The position numbers and the translations under genes were made by a program. Below, in pieces: positions 1-64,000 of a stretch of DNA of 64,000 nucleotides; position 1 is the stretch's first letter; the number at the start of each line of letters is the position of its first letter. The notes under the pieces are model-generated. The model did not search any database and was not told the origin of the DNA. It saw only the letters and a list, made by a program, of their open reading frames with translations. The stretch is from Umbilicaria muhlenbergii (taxonomy: Eukaryota > Ascomycota > Lecanoromycetes > Umbilicariales > Umbilicariaceae). Location: assembly GCA_000611775.1 (NCBI GenBank), contig KK106986.1, positions 496,001 to 560,000 of the forward strand, written 5' to 3'.

Positions 1-443
1 GTTGTTTGTGTACCATTATTGTCTGTTTCCCTGATCTGAACGGCAGCCTGTCTCGAAGCCGCCCTTTCCTCGCTACAGCCACACTTGTGTCCTCCGCATC
101 ATTACCACCACTCGACTCTGCGGCAGGTTCTCCGTTGTCTGGTTTCTGCTCCTGCCATTTCGAATACTTCCGCCTGGCCAGCTCTTCCCTTAATGTACTT
201 TTTGTCCATCTTTTACCCAAAGAAGCTTCACTTGACAATATCGATGGCGATTCGGAGCTGTCGGGCGGGTTCGCATCGGGATCTAAGTCTGATGGGACAG
301 AAGATTTTGTGGTGTCCACAAGGTTTATGGCGTGGTCGTAGGAATTTGGATCGGTGCGAGAAGAAGGGCCGATGCCAATGATGGACATGTCGTTGATAAT
401 CAAGCTTTGGGGGTCTTCACCGAGTTCGCCATAATCAAAGCCT
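1..443 (-). CDS. Unrecognised protein, 3' part of gene (runs off left edge)
   Basis: The minus strand is open from a likely acceptor (CTGCAG, ending at 444) through the left edge of the window. A stop lies just upstream in this frame (452-454), so the exon is either an internal or terminal exon joined to a missing upstream exon, or a first exon starting at the ATG at 388. The translation looks like a genuine disordered fungal tail: an acidic Ser/Asp/Pro-rich part, then a basic segment with ELARRKYSKWQ, then a second basic segment with RLRDRLPFRSGK. The composition and the two basic blocks argue for coding; the opposite-strand ORF (6-341) is low-complexity and is taken as its shadow. I do not recognise the family. 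The stop codon lies outside the window. Confidence 0.5.
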
Positions 444-1129
444 CTGCAGGGTTATTGACACGGATAGTGTCATGGTAATTAAGAGTAGTTCCTAGTGTTA
501 GGCAGGCGCAGAGGCGCAGAGACCGATGACGATATGCGTGCAGTACAGCGCTATTCCTACTGAAGATATGCTATCCTCTCTAATGTACACGTAATATCTA
601 TAGGTAAGGGTGAAGGAATCGTGAAATTGCAATGTTTCACGAACGTCTAGCACATGAGTGCGAATGTCTGGTCGAAATGTCAGGCAGTTCTCGCGGCTTG
701 GAGCAGCTAGATTTACCCCGTCCAGAGGCGGGGAAGCTGAAGCTTAGCCTGTCACGCCTGTGAACAGCACATGTGGCCCAAAACAATTACCTCCACTGTT
801 TACATTGGTGTTGAGATGAGCACACAGTGCTTAATATTGTAGAAACTGGAAAATAGCTAGCTACTATACTAAGGATGAATTTCCGAACGTTTTCTACTCC
901 TTGGAACTGGTTTGCTGGTTTCGAGACTATTCCAGAGTTACTCGAAGTGAAAGTGCCACATGTAATTTCCCACAGACGTCATGCTAGCGCGCGGAGCTAC
1001 TGCGCCTGACCCGCCTTGCTTCAGTGTCCTCGGTCAACAACGTCCAGTCCCAACAGCAAATCTCTACCTATTCCTATCCGCTCGAATCCATCTGTCTTAC
1101 CTTCGTTCGACCGACTATCTTCTCACACA
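444..1129. other. Intergenic region, possibly holding upstream exons of the left-edge gene
   Basis: No exon could be supported on either strand. It should contain the promoter of the + strand gene starting at 1130 and perhaps introns or upstream exons of the minus-strand gene at the left edge; no convincing donor was found for the latter. Confidence 0.4.
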
Positions 1130-1712
1130 ATGGCGCAACAGAAAACACGTCTTCCTCTCATCCTCGGTCTGACCGCTGCTGGTGGTGTAGGTTACTACCT
1201 ATATTCAGCCGGAGGTGACCCAAAGGTCGCCGAGAAGAAGTTTGAACGTGTGTAGAATCTAGGATCGCAACAGTAACTAGTCCCTACTAACGGAGCGATA
1301 TTAGATGATGCTGCTGCTGCATCTGCAAAAGTCAGGGGCACGCTTCCAGGCCACGGAAAGGAAGCGCAGAAGAAGGGTGAGGAATGGGCATCCACAGTTG
1401 GCTCCAAGCTTGACGCAACCGTACGTATCAATCCCGTTGTTATGTTGTTCCCAAAACTTATCATTGAGAGCGCAGGTCAATGACGCCAAAGCCAAGCTGA
1501 GCGAAGCCGATGCGAAGGCCTATGCTAAGATGGCCGAGGCCGACAAGAAGATCGGCCAGTTGAAGGATGAGGGAATCGCCAAGTTCGACCAGGTACGCAA
1601 GGAGACAGAGAAGGAGTTCCACCAAAAGATCGACAACTTCGACAAGACGGTCGAGAGGAAGACCGCGGAGGCTAAGAGTGGCATCTCGAGTTGGTTTGGC
1701 TTCGGCAAGTGA
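1130..1712 (+). CDS. Calcofluor white hypersensitive-type protein (small coiled-coil membrane protein)
   Basis: Three exons: 1130-1247, 1305-1420, 1476-1712, giving 156 residues. Intron 1 has donor GTGTGT and branch CTACTAAC; intron 2 has donor GTACGT. The N-terminus carries one hydrophobic segment (residues about 8-26, LPLILGLTAAGGVGYYLY) that can act as a signal anchor. The remainder is a charged Lys/Glu/Ala-rich amphipathic region likely to form a coiled coil, ending in a short Trp/Phe/Gly-rich tail (SSWFGFGK). This arrangement matches fungal proteins annotated as calcofluor white hypersensitive protein, linked by name to cell-wall stress; the molecular function is not established. The start is the first ATG giving the anchor, and longer in-frame ORFs upstream are mostly 5' leader. 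Confidence 0.75.
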
Positions 1713-2757
1713 GGATGAGACTCGAAGGGCCACCCCCTTTTCGACGAAAGGTATCGTGACTGCTACTTAGCTTGGGAGTACTCTTTGCTGTCTTTATGTA
1801 TGCGACAGATGCCAGCCTGTACAATACTGAAGCCCACCTCCGCTGCAAGCGTGTTGTCGTGAAGGCCCGTGGCTCTCTCTGCTTTAGTTTCGTCAGAAGC
1901 AACATACCGTCATGCCTATCTCGCGGTTGCACCGCGCAATATTTCAGGTTTCTCGGCCTAAGTCTGCATGTTGCACAGCAGTTTTCTCTCCATAAGTCTC
2001 TGCACCACGAGCAGCTACTCTTAGTTTTGGAATTTGGCCCCATTGCAAGATCGTCACCTTCTTCAAGCCTATTCAGGAAACCCACATCACGCAGCTTATC
2101 CCTTGTCGGGTACATGTCAAGCTTATTGTGACTGCTGAATATATGAGGCCAAACAAGGGATACCCAGACGATCCTTCAGCCAGCTATAAGCTCGTAAGAC
2201 ATCTGTTATGCTAAGTTGCGCAAGTCTGTGACCTGGCTGGTACTCGATATTTAGACCCAATAGATGCAACAGAAGCTTATTCTAGTCTAAGATAGCCTTA
2301 CTGCGATACCACGGCCATAACATGGACCGCATATCCTAAGTATGCCACAGCCGCCACCGTATTAGCTAAATATAACGGGCGAAGTCTAAGGATATCCACA
2401 ATAGTGGTGATCCGGCCTTGAGAGTAAGATCGATGTGGATTTCACCAAACGGGCGATGAATTTCCAAAATGGCCAGTTGAATGTAGGTGCGAAAGACTCA
2501 GACAATAACACAGCTTCCTATGTCTTCAAGGATTTGATTCCACAGGTGGAGCAACGCACGATGGGCTAGGCATTATTTGCCGAACGAGTGCCGGTGGCTG
2601 GACTACCAGAGATTTTGCTATCCTCGAGAATACGAATTTTCTTCGTTCGAGACTAATTGATCAATATTGAGAGATTGCGATGTGAAAATTTAGTGGATTG
2701 ATAGACCTTTGCTAAAGGAGCGACATACGTCATCCTGTTTGGGGTTATAGTGGTCCG
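1713..2757. other. Intergenic region, nothing supported
   Basis: About 1 kb between the coiled-coil protein and the Cdt1-type gene. ORFs of 119-147 codons exist on both strands but lack family resemblance and have erratic composition. I see no repeat or element. Confidence 0.5.
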
Positions 2758-2786
2758 ACGCGTCCCTGAAGACGCGCCAGGCGCGT
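2758..2786. promoter_or_regulatory. MluI cell-cycle box cluster upstream of the Cdt1-type gene
   Basis: A perfect ACGCGT lies at 2758-2763, followed by ACGCG within GACGCGCC (2771-2778) and a further GCGCGT (2781-2786), about 110-140 bp before the chosen start codon at 2895. ACGCGT is the MCB element bound by the MBF (Mbp1/Swi6-type) factor that drives G1/S genes in yeasts, and fission yeast cdt1 is a known Cdc10 (MBF) target. Binding here is inferred from sequence only. Confidence 0.55.
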
Positions 2787-2894
2787 ACATCTCCGAAAAC
2801 CGCCTTCGACTGGAATTTGTGCAACTACTTCGGAGCCTCAGCTCTTTCCCGCTCCTTGCCTTATCGCCATCATAAAGAACAGGAGGAAAGTACG

Positions 2895-4538
2895 ATGCCT
2901 CCTGCGGCTAAGAGACGCAGAATCACAGCAAGTACCACCAAGGGCGCATCAGCCGTACCTGCATCGCATCGAGGCATTCAAAGCTTCGGAAGGATCTCAA
3001 AGTCGCAGCCGCCCACACAAGGACCCGGGAAGGATGTTGCGTTGGGAGAGGGTGCACTGGCTGGAGAACGTGGTGCTGCGACCGGATCAAGAAGCAATGG
3101 CACGAAAAGGAAGCTAGTGATCTTGGAAGACAATGCGGTCAACGGGGAAGAAGACCCTTCGCTGCCTCGACCAACGCCCGATGCTTGCGAAAAAGCCATT
3201 GGAAGTGTTTCCACGCCAGCGCATATTACGTTAAATACCTCAACCCTATCGCAAATTCAACCGGTTACACCTCGAAAGAAGCCAATAGTACGACCAAAAA
3301 CAACAGCTACTCCCACTCAAGGCGCCCAATCGTGTCTGGAATCGCTCGTCCTAGCATCATCTTCCCCGCCCATTCAATCATCACTACTACCAGTAGCCGT
3401 TACCACGCCCTCCACTTCTCCTGCATCAGATACAAGCCCTTGTCCAATCCGCGAGCTCCATCTCGAATTACCAACGGAGTTGCTAGACCTTATCAACTTA
3501 CAATCATCTTTCCTTACCGCATTATCGTTACACTATGCACATCACGGATCTTTGACACCAGCGGATTTGCGAATATTACGACTCAGCATCGAGCGTTCGT
3601 GGGGCAAAAGAAGGATCAATACAGATGATATCAGGAGGATTCTTGGTATACTAAACGTTGAGAATCCACTAGAGGCCTCTGACAGGGGACAAAAGGACCA
3701 GAGTGGGCTTTCAATATCTGATTATGGAAATGGGAAAGTATGTGTCGAGATTGGAGAGACTCCCCGGAACCACGGACCTCACAGGAGACCAGTAGATGAA
3801 GAGACGATGAAGGTCCTTTTCACCAACAACCTGTCTCGCCTCTGGGAACAATACACAAAGTCTACTGATGACCTACCCAGCATGGAAGTCTTTATATCAA
3901 AACTGCCACTCGCCACCATGACAATTTGTTCCTCGGTGGCGAAGATATCTCCGTTGTTAGCCAAAAGCCAACAGCGTCTCTTAGATCTCAAAGCAGGTGG
4001 TCTGAAAGCCCAAAAAGAGAACATATCAATTATCAAGAACAACAGAAGTGTCAATCAGAGGCCGAAAGCTCTAAACAACCGCAGCCAAACTCTTCTTGAC
4101 CGAATACTTGCAAAGCAACTCCAGCAGGCGTCACTCCCTGCCGGTCCTTCCGCTGAACTACTCGCCCGCAGATCAGCGCTTCAGCGGCTGGAGGAAATAA
4201 TACCTGTGATTGAAATTCTCACCAGCTCAGGGAGCAAGACGCAGAACCCGAACCGCGTTGAGGTGCAGACGTTCTCTTTTACTATGCCGACCTTAGTCCA
4301 ACACCTCCAAAACTCGCTGCGGAATCCGATATCGAAGGACGAAGTCGAGCGATGTGTCACTTTGCTGGCCGGGGAGGTGGCGCCGAATTGGATACGTGCG
4401 AGGAGGATTGGGAAAGTGGTTGGGCTAACAGTCGATCGAAGTGGTGCGGTTGGCAGGGATGAGATGAGACAGAGAGTCTCGAGGGCACTGGATGAGAGAC
4501 AAGCTCAACGGTCTTGTGATATGATTAAGGCTCCATAG
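2895..4538 (+). CDS. cdt1: DNA replication licensing factor Cdt1-like
   Basis: Single exon, 547 residues. Cdt1 loads the MCM2-7 helicase at origins together with ORC and Cdc6. The N-terminal ~185 residues are disordered and rich in Ser/Thr/Pro, beginning with a basic patch (AAKRRRI) that could be a nuclear signal. A middle helical domain (about 189-260, with ELPTELLDLINLQSSFL and SIERSWGKRRI) fits the Cdt1 central region. The C-terminal domain (about 460-515, with FTMPTLVQHLQNSL, then APNWIRARRIGKVVGLTV) matches the Cdt1 C-terminal winged helix that contacts MCM. The start at 2895 (MPPAAKRRR) is preferred over an in-frame ATG 26 codons upstream because the extension looks like leader. MCB motifs lie in the promoter. 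The family is reasonably clear; fungal Cdt1 proteins diverge quickly. Confidence 0.75.
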   Translation: MPPAAKRRRITASTTKGASAVPASHRGIQSFGRISKSQPPTQGPGKDVALGEGALAGERGAATGSRSNGTKRKLVILEDNAVNGEEDPSLPRPTPDACEKAIGSVSTPAHITLNTSTLSQIQPVTPRKKPIVRPKTTATPTQGAQSCLESLVLASSSPPIQSSLLPVAVTTPSTSPASDTSPCPIRELHLELPTELLDLINLQSSFLTALSLHYAHHGSLTPADLRILRLSIERSWGKRRINTDDIRRILGILNVENPLEASDRGQKDQSGLSISDYGNGKVCVEIGETPRNHGPHRRPVDEETMKVLFTNNLSRLWEQYTKSTDDLPSMEVFISKLPLATMTICSSVAKISPLLAKSQQRLLDLKAGGLKAQKENISIIKNNRSVNQRPKALNNRSQTLLDRILAKQLQQASLPAGPSAELLARRSALQRLEEIIPVIEILTSSGSKTQNPNRVEVQTFSFTMPTLVQHLQNSLRNPISKDEVERCVTLLAGEVAPNWIRARRIGKVVGLTVDRSGAVGRDEMRQRVSRALDERQAQRSCDMIKAP

Positions 4539-4714
4539 TGTCCCAGCTGGGAGAGTAGCGTAATGAATGGTTGGATAAAAACACACTTGCTAATATGCGT
4601 TTCTTGTACCCTCATTGAGTGAGACTCTCATTCAACACAGTTCCCATGAATTTGCCAAACGACGCCGCCGTATGCCATACCGCCTTTTACCAGATCGCTC
4701 ATTTGTATCATCAT

Positions 4715-5659
4715 TCATGCTGCAGTCTCACGATACAGCCTCGTAAACCCTTTCTCCGGCGGCTGCAGCCAATTCCTCTCATCATAATCATTCTCCCCCT
4801 CAATAATATGAAATGTATATATAAACCGACTCTTCCCACTCAGATTTTTTTCGCTCTTGTGCAGTAAATTCCCATGTATCAGCACCAATGTTCCAGCTTT
4901 CACTTCACCCAGCGTATACTCTTCGTCGCGTTCCTCCTCCTGCGCCTGGAACCCCTTGGGAAACCTGGCGCCCTCCACATCCGCGAAGCCGGTACCCTTT
5001 CCATCATCTGTCCGCACAAAACGGCTTTTTACTGGCGCACGCTTGTGGCTCCCCTTTGCGAAGCTCAGGCAGCCGTTCTCGACTGTGGCGTCTTCGAGCG
5101 CAATCCAGAACCCAACAGCGCTTGGGGGGTTCGTGTATAAGAACGTGCTGTCCTGATGCGGCGGCACCCTTCCACCAATCTCCGGCTGCTTGCAGATTAT
5201 CATACTTTGTAATACTCTTGGGTCGTGGAATCCCAGTGAGCGCGCTATGGAGGCATGGAAGGGTGTAAGAGTTGAGGCGCGGAAGGAAGGGGACAGAGCG
5301 TGCAGGTAGTGACCAACTTTGTTGATGGCGCGGTGCTTTGGCTTGATGAGAGCGCCTGAGGAGTCGAATGCGTCCTCCTCGAAGAAGAAGCGAACTTTAT
5401 CGCCAGATGTGAGGAAGTAGTCGTCGCCGACATGGGCATCGTTTTCACCAGTCGAGAACTTGGTCATAGGGTGGTCAGCAATAGAAAAGTTGTTGAGCAA
5501 GCTATTAGTCTCCTCGAGGAGAGACGAGACGGTGGAAGCGTCAAGAGCATTGGGAACGAGCAGATAGCCATTCTCATTGTAGAAGTCGAGCTGTGCAGGG
5601 CTTAGGCCCGGTTGCGAGTCGAGACTTGACGGTGGCGTGGAAAGTCGAGAGGGTGCCAT
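4715..5659 (-). CDS. Phytanoyl-CoA dioxygenase (PhyH) family oxygenase
   Basis: Single exon, 314 residues. Predicted Fe(II)/2-oxoglutarate-dependent oxygenase of the PhyH/PHYHD1 type. The metal triad is visible: His and Asp in PPHQDSTF, and the distal His in LIHGNLLHKSEKN, followed by the 2-oxoglutarate-binding Arg in GKSRFIYTFH. The substrate cannot be told from sequence. There is no N-terminal targeting peptide and the C-terminus (ETAA) is not a peroxisomal PTS1, so a cytosolic place is likely. It is divergently transcribed from the ABCG transporter with about 500 bp between start codons, so a shared promoter region is possible. Confidence 0.9.
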   Translation of the reverse strand: MAPSRLSTPPSSLDSQPGLSPAQLDFYNENGYLLVPNALDASTVSSLLEETNSLLNNFSIADHPMTKFSTGENDAHVGDDYFLTSGDKVRFFFEEDAFDSSGALIKPKHRAINKVGHYLHALSPSFRASTLTPFHASIARSLGFHDPRVLQSMIICKQPEIGGRVPPHQDSTFLYTNPPSAVGFWIALEDATVENGCLSFAKGSHKRAPVKSRFVRTDDGKGTGFADVEGARFPKGFQAQEEERDEEYTLGEVKAGTLVLIHGNLLHKSEKNLSGKSRFIYTFHIIEGENDYDERNWLQPPEKGFTRLYRETAA

Positions 5660-6175
5660 TGTCGTGTAACAGGGAGTAGCGCACCTATCTCAATACGTGG
5701 ACTCGGAATAGGAGGACGTGATGCTTCAACATGGAGGCATGACGAATCAGCCTATCATGACAATACCGTGTAGATAGGGCTTCGGCACGCAACCGATGGA
5801 GCCGACGTAGCATTGGCCAAGAACCCGCCATGCTTCGCTTGCATGCCACCCCCCACTTCAGTTCTTCCTCACGCTACAACTCAAGGTAGTCCGTTCGCCG
5901 TAAGGTCTGCTACCTCTAGTAATTTGCTAGAGCCTCTCTGGCGAAATGGACCCCCCATCTGCCCAAGCGCAGGTCGAACTCTGCAACCGAAGGGTCCTGG
6001 ATCGCTCTATGACGGATGCACTAGTTCATCTGATCTTGTGTCTGCTCGGATATGGCATGGCATACCATAGCGAGCGGGTTGGAGGTGGAGGATGGCGTAC
6101 CTTGAGTGATACTTTTTGGATGTCTCCCTTTTCATTTATGATACACCATTGAGGTACCCCCAATATTTATCCATT
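5660..6175. other. Divergent promoter region (PhyH oxygenase / ABCG transporter)
   Basis: 516 bp between two start codons pointing away from each other. No recognised motif; short ORFs here (for example at 5813-6070) are not supported. Confidence 0.5.
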
Positions 6176-9100
6176 ATGGAGAAAGATACTTGGATTGATG
6201 GCGACGGTGACGATCTGATCGATGCAATGCCACCCGGGACTACGAGCACGTCGTTCTCGCCTTCGGAGCATAACCATGCCGGCAATGACCTCTCATTCCA
6301 CGCTGTTGAGCCGGTCAATGTACGCATTAGCAATCTCACGGTTGATATCGACATTTCACCGAGTGTCTTCTCATCTCTTAGTTCTTTGTCGAAGACGAGG
6401 AAGTTGGGCCACCCAGAGGCCCAACTGAAGACCATTCTGAATGATGTGAGCGCTGAATTGCCAAGTGGGAGTTTGACGGCCATCATTGGGGGAAGTGGAT
6501 CGGGGAAAACCTCACTTTTGAACATAATGTCAAATAGGATGGGTGGGAGTAGGTTGAAAAGAAGTGGGAAAACTTTGTACAATGGCAGCCCGAAGCTCTC
6601 GAGCATTCGCAGCGCCTATGTTATGCAGCAGGATGTACTGCTTCCGACGCTGACTGTCAGAGAAACCCTTCAATACGCAGCAGACTTGAGGCTGCCCCCA
6701 CCGACCACGGCAGCAGAAAGGCGAAAGGTCGTTGAGGAGGTGATACTCGAGCTGGGACTGAAAGAATGTGCAAACACGAGAACAGGCAACGATGTGCACA
6801 AAGGGTGTTCTGGTGGAGAAAAGAGAAGGACAAGCTTAGGGATACAACTTCTGTCGAATCCATCGGTCCTCTTTCTGGACGAGGTTACCACTGGCCTGGA
6901 TGCCACGAGTGCTTTTCAACTCATAAGAACGCTTAAGAACCTGGCCATCAAAGGGCGAACCATCATTACTACCATTCACCAACCGAGATCAGAGATCTGG
7001 GGTCTCTTCGATAATCTAATTCTACTAACGGGAGGCTCGCCGGTGTATTCTGGGCCTGCCGAAGAGTCACTTTCTTATTTCGCAGATCTAGGATATTCTC
7101 TACCACCATTTGTCAACCCGGCTGAGCATTTGATTGATCTTGCAGCTGTTGACACTCGCTCGCCGGAATTTGAGGAAGCATCACTCGTGCGGGTGGACGG
7201 TCTGAAAACAGCATGGAGGACGTACTCGCACAAGACCTTGTCGCAAGGCTTTGAAGAGAAGCCTCCTCCTGGCGATACGCCTCCTATTAACGGGACTACT
7301 AACCACCATTCCGGCTTCATCCGTCAGGTCAGAGTCCTCACAGCACGGACTTTCAAGATCACACGCAGAGACCCGCTTGGCGTGGCTGGCAGCTTGATTG
7401 AGGCCATCACCATGGCTATAATCACCGGCTTGATCTTCCTTCAGCTGGATGAGAGCTTGTCTGGGATCAGATCACGGGAGGGGGCCTTGTACACAGCTGC
7501 GGCACTCCAAGGGTATCTCATCCTCCTCTTCGAAACTTACCGCCTCACGCTCGATATCGAGCTCTTCGATCGGGAAAGAGGCGAAGGTGTCCATGGTGTC
7601 TTGTCGTGGCTCGTTAGCAGACGTCTGGCTCGGTTGTTCATGGAGGATATTCCAGTACCTCTCATATTCTCTATCATCTTCTATTTCATGGTAGGCTTTC
7701 GGCCGCTCTCCAGTCAATTTTTTATCTTCTTCGCCATCACTCTGCTAAGCCAGTACATTGCTGTCTCATTTGCGATGGTATGTGTCGCCGTAAGTCGAGA
7801 CTTCGGGACGGCCTCTCTAATAGCGAACCTGGGATATACGATACAATCTGTTTGCTGTGGCTATTTCGTCCAGACTGACCAGATAATGGTTTGGCTCCGC
7901 TGGCTCCGCTATACTGCCTATGTCTTCTACAGTTTTGGAGCCCTATGTGCGAACGAGTTCATTGGCCATTCTACGAGCCAGCTGGGTCAGATTTACAGCT
8001 GCCCATCCCCTGGTGGAGCTAACAATCCTGCCTGCAAGGAATACACAGGAGCATATGTTATGGAGTCACTGGGATTCCCTCGAAACTGGATATGGAGGCC
8101 TATTATCATCCTAGTGGCCTTTGTTGTGGCCTTTTCCTTGGGTGCGGCCCTGATACTCAAGTACTGGAAGGTAGAAATGAGTATTTCAAGAGCCAGGGTT
8201 ACCGATACCGATTACTCAGCCGGCAAAGAGAAGATGACTGCTAGGTCGATAGAGGAGGTACGGACGGTGGATATTGTGCTTGACAAGTACAGCCTCAACA
8301 TCCAGAAACGTAGTCCATGGGGCAGGAAGGCGGCTCTTTTGTCTATTATTCAACCTGTGAGCGCGAAATTCCCTCCGGGAGTTTTGAACGTCATAATGGG
8401 TCCGTCAGGTTCGGGCAAGACGAGCCTGCTGAATCAGCTTGCCGGGAGGCTCCATAGTACTTATACTACGGAGTACCAGCCTTCTGGTAGTATGTTGATA
8501 AACGGGGCTATTCCCTCAGAAGCCGTGGTCCGCTCGATCTTTTCGTACGTCTGTCAGGATGACGATGCGTTACTGCCGTCCCTGACGGTTCGAGAGACAT
8601 TACGATTCGCGGCTGGCTTGAGACTACCAACTTGGATGTCGAAAGAAGAGAAGCATCAACGTGCCGAATCTGTGCTGCTTAAAATGGGCTTACGCGACTG
8701 CGCAGACAATTTGATTGGCGGCGAGCTGGTAAAAGGCATCAGTGGTGGCGAGAAGCGAAGAGTCACTATTGGTGTCCAAATCTTGTCAGACCCTCGAGTG
8801 TTGCTACTGGATGAGCCCACATCAGGCTTAGATGCATTCACAGCTTCGTCAATCATTGATGTCTTGAAAGGCCTCGCCGACGAAGGGCGTACCTTGATCC
8901 TCACCATCCATCAGTCACGATCAGATCTCTTCAAGCACTTCGGAAACGTCCTCCTACTCGCTCGTGGTGGGGCTCCCGTCTACGCCGGTAAAGGAGCGGA
9001 CATGATCTCTCATTTCTCTGCACTTGGCTTCGGATGTCCACCTGCCACCAATCCTGCCGACTTTGCATTGGATCTCATCTCTGTCGATCTCCAAAATTCA

Positions 9101-10228
9101 GTCAGGGAGGCCACTAGCAGGGAAAAGGTGCGCTGCTTGATCAAATCTTGGGATGAGATCCGCCAGCCTGTCTATCGAACAGTCTCCCACATTGCTACTC
9201 CAGCGGAGCTTGGCAGCATGAAGCGCTCCCAGACACCATTTCGTATCGCTTTCCCGTTGCTCGTGCACAGGGCTTTGATCAACTTTCGCCGCCAACCACC
9301 TCTGCTTATAGCACGTATAATGCAAGGCAAGCCGATCGCTAGAATTACCCAACATCGAGGAGTGTGATGCTGACATCTCGATTTCTAGTCGTGGGATTAG
9401 GCATCGTCTTGACGGTGTTCTTTGCACCTCTCAAGAACGACTACTATGCTGTTCAGACACGTTCCGGGTACGTTCAGGAGTTCGCTGCCATGTACTTTGT
9501 CGGTATGCTGCAAAATGTCGCAGTCTACCCGTGAGTCGTCTTCTTTCTTCACTCAATGACTGGGTTTGCAAAGCTGACATTAAAGCAGAGCAGAGAAGAA
9601 TACCTTCTATCGTGAACACGACGATGGTGCCTATTCCGTCGAGGCCTTCTTTTGCCAATACACGGTCAATGAGGTCCCTTTCGAGATCATCACTGCACTC
9701 ATCTTCGCCTTACTGACAGACCTTGCCGCGGGTCTACCACGGACACCACAGCTTTTTTTCATCGTTGCGTTCAACTGTTTCTGCATCGTCAATTGCGGCG
9801 AGAGCGTCGGCATCATGTTCAACACCCTCTTCCACCACACCGGTTTCGCCGTCAACGTCACCTCGGTTATCCTCTCCCTGGCTACACTCATGGGCGGCGT
9901 CATGTCTTTGAATATGCCCGCTTTTTTGCAGGCGTTCAATCATCTTAGCCCCATCAAGTGGAGTCTTGGAAATCTTATGCCGTATACCTTCCGAGGCCAG
10001 ACGTTTACCTGCAATGAGTATCAACGACTACCGAGTGGGGCGTGTCCGATTGAGACGGGAGAGCAGGTGTTGAAATTGTATCACCTGGATGGTAATGCCG
10101 GGTTGAATCTTTTGGCGTTGGCGGTTTGTGTGGTTGTTTATAGGGGGGTGGCTTATCTGTTACTGAAGGCTAAGAGGACACATTGGGGTTACAGGGAATG
10201 GTTTGGAAAAGGGAGTCAAGGTGCATGA
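6176..10228 (+). CDS. Full-size ABCG (White/Adp1-type) ABC transporter
   Basis: Three exons: 6176-9326, 9389-9530, 9589-10228, giving 1310 residues in the order NBD1-TMD1-NBD2-TMD2. NBD1 has Walker A GGSGSGKTS, signature CSGGEKRR and Walker B VLFLDEVTTGLD (Val where most members have Pro). NBD2 has Walker A GPSGSGKTS, signature ISGGEKRR and Walker B VLLLDEPTSGLD. Each NBD is followed by a hydrophobic multi-helix domain. Intron 1 appears to use a GC-AG donor (CAAG/GCAAGC), which restores the expected ARIMQV..G junction; intron 2 is ordinary (GTGAGT). The start at 6176 (MEKDTWID) is preferred over an in-frame ATG at 6116. Such exporters move hydrophobic compounds or lipids; the substrate is unknown. 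It may share a promoter region with the PhyH gene. Confidence 0.92.
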
Positions 10229-10530
10229 GTTAGGAGTTATGAGCTTTGGTGAAAGGATGGTTTGGATATCAATCTGGGGTGCATACTCGTGGCGTGTTAG
10301 AAGCATAGCGTCGGGGTTCTTTGTGGATATAGAGATAATGTATTACCAGTCGCCACTGTCGACTTCAAGGAGTTCCCCAACTCCGTTAAATCGAGCCTTG
10401 GACATTTCGTATAAAGAGGCCCAATTTCTGTGGCCGCGCATGGCATGTCCACCCTTAGTGATAGGTGTTTGGGAACTTCATAGTGCGTCGCATGACATTC
10501 AAGAAGCTGCATTCTTAAACCTCCTGGGAT

Positions 10531-10640
10531 TCTTGGAACTCTTAGAACTCTTAGAACTCTTACAATAATATTCCAGGCACGCTTGTGATTGTTAGCACTC
10601 TTAGGGTTTGAGAGTTCTCAGAGTTTCGAGAACTCTTGAA
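10531..10640. repeat. Short tandem repeat plus hairpin
   Basis: A 9-bp unit related to GAACTCTTA is repeated about three times (10536-10563). Further on, AGAGTTCTC (10611-10619) and its exact reverse complement GAGAACTCT (10628-10636) form a 9-bp stem with an 8-base loop. The same ACTCTT word recurs throughout the block. It lies in the 3' flank of the ABCG gene. Confidence 0.7.
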
Positions 10641-10910
10641 ACTATCACAATTCTTCAGGACTATTGAGGGCTGGTTCTATCGTTGACCTTGACTTGTGAG
10701 AAGCTGTCTAGGGCTTTACCATCTTGAAGAACCAGTAATCCATCCGAGATGTATCTATTTGGTCAGTCACATGTAAGTGTTCCTGCCTTTCACTCATCGG
10801 CTGATCACACAAGGGCAGTATCACGATGTAGTTGAAGCATCAAGCCGCAATCACCGAGTAATAAAGGGCTCGAAATTTTGCACAACCGCTCACATTCAGC
10901 CTCTGACGAC

Positions 10911-10926
10911 GTCGACTCGAGTCGAC
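10911..10926. repeat. Perfect 16-bp palindrome GTCGACTCGAGTCGAC
   Basis: The sequence equals its own reverse complement over 16 bp, with symmetry broken on both sides. It is also a near-direct repeat of GTCGACTCG. It sits about 70 bp past the stop codon of eIF3i on that gene's 3' side. It may be a protein-binding site or simply chance. Confidence 0.75.
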
Positions 10927-10995
10927 TCGCCGCCCTAAGCTACGAGCAATGCAACCTCCTACCCAGAACGCCAAAGCATGACATTGTTCCGCCAT

Positions 10996-12217
10996 CTACC
11001 TGTTCGCCTGCTCCCTCTCGACCTCATACATAAAGTCAAAGTAGCCCTTATCAAAATGATGCACCCGCACATAACCATCCTCGCCACCACTAGCATAGCC
11101 CCTTCCCTGCGGATCCACGGCAATCGTGTTCAGCGGCCCGAAATGTCCTTTGACTCTGCCAATTTCGTCCTCGAAGATCTTGTGGTAAAAGCGGGCTTCG
11201 AACTTGCCTTGACGCGAAGAAGTGGTTGTCACATCCATGGCTGCTTGGCCACCGCCGAGGATGACGAAGTCTTTCTTGGGTGTGATGGCGGCGGTGTTTA
11301 GGGGGGTGTCTGCGACGTATCTTTTGAGAACTTCGAGCTTGCGGGCGGAAACGAGCTGGGATCATTAGCGTGGGCTCAGAAAATATCGCTTTGGGTACAT
11401 ACCGCTGCGGTCTTGTCTTTTGAAGCTGTGATGAAGTACGTTCGGTCCGGCGCCCACTGCAGGTCTGTAACTTGCATACCGTCTTCGTGGACTGGGTAGT
11501 TGTCGATCAGTTCGCCAGACTGCATTGATTAGTAACTTTGCCTTATCCGGAGGATCATTTGGCAGTACCTTAGCATCGTATTGTGACACGGTGCCGTCTT
11601 CATGCCCGGCGATGATATATTTCGACATATAGCTCCATCCCGCAACCGTAGCCTTGCTCTCATCGCAGGTAATAGTCAAGCTACGCTCGTCGGTCTGCTC
11701 AGCATTGACGTCCACCTTGATATCTAAAACCACGATCGTCCCTAAAAACCCCATGCGCTTTTCCGTGACTGCCAACAGTTGCGTGCCATCCTCTGAAAAT
11801 TCGACCCTCTTCACGGCGGTATTGAAGTCCCATACTTTGATGCATTTTCCCGTCCTGATATCCCACAGCCGTACCGTGTTGTCTGCGGCGCCGGTGGCGA
11901 GGAGGGTGGTAGAGGGGTCGACGTCAACGGTCCATAAAGCTCCTTGATGGCCGTGGTAGGTTCCAAGACGCTCGCCGTTTGCTGAGAACCAGGCGCAAAC
12001 CACCTGATCTTTTGCAGTGGAGAAGAGGATGTCGCCGTCTCGAGTGTACCTTTTGTGGGTGTCAGTATAGCTATTCTCTTCTATGCGCCTTGATAAAGCG
12101 GGCCTACTTGATTTGGGTCAGAGACCGCTCCTACGAAACCCACACGTTAGCCATAGGTCCACGCACAGAAGCAACTCGGTCTAAACCTACATGGCCTTGC
12201 AGGAGTATGGGTCTCAT
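10996..12217 (-). CDS. tif34: Eukaryotic translation initiation factor 3 subunit I (eIF3i)
   Basis: Five exons (minus): 12217-12191, 12130-12108, 12049-11569, 11519-11403, 11355-10996, giving 335 residues, the usual length for fungal eIF3i. It is a WD40 beta-propeller of the eIF3 complex that helps recruit mRNA to the 40S subunit. The start MRPILLQGH is the family's diagnostic N-terminus, followed by ERSLTQIKY across two introns, then WD repeats ending in LWDIRTGKC and similar. The first two exons are very small (27 and 23 nt); both introns have plausible donors (GTAGGT, GTAGGC) and one has branch GCTAACG. Intron 3 has branch TACTAAT. All junctions keep the frame. Confidence 0.93.
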
Positions 12218-12648
12218 GTCCGTTGTATATGTGATATGGGTTGGGGGGAGTGCTGGCTGTAGATATCTCAAGGTGTGTCCCGGGCAAAATAATTAACGTG
12301 CGATTTCTCTCGCTTCTTCCGCTCCGCCCCCCACTCCCCCCACCGTTGGCGCCCCAGATGTACGCTAAGATTTCCGCCGAAGATTTTCTATGGAGGCGAA
12401 AGGGCTCACGGTCTTGCATTGTGCATAGGAAATGGAACGCGTTCTGGCTTTGAGGTGTACATATTTCGGTGGCTATATTTCTCATTACTTGGACGGTTAA
12501 TTAATTACTGGCAGAGGGCTAGAACTGTACTGTCCATCTTGGGCCTCACAGTGGCTAGGTATCAATGGTGAGCTGCAGGCTTCATTTTCACGCCCCCTGG
12601 TTCAAGCAGTTTTCGAACTAGGTTGTCGATCAACCGCTGTTCCTTCAC
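12218..12648. other. Divergent promoter region (eIF3i / C1-THF synthase)
   Basis: 431 bp between two start codons pointing away from each other. It contains a pyrimidine-rich stretch near 12300-12350. No recognised site. Confidence 0.45.
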
Positions 12649-15600
12649 ATGCAGCCCTCCGCCTTAGTGATTCGACGCCGATTTTTCCTTCACAGGCCAT
12701 CCACATTGGCTACGAGACAAATCTCGACGTTGCGGGCCTCTGCGCTTCGTGGTCGATTACCTCGGCTCATCCTTCGAACATCAACCCCTCGCCAACCACC
12801 AAGACACGATATCGTCACAGACATTCTTGGCAGTCTGCAAGGTGGGAAAGGGCGGAGGTTGTTCTCCCCCCGGTCAGCGACTATGGCAGCAACAAAGATT
12901 GACGGTACCGCTATTGCGAAAAGCATTCGGGAGAGGATAAACGCAGATATCAAAAAGACACAAGAGACCAATCCGAGGTACAAACCATCCTTGACTATTG
13001 TGCAAGTGGGAGACAGGTCGGATTCGAGCACATATGTTCGCATGAAGCTGAAGGCTGCTGAAGAAGCAAACATCATTTGCAATCTTGTTCATTACCCCGA
13101 GTCGATTACCGAAGCGGTGCTGCTACAGAATATTACTCGGTTCAATAACGACCCTTCCATACACGGCATTCTCGTGCAGTTGCCGGTCCCAAAGCATATA
13201 TCCGAGCACGCAATCACATCTGCGGTAGCTGACGAGAAAGATGTGGATGGCTTTGGAGTCAGTAATATTGGGGAGCTGGCAAAGCGCGGAGGTCACCCAC
13301 TTTTCACACCATGCACGCCGAAGGGAGTTATGGTTCTGTTGAAGGAGAGTGGAGTAGAGCTCAAGGGGAAGAACGCTGTGGTGCTTGGGCGCAGCGACAT
13401 TGTCGGCAGTCCAGTCAGCTATCTACTCAAAAACGCCGATGCTACGGTCACTGTATGCCACTCGCGTACCCAAGGTCCGGAAGACTACTTGAAGAGAGCG
13501 GACATTGTAATTGCAGCCATTGGGAAACCCAACTTCGTGAAGGGCGATTGGCTTAAGCCAGGAGCAGTCGTTATCGACGTGGGAACAAATTACATTGATG
13601 ATGATTCGAAGAAGTCGGGGAAAAGACTTGTTGGAGATGTGGATTTTGAATCGGCCATTGAAGTTGCTTCGATGATCACCCCAGTGCCAGGTGGGGTTGG
13701 ACCAATGACCGTGGCAATGCTCCTGCAGAACGTTGTCGACTCTGCTACGACATATTTTGAAAGACAAAAGTCTAGACATATCAGCCCCCTCCCAATCAAG
13801 CTGCAAAGTCCCGTTCCCTCGGATATTGCCATCTCAAGAGCGCAGCACCCGAAGCCGATAACGAAGATAGCAGACGAAGTTGGCATAGCGCCTCATGAGC
13901 TTGAGCCTTATGGAGCTCACAAGGCTAAGGTCGATCTTACTTTACTACAGCGTTTAGAGCATCGTCGGAATGGACGATACGTGCTTGTTACTGGTATCAC
14001 ACCTACACCGCTTGGTGAAGGTAAGTCAACTACTACAATGGGCCTCACTCAGGCCATTGGTGCACATCTCAATAGAGTTGCTTTCGCAAACGTACGTCAG
14101 CCGAGTCAAGGTCCAACGTTTGGGATCAAAGGCGGCGCGGCAGGAGGGGGTTACAGTCAGGTCATTCCAATGGACGAGTTCAACCTACATTTGACTGGTG
14201 ATATACACGCCATCACTGCAGCGAATAACCTTCTTGCGGCTGCTATTGAGACGCGCATGTTCCACGAGAACACTCAAAAGGATGGTGCCTTATATAAACG
14301 CCTTGTGCCAGCGAAAAAGGGCAAGCGAGAGTTCCAGCCGATCATGTTTCGGCGACTGAAGAAGCTCGGCATTACAAAAACCAATCCGGATGAGCTTACT
14401 GCAGAGGAGATCCGCAAATTTGCCAGGTTGGATATTGACCCGGAAACCATCACTTGGAGGCGTGTGTTGGATGTCAATGATCGTCACCTCCGAGGCATCA
14501 CAGTTGGCCAAGCTCCTACAGAGAAGGGCAACACCAGAGAGACTGGCTTTGATATCTCTGTAGCGAGCGAGTGCATGGCCATTCTGGCGCTCAGCAATGA
14601 CCTTGGAGACATGCGGGAACGGCTTGGGAGAATGGTTATCGGTACTTCGAGAAGTGGTGATCCAGTCACCTGCGACGATATCGGCGCTGGTGGAGCCTTG
14701 ACTGCACTCATGAAGGATGCTATCAAACCCAATCTTATGCAGACGCTTGAAGGGACTCCAGTTTTCGTGCACGCAGGTCCATTTGCCAACATCAGCATTG
14801 GAGCCAGCTCGGTCATTGCAGACAAGCTGGCTTTGAAGCTTGCCGGGACAGAAGCCGATGAGGATCACGAAGAAAAAACCGGCTTCGTCGTCACAGAAGC
14901 CGGCTTTGACTTTACCATGGGTGGCGAGCGATTTTTCAATATCAAGTGCCGCTCGTCCGGCCTGGTCCCGGATGTTGTGGTAATAGTGGCTACTGTAAGA
15001 GCATTAAAGGTACACGGTGGCGGACCTGAAATCACTCCAGGAGCGGCGTTGAACGAGGTCTACAGAAAAGAGGATGTTGATTTACTTCGCAAAGGATGCG
15101 TGAATCTCAAGAAACACATCTCGAACGCCCGGCAGTACGGAATACCTGTTGTGGTAGCCATTAACAGATTCGAGACGGACACCGATGCTGAACTCAACGT
15201 GATTCGTGAGGAGGCTCTCTCGGCAGGAGCTGAAGACGCCATTCCTGCTAATCACTGGGCTGAAGGAGGTAAGGGAGCTGTGGATCTGGCCAAGGGTGTT
15301 ATAGCCGCGAGTGCAAAAGAAAAAGATTTCAAATTTCTTTACGGTCTTGATGGCACTGTCCAAGAGCGGATTGAGAAAATCGGGAAGAACATGTACGGTG
15401 CCGACAAGGTCGAGTTCAGCGAGCTGGCGCAGAAAAAGGTCGACACCTACCAGAGGCAAGGTTTCGGCAACCTGCCAATCTGCATCGCAAAGACGCAATA
15501 CTCGCTCAGTCATGATCCTGCGCTGAAGGGCGCACCCACAGGCTTTACCGTACCCATCAGGGATGTCAGACTAGCTGTTGGGGCGGGCTACCTGTAAGTA

Positions 15601-15753
15601 GTGTTCCACTGCAAACAGCTATGAAGGTTTACTGACTCTCTCAGATACGCCTTGGCTGCAGACATCATGACCATCCCTGGTCTGCCGACTGCTCCTGGAT
15701 ATCTCAACGTCGACATAGATGCCGAGACTGGAGAGATTGATGGGCTCTTCTAA
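12649..15753 (+). CDS. MIS1: Trifunctional C1-tetrahydrofolate synthase, mitochondrial (possible cytosolic isoform)
   Basis: Two exons: 12649-15593 and 15645-15753, giving 1017 residues. It interconverts one-carbon folates: methylene-THF dehydrogenase and methenyl-THF cyclohydrolase in the N-terminal domain (about residues 79-370, with TPCTPKGVM and [14 protein letters not shown]) and formate-THF ligase in the C-terminal domain (about 385-1017, with ATP loop [15 protein letters not shown]). Residues 1-78 are rich in Arg, Ser and Leu and lack acids at first, as in a mitochondrial leader. An in-frame ATG at 12883 ([15 protein letters not shown]) begins exactly at the catalytic domain, so leaky scanning or a second promoter could give a cytosolic form. 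The intron (GTAAGT to CTCTCAG) joins GGYL to [14 protein letters not shown] correctly. Confidence 0.95.
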
Positions 15754-16276
15754 AAAGCTTCACCGCTTTGGCGGATCCGTTCAATATTATTTCAACACCT
15801 GTCTACGTTGTGACGGCGACCTACCCCTTATCAGGTGGTCTTGCATATTCAACAATGGCGCTTTTGGGGAGTGGCATAGATACCTCAGAAAATGTGCTTG
15901 TAGCGTAGATGGATTATTCAACATTAGATATAGACATAGATGTTAGAATAATTATCACATTCAGGATCTACTCGCAGGGAATTTCCAACCATGCCTCCTC
16001 AGCGCTGACTGAATCGCTAGAATAATGTAGGCTGATGTCATACCGCGGCATCACGGAGATGGCTTCACGTTCCTCTCGCCCCGCCCTAAGCTTTCGGGGA
16101 AATTTACGTTAAAGTACTTATTGAAGTACTTATGCTTTTAATCCCATCTCCTAATTTCATACGGAGTACTCCACCGCAAACTTAATGCCTAGGTAAGCAC
16201 AAGGACGGACGGAATGATTTAGACTGCAACTACTCAGGGAAGGGGAGGCTGACATTGCCCCAATCTTTAGACGGTA
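15754..16276. other. Intergenic region upstream of NADP-IDH
   Basis: 523 bp. It contains two copies of AAGTACTTAT (about 16114-16133) in an A/T-rich stretch upstream of the isocitrate dehydrogenase gene. No coding evidence. Confidence 0.45.
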
Positions 16277-17697
16277 ATGATAAACCTGTGGCCGGTGACT
16301 TCACGTCGAATTGGCGCATCCATTGCCGTTCACACTCCACGATCCTCACGAGTTGCCTTGGAACCACGACGATTCGGCGCAGCGTTTGTCCAATCTCGAA
16401 ACATGGCTTCCACCATCCCCAAGATCAAAGTCAAGAACCCCGTCGTGGAACTTGACGGCGATGAGATGACCCGCATCATCTGGAAAGACATCAAAGACAA
16501 ATTCATTCACCCCTATCTTGACATCGACCTCAAATACTTCGACCTAGGCCTTCCCTATCGAGATGAGACCAACGATCAAGTCACCATTGACGCTGCGGAG
16601 GCTATCAAGAAATACTCTGTGGGTGTCAAATGCGCGACAATTACACCGGACGAGGCGAGAGTAAAGGAGTTCAACCTTAAGGAAATGTGGCTCTCGCCGA
16701 ATGGGACGATTCGCAATATCCTGGGAGGAACGGTGTTCAGGGAGCCGATTGTGATCCCCAGGATCCCACGGCTGGTACCCGGGTGGAAGAAACCGATCAT
16801 CATTGGTCGTCATGCATTCGGTGATCAATACCGGGCCAAAGACTACGTCGTCAAGGGTGCGGGTACACTTGAGATGGTGTTTACCCCCGCCGGAGGAGAA
16901 CCGGAACGGATCAAGGTCTACGACTTCAAAGAAGGAGGCGGAGTTGCGCAGACACAGTACAATACTGATGAGTCGATCAGTGGCTTTGCGCACGCCAGCT
17001 TCAAGCTTGCGTTGAGTAAACCGCTGCCGTTGTATATGAGCACGAAGAACACGATCTTGAAGAAGTACGACGGGAGGTTCAAGGACATCTTCCAGGAGAT
17101 ATATGAAAGTACATACAAAAAGGAATTCGAGGAGAAGGGGATCTGGTACGAGCACCGGTTGATTGATGACATGGTTGCACAGATGATGAAGAGTTCTGGG
17201 GGCTACATTATGGCTTTGAAGAGTAGGTATTAACACCGACGCATTTGGAGTCCGGACACTAACACAAGACAGACTACGATGGTGATGTTCAGTCCGACAT
17301 TGTCGCTCAAGGGTTCGGCTCGCTGGGTCTCATGACCTCCGTCCTTATCACGCCCGATGGCAAGACCTTCGAATCAGAAGCCGCCCACGGCACCGTAACC
17401 CGCCACTACCGGGAACACCAAAAGGGCAACGAGACCTCGACGAATCCCATCGCCTCGATCTTTGCTTGGACAAGGGGATTGGTGCAACGGGGTGAGTTGG
17501 ATGGTACACCAGAGGTGGTGGCCTTTGCGGAGAGCTTGGAGAAGGCGTGTGTGGATACGGTGGATGTGGATGGGATCATGACGAAAGACTTGGCCTTGGC
17601 GTGTGGGAAGAAGGATAGGAAAGACTATGTGACTACGACGGAATATTTGGATGCGGTGGAGAGGCGAATGAAGACTAATCTCAAGCAGAAGCTTTAG
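16277..17697 (+). CDS. IDP1: NADP-dependent isocitrate dehydrogenase, mitochondrial (possible dual targeting)
   Basis: Two exons: 16277-17222 and 17273-17697, giving 456 residues. It oxidises isocitrate to 2-oxoglutarate with NADP. The core begins at [19 protein letters not shown]; the intron (GTAGGT, branch ACACTAACAC) joins ALK to [19 protein letters not shown], a conserved block of the eukaryotic dimeric NADP-IDH. Residues 1-42 are basic and hydrophobic with few acidic residues and look like a mitochondrial leader. A second in-frame ATG at 16403 ([10 protein letters not shown]) precedes the mature core, as would suit a cytosolic or peroxisomal form; the C-terminus (KQKL) resembles a weak PTS1-like tripeptide. 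Together with the neighbouring C1-THF synthase it is a source of NADPH. Confidence 0.95.
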
Positions 17698-18002
17698 GAT
17701 GTATCATAGAGCGATAAGAAGATAGATTTGGCATGTAAGACATGTACATAGATTTGGTTTCTGGTCGATTGACCAAATTCGACAACTGCACGATGACTTG
17801 GGTGAACACGTGGCTTGAATGTTTTGGTAGTCTAACCGTACGACAACGGCATCAAGGAGTACCACCCTAGCAACATGCCTTGCCCAGCACCACCTATGGA
17901 CCGGCCCCGCTCTAATCACCAAGCCCTTCTATCGCTGGAAAACATGAAACAGCCCAGTACATCCCACCAAACTCCCCATAACCCGCCCCCATCCCCCCTT
18001 CC
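17698..18002. other. Convergent 3' intergenic region
   Basis: About 305 bp between the 3' ends of NADP-IDH and MBF1. Nothing recognised. Confidence 0.45.
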
Positions 18003-18541
18003 TCACGATTTCGGCGGGAAAAACGGCTGTCCGGCCTTCGCGCCGCGAAACCGCATATTCAGCGCCTTCTCGACCTTGCCCAGCACGGCCCCATCCAGCA
18101 CATCATTCGGCCCCGGCGACTCCAACTTCTTAATCTTCGCCACGTCCACATTGATCTTCTTCGCCAACTCCGACTGCGTCATCTTGTAGGGACCCTCCGG
18201 GTCGCTGCGGCGCGCGGCGATCAGCCCGCCGATCTTGGCGTCCATTTTGGGGGGGGCCACGATGTCGTCGGCGCGGTCGACTTTGGTGAGACGTTGGCCT
18301 TCGACGCCGGGTTTGCTGGCCTGGAGAAGGGGGGGTTTTTAGAAATGAGGTGGGTGTGTGGGGCTGGGGATGGAGTGGGGCTTACGGCGTTGCCGACTGC
18401 GAATTTCTTTTCTGTGCCGATGATGGTGCCGCTGCGGGCGGCGGCGTTGAGGGCGCCTTTGCCGCGGACGACGGTTTCGCGCTGGGAGGCGGCGCCTTTG
18501 GTTTTGCTCCCGATTTTGGTGACGGTGTCCCAGTCGTCCAT
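18003..18541 (-). CDS. mbf1: Multiprotein-bridging factor 1 (transcriptional coactivator)
   Basis: Two exons (minus): 18541-18386 and 18320-18003, giving 157 residues. MBF1 bridges TBP and basic-leucine-zipper activators and also acts in ribosome quality control. The N-terminal MBF1 domain ([12 protein letters not shown]) is followed by a Cro/C1-type helix-turn-helix (about residues 85-140, with [22 protein letters not shown]). The intron (GTAAGC to CTCCAG) lies in a C-rich stretch on the sense strand. It is divergent from the DUF1365 gene (373 bp apart). Confidence 0.94.
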
Positions 18542-18914
18542 GTTCGTAGTTGGTGGGTGGGAAGTGGCGGAGAGGGGTGGTGTTTTCGACGGATTAATTT
18601 GGTTGAGATATATTCCTGTGCTTGAGGATGAGCAGTGGATGTAGTGATGTGTACTGTATACGTGGTGTAAGCGTTGGATGAGGGGAGGTGAAGGAATATA
18701 GTATGTGAATCATACGCTAGTGTCGTAAGGCTGATCAATCAGCGTTCTCTGTAGTTCTAGTGGCAAACAATCGATTACCTCAACAGAATGTACAAGGTTG
18801 CGCGGAAGTGTGGAGTCAATTATTTATATTCATCGCTATGGCGCTTGAAGATTATTCACCATACCTCTTATTGAAAGTTAGGTTTGAAGTTTGTCTGATG
18901 TCGGGATCCAGCAG
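18542..18914. other. Divergent promoter region (MBF1 / DUF1365)
   Basis: 373 bp, no recognised motif. A TTG-started extension of the downstream ORF at 18891 is not a credible start. Confidence 0.45.
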
Positions 18915-21128
18915 ATGATAGATGGACTTTTGCCCGCCTTGCTTGCGAGCAACGCGGCGATTTGGTACATCAGGTTCAGAAATGATGGCCAAGGGGCGAA
19001 GAACGATCTGTTTCTTCTAATAGGCGTTTGCGCTTTCTTATACCGGTCTATCCTATTGAGTCGGGGTATCTACATTGTATCTCCTGATCGGGTTGCTGTC
19101 ATTGGCTGCTCTGCAGTTCTGGGGCTTGTTTCGCTCCTCTACGGCATATGGAAGGCCACCACCTATTGGAATTCTAAACGTGGAGACACAGGGGCCGCTC
19201 TCCAGGGAAATGGGTCTGCGCACTCCCTGGAACCTCTTATCTTTCCCTGCCGAACAACGCATACTCGTCTGTTTCCCAAGAAGCATTCATTTTCCTACTC
19301 ATATCTCTACGTTGGTATACCTATCGGCTGGCAGGGTTCTGTCCAAACTGTGCTCTCTGCAGATATCGAAACATCGTTTTGCGACGATAATGATCAAGTC
19401 GGACACCCTCCGCGGGAAAAGAAAGCCTGGCTCAGGGTGGAAGCTGCAGATTATCTCAACAGGGGAGGTGCTCACTTAGGCCTGCAGGGAAAGCTGCAGG
19501 AGTACCTTCTTTCACAGGCACGTTGACTCTTGGACACTTTCACAGTATACTATAACTCATAGTATAAACAGGGGGAGAACCCGAAGGATTATCCGTACGC
19601 ATACTTAGTCACAGCGCCTCGCTTTCTTGGGTACTCTTTTAACCCCGTGTCATTCTGGTACCTTTACTCAGCACAGCGGGAGTTGAAAGCAATGATTTTA
19701 GAAGTCAACAACACGTTTGATGAAAGACGGATGTATTTCCTGAAGGGATCCGTTGGCCATGAAGATGACAATACTCCCTCAATGGACCTTAACTACTCTC
19801 CTCACGGTAGCCACTCTGACGAACCTGAGGAGTCTCGCCCAGTCAAAGATGTTCCAAATGGCTCTTCCAAGTTCAAAGATACTTGGATTAAAGACTTCCA
19901 TGTGTCTCCGTTCAATTCTCGCAAGGGGGCATACGCATTAGCAGCACACGATCCATTATTTCCACGCATGGAAGGCAAAGGACCTGTTGATAATGTCATC
20001 ACCCTGAGCTCCTCCAAAAAGCATGTGAAGCTTGTTGCGCGGGTTTTCTCGACGCAACAAGCCATGCAACCATCGAATATGGCCTTCCCTCACATGGCGA
20101 GGTTTCTCTTCTCTTGGTGGTGGGTTGGTCTCGTTACCTTCCCTCGTATCGTGAAGGAAGCTGGGAAGTTGTTCTTCCGGAGGAAGTTGCACGTCTGGTA
20201 CCGGCCGGAGGTTTTACAGGATAGTATAGGAAGGAGGGAAACATCCGAGGAGAGGTATGGCAGACTGACTTCTGATTCAACTCCTTGTGCTTAAAACCAG
20301 CTCACACATCACAGATTCTTGGAAAAACGCTTCCGGGATTTCTTGCGGTACCAAGTGGAGCAATCCAACATTGGCAGGCCCGTGACATACGTCGCTTCAG
20401 GTACGGACTGTAAAAGGGAAGAGATCTTCCTGCCCGCGAGTCTGCAAGCCGGAACGAGTCCAGTCGATGATTCGGAAGCGATCACTTTCAAGGTTCTTAC
20501 GCCAGCTTTCTATACCCGTTTTGTGCAGTACGCACATGCCTCCGAATTCATCGACAATGAGCTTCTTACAGGGGAAGAAAAGGACAGGACTTTCTGGGTC
20601 ACGGACCTCCAGGTTGTGACGCAACTCTTCGGCAAAGCCAAGAATATCGAGTCAGTTAAAGAGTCCTCCGAATACCTTAAAGGCCTTGATCGTACGAGAT
20701 GGTCAATTTTGAAGAATCTCCGAACCTCGCCCAAGAGCCAGAGACGAAACAATTCTTCGAAATGTACAGTGCAACCGATCCTTCGTTCGACCGAGATACG
20801 GAAGATGCCCTTGTCTGCGCTGGATAATTTCGTCATCAGCCATTGCAAGTCCGCTGACGTCCGGCAATACCGAAGGGTGGTCACCAAGTTTCTGGTGAGC
20901 AATTACATCGCATTCGGTTTGCCAGATCTACTTAACCTTGGAGATCTATTCATTCGGTTGCTGTTGTGCAATCTTACAATCTATGCCATCAGTAGGACGC
21001 TCGGGTGGAATTCTCTATCCACTATCTCACTGAACGACCACTTGCTATCAAGTACGGCGGGGCTTGCACAGTTGGTCTGCTGCAGTAATTCAATACACAT
21101 ATGGGCCATTGTCAAATATTTTCTATAG
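18915..21128 (+). CDS. DUF1365-family membrane-associated protein
   Basis: Three exons: 18915-19517, 19572-20254, 20315-21128, giving 699 residues. The family hallmark PRFLGYSFNPVSFWYLY lies at the start of exon 2. Three hydrophobic segments precede it in the N-terminal 90 residues, and the C-terminal third has further hydrophobic stretches, so the protein is probably membrane bound. DUF1365 proteins have no firm biochemical role; bacterial members often sit with fatty-acid-modification genes (known context, not seen here). Intron 1 needs a GC donor (CACAG/GCACGT) to keep frame before GENPKDYPYAY; intron 2 is normal (GTATGG). The ATG at 18915 is the first in frame. Confidence 0.82.
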
Positions 21129-21694
21129 AGAACAACCTCTGAAAGAGTATCTTCAAGCCAATGTTGTAGCAATGACAGGGATTCGAGGAGTTCCACACCC
21201 TCGTGGTTGTCGTGCGGAATCAAAGAACCCTCAGGATACCGCAGGACTTGGCATCTATCAAAATCGTTATCTTGGCTGGCTTGAGCATTTTTCTTTCATC
21301 CATTTGAATTGTGCTATTGCTATCGGAGAAATTAGGTTTGAGTGGACAGGGCACCATTCTTGAGATAGTTGGGAGTTTGAATGGATATTAGGTGGCCAAT
21401 GTTACGTATAGAACTAGCCAAGATAGAGTGATCCTCTTGATAAGAATGATCCGACATAACCAGCTCTACAAAATTCGTCTCCAGAATGTATATAGATAGG
21501 CTGCGGTCGATAGGGAGCGGTGAAGCTTGTATCAATATGTTCAAAAACCGGACTACACAATGACTGGACAAGAGTAGTTCTGGTAAGATAGAAAGGCTAT
21601 GACTGAGAAAGCTATCATTCACATACGTATAGGAGGCGATCTGCGTGAGTCATTCGGGCTGCAGAAGAATATATAAACATTTACGATTTCGAAT
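21129..21694. other. Intergenic region, nothing supported
   Basis: 566 bp downstream of the DUF1365 gene. Short ORFs on both strands only; no repeats or known sites recognised. Confidence 0.45.
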
Positions 21695-22174
21695 ATGGAA
21701 CAATATCCTTCCTCGAGCTCAAAAGTCACAGACACACCGTCGTCGCCCATCAACCACACCCAAGCCAACGCCGCCCACTCATCCACCATGCCATACAGCC
21801 CCGTCCTCGTCGTCACCTTCTGGGTTCTAATGCAAAAGACAATAACCAACGAAGACGACATCGCCACCATCATCAACAAGCATTTCGACGGCTACTCCGA
21901 CTTCAAACGCCAGGACATCATAACACTGTGGCACGACCTATTGCGCGATCTGCCAGAATGGCTGAAAGTTGTCGGCGACCATGAGCAGGGGGATGCACTG
22001 GTGCAGGATGTCCTCGCAGCGGTTGGGGAGGGGCGGCCAAAGATCCCGACGTTTCCGCGCGAGTTGCAGCCGGGGGCGCCTTGTTCCGAAGAGGAGGTCG
22101 AGGAGGTGAGGATGTGGATGTGGTCTGGTGGTAAGGCTGATGCCCTGATGAAAGATAGTGACGTTGTAGGATAG
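21695..22174 (+). CDS. Hypothetical protein, 159 residues
   Basis: Single open frame without recognised family. The N-terminal 35 residues are Ser/Thr-rich; the central part (WVLMQKTITNEDDIATIINK and then DIITLWHDLLRDLPEWLKVV) looks helical and protein-like; the end is acidic with a Trp pair (MWMWSGGKAD). The ORF converges on the MRF1 gene with about 200 bp between stops. On the sense strand, composition switches from C-rich to G-rich near 21965. It could be a species-restricted gene or a chance ORF in a skewed stretch. Confidence 0.45.
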   Translation: MEQYPSSSSKVTDTPSSPINHTQANAAHSSTMPYSPVLVVTFWVLMQKTITNEDDIATIINKHFDGYSDFKRQDIITLWHDLLRDLPEWLKVVGDHEQGDALVQDVLAAVGEGRPKIPTFPRELQPGAPCSEEEVEEVRMWMWSGGKADALMKDSDVVG

Positions 22175-22381
22175 GGAGATGAGGGTTGGCTGCTTGATTG
22201 AGTACAACAACCGGGGATGAGGTGTCCATGGTGAGGGAAAGGGCCTTCATTCCAGGAGTCCCTCTGCGTCTCTCAAGATCCTCGAAAGAACCAGTGTGCT
22301 GGACTCGCACTTCATGGCAGTCTCAACACTTGGCCAGTTAGTACGCCAAGGAAAATCTCACTTCGAGTCTGCGCTTGCTGT

Positions 22382-23794
22382 TCATCTCGCGCCGTTGGCG
22401 TTCTGTTGATTTAGTGTCTTTGCGTCTTTGGCAGCCGCTGCTTCTTCATCCGCAATCAGAGATTCAATATCTCGCTCTGTAAGCCAAACTCGCACACTGT
22501 CCATCACTTTGTCAAGACTATCGCCACCTTCCAATACATCGTCGAGGTCGTGCAATGTGATGCCACTTCGATGATCCGAGACTCTCTGTTGGCCCCAATT
22601 GTAGGTCCGGATTTTATCGCCCCTGCCCGACCTTGCAATTCTCGCATCACTGTTTCGCAGGCGCGCCATCTCCTCTTCCCTGGCTTCACGCCGTAGTTGT
22701 GCAACTCTAGCCCGCAGAATTCGCCATGCCTTCTCGCGATTCCTTGGCTGTGATCTTGAATCCTGGATGGCCACGACGGTATTTGTCGGGTAATGGGTCA
22801 ATCTGATCGCTGAATCTGTCTTATTGACGTGTTGGCCCCCAGCTCCGCTCGCACGCATGGTGTCCATCCTTACATCCTTGGGGTCGACATAGTAATCACT
22901 GGATGGGTTGTTGAAGCTTGTTTCCCCGAGCTCCTCACTTCCATTACTCGGAAAACTCGGGAGCACGAGCACAGCAACGGCACTCGTGTGAGTGCGTCCT
23001 TTGCTCTCAGTAGCGGGGATTCTTTGTACTCTGTGTACTCCAGCCTCACATCTCAGAATCCCATAAGCCCCTTCATTCTCGATCTCAAGCACTGCTTCTT
23101 GTAGTTGGGTTTCGGTACCGCTTCCGACTCCCTCATTGTCGTCGTATTTGAGAAGGTTGACACGAAGATTGTGGCGCTTGCAAAAGCCTTGATACATACG
23201 CACAACCTCGCTGGCAAAAAGTGCAGCCTCGGAACCACCAACGCCAGGTCTAATTTCAACCAGACATGGTAGGTGTGCAAATGGATGCGACGGAACCAGG
23301 CTTGTTTTAAGAGATTTGGAGAGCTTTGCTAGATCCTCAAGGGCTGATTCCAGATCATCTGTCGCGAGAGTCCGCAATTCGGAATCGGTGGAGGGGTCGC
23401 CCAGCAATTGTCGAAGCTCAGACAGAGACTGATATGCAGTTAGCTTGGGATACCCTAACTGGGAAAGTACATTTACATCGTTGGCTGTCTCCCATTCCTG
23501 CAATGCCCTTACAGCGTTGGAAAGCTCTCCCGCTCTTTTCGCAATGTCGTTGTCATAGTTTTGTGCCAGCTGTTTGGACAGCTCCGAATATTCAGCTGCT
23601 AATGAACGAGCGCGTCCGAGCAGTACTGGGGATATGGAATGGGTGGAAGAAGCCTCTGGTTGCAAAGTTTTAGCACGTATTCAAGAGAAATGGTCATTTC
23701 TTGTACCGGTGCTTTGATAGCGTGACAACTTCCATGATCGAGCTCTTACAGTACTTCGAAAACATCGTGAGCATGTTCGAGGCGCTGTGAACAT
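22382..23794 (-). CDS. MRF1: Mitochondrial peptide chain release factor 1
   Basis: Two exons (minus): 23794-23707 and 23655-22382, giving 453 residues. It terminates mitochondrial translation. The peptidyl-transferase motif is GAGGQHVNKTDSAIRL, and the codon-recognition loop is the RF1-type HRVQRIPATESKGR. The first exon (MFTAPRTCSRCFRSTVRAR) is a good mitochondrial leader with many Arg and no acids; the intron (donor GTACAA, branch GTGCTAAAAC, acceptor CAACCAG) links it in frame to EASSTHSISPVLL. A further in-frame ATG at 23872 exists, but its extension contains acids and fits a leader poorly. Without the intron the long ORF would need a TTG start. Confidence 0.92.
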
Positions 23795-24405
23795 GCTACC
23801 AGTGAGGTCACGGTTGTCTGCTGGTAATGTGATGTCCTGAGGTACGTATGGAGCTTCTACATCGCATCGCATATGTCAAAAATTTCAAGCTTATTGCCGG
23901 AACCTGCCGTCGTTGGCGGAGCCGAGGCGTTTCTCCTGCCGGCAGAATCCTTCAAGCCCACCAACTTCGGCACCTAAAATCACTCGGAGCACCGGGGGAA
24001 TCCCCTTACCACAACAGCCTCGATCAAGAAAATCCAAACTCGTATGATGGCCCTACACGGCGGGGTCCTCTTGGCTCCCAGAGTCCGAACGTCTGTACGA
24101 GCTTCCCAATACGTCTAGTCTTATCGCTAGGGTCAACTCAATGGCTCCCAAGTTCTATCTTCCATGTGCCGATGAACGGAGGGAAGGTGAGAGGGAAAGT
24201 GGGGGTGGGGTGTGACGATGTTGTTGTCCCTGCTCGTCCAGCTAATCTAGGTTTCCAAGAGCGTCAACTGGACTACAAGACGGCCACTCAAGCCAAGTGT
24301 GATTCCTCCGACGACAGCGCTCTTTTGGCTATACATCAAAGGAAACGGCAGCACTGACAGCATTCACAGGCATCCCAAAAGTAGCTCTACGAACCACCCG
24401 AAACC
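23795..24405. other. Divergent promoter region (MRF1 / GGT-family)
   Basis: 611 bp. A + strand ORF (23848-24357, 169 codons) crosses it but has no family resemblance and overlaps the probable 5' regions of both genes; it is not called. Confidence 0.45.
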
Positions 24406-26287
24406 ATGCCTTTGAATGCGCAGGCTATCTATCCATCTTCAGATCCCCGATTTGTCGCCTTTCCCAGTAGGCGAAGCGTCGTCCACAGTGTTAATGGCAT
24501 CGTCGCATGCACACAGCCTCTGGCCGCTCAAGCGGGGCAGAGAATACTGAGAGCTGGCGGGAATGCAGCGGATGCAGCTGTCGCGGTTGCCGCTGCCCTG
24601 AACATGACGGAGCCTTCATCCACAGGAATCGGCGGAGATATGTTCTGTCTGTTCTACAATGCGGAAACCAAGAAGGTTCACGCTCTCAATGGATCTGGTC
24701 GGGCAGGCGCCAACATAAGCCTGGAGGGCATGCGAAAGGACCTCGGATTGGAGAATGGACAAGTGGCGCCGATTCCCATGACCAGTGTTCACGCTGTTAC
24801 TGTACCTGGTGCTGCTGCCGGCTGGGTGGACACAGTCGAGAAGTTCGGCAGTGGCAAGTTGTCCATGGAACAAATCTTAACACCAGCAATTGAGCTTGGC
24901 GAGGAAGGCTTCCCAGTATCTGAGCTATCTTCCTACTTTGTGAGTACCTCGCCTCGCAACCGCATGTTTGAGAACTAATAATATCGAGTGGAAATCAAGC
25001 GAACAATATATTCGGGATGCATCTCCAAACTTTGGGGAGATGCTCAAGTCAGACAAGGAGGCCAAAGATGGCAAGCGAGCTCCACGACGGGGAGAGATCT
25101 TCAAGAATCCCACTCTCGCGAACACCTTTCGTCTGCTTGCCAAGCACGGAAAGAAAGGCTTTTATGAGGGTTCTGTCGCTGAATCATTGATTCAGGTTGT
25201 GCAAGATCTCGGGGGACATCTTACTCTGGAAGATTTGAAAGATCATGCTGAGCTTGGCAGCCAGGAGGTAGACGCGATAAAGCTGAGATTCAATGGTCAG
25301 AACATTGGCAACATTCAAAGCCACATGGTCCCGGACGAGCAAGAGCAAAGCAACGCCGGCGAAGGCGTAGATGTTTGGGAGCATCCTCCAAACGGTCAAG
25401 GCATAGTAGCTCTGATGGCTCTAGGTATCCTTGAGGAACTGGAGAGGAGTGGCAAGGTTAGAAGATTCCAAGAGCACGAGCACAACTGCGCCGAGTATCT
25501 TCATGCTCTCATCGAATCACTCCGAATTGCTTTCGCAGATGCCAATTGGTGGGTTACAGATCCCGACGTCGAGAAAGTGCCTACGCAAGAGATGATCTCA
25601 CGCCCTTACCTTGCTGAACGTGCTAAGCTATTCGATCCAAACAAGGCTTCCGATATATTGGATCACGGCTCGCCCGCCCACAACCACTGCGACACCGTCT
25701 ATTTCGCTGTAACGGACAAGTTCGGTAACGGCATTTCCTTCATCAACAGTAACTACGGCGGCTTTGGCACCTGTATCATCCCTAAAGGCTGCGGATTCAC
25801 CTTGCAAAACAGAGGCGCAAACTTCTTTCTCAAGGAAGGACATCCCAACGTGATCGCACCAAAGAAACGACCATACCACACCATCATCCCAGCAATGATT
25901 ACGAATCCAAGTGACCAGAGCTTACATACGGTGTATGGAGTCATGGGCGGGTTCATGCAGCCCCAAGGGCACGTGCAGGTGCTTCTGAACATGCTCACGT
26001 TCAAGTATGATCCGCAAGCGGCGCTCGACGCACCGAGATTCTGTATCGGTGCGGGGACGCCCGATCAAGGGGAAATCGAAGACCGTACGGTGTATCTCGA
26101 AGAGGGTATTAGCGACGAGGTAGTGAAAGCGCTCAAGGCACTAGGACACGAGACGGAGCTTCTCACCGGCTACCGCCGCGGATTGTTCGGCCGAGGTCAG
26201 GTGATTCGGTGTCATGTGGAGGAGGGCCACCACGTGTCGAGTGCTGGCAGTGATCCGAGAGGAGACGGCGCCGCCTTTCCGGCATAA
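24406..26287 (+). CDS. Gamma-glutamyltransferase-family protein
   Basis: Two exons: 24406-24939 and 24989-26287, giving 610 residues. Members are Ntn-hydrolases that cleave themselves to expose a catalytic Thr. The N-terminal part carries [30 protein letters not shown] and TGIGGDMF, standard for the family. The nucleophile is probably the Thr in [13 protein letters not shown], followed by [12 protein letters not shown]. The intron (GTGAGT, branch AACTAATA) joins SSYF to WKSS. There is no signal peptide or anchor, unlike secreted GGT, so the protein resembles the cytosolic YwrD-like branch; the substrate is uncertain. It is divergent from MRF1. Confidence 0.9.
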
Positions 26288-27036
26288 ACTATCTGGCAGT
26301 ACTCCCGTAGAGAATGCATACATGTACTGAACCGTGTCCGTTTTTCACGCCTCGAGGGATTCATGAAAGCGTGCGTGCCAGGAGCGCAGGGAGCCCCGTA
26401 AGGTGGCGGCTCGGCCCGCCAAAACCACTCTTGAGCGCTTCCCCAGAAACTCAACTTACTTGCTCTTATCATTATCACTCTGAGCGCCGATCATGGATAC
26501 AGGCGATCTCACGTTGTGGTCGCGGCGAAGGCATAATACTGACAGCACGAAATCCCACTGGTTTCTTGCCAGAATCGCTTCCCTATCTTCCCGCTAAAGG
26601 ATTGGATCGAAAGGATCGTCCTTGCGGCGCAGAATAAACTGTATCATCTTGGGCTGACGCAGATCCCTGCACGTGTCAGCTTGCCGGCCGCTATCTTTCA
26701 CCCCGCCCAAACATCCCAAAACTTCAGCCCCTCACACCCCGGGACCACCATTGCTTCACGCTTGACGAGGCGCCTACGATTCGAAACATAGCTTGCAGCG
26801 CTACAGGCAGGTCCTCTGGGTGCCCTCAAGCCTCAGAACGCTCGCTCTCATTCGACTCTCGCTCCTGTTGATCAGGAACCCCATCGAGTCCATCTAGCTT
26901 CTCACCGCTTACGCCTGTCATCAAGCGCTTCCTTCTGGTGTGTCGAGCCACCTGGATAGGTGACCTCCTCAAAAGCACCATCGGAGCTGAATCTGCCTCT
27001 CTCGCAACAGCAAGACGATCCTAATACTCGGCCATC
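26288..27036. other. Long 5' flank of the MAP kinase gene
   Basis: 749 bp, no gene supported. It probably holds the promoter and a long 5' leader of the kinase. No element identified with confidence. Confidence 0.45.
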
Positions 27037-28634
<1,598 letters not shown>

Positions 28635-29432
28635 GACTCTCTCCCACTGAATGCTGGGCTCTCAGAAGTGCAAGATCTCGTCCTCCCATATAACGTTTTT
28701 AGATGCGGCAGTGGAAGCAAAGCGCGGCGCCGGCTTGCTGGAGATGATTTGGCGTCTCTGGCTACAGCAGAGGTTTAGTAAGCCGCTATAGTAACGATCT
28801 AACATCAACATCATCGTACGGGGCCGCATGCAATCTACTGTAATGCGCCTTGAAAAGGTGTTGAATGACTATTGCAGAGAGATACAAAGATCCTACAATA
28901 TCTGTAGTTACTCCGTAGTAAAGAAAATAACAGCCAAAGTCAACGCGCGTGTGAAAGTACGAGTTAGGGAGGTAAGGAGGAAAGGTAAGGCAGTAGATTC
29001 GCCCGTAGAGGACCGGGAGTACGAGGACGAGATACATTATCGTTATCGATAGTTACATTAGCGCATCGGCTAGGCCGTCTTATGACTGTAGGACGGGGAT
29101 CTGAGGCAGCAGCAGCGGGGCTGCACAGACCTTCACCTCCTCAGCTCCAGAGTCCAGTCACTGCCTGCCACCGCGACATGTATTGAAGTGTTGACCTGTT
29201 GAAGTGCTCCATCATATTATCCAAGGCCTCAGTCTTGCCTGTTGTACTTCGAATCCTCTCTATGTGAAGGAGTGCGGCCTTGGGCAGCTTAAGGATCCGG
29301 ACGTTCCAGTACGAGGACGCTTCGGCTATAAGTCGAGCTTGAGCCTGAGCCTGAGCTGTCCGAATCAGCCTCACTTACTGATCACCTCTCCCCAAACACA
29401 ACGACCTGACATCTTTCTATCCCTTGTTCGCC
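28635..29432. other. Intergenic region, nothing supported
   Basis: 798 bp between the MAP kinase and the FHA gene. It contains a short GAGCCT repeat near 29340. ORFs are short and unconvincing. Confidence 0.45.
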
Positions 29433-32303
29433 ATGGATCTCTTACTACCAAGTATGAGACCCGATACACTGAATCAGTCCCCAAAGTCGGCGCTCCGCAG
29501 TCAAGGTACGTCGTGGCAAGCACTCTCTAGTGCTCTTACTACTCACAGGTCTCGAAGAGCTCGAGCTTGGTCGGTCATAGCTTGTGTACACTGACAGATC
29601 CATGTCCAGCTGTGCTTACATTGACACCGATCGACTGCCACTCAGACTCGCAACCACGAGTCTTGACCCTCCACGCCGATTCCCCTCGTCTTCACGTTGG
29701 CAGATCATCAAGAAATGCCAGCAAAGGTCTTGTTGCAGCACGAGATAACGCATGGTTTGACAGCCCGACCATGTCCAGACAACATGCTAGTTTTTACGTG
29801 ACTTCCAAGTCTCCACGAGTAAGTTGGTAGCCTTGCCACAATTCAGCCCTACATTAACAAGCCGGCGCAGACGATCCTTTTGGAGGACCTCCGCTCCACG
29901 CATGGTACCTTTGTCCAGGGCCGTCGCTTAGATGCGGACGAAGCCTACACCTGTAGTAGCGGGATTGGCATCACATTCGGTCAGAAAGTCACCAGCGGCA
30001 CCAGTAAGTTCGCAGATGTCATAGATAGCCCTTTCACTTGATACATGCAACAAGCGACGAGGGCACCAGCACCTCTGACGCATTTGCTTTGTTTGAAATG
30101 TGCTGACCCGAGATCCTCAGTGACATTCCCTGCGCGCGAGTTCGTTCTCGGTATTGAGTGGCAGTCCCCAAGGTTCGTCGACTACGATCTCATTTGAGTC
30201 TTACTAACAAGTATACTTCATAGTCCTCCAACCCCTTCTTCAAGTCCAGCAGCTCTGCAGAAGACGACGAAAATCGGGTTTTGTGTCCCAGAAGACGAAA
30301 GTGAGACCTCAGAAGACCGTTCCCGCGAGCCATCCGTCCAACTCGTTGAGGTTGGTCGGCGGACATTCTCTGTTCCGGACTCGCCCTCGTCAGAAGATAT
30401 GTTCGATTCCGATGACGACAGTATTGAAGAGCTGCCGGCTGCCGGGAATACTTCAATATCCACAACCATTGATCATCCTGCGGGCTCTGGAGGAAAGGTC
30501 CAAGGATCTCAGACAACCCACGGTATAGAGGACGGCCTGTCGAATCACAAGACCCTCAAGATTGCCTGCTTACTCACGAACGAGGGCCACCTAACAGAAA
30601 GAGAGGCTGGCACCTCTCCGTGTAATCCAATCGAGCTTGACAAAGATATAGCTCGTAAACGAGAGAATGCCATGGTCGAGATCGAAGACGATGGGCCCGA
30701 GGTTCTGTCTAGCAAGCCAGCCATTCTTGCAGGAGATCAAGTGGAAGTCGCTCCGGCACCATCACTCGGTCACTTGCAGCAGCAGCAGCTATCGCTGCAC
30801 GTGGAACACAAGGTCGACGCAGGAGGAAACATTGGGCATGACGTCATTCCCGACAGCGACATGGATGATTTCGAGAACGATCTCTTCGATGAGGTAGACG
30901 AAGACGAACTGTATCAGTTGAATCAACCCCTCGTGGACGGTCAGCAGCCCTATCGTGATATCGGGGGCGTTCGTGTCCATAAGATGGTCAAGTTTCTAGA
31001 ACAGGATTATGGCAGCGAAGATTCTGAAGATGATGACAACGAGACCGAAGACGAGGACGACTATCTCAATCACCTCAATCACTTCAATGCTGACTATGAG
31101 AAGGGGCAGATTTTTCTTGTGGAAGGGACTACTAACAATCCAACTACAACATCCAATTCTCAAGGCTCCTTCCAACTTGGTACGGAAAAGGTTGGTCAAG
31201 AGCCGCTGGTGATGGTCGAGGATAGTCAACTTCATGGACAAATGCCCCGGAGGATCAGCACCGCGGCACCCATTACTGTTGGTACTCTTCCTGCGTTCAT
31301 CAACATCGACCATCGGGCGCCGAGTCCCTCGGATGCGGCTCTGGCGAAGAAACCCTCGTTCCCGATGATTAGACTATCTGCTGGCGAAAATACAATGCAT
31401 CCTCGTGCAATTACCCAGATGAACGTATCACAGAGCATGTATGACAAAGCATGTCCGGCTGGCCCGCACGCGCCCTCAGGCTTTCCAATACGTCGTGACT
31501 TTCTCGACAACAGTAATGCCGTTCATGGTTTCGCCAGTTTCGAAGACTACCGTGGCCAGGAGAGCATTTTCGACGAGTCAGACCATTTTCCCCGCTATAA
31601 AGTAGGACCATTCTCGAGCCGACCTGAAAGATGCTCTACCCTACCGTCGTTGGTTGCCGCATGCGAACAATCCAGGTCTAACGATTTGCGAGTACAGCAG
31701 TATCTCCTTTCTGCAACTTCTAGGGCCAAAGCAAGCTCCTATTCCAGTATGGACCACGGCCCAGTTCGAAGTGCTGGTTATGTTGCCGAACAGTTGAACA
31801 AGTCGCAACGACCTGTTGGTCCTTCGCCAGCCCTCTCCATCAAAGACCTTGTTGATGACAATCACAACGAACTTGCAAGCACTTCGCGAGGCTTGAAGAG
31901 GAAAGCGGCCGAAATTGCGCTAGATGACGAGATCACGGCTTCGCCGGAGGAAGGGTTGATGCAGCAAACCATCTTGACGCAGCCATCTCTTACCACCAGT
32001 CAAGAGTCTTTCCTCCATGATGCGCAGCCTAGGAACACACAAGCCTCGAGCCCTCAAGACACTGTTCTACAGTTCTGCGACGGCACTCCAGCCATGCCCG
32101 AGTCTAGTACGGTAGGCAACCATGAAGGGCCTGCGAGAAAGAAAATCAAGACGGCCGCGAAACGACCTGGCCGATTTGGGGCATTCATATCCGGTTTCGT
32201 CGTTGGCGGACTCTCCCTAGCGGGGGCATTCGCGGCTTTAGTTGCTACAGTTCCAAACAGCGTTCGTGAAGAGACCTGGCGTGAGTTTGGTTACATTGGG
32301 TAA
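29433..32303 (+). CDS. FHA-domain protein with C-terminal tail anchor
   Basis: Five exons: 29433-29505, 29610-29818, 29871-30003, 30121-30172, 30224-32303, giving 848 residues. The FHA domain (about residues 26-140) recognises phospho-Thr; it shows LHVGRSS, TMSRQHASFYV and DLRSTHGTFV, where the usual NG pair is HG. It is followed by a long acidic, disordered middle (EDDDNETEDEDDYLN) and, near the end, a basic patch (RKKIKTAAKRPGR), then one hydrophobic helix (FGAFISGFVVGGLSLAGAF). The layout resembles tail-anchored FHA proteins such as Far9/Vps64-SLMAP, but no long coiled coil is seen, so membership is uncertain. Every intron has good signals; intron 1 skips an exon candidate with an early stop. 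Confidence 0.82.
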
Positions 32304-33329
32304 AGAAGTGGTTTGAGATTCCCGCAAGGTCAACTCATGACAATTATCTTTTGCGTTGGGGTCTTACAGCAACGGTAGTATGGCGTTATACTTCGGTCGT
32401 ACTGCTTGACATAATGACCTTGGGGCGAGGAAACCTATCCGGTGGTGGGTGCGGAATTGGCATATCATCGTGGGCATTCTCTCTTGCTTTATTCACCCAA
32501 TATTGCGACAGCTTATTCGTCGCATCTATGACCCTCGGATCTGTTGGCACACTTCACTCCTCTTTCCCCTTATGTCTCTGCTATGCGAGTGCTTCAATCA
32601 TGTTACAATGCGTAGAGTATGCTTGACATAGGCTCAGCTCAGAATACAAGATGCTTGATTCATATCCGCTGCGGCTTCTGATCTTCTGCATCCGGTTATC
32701 GATATACCTAATATTCGATGCCGCTTTGCCAATGTTTTCGCCATGGCGAGAATTCTCTTGTTTGTGCTTTGCTGCGGTTCCTTGCATGACAAGCTCCGGC
32801 CATAGCGATGCAGTTGCCTCGTAGGCCTTGTGTCTGCCGAACTTGCGTCCCCAAACGGTGATGTACTCGACGGTAAGTGTATCCAGGAACGGGTGCCAAG
32901 CTAACAACTCTTGAGAAGCAATTAATCTTAGAACTATCCCTCATGTCTGGTCTAGAGCTTATAAATAAACTTATTAGCGGATGTATTACAAAATGTTTCA
33001 TTCTAGTGGAGACGTGCATCCCGTTGCAGGTTCATGCTTACACAGCTACGCAACGATCACTCTATGTTGCCAATTTTGGTTACTTGTGAGTGATGACAAC
33101 AGAGATGCGGAGCAAGTTGCAGGATCTAGTCCAGTTACTTGTGAGTGATGACAACAGAGATGCGGAGCAAGTTGCAGGATCTAGTCCAACATGTTGGACT
33201 TCGGGTGAGTGCATGGTCGCAGCCCCGTGTGGTTAAACGAGCCATGTGATGACACGCTAGACTCGACTTTAAGCAAACGGCTTCCCACCTGCCATCAATT
33301 CCAACCACCTCCGATAGAGGCTCGATTGG
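32304..33329. other. Intergenic region with a possible minus-strand exon and a tandem duplication
   Basis: A minus-strand frame (32907-32581) reads FLDTLTVEYITVWGRKFGRH and onward in a protein-like way after a possible acceptor TTGTTAG, but no full gene could be built. The 55-bp duplication at 33079-33188 is listed separately. Confidence 0.3.
33079..33188. repeat. Perfect 55-bp tandem duplication
   Basis: 33079-33133 and 33134-33188 are identical and directly adjacent (unit begins GTTACTTGTGAGTGATGACA and ends GGATCTAGTCCA). Two copies only, in non-coding DNA. The lack of any divergence suggests a recent event or an assembly artefact. Confidence 0.9.
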
Positions 33330-34154
33330 ATGGGTACGGATGCCCCGCCCGTACTTTTGCTGATTCGTTTCTGGAACGTGTTCGCCTGCCTTGAATCTAG
33401 AGCGCCTGCAGCTTCGAACCTACAGCACGCCCTCTCTGACTGTCACAGTGCTACTTTACACGCCACGAGCCACGGCTCTTGTCGTGCTGACCCGAAAGAT
33501 CGTACAGCAGCATCTTACTGTCACACACGAAGAGCTATCTTGCACGCCTCAGAGCAGCCAGTCCAACGTCTAGTGCTTCCAAATACACACTACCGGCCCC
33601 TGGACATCGTGGTGGACTCATTAAGCTGGGACCTATGCAGTGTGACAACGGCACTGTACCCTGACGCAGGGTGAGTCCCTCTGTGTCAATTATTCGTGAT
33701 AAAAGCAATGACTCGCACTAACCTTGACGTCCGCCTCAGATACCTCAACGTTGGCGGCGTGCATGGCCCGCGATCACCTACTCTTTTCAGGAGTGAAGTA
33801 AGATTCTTCCTCGCCTACTATTGCGCCTGACCAAACAGATTGTATCAGGGACTGGTTGACGGAAAATCTGCCCACATTCGTCCAAGTGACGATCGTATAC
33901 CGGGCCACAGGAGTGCCGTCGTACCCTAGACCTCATTCCGATGCGCAAGCGCCGTCAGGTTAATTCTCTTCCCCTGCTTTGTAGACCTATCACTACAACA
34001 AACGCCCTCATATGCTGACTGCTCAGTCTATTCTATGGTCAATACCCCTCACCGAGCCGGCAACGAGGCAATCCTACAGCTGAAAGCCTCGTTCCTTGGA
34101 ACTGCTATGCTTGAGCATACTCTGCAAGCCGCTTCTTCCCCCTGCATAGATTAG
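33330..34154 (+). CDS. Unrecognised protein, four-exon model
   Basis: Exons 33330-33670, 33740-33792, 33839-33958 and 34027-34154 join in one frame to 213 residues. Each intron has fungal signals: GTGAGT with branch CACTAAC; GTGAAG with branch CCTGACC; GTTAAT with branch GCTGACT. Reading straight through the second and third introns hits stops. The joined C-terminal 100 residues look like a real protein (YLNVGGVHGPRSPTLFR, CIRDWLTENLPTFVQVTIVY, MVNTPHRAGNEAILQLKASF). The N-terminal 70 residues of exon 1 are less convincing, so the true start may be elsewhere. No family recognised. Confidence 0.45.
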
Positions 34155-34592
34155 GGGCAGAGCTCTACATCGTTGATGCCTCACAACGTGTGCACGGGCT
34201 AGTGACTTATGCTTATCATTGTGTGGCAGAGTTCTCGATGCGTCGCAGTATCGTCGTTGCCGCCAGACAGCTTCGGCATTGCTAAATAGCGCAGTCACAC
34301 AATCCGCACGAACCTCGCGATCTTCTGTGTCCTGCACAATGCCCAAACTGTCTGGGCGTAACGGACGGAAGGGTGTCCATCTCAGCCGGGGCAGTGGGTA
34401 GACCGCGAAGTTATAAAGATGTCCCTTGGGAAATCGATCTGGCCATCCCAAGCAAAGGAAAGCAAGAGAAGTATCAAACGAACTATTCGTCTAGCAAGGC
34501 ACCCATCATTAGCATAGCCTATCGACGAGACTCCCATCCACAACGCCCACTCCGTTTCAAGAACCTCGATCCCCTAACTCAGTACACCAGCC
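34155..34592. other. Intergenic region, nothing supported
   Basis: 438 bp. A 125-codon minus-strand ORF (34451-34074) overlaps the 3' end of the preceding gene model and has no family resemblance. Confidence 0.4.
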
Positions 34593-34920
34593 ATGTCTGT
34601 AGTAACCATCTCGAATAACCGCTCTCGCACTTCCCTCAACGACTTCTTCACACACTCGGACCCGAGCCATAACAAATGTGTGTCCGGGCTGACAATAGTC
34701 CCCTGCGCCGCTTGCGCCGGGAACCCACCAAGGTATGTCCGCTCCAGCTTGCTCCATCGTCCGCCTCTTACCACTGCGGGCAACACCCTTACTCACGACA
34801 TTATATAGAGGTGCCGACTGTAACATCTGCAGCGGCTATGGCTTCAACCGCTTCTGGTGCATGCATTGCCATCCTCACCGCCATGGCGCGAGAGCAGGCA
34901 AGGGACAAGCGGAGATGTGA
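34593..34920 (+). CDS. Small Cys-rich (CxxCxG-type) putative zinc-binding protein
   Basis: Two exons: 34593-34732 and 34809-34920, giving 83 residues. The intron (GTATGT to ATATAG) must be removed to bring the two Cys clusters together: PCAACAGNPP in exon 1, then DCNICSGYGF and FWCMHCHPH in exon 2. CxxCxG pairs of this sort bind zinc in DnaJ-type and Bsd2-type domains; here about four CxxC-like pairs are packed within 40 residues. The N-terminus (SRTSLNDFFTHSDPSHNKCV) is polar with no signal peptide. Using the next possible acceptor two bases later gives an immediate stop, which supports the chosen one. Confidence 0.68.
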
Positions 34921-36107
34921 ACCCCCGGCCCATTGGGGGGAACCCTTTTAGAAGACCAGGTGAAGGCGGAAGCGGAAATTTGGGCGGCGTGGGTTTCGAT
35001 GCGAATAGAGCAAATTAGAGGGTAGATAGGGGATGGATATGTAGTGACGATGGCAATGCTTAGCGCAGATTGCGTAGGGCACAATACAAGCATGAACACA
35101 CAAGACGTACTGATTGGGGGTTTGGAAGTTTCTGTCTTTGCGCTGGTCGCCCTGGCACACTCTTTAGATTTATCTTTTATTCTTTACAACTTATGAGATA
35201 CGAGACAATTCTACGACGAGTTCACATCCCAATATCAGAATAAGTGGCAGATTCCGAGCGGAGAGACGCAAGAATACCCGACGACGTCTACAGACGAAAA
35301 AGAGATTGTGAAGAACAGGTGTTTCTGGGAACTCGTCGAGCTTGTTCTGGACACCGCTGTAATCGTACGTTGTTGCATAGTCGAGAGAATCCCCCTAAAG
35401 AAACCTACCATGTCCGTACCCACACAACCCACCGTAGAACATCATACCTAGTAGCCAAAACCAACCCCGATCCCAGGCTCTTCCCCCCAAACCCTTCACC
35501 TGGTCACAACCTCCCCGCCGCCATCGCGAATCGGCTTTGCAGCCAAAAATAAACCAAATCTCAAACCCACGGGTCGACGTACTCACAGCTCGCTCGCCAA
35601 ACCGCCTCCTCCCTGCTCCCGTACCCCGTCGCGACAAGCACGGCTCCAATGTTTCAGCACCGCCCGCCCGCCCGCGCTGCCGGGTGCCTGTATCCGCGCG
35701 ATGTGTCATCGAGGACGGCGGATGCGTAGCAGGTCTTGAGATGTGTCATCGAGTATAGGAGATGGGACGGGGCGCAGTGGTGGATTTTTGGATGCGACGC
35801 TGGCTGGTTGTATGATGGTATGTCTACGCCTTGAGTTTTAGACTTGGCGTGATGATGATGGTGATGATGATTTTGGCATTTTGCGCATGTGCGGCGGGCT
35901 GGTGCTTGGAGGGAGGGAGTTGGTAGGTGGGCTGGGTTTGCAGGTATTCCGGAAGTGCTGTTCCTGCATGCTTTTTCAGAAAGGGTCTTGCATCTCGCTA
36001 TCGATTCCGTCTGGAGAAGAGGATGTTTTGAGATCGCTGCTGGTATTTCTGGCGCGCGCTGGTATTGTTGTTGGATTGATTGCGCTGGACTCGACTCCTC
36101 GGTCGAT
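34921..36107. other. Intergenic region with strong strand-composition switch
   Basis: 1.2 kb without a supported gene. The + strand is C-rich from about 35450 to 35700 and G-rich from about 35710 to 35960; a GATGATG microsatellite lies near 35852-35870. ORFs here (for example minus 35709-35395) follow the skew and are not trusted. Confidence 0.45.
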
Positions 36108-37192
36108 ATGGCGTCGCTTCAGCAGTCCGGGACAGCTGGAAAGCGACGGACGACTACGCCCTTCACCAAGGGAGCTCTTGTTCCTGTTTGGATCATCCAA
36201 GGCGTTGTGCTGCTGCTCTATATTGGTGTTCTGAGCTGGGAAGCTTTCTATGCTTTGGGCCAGAATCTAGTGTACGTGCTTCAGGACCCTCTAGCTGGCT
36301 TCAGTTTGAAGCCTTACTATCTGATATGAAAGGTCACGCCGACGAGGAGATCTCCTGCTGACAATAATACACGACTACAGGGAAGATATTGTGATTCTGG
36401 TTCTGTGCGCCGTCTGCCTACTTCTCGATGTCACGGAGATGATCCTGTTCCGCACGAAGCGACTGAAACCGCTACTATTCCTTATCTTCCAGGTGGTCAA
36501 GGTCGCGCTGTGGCTTATTGTCCTCGCCGTCTGTCTTTCCAGCATAATGCGGCAAAAGACCAAGTACCACTGGAACGTCTTCAGCGTCGAGGGTGTTTTC
36601 GCGGGTGGTTTGATCGAAGTTGTTATCATCTTGTAAGTCAAACCCTTGCCTTATCGTTCCAAACCAGTCAATGTTCTGTTGAGCCCTCTCACCAGTAGTA
36701 GTGGCGATATTAACCGCGGTGACCGATGCTGATTCTACAAGACTCGCATTTCTCGCAAGCTTAGCATTAGGCTCCATGGTCTACCACCGCCATCGCCACC
36801 GCAAGGCCAGTCACATCAGCATCTCCCACCCAACTCCCGACACCCATCGTAGGCGGACATTCATCGAAGAAGGCTGCACTACAGTACACTATCCCAACCC
36901 TGAAGTCATCCACCATCCCATCCCTGAAGTCGTCCACCCCGCCTATCGTGGAAGTACGTACAAGGGACCTATGAGCCGCCACGCTGATGCACCAAGTTTG
37001 ACAGAGGGGACGGAGCATGCCGGGCCTTGCTACGAGGGAGAGAGCACGGCTGGACCGGTTATAGAGCTGGGCGTGTCTAAAGGTAAAGCGCCGAGTAGAG
37101 GGCCAGCGACTCCGCGTACAGGGTCGCACGAGGTAGGGGACGAAGAGGTATTCGAGATGGGTTCGAACCGAAGTTATAGGAGAGATTCATAG
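36108..37192 (+). CDS. Four-helix integral membrane protein of unknown function
   Basis: Three exons: 36108-36271, 36381-36632, 36742-37192, giving 288 residues. Four hydrophobic segments are visible: VPVWIIQGVVLLLYIGVLSW (about 25-44), IVILVLCAVCLLLD (about 57-72), LLFLIFQVVKVALWLIVLAV (about 86-105), and a last one spanning the exon 2/3 junction (VEGVFAGGLIEVVIILLLAF). A cytosolic-type tail of about 130 residues follows, rich in His, Arg, Pro and Thr. The topology is like MARVEL or small fungal tetraspan proteins; no specific family recognised. Intron signals are good (GTACGT; GTAAGT with branch ATTAACC). Confidence 0.75.
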
Positions 37193-37861
37193 GTTTGGTA
37201 GGAAGAATACTCGCTTGAGATCTGAACTATGTGGACGAATGTCTTAGGACGTTTGACAGCGAGGGTACCAGTGAGACATCGTCAACCCTTGTACCGCTCG
37301 AACGATGGCAACGTGGCATTTGTTTCTGTATGCAATTCAGAGCAACCATGGAGCCAATGATATGGCATTTGGATGGAATACTCATGCGTCGGCGCGAACC
37401 AACCGCTGTAGCTCTCGCTGATAATTGTGGCCAGTTGCGTGACTCGCGCTTCTACGAGGTCATGATCTAATCGACCTCATCAATATTTATGTCATCTGTT
37501 CCACACTTTGGCTCGAATCCTTCGCAATATTGACCAGAGTCTTAGAGTATGTCCTCGAATGTCATTACTTACCAGTCGTCGACCATATTCCTCAAAGTCT
37601 CAATCAAGTTCGCTCTCTTTGCGCACGCGTTCCAGTGCTTGATTACAAGTCTTCTTCCGTTCCTATACATCTCTGGCAGTCGTCGTGTCGTCATGACCAG
37701 GCCACCAACCAAGAATTAAGTCTGGTGTTCAGAAGTGTGACTGCCACAGTATCCCCCCATGAGGAAATACTGCTTCCAGACACGCAAAACACATCAGCTC
37801 TTTGGACTGCACTTCGTTGATCCCCAAAAACCTACATTATTATCAGAAGGCCCCAACCATC
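37193..37861. other. Intergenic region, nothing supported
   Basis: 669 bp; short ORFs only (79-96 codons) without family resemblance. It includes the promoter of the secreted protein gene. Confidence 0.45.
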
Positions 37862-38486
37862 ATGCGAGCTTTAGGCCCAGCACTTCTCGCAACCTTGGGC
37901 CCGCTGGCCGTCGGAATCCTAGCCATCTCGGCCGGTGCTTCCTCACTCGCGGTTCGAAGTCGGTTCTGCGACAATGCTCCCAGTACTGTAGCTGGAACGT
38001 AGGTCAAGCAAATCTCTCAACAGCCGGATCATATTCGGAAGTGCAGAAGTCTGACGACCAAAGCACAGGGTCCTCCACCAGCGTACGCTTGAGCAATCGA
38101 GCGGCCCACCCGCACACCGCCGTAGCACCTCGACACACCTCTGGTGCGCCCCAGGAACTCAGACGTATGTAGTCATCACCATGACCGAAGTGATTGCCGA
38201 AAGCGTCATACTGTACATCCTACAGACGGGATCTGCGTACATTGCAGACTACATCAGAATCATGGGTGACGGGGTGGTTCCGAATGGTGGAGTGGTTTGG
38301 CCGGGACCTGATGGCGTCAGCCTCATCACTTGGAATCTCAACAACCACCAAACGACGTGGGGTGTGCTCGGTGCCGCTTTGGGAGCTGTGGGGGAGTTCA
38401 TGAGCCGGAATGGGTATGGAGGGGCGAGGTTCAGTATCTATGATGGAGCGCATGAGGTTGGTGCTGGGACCCTTACTTGGTCGTAA
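37862..38486 (+). CDS. Small secreted protein, family copy A
   Basis: Two exons: 37862-37998 and 38069-38486, giving 184 residues. The N-terminus (ALGPALLATLGPLAVGILAI) is a clear signal peptide. Two Cys remain after it (RFCDNAPSTVAGT and LWCAPGTQTY), so one disulphide is possible. The C-terminal 55 residues carry TWNLNNHQTTWGVLGAAL and NGYGGARFSIYDGAHEVGAG. The same layout, motifs and intron position (phase 2, inside the Thr codon of VAGT) are found in copy B at 61439. I do not know a characterised member. Secretion is inferred from the signal peptide; a role as cell-wall, antimicrobial or effector protein is only a guess. Confidence 0.8.
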
Positions 38487-39212
38487 GCGCGGCGTTGGAT
38501 TGAGGGCGGTAGAGCGGACGTTGCGGGGATGACCAACAATAATGGAGCAGGCGTGCAATGTGAAATGATGAGGCCAGCGATAGACAGGCATAGAAGCGTA
38601 GCCGACAGTATAGAACTCTCAATTAGAAGACACAGAAGAGAACAGGTAGTCTAAGTCAAGCAGAAGAACATTGGTGACAGACATGTTGAGATGGTGCAGA
38701 TAAGGCAATAGCCAGGTATAATGCAGAAGGTTGCAGCTGTTGGTGGCCGCAGAAATGGTCATTAAATTTTCTGTTCATCTTCCATGCCCGTGACCTAAGT
38801 CGGTATACAAGAGTAGAATAATGTTAGGTAGATTAGCAGCAACAAAGGGCTTATTCTTGTGCATCAGGCGTGGAAACGAAATAAAAGGCTGTCCTCCACT
38901 GAGGGTCTCCTCAAGCGTTCACCCATCAATCAAGACAAATTATGAGAACTGATAGATGCAGACGTGGTAGATTCCATAGATTTCTGCAACATCTATTTCG
39001 AAGACTTAGATAGATCGCTTTTGCTGTTGTGATTTTGAGAGGGTCCCAAGCTGGAGACTGCAGCCATCTCGAGGTTTCACTACCCTGATTCAGCCTAATC
39101 CATATGGCCAATCAGCAGAGACATCTCCTCGAAAAGTTGTCTGTCCATTATTGACGTCGTGCTAATTATAATTGAATAATCCATATACAGCTATAAATCT
39201 AACCCAGTGAGT
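38487..39212. other. Convergent 3' intergenic region
   Basis: 726 bp between the secreted protein and the alcohol dehydrogenase. Nothing recognised. Confidence 0.45.
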
Positions 39213-40295
39213 CTAATCCTGCGCGACCAACACAGCCCTGTACCGAACCTTCCCGTCGTTCAGATTCTGCATCGCTTCCGTAATGCCCTCGACACCCATC
39301 GGATATTTCTCAATCATCGGCTTGATCTGATGGAACGCCGCAAACTCCAACATCCGATTATGAATCGCCCTCGGCGCGACCAGCGACCCTTGCACTCTCA
39401 GGCCGTACGCCAGCAACGGCATATACGGCATGGCAAAGTCTCCATCCGCGACACTGAGCGGGTAGATAGTCGCTTCAGGCGCCAAGGCGTTCATATATAG
39501 GTTCCAATCCGGCTTGAAACTCGTGGTGACGAGGAGATGATCGATCGGCGCCTTGACCTTCAACTCCTTGAGACCCTTAGTAGCGTAGAATTCCTTCGCG
39601 CCCAGCTTCAGCGCCTCTTCCTTCTTACTCTCCGTGCCAGAGAAAACGACAACTTCACAACCCCACTTGCTGGCGAATTGGATCGCTAGATGGCCCAGGC
39701 CGCCGACGCCGATGATACCGACGCGGTGTGTGGGCCGGATGTCGTACATGTCGAGGCAGGTGAAGACGGTGGCGCCGCCGCACATGAGCGGGGCGGCATC
39801 TTCGTTTTTGATGGAAGAGGGGATGCGGAAGAGGTAGGCTTCGCGCCAGACGGAGTGGGTGGCGAAGGAGCCTTGGTCGGCGCATTGGGGGGAGCCGTAC
39901 ATGACGCGTGAGGGGCAGAAGGTCTCTTTGCCAGTGAGGCATTGTTGGCAGTGGCCGCAGGTTTCGAAAATGTAGCCCCAGCCGACATTGTCGCCGCTGG
40001 AGAGCAGCCATGTTAGCTAGCTCTGTTCGGACTTCTTGGATGCTGGGGAGGGGACCTACATTTTTAGGGTTTGGACATCGGGGCCGATTTCTTGGACGAC
40101 GCCTGCGCCTTCATGTCCTAGGCCTTGGTCCTTATGTCTGTAGTGTTCGTCGGTGCCGCATAGGCCGGAGTGTGTGACTTTGACGAGGACTTGGTCTTTC
40201 TCAAGGGGCCCATGGTGGGTAGTGCTCTTCACGATGCTTCCGCCTTTAGAGCCTTTGTAGAGGGTGAAATCGATTTGCTTGCTCGAGGAAGACAT
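39213..40295 (-). CDS. Zinc-dependent alcohol dehydrogenase (cinnamyl-alcohol/ADH6-type)
   Basis: Two exons (minus): 40295-40060 and 39996-39213, giving 339 residues. Catalytic zinc ligands are in GLCGTDEHY and GHEGAG; the structural zinc cluster is CGHCQQCLTGKETFC; the cofactor fold is GIIGVGGLGHLAIQFA. It probably reduces aldehydes with NADPH like Adh6/Adh7 or YahK. The intron (GTAGGT, branch AGCTAACA, acceptor CTCCAG) joins VQTLKI to GDNVGWGY. The start at 40295 (MSSSSKQIDF) is preferred over an upstream in-frame ATG at 40376. Confidence 0.93.
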
Positions 40296-41171
40296 GGTAT
40301 ACACTTTTGCGTTAAGCAAGAGGTAATTACTAGATTTTTTGGAGTGAATCAAGAGCAGCTTGTCATATGGCGCCAACGTGTAGGAGGGTCCTCCGCATTT
40401 AAAGGCTCTTTGGGATAGAAGATTCTTTCCAGTTCACTCAAGACGGAGAGTGGAACCGGCTTATCAAGCATGGAATTGGCAGCCATTAGTTCCAAATTTT
40501 TACAATCCCAAACAACGGAAGTCATTGGTGCGCAGGATCCATGACAGACGGTTGTGGAGAACATTCGGAAGGAAAAAGTGGCATGAAACTTTTCAACAAG
40601 CTTCGTCCAAAATCGTCATCAGACTGGGTTCCTTAATTAGAGATGATAGCTGATATAGAAACACTGAAATTGAATGGAACGAAAAACATCGTTTATATGG
40701 ATATACATCGTTCTCTATTCTTCACATGCGAGGTGAGGAGAGAGGATGGCCCACGTGAGAAACATCATTTCTTTGCACCCGAGTCAGGATCGGATGAGTC
40801 CAAGACCCGCGGTACCTTCGAGTCAGTGGATAGGCATGTGCGGTAGGGCTGGTGGCGCCGGAAAGACGCCGAAGCCACCGAGCCACCAAAACTTAAAGCG
40901 CGCCAAGGTAAAGGAGATGGGTAGCCCCGAGAAGGGCGGTCAGAAATCCGGATTCCTGAGAGCCGCATAGAAAACGAGGAGCATCGTTTGTGTTGTTGTT
41001 GGATATCAATAGTGGACGGAGAAACAACTCAAGAACAGATCTCTGATATTTAGCCAAATGCACGTAATTAATTAGTACCTCAACAATTTCGGTGCCAGCA
41101 TATTTCTTGCTCGCGATACGGCTATGCCTCGTCGTCTTTCAAAACCCCCAGCCAACATCCCCCACCCAGTC
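40296..41171. other. Intergenic region, nothing supported
   Basis: 876 bp upstream of the dehydrogenase and downstream of SLY1. Short ORFs only. Confidence 0.45.
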
Positions 41172-43550
41172 CTACGCACTCTCTCTCCCTAGCCTCGCTA
41201 GCTCACCCATGACAAAATCTTCCGCGTTCACCAACTCCGTACTTCCATACACGACCCTCCTCCTGGTCGCTCCCACCGCCCCTCCCGCCGCACCACCGCC
41301 ACCCGTCCTCTTCGCCCAATCCTGCAAGTTACCATACTCATCCATCGACCCTCCCCCAACCGTAAAGACAATCGCTTCGCTGAACCCTTGCCGTCTCTGC
41401 CCAAAACTCGCTCCGGTGCCCGGGCCGAGACTCCCCAGCCCACCCGGAATGCCTTGCTGATGGCGCGCCTGTGATGGTGCGGGCATCGTGCCCCTGGCGT
41501 TGGCGGACCGAGGGTCAAAGTAGAGGTAGTTTTCCGTCTTCGCGATGGCCGACGAGGAAGCCGAGGCAGGATCCATGAGAGATTCGGTGATCTTGGTGAT
41601 GGTGAGATCCTTATTCACGGGGAGGAAGTTCTTGACGCCCGAGATCAGGTTCTCGAAGTTGGCGCCGAGGGCACCATCTTTCAGGCGGTCTGTCAGGCGG
41701 TTGCTGATGGAGCTGAAGCCACGGAAGAGTTCGCCGCCGGTGGATTGGGGTGCTGGCTGCGACGGAGCCGAAGTCATCATGGTCATGCGCGTGATCTCCC
41801 GTACCCTAGGTTCTGGCTTAGCTAGCACGAGGACCGGGAGTGGGGGAGAGTACGTACCTTTTCACATAAGCCAGTGCGGTGATATCGCATCCAGCCTTCG
41901 TCAAAGCTTCCTCGAAGCGATCCATTTCCGTCCTAGAAACATCCTGTTCGGTACTGAGAAACCATATGATAAAAAGACGGAGTTTATCCAAAGGCTCCTT
42001 TCCTTTCCCTTCGTCATTCAAAAGGTCCAGGATTTGCGCTTTTGTCTGCTTTGTGATGTTTTCTTCTATCTGGAAGAAGTTATCTAGTTGACGATCCTTG
42101 ATGCCCTTGAGCAAGGCGGTTGCAATGTTCATGTGCATGTCTAGCGTCGCTTTACGTTCTCTCAGCTCTGGCAGCAGTGTGATTGCGGCTTTGAGGTGCT
42201 GTGCTGATGCGCTTGTGTCGTTCTGTAGATCCTCTATGGAGGATGCTCCAGTCTTTTTCGTGATGTCATTGGCATCCTCTCTGTATCGTGTAAGCTCTGC
42301 GTCGATATCTTCTGCGACTTGAGGAAAAGGTACACCAGCGTTTCGAGACCAAAAGAAATCATTCGAGTTCAGATCATATGCCCGCTTTGTGTTACCTTTG
42401 GTGGGATTATTCTCGTCGATTGGTGTTTCAACGGTGATGCGATTCAGGTGCATTTTCAGTACATCATGGACAAGGGACTGGTAGGTCCATGAATGCGACA
42501 ACATGGGGATGAGATCAATGTTTCGGTCCACAATTACCAGGACAGGCCGTGATGAAGGTGTGCCACTTGCAGATGACGGTCTTTGACCGTGGCTGGAGAA
42601 CAAGTTGTCTTTCGAGTTCAAGATATGATCCCTGAGCTTACGATCCAGTTTTGCCGAAATCATCTCTGCAGCACCTCCTCTGGGAGATCGTATTATCGGG
42701 ATGGCCCCTAATGTGCTATTAGTGGGAAGACGCACTCATTGCGGAATGGACGTACCCATCGTTACCACGACACTGAAGAGGCCACTAACTATCCTGTCCA
42801 CAACCGCATCTAACTCTTCGTCCTTGGCTTGGGCACTGTTGAGTGTCCAGTACGTCTCTTTTCCCATCCCTAGGCTGAACAAATCCGGTTCTCCAACAAT
42901 GAAGTTCAGATATTGATCATATACTTGAGCTATGCTCTCCGCTGTCCCAGATGCGGCGATTTGACTGGCGAAGTCTTCCATAAGAGGTCGTGGTATTGAG
43001 GATAAGAAGTTGATGTAAGCGTCCGAGTACAAAGTGCGGGATAGATCCGACGCAATGAGCTGTATGTTGGTTGCTGTTGGCTCTACGAGATAGAGTACAG
43101 GAACATCTGGTATTGGATGACGAGGGGAGTTTATGTTTCTAGTTGAAATCAGCATTGCCATCAGGCAGATGAACGGATGCTTGAGGCCAGCTTGGTAAGA
43201 GACAAAGCCCGGACACCGAGATACGCACAGATGTATTGTGACGCCCCATGCCCGTAAGTCGTTGACCCGCAACACGCTGCTGATCACATCGCGCCCCAAG
43301 TTATCGAAGACAAGGACCTTCCATATAGGATCACCGTCTGAGTTCAGGATGGGTGTCGCTTGATGTATGAGGCCGTTCGTAGCAGCGGACTCATGGTGAG
43401 AATTGTCGCTGCCGGAAGACGTATGGTTGAGGTTGAGGATTTTCTCAATGGAAGCTGCGTAGAAGGAGTCAGTACCACGGCCGTGGAGGAGCTGATGCAG
43501 GCAGGCCTACCTACTTGCCGGTCTCGCAATGAATGCTGTTGAGAGGCCAT
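41172..43550 (-). CDS. SLY1: SM protein Sly1 (ER-Golgi vesicle fusion)
   Basis: Five exons (minus): 43550-43511, 43454-43229, 43138-42756, 42707-41858, 41805-41172, giving 710 residues, the normal Sly1 length. Sly1 binds the syntaxin Sed5 and promotes SNARE assembly. The N-terminus [18 protein letters not shown] matches yeast Sly1 once intron 1 is removed at GTAG/GTAGGC; other markers are [47 protein letters not shown] and [12 protein letters not shown]. Near the C-terminus a Gly-rich stretch ([12 protein letters not shown]) precedes the family's closing block [17 protein letters not shown]. It is divergent from the TFIIS-N/CCCH gene, about 0.9 kb apart. Confidence 0.95.
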
Positions 43551-44467
43551 GGTGGTCGGGGCGCTTCAAAAGGGTACGGAACGCGTTCCCATGATAGCAC
43601 AATTCTCACAATCAAAACCACTCTCGCTCGTGCTGGTTGTATCGTTGTCCTGAGCTGCTGAGGTGAAGCTGTTGCCGGTACCTGATGCTCTTGCCAGCTA
43701 AACATGGTCAATAATTGTTCATGACGGCAAGCTCCGAGGCCGAGACACGCTAGTGCTAGCCGCATAAGACAAATCCAACCTCGCGCAACTTCTTGTCAGC
43801 TGTCACCATCACCTCTCACCCTGCCTCCTCGTCCCTCTTCCCATCAAGAATCGAGAATCGAGAAAGTCATCGTAAAGCGACTAGAATCGCTTGCTAAATG
43901 AATCCGTCGAGAATGAAGCATCACTGAATAATCCATACTTGGAAAAGGGTCCGCAAAGTGGAATCGTGTTGTGGTGGGTCTCGGTGGTGGTCGTGGCGGA
44001 AGTTGAGCAATCTCTGCGGGCGCACTCGACTGGCTTGGACGCACTCCCCAGTCGCAACAGTGGGGGTTTCCTAGGTCTGTTGTCAAAGGCGGCAGACGTG
44101 AAATGCATCGGCGAGCACATTGAACTTTTTGGGTTGCCAAGTTGATGCGAGTCAAGTTTGCTGGCCCCCGAGTATCAGTGCCTCCCTTCAAGCAACAAAA
44201 AGGCAGAAGGCAGAGGGCAAAAGGCAAAGGCCGTCACACAATTTTCACCATCCAACCAGATAGCTACGGCCACACCAAATTCTGGGTCTTGCCCGCCCAA
44301 GTCACCAGCTCTGCCTTGGGGACTGTGAAAAGCAGCTGAAAGGCAGAAAACTGCCCCTAAACCGCATTAGGTGTCCTTGCATTCGGCAACTTCCACCCGG
44401 ACCGAACGCACAGACCACCGTTTATTCGGTGGAAAGCATCCAAGCAAGCATCGCCATTTGAGTGAGC
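43551..44467. other. Divergent promoter region (SLY1 / TFIIS-N-CCCH gene)
   Basis: 917 bp, no supported gene; a GCAGAAGGCAGAGGGCAAAAGGCAAA purine-rich near-repeat spans about 44202-44232. Confidence 0.4.
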
Positions 44468-47400
44468 ATGGATTCCTTAGGTCAGAACCAGGAACACCCG
44501 GATCCCCATTCCATAGGGCAAGCCTATCCCTTCGACACTTTTCAAAATGATTCCTTCAACTCCATGTTCACGGGAGATCATGACCACTCTTACCAGACCC
44601 AGTGGCAACCCGAGGCCATTCAAGACCCTCAGACCCAGTCGGACGCTTTCCGCCAAGGAACTCATGGCTGGCATCAGACTACCCTGCCAACGTCGAGTTC
44701 GCTTCAGCAATCTGGATACGGGATGCCGTCGAGGGACTTTACTACTCCTTATTCTCGAAATCCGACCAGTTTCAATTATCCCGCATTCGACCCGCATCCC
44801 AGTCACGCCTTCTCGTCACCCGCGTATGACCCTGCCTTGTCATATACCCCGGAGCTTCTGGTAAACGGATCGGCTTTCCACGCACCCAGGCAATCGGACT
44901 ACTTGCGAACCAGCAGTCCAGGCCAAACGATCTCACCTCAAGCTTTGCAAGGCTTTTCAAACGCCTACGAACAGCCATCGACGCCGCGCGAGTACCAGTC
45001 GCAGCAGCCCCGAACCGACCCCAATGTATCTTCGAAAGGTACTTCTAGTGGCCAAAGAGCCGTGCAGGCCCCGGCTGCCCGTGGCCAAGGTAGAGCTGTT
45101 GCAGCTGCTGTACCAGCTGGGACTGTCCAAGGGAAATTTGTCGTCAAGCCTTCTACACAGTTGTCTAGCGCGACAGACTCTACAGAATTTAAACCATTTG
45201 TATTCGTAGGAAATAGTGCAATCGAGGTTGACACCACGAAGACGACATTACCCAAGTACAATCAACGGAGATGCAAGAATGAAGTGCGGAGACTACTTCT
45301 CCGAGAGAAAGGTGACGGTCCCTGGAGTGCGGGCCGCGAGCCTCTGCTCAAGAAGCTGAAAATATCCGCTCCAAAATCAGGGCGTTCTCGTTCCGCAGGA
45401 CTTTCTACGGCGCAACGTGGCGCATCGAGCGTTGAATACGAATCATCTGCAGATTCGTCGAGCGAGTCCGAGTCTGAGGAAGATTCTGACTACTATTCCG
45501 GGTCCGAAGAAGACATGGAACCCGAAGAGCCCCCGCCGCTTGCACCCAGTCGACCAGATGATCCAGTAGAGGCTACCAAGTATGATGTCGTCAAAGCTGT
45601 ATGGGCGAAAAGGAGTTCAAATCTGACAGGACCCGTCATACGTGCGGCTCTTGGGGACTACTGGAATGTCATCAAGGCCATTCGCGACAACTGGAAAACC
45701 GAAACAACTGCTTTGCAGCAAGCCGAGGAGACCAAAGATCAATCGAAGATCAAGAACTGTCAGCGCCGGGCAGCGCAGCAACGCCAGATCATGGAATCGG
45801 CGATCGAGCTGACGCTGAAACATGGTCACCGGGACATTGTAGCAAAGCTTGGAGAAAATGCACTTTTGTTCCTTGTGTTCTATCAATTTATTGCGGATCG
45901 ATTTAAGGAAGGGGACTACAGTGGGAGTCTAATAGCGAGTATTCTTGAACTTATGACTCGGTGTATCACGTTAGATCAGGCTGTACTGGAGAAGACCAAA
46001 GTAGACAAAGTGCTGGCGAGGATTACGAAAAAGGGAAGCGACCGAGTTAAAGCTCTTGCGCAGAAGGTGTTGGATAGTGCTGCGACGAACAACACGCAGA
46101 AAAGCAATGACTCCAAACCAGCTCCCAGTCAGGGGGTTAAGGAAAAGGCTGGTCTGAAGGTACAACTCCCTAATTCACGTGCGGTTGACGCCGTAGTTGG
46201 GATGAAAAGACAACGCGAAAGTGAACCTGCTGGAGTTCAACCGGCGAAGAAGATAAATGCATCTGCAGCACCCGCATCAAGCGTCGCAGCCTCAGCAAAG
46301 AGTGTTGGGTCGATCAGCAAGCGTACGCAATCATCGAAATCGGATGCCAAGGCTGCACCACCCAGTAACTCGAGTACCCCAGCTCCAAAGCCCAAGGCGA
46401 ACCACATCGTTGCGAAACCGTCCGGGTTCTTCTCGAGCTTGCAATCTGCGTCGAAGAAACCAGGTACTTCGAATGCAGCTCTACAATCTGCGCAGCAGAA
46501 GGATGGTAAGAAAGGCACTGTGCCAGATACTTCAGCGACAGCTTCATCAGCAGCAACCACTGCCGTGCCAAAACCTGCGTTTTCGTTCGCCGAGACGATG
46601 GCAAACTTGACGAAGCCAAAGGAAGCCGCGCCGGCACCAAAAGCTGAAGAGGACCGACCTTCGGAGACAGCAGAAGAGAAAGCCAAACGCCTCCGCAAGG
46701 AGGAACGCCGCAAGCTCCGTGTGTCGTTCAAACCAGACGACTCGCTAGTCCAGATTCGTACTTTTGTACATGAACCTGAGGAAGAAACAGGTCACGAAGA
46801 CAGCATGGTTCGCGATGTGGACGACATTGGAGGCGAAGGGCGGATGCTGAAAATGCACAAAGACCTTGATGACATGGATGATGAGGAAGACACTGCCGCT
46901 GGCGAGGAAACACTTACACCATGGAGAACTCCTTCCGGTGCGTCCATCAACACACAACTTATCTTATCCGCATGCTAATAGTCTACAGTGGTCGACTTTA
47001 GCGTCATAGAAGCAGACGAGCTCGCACGCAACTGCAGCACTCGTGGTGGGAACTTGGAAGTTAAAAGCCATGAGCGCGCAGTACAAGAACAACGCGAATT
47101 GACTACGCTCATGGTTATCTATACGTCGCCATCCGACATTCCACCTTCGCCTAGGGAGCCATCCAATCCTTACTCTGGCGAGCCCGTTGAGGAGCGTATG
47201 TTTGGTTCACCGCCAGAGGAGACAAAGGTAATCCTCAAATTTCTAACTCTACCTATCTGTCGCTAATGGTGGCCGTAGTCACGAGAAGCTATGTATTATG
47301 CGGAGCGGAACCCTCAGCTCCGTCCGCTCAACGGGACAGCTACTGGACAGCCACAAACTCCAGACATTGCTTCACTCCTCAAGATTCTCAATGGACAGCA

Positions 47401-47908
47401 ACAACAACAGCAGCAGCCACCGCCGCCACCCCAGCAACCCGTCGCTCCAACGCCTACTAACGGACTGGAAGCCATCTTTGCTCGATTCGCGGGCAACCAA
47501 ACGGCAGCACCACTGCAAAACCAGGTGCCACAGCCTCAGCAGCAGCTTGGGTTTTCTGGATTTGATTTGCAGGCGACTCTAGCGGCAATGAGCCAACAAA
47601 ACCAAGCTCGGGCGGGCTACGGAGCCCCTCCAACCAGTCAGACGCCCGATCTGCAAGCCATCTTGTCCCAATTCGGGCAGCAGCCCGCGGCTCAGGCTTA
47701 TGGATATGCAAATCCATATCAAGTCGACAACGAGCGCAAACGTCAGCTCGAATCCGATAGCCAAGGAAACGACTACGGCTATACCGATGGCAAGCGTCAG
47801 AAAAGTGGGAAGCACAAGGATAAGAAATACATCCCACGGGTCCCTTGCAAATTCTGGCAAGAAGGCAAGTGTAAGAAAGGAGATGATTGTAACTTCTTGC
47901 ATACTTAA
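44468..47908 (+). CDS. TFIIS N-terminal (LW) domain and CCCH zinc-finger protein
   Basis: Three exons: 44468-46937, 46989-47227, 47279-47908, giving 1112 residues. A disordered Gln/Ser/Pro-rich N-terminus is followed by an acidic Ser/Glu stretch (about 325-360) and a TFIIS N-terminal-like helical bundle (about 375-545, ending LEKTKVDKVLARITKKG). The extreme C-terminus is a CCCH finger (CKFWQEGKCKKGDDCNFLH). This combination resembles metazoan PNUTS/PPP1R10, a PP1-targeting factor in transcription termination; a short KLRVSFKPDD motif at about 755 is like a degenerate RVxF site (RVSF), in keeping with PP1 binding. Intron signals are good (GTGCGT with branch GCTAAT; GTAATC). The start is the ATG at 44468. 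Confidence 0.8.
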
Positions 47909-48269
47909 GCCTGCCCGATGCGCTTGTTCACTCTGTCTCCACGCGATGAACTGCCTGATTTCGTTGATTCTATGGCGGTCAAAACAGCTGAAGCATTTCG
48001 TGGCGCCTTTTCTTGGTTTCAGAGCATTTAGCGTAAAAGCGGCGTCTCTTGGCTTGGCACCTGTGTAACCCCCGGTTACGGAGTAGAGCTTTCTCCCACT
48101 TTCCTGAGGACAGACACGTCCTTGCTTCACCATTAGTGTCCTGTAAATATTCAGCAGGACTTCCACGTCCCGAGAGTCATGCGTACCCGTTTGCCGTTTC
48201 CCTAATGCCGAATCTTACGGGGAGAGAAGTGACAAGTGTTCGATAGCGTTACAATTACATGTACTACAA
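47909..48269. other. Intergenic region, nothing supported
   Basis: 361 bp between two genes in the same direction. Confidence 0.45.
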
Positions 48270-49426
48270 ATGGAATCCCAACAGAACACTCATAACTTCT
48301 CTAGTGTTGACCATCTCATCGTGGTATGCTGCCACGCTATCTGGCTTGGCGGTCCCAGCAATGGTCAAGACGAATCTGAATGGTAATCCTGTCGCTCATG
48401 TCCATCATCAAATGCTCTGTTGAGGGGTGCTATGACCTGCGAACGGAGTTGCTATATGCAAGCTGACATGACGCCAGGGCTATCGAGCCCTTTCAGCATG
48501 GCGAAACACCTACCTTCATCGAGCACATCAAAGCAGGTCTTCAAGTCTTGAGCGAGCAGCCGGATTCGTTACTTATGTTCTCGGGGTAGGCTTCTGCTGA
48601 CTGCCCCGGATTTTGAGCCCGTGCTGACTCATGGAAGAGGGCCAACGAAGCCTACGATTACACCACTGAGCGAAGCTGAAACGTACCTAGTGAGCTTAGC
48701 TTTCATTATATCTGTGTTCTTAGATCAGGCAAGCTACCTATGTCTTTTCATTTCCAGCATGTAATCTGGACAAAAGCCATGGCAGTTTAATATGTCTTGT
48801 AGCTAGCCCACCAACCCCTCGTTGCCCTAAGCGGATTACCACCCAGCCTCTTCACCACTCGCGCTAATCATCATCCCATTAATTCCTTGCCACTTTTCTG
48901 TTGGAACCTAACCAACCCCCCATAGAACCTCGCCCTCACACCCAACCTCATCCCCAACCCCTTCCCCCGCCCACACCTAACCACCGATCCCCACGCCACC
49001 GACTCCCATCAAAACTTGCTCTTCTCGCTCCTACGTTTCCACACCCTCACCGCGCGTTACCCCACCCACATAACGCTCATCTCGCACGCCTTCAAACGCG
49101 ACCGCTTCACCGAGATCCACCGAACCGCCATCCGTTGGCCCATCGAGAAGTTTTCGTTCGTGGGTATCGATCCGCCGGAGAGCGTGACGCCGAGAGCGGT
49201 GCTGGATGATGTAGAGGGGGGAGTGGTGGGGGCGATGAGAGAGTGGAGGAAGGATCGGTATGGGGTTGGGGAGGTGTTGGGGGGGAAGAGGAAGAAGAGA
49301 GGGTGGAGGGGTGTGAGTGAGGTTGTTTTGGGAGAAGGGGTGGAGAAAGGGGTGAGGGAATTAGTGGAGTGGAGGGGTGGGGAGACGGGGATGGAGGTGT
49401 ATCCTGGGGAGTTGCCGTGGGGTTAG
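48270..49426 (+). CDS. DUF218-domain protein
   Basis: Four exons: 48270-48382, 48478-48585, 48638-48689, 48926-49426, giving 257 residues. The chain reads HLIVVCCHAIWLGGP, then IEPFQHGETPTFIEHIKAGL, then LLMFSGGPTKPTITPLSEAETYL, then DSHQNLLFSLLRF and ITLISHAFKRDRF. This is the pattern of fungal DUF218 proteins: a conserved His/Gly N-terminal strand, a FSGG loop, and a late HxFKR motif. All four exons are in frame; introns are GTAATC, GTAGGC, and a longer third (GTGAGC to CATAG, 236 bp). Enzyme activity is unknown. Composition changes from C-rich to G-rich inside exon 4 (near 49150), making its last 80 residues rich in Gly, Glu, Val and Arg. Confidence 0.78.
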
Positions 49427-49549
49427 GTTACCGGTGAGGTCGACAACTTCTTTAGTATAGTTTTGCGCCGAAGCATTTGTAGCGAGATATAGGGAGAAGC
49501 ACGGCTGCCGGCCCAAAATATATATAGAGGTATATATTCGTGAACAAGC

Positions 49550-50390
49550 CTATACCTTTTCGCTAATCTTAATCGCTGCCCTACAACCCGCCCTAATCAC
49601 ATTCGTAAGTAACCCATACCCCCCCGCCAACTTCGCATCATGCTCCACCGCATGATCCAAATGCTCCAACTCCTCATCCCGAATCCTCTTCAACTCGCCC
49701 ACCAATTCCCTCACCTCCTCTCCCACCTCCTCCCCCCTCTCCTCCATCTCCTTCATCCAACCCAACAGCACCCGCACCTGTCCATTATAGTGCCCGCCTA
49801 TCTCCGTCTCCACGGCCTCCGTACACGCCATCGCCGCCTCCCGCCCCATCACCGCTGTGCTCCAGCCTAGAGCTGTGGCGGCGAGTTTCCAGACGGGGTA
49901 CATGGCTGTGGGGCGGATGCGGTGACGCGCGAGGAGGTGATTGAAGGTGGAGAAGTGGCCGGCTTCTTGGGCGTACATGTGTTGCATCAAGGGACGCAGG
50001 TGTGGGTGTGCTTTTACGATTGGGGGGGTTTGCGCGGTGTAGATCAGGGTGGCGGCGAGTTCGCCGGCTTGGTTGACGCGGAGCTGGTGGAGACATTGGT
50101 CTGTTAGATGGTTGGGTGGTGGCTGGTGGGAGCTGGAAGTCATTACTTACGGCGCTGTCGAGGAATTTCTTCTGCGAGGGGGTTAGGGGGAGGCGTCGCT
50201 TGGCTGATGAGGAGGAGTGCAGGGATTCGGGTTTGGGCTCGGTGCACGGAGGAAGGGAGGAGGTGGTGATTGATGCATGTTGGGTTCTTGGGCGCCCCTG
50301 GGTGAGACAGGGTACTAGAAAGTCGTAGACGGGGAGTTGACGACGGAAGGTGGATGTATATAGTGAGCGCAGGGTTGCCGCAGCGTTCAT
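49550..50390 (-). CDS. COQ7: 5-demethoxyubiquinone hydroxylase, mitochondrial
   Basis: Two exons (minus): 50390-50147 and 50100-49550, giving 264 residues. Coq7/CLK-1 carries out the penultimate step of ubiquinone synthesis on the mitochondrial inner membrane. Di-iron ligands are seen in NQAGELAA, EAGHFSTF, EAVETEIGGHY and DEELEHLDHAVEH. The N-terminal ~70 residues (MNAAATLRSLYTSTFRRQL and on) form a mitochondrial leader. Intron donor is GTAA/GTAATG, branch CATCTAACAG, joining FLDSAV to NQCLHQLRV. It is divergent from RTF1. Confidence 0.94.
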
Positions 50391-50996
50391 AGTGCCAATT
50401 GTTGAAAATTGCGGCAGGATTGCAGAATGACACACCTAGGACAAAGAACAGACGCAGGGATGACGCAGGGATGACACAGTGTCTATTTCCCAGAGTATAG
50501 CGCACCTTGAAGCGACTTCTCCAACGTGAAGCTGCTCTCTCTCTCTCACTCCACCCATTGATTTTGAGCCTCAGAGCGTCATAGGCTGTGCACGGGCCTT
50601 GTCAGCCCAGCCGGAGACTAGCTTGGAACCTTAAATGGAGCTTGTACAGATTCGGACGCTAAACGGGGAGGCTGCAGGCAGAATAGCCAACCTCCTGCTC
50701 ACTTCGACAATAGAGCACTGCGAGCACCAAGGCTGCTTCAAGAGCTCGCTTTCTATTCAGCTTCCAACCTTCTCACATTTCTTCCTCCCATTCTTTCTCT
50801 CATCTACCACCATCTGCCGCCACTCTGTCAACCTTTGCTTCAGATACAGCACGCGCTCATACGCTCAGTTGCACCGCACATTCTATCAATTCACATATAC
50901 CACCACTATCATCACAAGGACTTCCGCGCTTTTCCGCTTACATTCACATAACACACATCTCTTCAATTCCAACAATAGGATTCTACTAGCGCCAAA
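50391..50996. other. Divergent promoter region (COQ7 / RTF1)
   Basis: 606 bp with a CT microsatellite (about 50534-50549) and a long pyrimidine-rich leader before RTF1. No coding evidence. Confidence 0.45.
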
Positions 50997-53082
50997 ATGG
51001 CTGATCTCGACGCAGAACTTCTCGCTTTGGCGGGAGGTGATTCCTCTGACGATGAATCAACCAAGCCAACAACAACTACTACCAAGAACGAGTCACCGGC
51101 TTCCTCTACTCGTAGTCCAACTGGTAATTCCAACGGCGCCGTCATGGGCAAACTCGGCGTGGCGCAGAAGAAATCCAATGTGACCAAGGCGAGGGTAGGT
51201 GTCAAGAAGATGACCAAGAAGGGGAGGAGAGACGATTCTGAGGAGGAAGGAGAAGCGTAAGTATTACCGTACTTGATACTTCAAGTCCAAATCCTCACTA
51301 CCACTTGATACATAACCCATATCTCATTCCAGGTCCTCGGCGCCTGCGTCCCCCAACTCTCTACAGTCCGCCCCGATGTCAGAATCCGACTCCGACACAT
51401 CTCCCGCCGCTGACGTGGACGATGACGGTCAACTCTTCCCCTACGAGAAACAGTTCAAATCCGAAAAGGACAAAGCAGAAATCATGGCAATGTCCGAAGT
51501 TCAACGTGAATCGATCCTGGCTGAGCGGGCTCAGCTCCAGGAACGTAAGTTACAGGATCTCCATCTTCGACGACTCCTCCAAGCTCGAGAGAACGCAGAG
51601 TCGAAGGCTACCGACAAGAAGAAGCGAAAAGCAGGGGCTGCAGACCTTGAAGACACTCAACGCAAGAGTTCTAGGCAGAAGACAACACTTGGCGGACGCA
51701 AAGTTGGCGAGAGCTCGGATGCCATGGAAGCCTACAAACGCCAGAGAGAGCAGAAAGGGCTTCGTGATGAGCAGCGTCGACGTGAAGGTGAAGAGCGGAG
51801 GGAGCGCAAGGCCCGCGGTGCTATCGACGACGGATACTCGGATGCAGACGCGGATGGGGAGAGCGAAGTGGAGTGGGATGATGGGAGACCCAAAGCTGGA
51901 CGTCGTTCGGCATCTTTACCCCGTGACGAGCAGCCAGCAGATCTCAGAGACTTCGAGCATGTCCGCGTGGGCCGGGACAACTTTGCCAAAGTCTGTTTCT
52001 ATCCAGGATTCGACAACGCCATTAAGAACTGTTTCGCTCGTATTAGCATTGGCGTTGACAAAGCGACTGGAGAGAACGTCTACCGAGTTGCACAGATCAA
52101 GTCATTCACCGAAGGCAAGCCATATGCTATGGAGGGCCCGAACGGCAAACCATTCGTCACTAATCAGTACGCTTTGGTCGCCGTTGGTAAATCGGAGAAA
52201 GAGTGGCCGTTCCTCGCTTGCTCGAATTCGAAGTTCACCGAGGCCGAGTTCGAGAGGTACAAGAAAACCATGGTTGTTGAAAACCTGTCAGTGCCCACAA
52301 AGCCATTCCTGATCTCCAAAGTCAACGACATCAACAACCTGATCAACCACCGCTTCACCGAAGAAGAGATCCAACAAAAGCTCAACCGCTCGGGCGCCCT
52401 CAAGACTAAATTCGCCTCCCTCGAACGCACCACCCTCCTCTCCCGCCGCAAAGAAGCCGAATCCGCCGGCGACGAAAAACTCATCGCCAAACTCGACGCC
52501 GAGCTCGCCGCGCTCGAAGGCCCCAAACTCGCCTTTGGAACAAGCCTCACCAAGAGCCCCGCCAAACCCTCCTCCTCCACCACCACCACGAGCTCCACCC
52601 AACAAGAACGTCTCGCCGCCCTCAACCGCGCCAACCGCAAGGCCAACGCGGAGGAGATCCGAAAAGCCCAACACGCGGAGAAGAAAGCGGATGCGATCGC
52701 TCGTAAAGCTGTTGAGCGCGGAGAAGCCGTCGCTAATCCCTTTGCGCGCGTCAAGACGAGAGCGAAAGTTCATTATGACGTTAATGGCGACGGGTTGCTT
52801 GCGCCGCCGCTGCCGGCTACGCATGCGCTGGATGAGCTGTTCGAGGGGGGGAGTAGGGAGGGGAGTCGTGCGGGGACGCCGTTGAGTGTGGGGGCGGGGG
52901 GGCCGGGGTCGAAGACGGGGACGCCGAAGAGGGGGGGGGCGCCGTTGCTGATGGTTAGGGGCAATGGGAATGGGGGCGGGGAGGAGAAGAAGGGCGGAGT
53001 GGGGATCGGGATTGGGAGGAAGAGGAATATGGATGATGATGTTCTGGCGGCGTTGGATATGGGGATTGATATTGAGATTTAG
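50997..53082 (+). CDS. RTF1: Paf1 complex subunit Rtf1
   Basis: Two exons: 50997-51256 and 51333-53082, giving 669 residues. Rtf1 works with RNA polymerase II elongation and is needed for histone H2B ubiquitination. The N-terminus MADLDAELLALAGGDSSDDE is typical; an acidic and basic disordered part follows, then the Plus3 domain (about 290-425, with LRDFEHVRVGRDNFAKVCF and KATGENVYRVAQIKSF), which binds phosphorylated Spt5. A coiled coil follows (NRSGALKTKFASLERTTLL). The C-terminal ~90 residues become Gly/Arg-rich as the sense strand turns G-rich after about 52780. The intron (GTAAGT to TTCCAG) joins EEEGEA to SSAPASP. Confidence 0.95.
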
Positions 53083-53722
53083 GGGTATGGGTAATGGTGG
53101 GTGGTGGGAGGAAGGGAAATTTGGAAAGGGTAGGCATGTAGCGAGGGTTGAAGGCATTGCATTAAGTGTGAGGGTGGTTCCGGGTAGGGGTGGGAGGTTG
53201 GCCTGCTGTTGCGTTGTTCGTTCAAGCATGGGAGTTTAGATGGGATGCATTTTGTACTTTAGCGTATCTGAGGTAGCGGAATGGATTACTTTTTACCACC
53301 ATTTCAAGCAGCAGACCGCTTTGTGTGAATTAGTAGAGCTCTTGTGTTGTATCAACATAGGTCACACCTAATGACTGTATCTGCGAAGAACCGAGCACAG
53401 CTTAATAGGCGGCATTGATCCGTTCAATGGCTAAGGAAGACAGACAAAACGCCAGGGCGTGTAGAACACATACGGTTTAAGCAGAACAAAACCACGAAGC
53501 TCATGGCCTCATGTTTGAAATTCGAACATTACTAAAATTAATGCACCCATCTCTATCGCACATAAACCTCCAACAAGAATCAATGGCATCCAGCCAAACC
53601 TACCCAAATCGATCCAAAAAGCCACCCACTAAATACATCCCTTTACCCCACCCCTCCACATGAACAATAATCACCGCCTTCGACTTCAACCAGCGCGAAA
53701 CCAAATAGGATCGCCAATCACA
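53083..53722. other. Convergent 3' intergenic region
   Basis: 640 bp between RTF1 and the CBM19-like gene. Nothing recognised. Confidence 0.45.
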
Positions 53723-55480
53723 CTATCGCCCCCGATCATGTACCGTCGCGGTAACCGTCTCCGTCACCGTCTCCGTCACCGTCACCGGCCCACCTGCCGC
53801 AACAGGCACGATCGTAATCCCCGGCGGCGGCTGCGAGGTCGATGCGGGTGCGGGTGCGGCTTGCGTCTGCGCTGCGGCGGAGCTGGGTGGTGGGTTTTGT
53901 GGGGCGGGGACTGGGGGCTGCGGGGCGGGCGGAGAGCTGGATTGGGGTGCCTGGGCGGCGGGCGGACTTGATGGTGATGGTTTGGGGGTGCTGGGGGATG
54001 GGGTTGTGGGGTTGGCGGGTGGGGGTGGGGGCGGGGAGGAGGTGAGAGCCGGGAATGAGAGCGTGGTTGTGAATGTTTGTTGGAGGGTTAGAGTTGTTGT
54101 TTGTGGGATTGGAGAACTGGGGGATTGGGTTGGTGCGCTCGTCGAAGCGATTTGTGGGGAAGATGTTGCTTCGGCTGAGGGGGGATTAGCTGCTGGGACA
54201 GTAGTAGTCGGTGCGGCGGGCGGTGGTGCCTGAGAGCTTGCAACGCCTGGCAACGTCTGTGTTATGGTAATTGTAGATATTTGCGGAGACGGTGCGACTG
54301 GTGCTGCCAGAGTCTGCGAAGATTGCAGAACCGCGCTCGAGCTTGGCGCAGGGGCGCTTGGAATACTGGAAGTTGCAGAAGACGATAGAACCACGCTGGA
54401 GCTTGGCACAGGAGTACTTGCAATGCTTGATGTCTCGGATGCTACAACGAGACCGAGCAATGTATCTGCAGTACTGGGCGCAGCGCACCCGATCGTGATG
54501 CCGGACTGACCTCCTTCGAGAGGAAGTGCAAAGCAACTTTGGCCTTGTGGGCACGTGCTTATGATGTATTTGCCATCACGACCGCAGTTGCCCACCTGTC
54601 CACCGATGCAAGCCTGGCCCCCGGCGGCATCACCGGCCTTGCAGGGCGAGTCTTTGGTCATTGTTGCGAAGATACTGTTGAACCCGAGCGCCATTTCTAC
54701 GTTCCCACCCTTCGTACTCGGGGCGTTTGAGAGTGATGGCGGTGCTCCAGTGCTCGTTGAACTTGCTGAGCTGGACGAGCTGGATGAACTTGACGGAGCT
54801 GATGAGGACTGAGGTGCTAGAGACGAGGAGCTAGTGAAGGCCACTGTGACGGTTGTCGTCGAGTAGGCCGGCTCGGTGCTTGAGCTCGACGAGACAGCTG
54901 TTGACGCAACTGCTGCAGACGACGATGTGGCGCTACTGCTTGGAGCGCTTCCCGAGGTTTGTATTGTCGCCAAGGATGCTGTGCTTGGGGCTAGAGTGGT
55001 ACTTTCCGTTGCTAGTAGAGTGAAACTCCGCGAGAAAGACACGGTTGACGTGGATGCGGTCAATGGCAGAGAGGTCGAGGCTAATACAATCGAGGTTGTA
55101 TCTGTACCACCCTGGAATATATTTGCCGACGACGCTCCACGACCATCCGCAAAAGCTGGTACAGAGCCGACCTGCTTTGTCTTTGTAGTAGGATTCGTCA
55201 AGGACATACTACTGGATTGGCTTGCTGTAATATCGGCTTCAACCGCTAACGAGGGGGTCCCGGATGAGCTTGTCGAGGACGAGGATAACGAGGTGATCGA
55301 TACGGTTGTTGAATTGAAATATGAGGTACCGGCTCTGGCCAACCTTCTCAATGTTAGCATATGCTCTACCCTAATCCGTACGAGAAGTTCTCACCTTACG
55401 CGTGCATCTCTTTGTCGGACCGGGCCAGCCGTGACCGTACTACACAGAGCTGCCAGCAGTACAGGCACTGTCAATATCAT
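53723..55480 (-). CDS. Secreted Ser/Thr/Pro-rich protein with CBM19-like module
   Basis: Two exons (minus): 55480-55395 and 55343-53723, giving 568 residues. The first exon is a signal peptide (MILTVPVLLAALCSTVTAGP). A Ser/Thr-rich region of about 190 residues, likely heavily O-glycosylated, precedes a Cys-containing module (about 215-290, with SPCKAGDAAGGQACIGGQ, GNCGRDGKYIISTCPQGQSC and ITIGCAAPS). That Cys spacing is like the CBM19-type chitin-binding modules of fungal wall proteins. The rest is Ser/Ala/Pro-rich low complexity. No GPI signal is seen at the C-terminus (ATVHDRGR). Probably a wall-associated protein. The intron has GTGAGA, branch ATGCTAAC. Confidence 0.78.
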
Positions 55481-56707
55481 CGCGAGTATATCCTGGTGGC
55501 AGAAAGAAGTTGAAAATAGAGTTGTGATAGAGTCGACAAGTCTGTGCTTGTTCAGTGAGATGACAGAGAGAGATCGCAATGAAAGCACAGGTATTAAATT
55601 GGTATGATGAATAGAACCACGTATGAATGAGAGTCTCCTCTGGGTAGATGGAGTATGCAGAAGTGAAATGCAGAAACCGAACAGAAATAGGTGAAAGAGC
55701 GAGATGTTCAGGACTTGTATCTTACGATCGGTAGATGTCGAGAAATCACGGGAGGAGGAGAGACTTTAAGAGCAGGGAAGCCTTTGCAGCAATAGATCCC
55801 AATCGAATGTCTTTGTGAATCTGATGCTGCAGAGAGAGGCTCAAGGCGCCGGAGCGAAATGAGGCCTACGGGTCGGCGGTACCTGCGACATGTCAAACAA
55901 CAGAATGACTTGAGCCATTCCAATATTTGACGTCGACTTGATATAGCACTGCTAGTGTTTCGCAATGTCACCATGATGCGGCGAATTTGGTCGACGAGGT
56001 GGAGTGAAAGAAGTCTGGGCGGCTCTGGCTGCTGCATGAGAGCTCGTCTCGGCAAAGTGATTGGCCGGCACGAATAGAACCATGAAACATCCCAGGTTGC
56101 TTCTTTCAGGCACTCTGCAAGGTAACACTGACGCGATTCTGTTGACTCATCTTAGACCTTTCTATTTGTGTTACCTTCGCCTTCATGTGGCTTATGTTTG
56201 GATGCCGGATCGAAGGCCCGAGGAGGTTCTACAACAACTACATCTTTAACATTGCTAGCATTCCCTTGCCCAATCGCAAAACAGAATGAGCTACCTCACA
56301 CTGTAGGAGGCTTGCCAGAATGGCCCGAGCTGTTGAAAATGTTATCCCTATGTCCAATGATGCAGGCTTCCGTGTACTCATTGAACGTCCCTTGATTCTG
56401 AACGGAAACAGACACTGTCATATAGGCTTCAGATACCCGGCTCCCATGATTGCATTAGGTCAAGAATAGTAAAAGGGAAATGCTTTTCCAATGCAAAGTG
56501 ATTATGTGTGCTTGTCTTTCGTTCTATGACATTGGCGAGATTGGCTCCCTTACTTGTGCTTCGACTGCTCATCTTCCTGACCTTTCATAACCCATTGACT
56601 ATGCATCTTCTGGTATTCTTCCTCGCCTTCCTACAGCTCACCATGAAAGTCAGCGCATCCGTTTCACCAAGAGATTGTGCTCGAGCACATGGTGACTGCG
56701 ACGCTTG
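55481..56707. other. Intergenic region, nothing supported
   Basis: 1.2 kb. A hydrophobic + strand ORF (from about 56526) overlaps the GST 3' end antisense and is not trusted. Confidence 0.4.
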
Positions 56708-57581
56708 TCATACCTTGGTCTGCATCTTCTTCTTCATCTCGAACGGTTGCGGTACATCCAAGCCCTTCTTGATAGCTTCACGGCTGTTGATCCTGTCCAG
56801 CCATGTGCTAATGCGCTCGAACTGCTTGACATCCACCCCCGCCCACTCGGCCCAATTAATCCAGCTGAAGCACGCTAGGTCTGCGATTGTGAACTTGTCT
56901 CCCACCATCCACGGACCCCGCTCTCCCACGTTGTCCTCGCCCAGTTTGCTCATCATTCCTTCAGGCCCAGCATGACTTGCGGTGGTATTGGCCGCCGTAC
57001 GGTTCCCTTCTTCCTGTTCCTTGAGACGGTCCTCGAGGACCTGGTATAGCCTTTTGGTCTCTGTTTGGTACCGTTTTATTCCATACTCAATCTTTTCGGG
57101 GGCGTAGCGGTAGAAATGGTTTGCTTGACCTTGCATGGGCCCGATGCCTGATTGCATCCACGTAAGCCATTCAACAACCTGCCAGTATTTGTCGGTATCG
57201 TAGGAATAGGAGAGTTTACTGATCATGGCCATTAGCAAGACGAACCAATAAAAGCGGAAGCGCTGTGATCAGATGTAACACTCACTAGTTGGGGTCATAT
57301 TTTGCACAGAGGTAGAGCATTATGGCGGCACCTTCGAAGACTCGTTTCTCTTGGGTCTTGCCGTCTGAAGTCGGGGTGCGGTCTACGATTGCAGGTATCC
57401 TCCCGTTGGGATTGATCCGGAGAAACCAGTCTTCCTTCTGCTCATTCTTGCTGATATGGATCTCGTGCGTCTCATACTTGAGTCCGAGCTCTTCCAGAGT
57501 CATACTAATCTTCTGTCCATTCGGTGTACCAGAGGTGTACAAGACAATGTCGGTCTTCGGCGTATCTAGTGGGTTTGCCAT
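56708..57581 (-). CDS. Glutathione S-transferase (Ure2/GstA-like)
   Basis: Two exons (minus): 57581-57286 and 57218-56708, giving 268 residues. The N-terminal thioredoxin-fold domain has LYTSGTPNGQKISMTLEELG, the cis-Pro in INPNGRIPAIVD and FEGAAIMLYL; the C-terminal helical domain has GPWMVGDKFTIADLACFSWI with the N-capping box. Likely conjugates glutathione to electrophiles or reduces peroxides. The intron (GTGAGT, branch TTGCTAAT) joins DPNY to KLSYSYD. No targeting peptide seen. Confidence 0.93.
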
Positions 57582-58552
57582 TCTTGCTGTGCTTCTCTAT
57601 ATAAAAATACCGGATTTGGCTTGCTGAGAATGAATGCTGCTACGAGGTTTGGCCCAAAAAACTGTATAGCTGTGAGAGTGGTATAGAAGCTTTCGTTGGT
57701 TGGAGCCATGATCTCTGAAGGGTTTATCATTAGGGCTAGCGTTTACTATGACGTTGCGGGTCAAGGCCCAGGCGGAGGGGCATCCTCGGGCACACGGTAC
57801 GTAATAAATGAGGGGTCCTTCTCACTTCCATCGGAAGCAATAGGAATACTACTAACCCAATGCTAATGATCATGATCATGATATAATGTGACAATTCCCC
57901 TCCTAGAGAGACAAACTGAATTGGTCTTTATCCAAAGCCTTGAGCCTGCAAATGCTTACTTTGAACATTGGATTGGAGGCGGCTCTGACTGCTGATTTCG
58001 AATATGAATTCGGCTCCATGGTAGGTTGATGAGGTATCCTTAATAGAGGTGGCTGAATACATGCAACATGGACAGGAGCTCCCCATAGGTTTTAGACCTA
58101 TTGAATGCGTAACAAAATCAGAGCAGCCCAGGATGAAGTCAAGGTACTGCTCTGCACCGGGGTCTATGGCCTTTCAGCTGTAGGAGTGGGGGTGTGATAT
58201 GGAAAGGATATCCTTGTTGTGAGGACAGTATCTGCCATCAAGGTCACCAAAAGTAACACCATATTCCACCACAAAATGGCACTGAAACGAACATAGATGT
58301 TGAAAAAAGATAAAAGTCGAGACACTTGGGTAGGCATTCCCGCTTAACCAAATATGACTAGCTTCAGCGTGCCGCTTTAGGCCGAGCAACTATAGATGTA
58401 AATTCCCCAAGGCAGCAACAACATCACCATTACACATCACTTGCATCCCAACGTTCAGTCCGTCGTTTGTCCCGACTCGGCCAGACCCTCGAGGTGCAAC
58501 GGGGCGCTGCTCGAGCCACCAGTTTACGCCGGTCTGGAACTTAACTTCGAAC
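57582..58552. other. Intergenic region with a 14-bp palindrome
   Basis: 971 bp, divergent flank of the GST and RRT8-like genes. ATGATCATGATCAT (57866-57879) is a perfect palindrome in an A/T-rich stretch. The ORF at 58441-58635 is mostly leader and intron of the next gene. Confidence 0.45.
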
Positions 58553-59391
58553 ATGAAGGCCGTTTCCAGCCCGTCGTGGCTCTATCCACTGAAGGTATCT
58601 TATGTCTCGATGTTGTGCCATGGTCAGTGAGCTGATTCAGACAGGGTCTATACTATTTTGCCGCCCATCCTTTCCTCTACCCTTTGCTACGAGCGCGCCT
58701 CATTCCTAGCATACTTCTCTCCGCCTTCGTCTTGACGAATCTCTTCTTGTGGACATACCTTCCTCAAGTCGCGTTTTTGGCTATCTTTCATGGACCACTG
58801 GCATGGGTTCAGGGTGCTTTTCTAGTCCTTGGGGAAGGGGCTGCTATTGTAGCTCTCCTTTTCGAGGCATTTTTCGTTGATGAGACCCTGGTGGATGTCT
58901 TCGATGCAGTTCTCATCAACGAAGGAATAGAAGACCTTGTCGCAAGTGCACGAATGATAAACCCAGAGGCCAATACTCCTGTCAAGAAACTCGGCAAGCC
59001 GACCATGTCTGCTGTTTATTCGCCCTTTTCTTTGCGTCAGATCATAGAGTTCGTTTTCTTTCTCCCATTGAACTTTGTGCCCGTGGCTGGAGTGCCCATG
59101 TTTTTGATTATCACGGGCTACCGCGCTGGGCCGCTGCATCACTGGAGATACTTCAAACTGCTGGGTCTTAAGAAGAAGGAGAGAAAAGCTGTCATTAAGC
59201 AGCGGCAGCTACGGTACACCTGGTTTGGGACCGTTGCCTTGCTTCTACAGTTAGTGCCGGTACTCAGCATGCTCTTCTTGTTGACAACCGCCGCTGGATC
59301 TGCTTTGTGGGCGGTGAAGCTCGAGAAGCAGAGGCGACTACAGGAAGGCGATTCGCAAACGCAGCCTGAATATACGGACGATCCAGTCTGA
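58553..59391 (+). CDS. RRT8-like (EI24-domain) membrane protein
   Basis: Two exons: 58553-58594 and 58645-59391, giving 262 residues. The short first exon MKAVSSPSWLYPLK joins GLYYFAAHPFLYPLLRARL, matching the start of Rrt8/Lds-type outer spore wall and lipid-droplet proteins. Hydrophobic segments include LIPSILLSAFVLTNLFLW, FLAIFHGPLAWVQGAFLVLG, FLPLNFVPVAGVPMFLII and FGTVALLLQLVPVLSMLFLL. The PLNFVPVAG motif is typical of EI24. The intron (GTATCT to GACAG) is needed; the long ORF without it would start at TTG. Yeast relatives act in spore-wall dityrosine layers and lipid droplets; the function here is unknown. Confidence 0.82.
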
Positions 59392-60001
59392 GAGCCAATC
59401 TGTCAGTTTGAGCTCTCCTGGAGAATCGAATAACCCATTTATGATTCATGATCGCGGTCGCTAGTCTCTTTTACATTAACCTCATTGATGTATTAATCAC
59501 GAACTGCATTTTGCACTCAGCCTCTTCACACCCATACTACTGGATGATTTGGCATGCTCTGCGCAAGATGCTGACTATGGTTTTGTTCAATACTATGATG
59601 CACGCGAATCCAGGGCCAGTCTCCGAATCAAGATATACCCAAATAAAGAAATGAGATTAGGAAACTTTACTAGTCAAGCAAATGGACATGATGTTAGGCT
59701 ACAGACATTAGAAGTACATCCTAGCCTGAAGAACTTGTCCGAATACCAATATGCTATATTGTCTATAAACGAGTAATGGGAAGACTGTGAATCTCGGATG
59801 ATATTACGAATGCAAGGATTCGATGGAGTCTCACCACGAGGACAAACAAGTGTCACTGCCGTGAAGCTTGAGTCCATATAAACCCAAAGTTGCGCATTTG
59901 GTCCAGTTGTTACTCGTGAAGAGGCTAAGTCTACCCTTTCAACCACGAGTACTTCCTCAGCTTCTCCCAACTGTCTCTTTGTGTTCTCTCGCTTGAAACA
60001 A
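59392..60001. other. Convergent 3' intergenic region
   Basis: 610 bp. A minus ORF (60072-59674) overlaps the end of the next gene in another frame and is not called. Confidence 0.4.
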
Positions 60002-60684
60002 TCAGGCCGAAGCAGTTGCCTCAACAACATCGTGCTCGCCTCCTTCCTCGTCAAGGAGAGAGTAATGATCACCCCTCTCGGCAGCTTTTCCCGCGGATGG
60101 GTCTTCTGGCACGTTCTTCCAGCGACGCTTACAATCCGGGCAAGTAGCTACCTTCCCCCGGGAACCGTCGTTATCGATCCATCTTGCCCAACACCAGATA
60201 AGGTAGTCTTGAGAGCGACGAATCCATGGATAGCCCTGAGCGGCATGTCAACATCTCGGGGACTCCAACATCGATTGGAAATGCGAGCTTACGAGGACGC
60301 CATCCAGGGTATACTAGCATAAGCTCCCATTAGAACCTCATCACTCCGATGATACCGAGGCAATAAACCGTTGACGATGAGCAAAGCTAGGAAGCTCAAG
60401 AACCACAAGCTGTCCATAAAGACTAGTAGCCCAAGGGGCATGCCCTGCTTGAATATACTTCGAGGAGACGCAAGATCGGCGAGATCCCAGACTATGGACA
60501 GAGCAAGCTATTGGAAGGCACAGTGAGTAAAAGTCTGTCCAACTCGACGACCGTTCTAGGGTAACGTTGCGCTACAAATACTTACTGGTATCAAAGCGAT
60601 AAGCTGAACTGTAGGAACATACCATGAAACGCCAATGTAAACGGAACTTAGAATCAGTCCCAGTACGGAAAAGCCAATATCAAT
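60002..60684 (-). CDS. Membrane protein with C-terminal CPxC motif; probable frameshift, 5' end unresolved
   Basis: Exons (minus) 60684-60586, 60507-60293 and 60235 onward join in frame. They encode hydrophobic helices (IGFSVLGLILSSVYIGVSWY, then LGLLVFMDSLWFLSFLALLI, then IPWMASSAIHGFVALKTTL). The frame stops at 60148, but a different frame continues from the same point with CPDCKRRWKNVPEDPSAGKA to a stop at 60002 and reads like the Zn-knuckle-like cytosolic tail of fungal small tetraspan proteins. The two frames would match if a C5 run (60155-60159; G5 on the sense strand) had one more base. The first exon was not found; an in-frame stop lies shortly before the acceptor at 60685. No family name can be given. 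It could be a pseudogene. Confidence 0.5.
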
Positions 60685-61438
60685 CTTGCGAAGACGTTAG
60701 CGTTCGTGCTGATATACACCGGACGTTTTGGAGTCGCTACCCGGAAATAGCCAATCTTCTGCGCTGGCCTGGCTACCCATGGTTGTTCTTAACGTGGAGT
60801 GTTGACACTGTTCCGTATGTGCGTCTTTCACGATGTGGAGTCAGGATATCCGAATCGACCCAGGATTTCGAGCAAACCAGTTGACGGAATCAAACAGAGC
60901 ATATATTCAACTTCTACGAGAACAGGAGTATTGACTATATAGTAGTTGTCTAACGAGCTGTGCCACGGCCGCAGCCAGCAAAAGCGATAGGCAACAACAA
61001 ATGTACGGTATTGTTTCCCACGCCGCACTATTCCGACTTTGCAACGCTAATACCCTGGTGACCCAACGGGAGAAAGTGCCACAGGCCGTGTCTCAAATGG
61101 TCTTTGGCCAGAAGGGCGGAGTTGGGCGCAAGCAAATCCTTCGAAGACACTCCTGCGCCTTCAGAATAACAGACACGTTAACCAAGAAGCCCCTTGAAAC
61201 ACGGCGTGAGGAATTTTGCAATACGCGCCTCTGCCGGTCCAAAACCATTAGCCCTCATGAATTCTCGCATCGATGCCGGAACATATCCCGCCTTTTGTCT
61301 CCCACACTGATGCGTAGAGTACCTTGGAGGAAGCAGATTGTTAGTGAAACATGAGGATAGGGTACATACATATAAAAATGGCATACCGTCATAAACACAT
61401 TACCACACTGACCCCCACTCACCTCATCTTCACTCCTC
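60685..61438. other. Intergenic region, may hold first exon(s) of the minus-strand membrane protein
   Basis: 754 bp. A minus ATG at 60780 (MGSQASAEDWLFPG) is a possible first exon but no donor keeps frame with an intron of ordinary size. A minus frame ending at 61178 contains MREFMRANGFGPAEARIAKF and may be a coding remnant. Confidence 0.35.
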
Positions 61439-62149
61439 ATGCGGCTCTCCTCTATCATTGCCGTCCTAGCCCAATCGACCGGGCTATCGCTGTCAGCCCC
61501 ACTACCCGCCAGCCTCTCCTCCCTGCTGATCCCCCGAACCCAATTCTGCGCCAATGCACCCTCGACAGTAGCAGGGACGTGAGTTCAGTTCTCCCAACCC
61601 CCCATCCCACAGCTTCCTCTCCTCTCCGCCCGAACTCACAAAAACCCCACACTAACACCATCCTCCCCCCTCACCAGCCTCCTGCCCCGCCACCTCCCCT
61701 CCGATCCCACTCCCCGACCCCCCGCCCCCGCACCCTTCGACCAACGCCCACGCACTCATGTCCTCCCCCCCCGCGACCCCCCCACCATCCTCTGGTGCGC
61801 CCCCCACAGCCGCATCTACACCATAATAACCCTAACAACCACCCTCTCCTCCCCCCCCTCCCCCTCAACCATCGCCTCCCTCCTAAGCTCCGCATCCGCC
61901 TACGTAGCGACGCACATCCACGAACTCGGGGACGCTGTGATCGCGCGCGGGAAGTTCGAAATGCGGGACGCTGGGGGCCTGGCCCTGCGGACGTGGAACG
62001 CGAATAACCATCAGCAGACGTGGGGGACGCTGTGGGGGGCGCTGGATGCGTTGAGGGATTATATGGGGACGAATGGATATGCGGGGGCGAGGTTTGGGAT
62101 TTTTGACGGGCAGCATTTGGTTGGGGAGGGGGTTTTGGGGGGGGGTTGA
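61439..62149 (+). CDS. Small secreted protein, family copy B
   Basis: Two exons: 61439-61578 and 61678-62149, giving 203 residues. Signal peptide MRLSSIIAVLAQSTGLSLSA. It shares with copy A (37862) the block FCxNAPSTVAGT at the exon border, the phase-2 intron inside that Thr codon, LWCAP in the middle, and the C-terminal TWNxNNHQxTWGxLxxAL plus NGYxGARFxIxDGxHxVGxG. By eye 31 of 52 residues agree in that last block. A Pro-rich linker after the intron (DPTPRPPAPAPFD) is longer than in copy A, and the sense strand is strongly C-rich up to about 61900 and then G-rich. The intron (GTGAGT, branch CACTAACA) is ordinary. Function unknown. Confidence 0.8.
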
Positions 62150-62467
62150 TTTTGGGGGGGAGGGGAGGGTTGGCGGGAGGTGGATTGAGACGGTGGTGGG
62201 GTTCATTGATGAGGGTTGTTCTTGTTGCACTGGTTGCATTGGTAGCATGGACGTCCATGTTGAGCTCTCGGGTTATTAGCAACTTTAGGGTCCTAACATA
62301 CTTTAGCCTTATTTCTGTTCTTTAAACCGGGCTAGTACGGAGACAATGACCAGCTACCAAAATGGAGGTATTCAAATATCACGACGCATTCGTCATGCGC
62401 GCAACAGAAGCATTTGCACAAGGCCGCACCATATACCATAGCTGGCCCTTTCTAAAAGTCTTGCTTG
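62150..62467. other. Convergent 3' intergenic region
   Basis: About 318 bp between secreted protein B and TPS2, beginning with a G-rich tract. Nothing recognised. Confidence 0.45.
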
Positions 62468-64000
62468 TTAAGTCCGAACGTCCGGAGTCCTCACGCCGTC
62501 CACCGCCGCTTCGGCAGGTTGATCGACCCAATTGGCTGCGCCGTTGAGAAGGGCAACTGTGGCGATGACATCGGATGGCTCGAGGAGATGCCAGTTTGCC
62601 AAGGTTTGCTTCGAGCTTGCACCAACGGTGACGGAGAAGACATTCTCTTGCGGCAGTTTGGTACCGCGAAGTGCCCGGAACATATCTTGATGGAAAAGCT
62701 GTGTCAGTATATGAAGCGTTTACATCGAGTTGGGAGTTTACCTTCATCAGTGAAGTCGTCGCCCAGACACAGAACAAACTCAGGTGGTTCTCCAGTCCCG
62801 TGTCCGTACTCATTGACAAGTCTCTTCGCAATCTCGCCCTTATTAACAAAGGTAGGACGCACTTCCAGATTTGCCTTGCCGTTCATGACCTCTACCTCCC
62901 ACTTCTTGGCCACAGTATTCTCCAGATGCTTTTTGCATTCTCGTGCTTGAAAGGCTCCATACTCTGGATCCGCGCGTCGAAAGTGCCAAGTGAGAGCGAT
63001 CCGCTTCCGTTCGATGAAAGAACCCTGAGTTCTCTCGGTGTAGTGCTGAAAGATATCCATAACATCCCTTTGCCAGCTCATATCGGTCTTTTCGGTGAGA
63101 TTCTCCCAGTCGTCACTCTTTGGCTTCCGAATGAAGCTGCCATGCTCAGCAGAGAGCCCGAGTTCTGATATATGTCCCATCCACTCGTCAAGGAAAGCCT
63201 GGTCCCGTCCACTTATGATCCATACCGCATTGCGAGGATCAGATGCCAGCGTCTTCACGGTGCGAATAACGCGATCGGATGGAATTGCGGCTTGCGGATC
63301 CTTGACGATCGGTGTAAGGGTGCCATCATAGTCGAACATGAAAAGTCGTTGCTTGGCTTGTCGATAGCGAGCCAGGAGCTTCGCTTTATCTAGGACTGGA
63401 GTTGCAATGGACTGATCAAAGGAGGCAAGGTTCGTAAGCAACCGCTTGATAAAGTTATTCGACCATACTTGCACGGTATTGGTGGTCACACGCTTGTAGA
63501 GTTTCGCGTGTTGACTCTTCTTCTCCTCAAGTGGCATTGTCAACGCGTAGTTGATGGATTCGGCAACTCCGACGAGGTTCCACGGGTTGATATGTATCGC
63601 ATTGCTAAGGCTCCCTGCGGTACCAGAGAACTCAGAGAGTATTAGTGGTCCGTAATTCTCCTTCTGGCAGACGACATATTCCAGACTTGTCGTGTTCATG
63701 CCATCCCTTACACTGGTAATAAGGCCCACATCGGCTACCCGCAGGAGAGCAAAGTATTCGTCTCTGGAGATGTACTGCGGAAAGTGGAAAACGGGAGTGT
63801 ACTCGAGCCCTCCGTAAAGACCGTTGATCTTTGATACCAGATCCGAGATCTTGTTAGCGATCTTGTGACCCGCATCATCCTTCTCTTCCTCCACACTGGT
63901 AGGACTTGTGACTTGTATTAATACAACCTTGCCTCGCCATTCAGGGTACTTCTCGAGAAACATCTGGAAAGCCATGAATTTCTGAGCAACTCCACGGACA
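62468..64000 (-). CDS. TPS2: Trehalose-6-phosphate phosphatase (Tps2), partial: 5' part beyond right edge
   Basis: Two exons seen (minus): from the right edge to 62742, then 62685-62468. The frame is open to the edge (VRGVAQKFMAFQMFL). The visible part contains the end of a GT20 trehalose-phosphate synthase-like domain (RVADVGLITSVRDGMNTTSLEY, SEFSGTAGSL) and a complete phosphatase domain with the HAD motifs DYDGTLTPI, SGRDQAFLDEW and LGDDFTDED across the last intron. This two-domain order is that of Tps2, which dephosphorylates trehalose-6-phosphate in stress and spore metabolism. The last intron (GTAAAC to CATCAAG) gives DEDMFRALRG. The N-terminal several hundred residues lie outside the window. 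Confidence 0.95.

What the first reader, a model, noticed from the sequence alone, without database searches (positions are those of the whole stretch)
9700..62180. Repeated C-rich to G-rich strand switches across many loci, regardless of gene direction
At many loci the + strand changes over a few tens of bases from C-rich to G-rich going left to right: near 9960, 11150, 17465, 18235, 21965, 35705, 36965, 39680, 41465, 49150, 49860, 52770, 53830 and 61920. It happens inside + genes (ABCG, NADP-IDH, RTF1, copy B) and - genes (MBF1, ADH, SLY1, COQ7, CBM19-like). Because reverse complement keeps the C-then-G order, it is a property of the double strand and not of codon usage along the sense strand. 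It sits mostly in the 3' half of + genes and at matching places in - genes. Possible causes are local replication-origin-like skew minima, recombination or repair tracts with strand-biased substitution. I know of no standard description of this in fungi.
Basis: partly seen in the sequence, partly recalled or inferred. Interest (0 to 1): 0.72.

Follow-up and report, generated by a model that had tools for sequence, protein, structure and literature searches.

The report
Sharp G-rich ends on fungal genes
The C-to-G switches mark where the coding strand of a fungal gene turns G-rich shortly before its stop codon, a known average tendency of fungal genes that here often starts as an abrupt step whose cause is not known.

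Summary
The switches are real. Each of the 14 listed sites has, within 150 bp, a C-to-G skew jump at or above the 97.4th percentile of the window. 13 of 14 lie 107-467 bp upstream of a stop codon; 35705 does not. They are the 5' borders of a coding-strand G-biased segment running from about -250 to +150 around the stop.

The average pattern is published: McLean and Tirosh 2011 (PMC3315797) report C-bias in fungal genes turning to G-bias at the 3' end. What goes beyond it: pooled over 18 genes the change is a step, not a ramp. It is strongest at third codon positions. G-rich ends go with C-rich upstream stretches. Third-position GC is raised on both sides. Ends facing a convergent neighbour look stronger, but gene models are rough.

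Replication origins, RNA hairpins, protein demand and deamination alone fit poorly. A process tied to transcript 3' ends is my first choice; strand-biased gene conversion spreading from a point is not excluded.

The parts
10032..10228 (+). G-biased 3' segment of the ABC transporter (ABCG/PDR-type) gene; switch at its left edge
   Evidence: Pfam ABC2_membrane in the last ORF; sense skew +0.43/+0.62 in the last 200 bp
10996..11172 (-). G-biased 3' segment of the eIF3i gene; switch at its right edge
   Evidence: Pfam EIF3I in the neighbouring exon 11368-12117; skew +0.52 in the last 100 bp
17473..17697 (+). G-biased 3' segment of the isocitrate dehydrogenase gene
   Evidence: Pfam Iso_dh; skew +0.49/+0.49 in the last 200 bp
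18003..18198 (-). G-biased 3' segment of MBF1 (convergent with the previous gene)
   Evidence: PDB match to TrMBF1 (2jvl_A, E 1.5e-14), no Pfam hit; skew +0.32/+0.24
21938..22174 (+). G-biased 3' segment of an unnamed ORF (convergent with a release-factor gene)
   Evidence: no Pfam hit for the ORF; fitted step 246 bp before stop, p 0.055 against linear
36984..37192 (+). G-biased 3' segment of an unnamed ORF
   Evidence: (no Pfam hit)
39213..39671 (-). G-biased 3' segment of a zinc-binding dehydrogenase (ADH) gene
   Evidence: step 453 bp before stop, G fraction of G/C-ending codons 0.10 to 0.69
41172..41445 (-). G-biased 3' segment of the Sec1-family (SLY1) gene
   Evidence: step not preferred over linear (p 0.29)
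48926..49143 (+). C-biased arm of an unnamed ORF
   Evidence: skew -0.69/-0.60 at -600..-300
49144..49426 (+). G-biased arm of the same ORF, ending at its stop codon
   Evidence: skew +0.93/+0.83 in the last 200 bp; no Pfam hit
49550..49853 (-). G-biased arm of COQ7 (its C-biased arm lies to the right, about 49854-50150)
   Evidence: Pfam COQ7 covers residues 21-195 of 198; step 303 bp before stop, G fraction 0.20 to 0.93
52794..53082 (+). G-biased arm of RTF1, continuing into the 3' flank
   Evidence: (Pfam Plus-3), 45, 50: step 288 bp before stop, 0.28 to 0.93; skew +0.77/+0.52 in the 200 bp after the stop
   Evidence: step 111 bp before stop, 0.32 to 0.93; no Pfam hit
61583..61926 (+). C-biased arm of copy B
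   Evidence: third positions C 0.74, G 0.05 over 57 codons aligned with copy A
61927..62149 (+). G-biased arm of copy B
   Evidence: third positions C 0.14, G 0.62 over 73 aligned codons
38055..38486 (+). copy A, paralogue of copy B with a much weaker version of the same switch
   Evidence: 41% identity over 127 aa; third positions left C 0.42 G 0.23, right C 0.23 G 0.36
4715..4955 (-).
   Evidence: fitted step 240 bp before stop, but a broad transition fits best

Best explanation
The switches are the upstream borders of a coding-strand G-biased (C-poor) segment that covers roughly the last 100-450 bp of a gene plus the first 100-150 bp after the stop; upstream of it the coding strand is C-biased. 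SHOWN here: the stop-anchored average, the step-like border in pooled fits, predominance at third codon positions, carry-over into the 3' flank, association of strong G ends with C-rich upstream stretches, raised third-position GC on both sides. INFERRED: this is the fungal 5'C/3'G skew of McLean and Tirosh, and the bias arises from a process tied to transcript 3' ends that favours G over C on the non-template strand there. Likeliest driver in my view: termination-phase transcription (R-loop-prone, G-rich non-template DNA that is maintained by, or helps, termination, most where two genes converge). I put this driver at about 0.35; the confidence field is for the identity (3'-end coding-strand skew with a step border).
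For: Stop-aligned coding strand of 70 predicted genes: skew -0.04 to -0.06 at -500..-300, +0.24 at -100..-50, crossing zero near +150; no comparable jump around predicted starts, only a slow rise inside genes. 22 hand-listed 3' ends in the window: skew positive in the last 100 bp in 21 of 22, at -450..-300 in 4 of 22. Synonymous sites: in the 20 of 60 genes with the strongest ends, NNY C/(C+T) is 0.77 at 450-600 bp before the stop and 0.30 in the last 120 bp; NNR G/(A+G) 0.48 and 0.82; in the weakest 20 both stay within 0.53-0.64. Skew change across 18 fitted switches at codon positions 1/2/3: 0.19/0.43/0.96; skew of the first 100 bp after the stop +0.26. Step against linear rise, 18 genes chosen by linear rise: pooled gain 125 log units, null 3.0 +- 8.9, 0 of 200 simulations; 11 of 18 genes p<0.05 singly. 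Convergent 23 genes mean terminal skew 0.20, tandem 17 genes 0.02, p=0.016; outside the window 10 against 11 genes, p=0.018. Prior art: most species of McLean and Tirosh have this layout.
Against: A purely mutational transcription bias is not expected to raise GC (general knowledge), yet third-position GC near switches is 0.68 against 0.59 farther upstream in the same 12 genes (p=0.007); but 30 other genes also rise near their ends, 0.55 to 0.58 (p=0.004), and the two rises were not tested against each other. A termination signal does not by itself explain the C-rich arm, which reaches to about 900 bp before the stop. 7 of 18 genes do not individually prefer a step; a broad transition fits best in 3 of 18 and a ramp beats the best sigmoid in 3 of 18. 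One of the 18, window 16403-17233, is an upstream part of the isocitrate dehydrogenase gene, not a gene end. The convergent/tandem contrast may be inflated by mis-called ends in tandem pairs. No expression, R-loop or 3'-end data were available.
Confidence: 0.85

Rival explanations
1. Strand-biased gene conversion radiating from a recombination-initiation point near gene 3' ends: to the left the top strand, to the right the bottom strand (the 3'-ended strands) gain C. In heteroduplex, mismatches with G on the donor strand would be corrected on the invading strand better than mismatches with C (mismatch-repair preferences recalled, not looked up), making each invading strand C-rich and G-poor.
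For: Step border: the pooled fit of 18 genes prefers a sigmoid scale of 1-5 bp; 40 bp rejected at p 0.005, 20 bp borderline at p 0.05. GC3 0.63-0.72 from -300 to +225, 0.50-0.65 at -900..-600. Arms close to complementary at 4-fold sites: left A,C,G,T 91,325,133,100; right T,G,C,A 75,315,85,70. In copy B against copy A both arms differ together at identical residues. Many Zymoseptoria tritici hotspots lie in exons, 1435 of 2578 (PMC5844332, passage). A repair-strand bias set by break geometry is known for single-strand annealing in mouse cells (PMC9001825, abstract only).
Against: The two arms still differ at p=0.036. Right of +225 GC3 is 0.60, 0.56 and 0.66, not a clean decay. No recombination data for this genome. 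In Zymoseptoria GC-biased conversion is very weak or absent (PMC5844332, that section read), and in the mouse assay mismatch type had little influence, whereas this model needs it. McLean and Tirosh find a strong gradient in C. albicans and weak ones in S. cerevisiae and S. pombe, the reverse of their meiotic activity (recalled). Strand-skewed conversion of this kind is not known to me.
Confidence: 0.27
2. Transcription-coupled mutation or repair with different regimes in elongation and termination (the mutational hypothesis of McLean and Tirosh).
For: Skew at third positions and in the 3' flank; published reasoning. At two-fold NNY sites of strong genes T does gain on C in the G arm, C/(C+T) 0.30 in the last 120 bp.
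Against: Deamination alone predicts a general T gain; at 4-fold sites of strong genes T is 0.17-0.19 in the last 240 bp against 0.23-0.25 in weak genes, and G takes 0.53-0.54. GC rises. A regime change would not obviously give a step of a few tens of bp.
Confidence: 0.2
3. Replication-origin-like skew minima.
For: Origins also give a C-to-G jump on the + strand (general knowledge).
Against: 14 sites in 52 kb, arms of a few hundred bp, 13 of 14 tied to stop codons of genes in both orientations.
Confidence: 0.02
4. Selection for an RNA hairpin formed by the C-rich and G-rich arms.
For: The arms are complementary in composition; one site (isocitrate dehydrogenase) folds more stably than shuffled, z -2.6.
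Against: 300 nt at 14 switches against 60 shuffles inside each arm: z from -2.6 to +2.0, more stable than the shuffle mean in 3 of 14.
Confidence: 0.02
5. Protein-level or translational demand on gene ends.
For: Codon positions 1 and 2 shift too.
Against: Position 3 shifts most (0.96 against 0.19 and 0.43) and the first 100 bp after the stop are skewed as well. In the C arm NNY codons gain C but NNR codons do not gain G, unlike general codon optimisation.
Confidence: 0.05

Closest known systems
Opposite GC skews at the 5' and 3' ends of fungal genes (McLean and Tirosh 2011, PMC3315797)
   Same: [quoted passage not shown] seen at 4-fold sites; their data list includes many filamentous species.
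   Different: They describe averages and, for C. albicans, gradual linear ramps; here pooled single-gene fits prefer step borders. Their main text holds none of the words convergent, neighbor, recombination or gene conversion.
3' GC skew with R-loops at human gene ends (Ginno et al. 2013; recalled, not held under the DOI I recalled)
   Same: G-rich non-template strand at gene 3' ends, proposed to aid termination.
   Different: No R-loop data here; the upstream C-rich arm is not part of that description as I recall it.
GC-biased gene conversion at recombination hotspots
   Same: Local GC rise over a few hundred bp.
   Different: As generally described it is strand-symmetric (recalled); here the favoured base is C on one side and G on the other.

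Membership tests
McLean-Tirosh fungal 5'C/3'G coding-strand skew | C-bias at the 5' end or over most of the gene | tested here: met
   skew -0.08 to -0.13 from -100 to +200 around predicted starts; -0.04 to -0.12 at -750..-300 before stops. Mild, and from +400 to +850 after starts the average is slightly positive
McLean-Tirosh fungal 5'C/3'G coding-strand skew | G-bias at the 3' end | tested here: met
   +0.24 peak over 70 genes; 21 of 22 window gene ends
McLean-Tirosh fungal 5'C/3'G coding-strand skew | Present at 4-fold sites and in 3' flanks | tested here: met
McLean-Tirosh fungal 5'C/3'G coding-strand skew | Gradual ramp at the 3' end (their description for C. albicans, not a defining rule) | tested here: not met
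   step preferred over linear rise and over a hockey-stick ramp (-50.6 log units pooled); 7 of 18 genes not individually significant, 3 of 18 slightly better with the ramp
Replication-origin skew jump | Kilobase-scale arms independent of genes | tested here: not met
GC-biased gene conversion at hotspots | Local GC rise at the site | tested here: met
   10 of 12 testable switch genes; other genes rise too, less
GC-biased gene conversion at hotspots | Recombination or break hotspot at the site | not testable with these tools
   no population, tetrad or Spo11 data
R-loop-associated 3' skew | R-loop over the G arm | not testable with these tools
   no DRIP or bisulfite data

The most novel reading that the evidence does not exclude
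Each switch is the footprint of a focal event site near a gene 3' end (a meiotic or transcription-induced break) from which strand-biased, GC-favouring gene conversion spreads both ways, so that the 3'-ended strand on each side becomes C-rich. The genome would then carry a sequence-readable map, to within tens of bases, of where recombination starts, and the fungal 3' G-skew known since 2011 would be its blurred average.
Probability: 0.25. Interest if true: 0.8.

Novelty: new variant of a known kind. Interest (0 to 1): 0.42.

Why it matters
The fungal 3' G-skew has been described since 2011; its authors offered two explanations and settled on neither. That single genes can switch over a few tens of bases, with C gained on one side and G on the other and GC raised on both, is a strong constraint: smooth transcription gradients and deamination alone do not predict it. 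It makes the cause testable by mapping poly(A) sites, R-loops and meiotic breaks against switch positions in a tractable laboratory fungus.

Tried and rejected
Gene finding: an ORF-only pass kept 25 ORFs; two versions of my own finder merged genes; a stricter one gave 100 predictions in 184 kb and is the basis of the gene-level statistics. Its splice-signal weights were recalled, not trained. It splits genes at missed introns and misses genes. The first convergent/tandem table held such split genes as 'tandem'; I repeated it requiring at least 250 bp to the next gene. The 8 AT-rich stretches of the 20 fetched were left out of gene-level work.

Of 24 C-to-G switches with D>=45 in gene-rich DNA, 10 lay in a last-500-bp zone, 12 in unassigned DNA, 1 near a gene start and 1 in a 3' flank. 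I looked at 10 places of the unassigned kind: two look like C-rich introns followed by exons (L017 near 8764, L020 near 6815) and some look intergenic (window 35681, L018 2083). So not every sharp C-to-G switch is a gene 3' end.

No convincing shared word at the switch: best 6-mer in 4 of 23 sites, p 1.5e-4 before correction for the words tested. RNA structure rejected. Species not identified: one search found no 5.8S rRNA and four searches for SSU rRNA did not complete. Paper searches (10 of 10 used): 0 papers; listings only (22 papers, mostly mitochondrial genomes; 6; 4; 10 of 148 listed; 3; 13; 5 of 6 listed) led to PMC5844332 (passages and one section), PMC6892556 (abstract) and PMC9001825 (abstract). 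PMC6892556 reports a preference for AT-rich codons near gene ends, a different trend. McLean and Tirosh was recalled, then read.


Full report
What was checked. The window is C6:496001-560000 of a 34.8 Mb, 7-contig genome. I compared it with 20 further 10-kb stretches. The window and the 12 stretches with GC above 0.48, 184 kb in all, were used for gene-level work; 8 AT-rich stretches were left out. Gene models are my own ORF/splice predictions. For the window I scanned 28 reading frames against Pfam: 8 of 10 and 5 of 10 gave a family at E<=0.001, and 7 of 8 at E<=0.05, one of these (DUF6197 in the copy B frame, E 0.039) below its family's cut-off. MBF1, without a Pfam hit, was matched in the PDB.

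The observation. Each of the 14 sites has a C-to-G jump of the + strand within 150 bp. Across 264 kb, C-to-G and G-to-C jumps are about equally frequent at moderate size; C-to-G ones prevail only among the sharpest, and outside the window hardly. Inside coding sequence the asymmetry is clear: 18 of 60 predicted genes beat their synonymous shuffles for C-to-G at p<0.05, 2 of 60 for G-to-C.

What it is. Aligned on stop codons, the coding strand of 70 predicted genes is mildly C-biased until about -300, rises to +0.24 near -100, crosses zero near +150 and is slightly negative beyond. In the window 21 of 22 hand-listed ends are G-biased in the last 100 bp; the exception is a C1-tetrahydrofolate synthase gene (-0.02). 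Between convergent genes two such segments meet and give matching G-to-C switches, for example at 49427 and 49578 between an unnamed ORF and COQ7.

Shape. Using only G- and C-ending codons, 18 predicted genes (of those with at least 450 bp of coding sequence, 60) show a significant rise toward the stop. They were chosen by the linear rise, not by sharpness; one, window 16403-17233, is an upstream part of the isocitrate dehydrogenase gene. Pooled, a step fits far better than a linear rise. A common sigmoid scale of 1-5 bp is preferred, 40 bp rejected and 20 bp borderline after parametric bootstrap. Genes vary: 11 of 18 prefer the step at p<0.05; in 3 of 18 a broad transition fits best and in 3 of 18 a ramp does slightly better than any sigmoid.

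Two-sidedness. Genes with strong G ends have C-rich upstream stretches: Spearman -0.33 (p 0.014, 54 genes) and -0.42 (p 0.004, 46 genes) (that table includes split genes), and -0.44 (p 0.04) for the 22 hand-listed ends. In the third of genes chosen only by their end, NNY codons use C in 0.68-0.77 of cases at 330-600 bp before the stop (weak genes 0.54), while NNR codons do not gain G. Third-position GC is higher around the switch than upstream in 10 of 12 testable genes, 0.68 against 0.59 (p 0.007); around a stand-in position in 30 other genes it also rises, 0.58 against 0.55 (p 0.004). At 4-fold sites the two arms are close to complementary, though they differ at p 0.036.

A natural comparison. 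Copies A (38055-38486) and B (61583-62149) are paralogues with 41% identity over 127 residues. At aligned codons B has C 0.74, G 0.05 left of its switch and G 0.62, C 0.14 right of it; A has C 0.42, G 0.23 and G 0.36, C 0.23. At identical residues (25 left, 36 right), third bases differ left of the switch in 13 cases: 9 times B has C where A has A, T or G, 3 times the reverse (C in A, A in B), once A against G. Right of it they differ in 19: 12 times B has G where A has T, A or C, otherwise C against T 4, T against C 2, G against A 1. The direction of change is not known, but both arms differ together, with many transversions.

Mechanism. Deamination alone does not fit: at 4-fold sites T does not rise in the G arm of strong genes, though at two-fold NNY sites T does gain on C. 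RNA structure does not fit. Protein demand does not fit, since third positions and the first 100 bp after the stop carry the signal. Origins do not fit the scale. What remains is (i) a process tied to transcript 3' ends, favoured by the stop anchoring, the end of the signal about 100-150 bp past the stop, the published pattern across many fungi and the convergent/tandem difference; and (ii) conversion spreading from a point, favoured by the step, the GC rise and the near-complementary arms. I give (i) in its termination or R-loop form about 0.35, (ii) about 0.27 (0.25 for its bold form), and a mutational transcription bias about 0.2. The corrections made on checking did not change these odds.

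Known or new. [quoted passage not shown] For C. albicans they fit gradual ramps, and their main text does not hold the words convergent, neighbor, recombination or gene conversion. I found no description of step-like borders in the listings; that library lacks most subscription journals, and I read only the papers named here.

Limits. Gene ends come from an unvalidated predictor; the sample is 184 kb of one genome; no relatives, expression, 3'-end, R-loop or recombination data could be used; the organism was not identified.

Noticed in passing
window 38055-38486 and 61583-62149: Two paralogous ORFs (41% identity over 127 aa) in the same window, both apparently facing a convergent neighbour, with very different strength of the skew switch.
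   Followed up: yes
L009, L010, L016, L021, L023, L024, L026, L028: 8 of 20 sampled 10-kb stretches are AT-rich (GC 0.31-0.42) beside a 0.50-0.56 GC compartment; their TA/AT is 0.58-0.80 and (CA+TG)/(AC+GT) 1.36-1.74, which is not the usual repeat-induced point mutation signature (recalled) and looks more like CpG decay.
   Followed up: partly
L017 about 8670-8750; L020 about 6676-6815: Apparent introns that are very C-rich on the coding strand, giving another kind of sharp C-to-G switch at the next exon (my reading of the sequence).
   Followed up: no
window 35681: Strong C-to-G switch (D 55) with no gene end assigned, upstream of a possible membrane-protein ORF.
   Followed up: partly
window 33079-33188: Exact two-copy tandem duplication of a 55-bp unit.
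   Followed up: no
L019 about 5722-5757: Short GGGGTT repeat array next to a very C-rich stretch.
   Followed up: no
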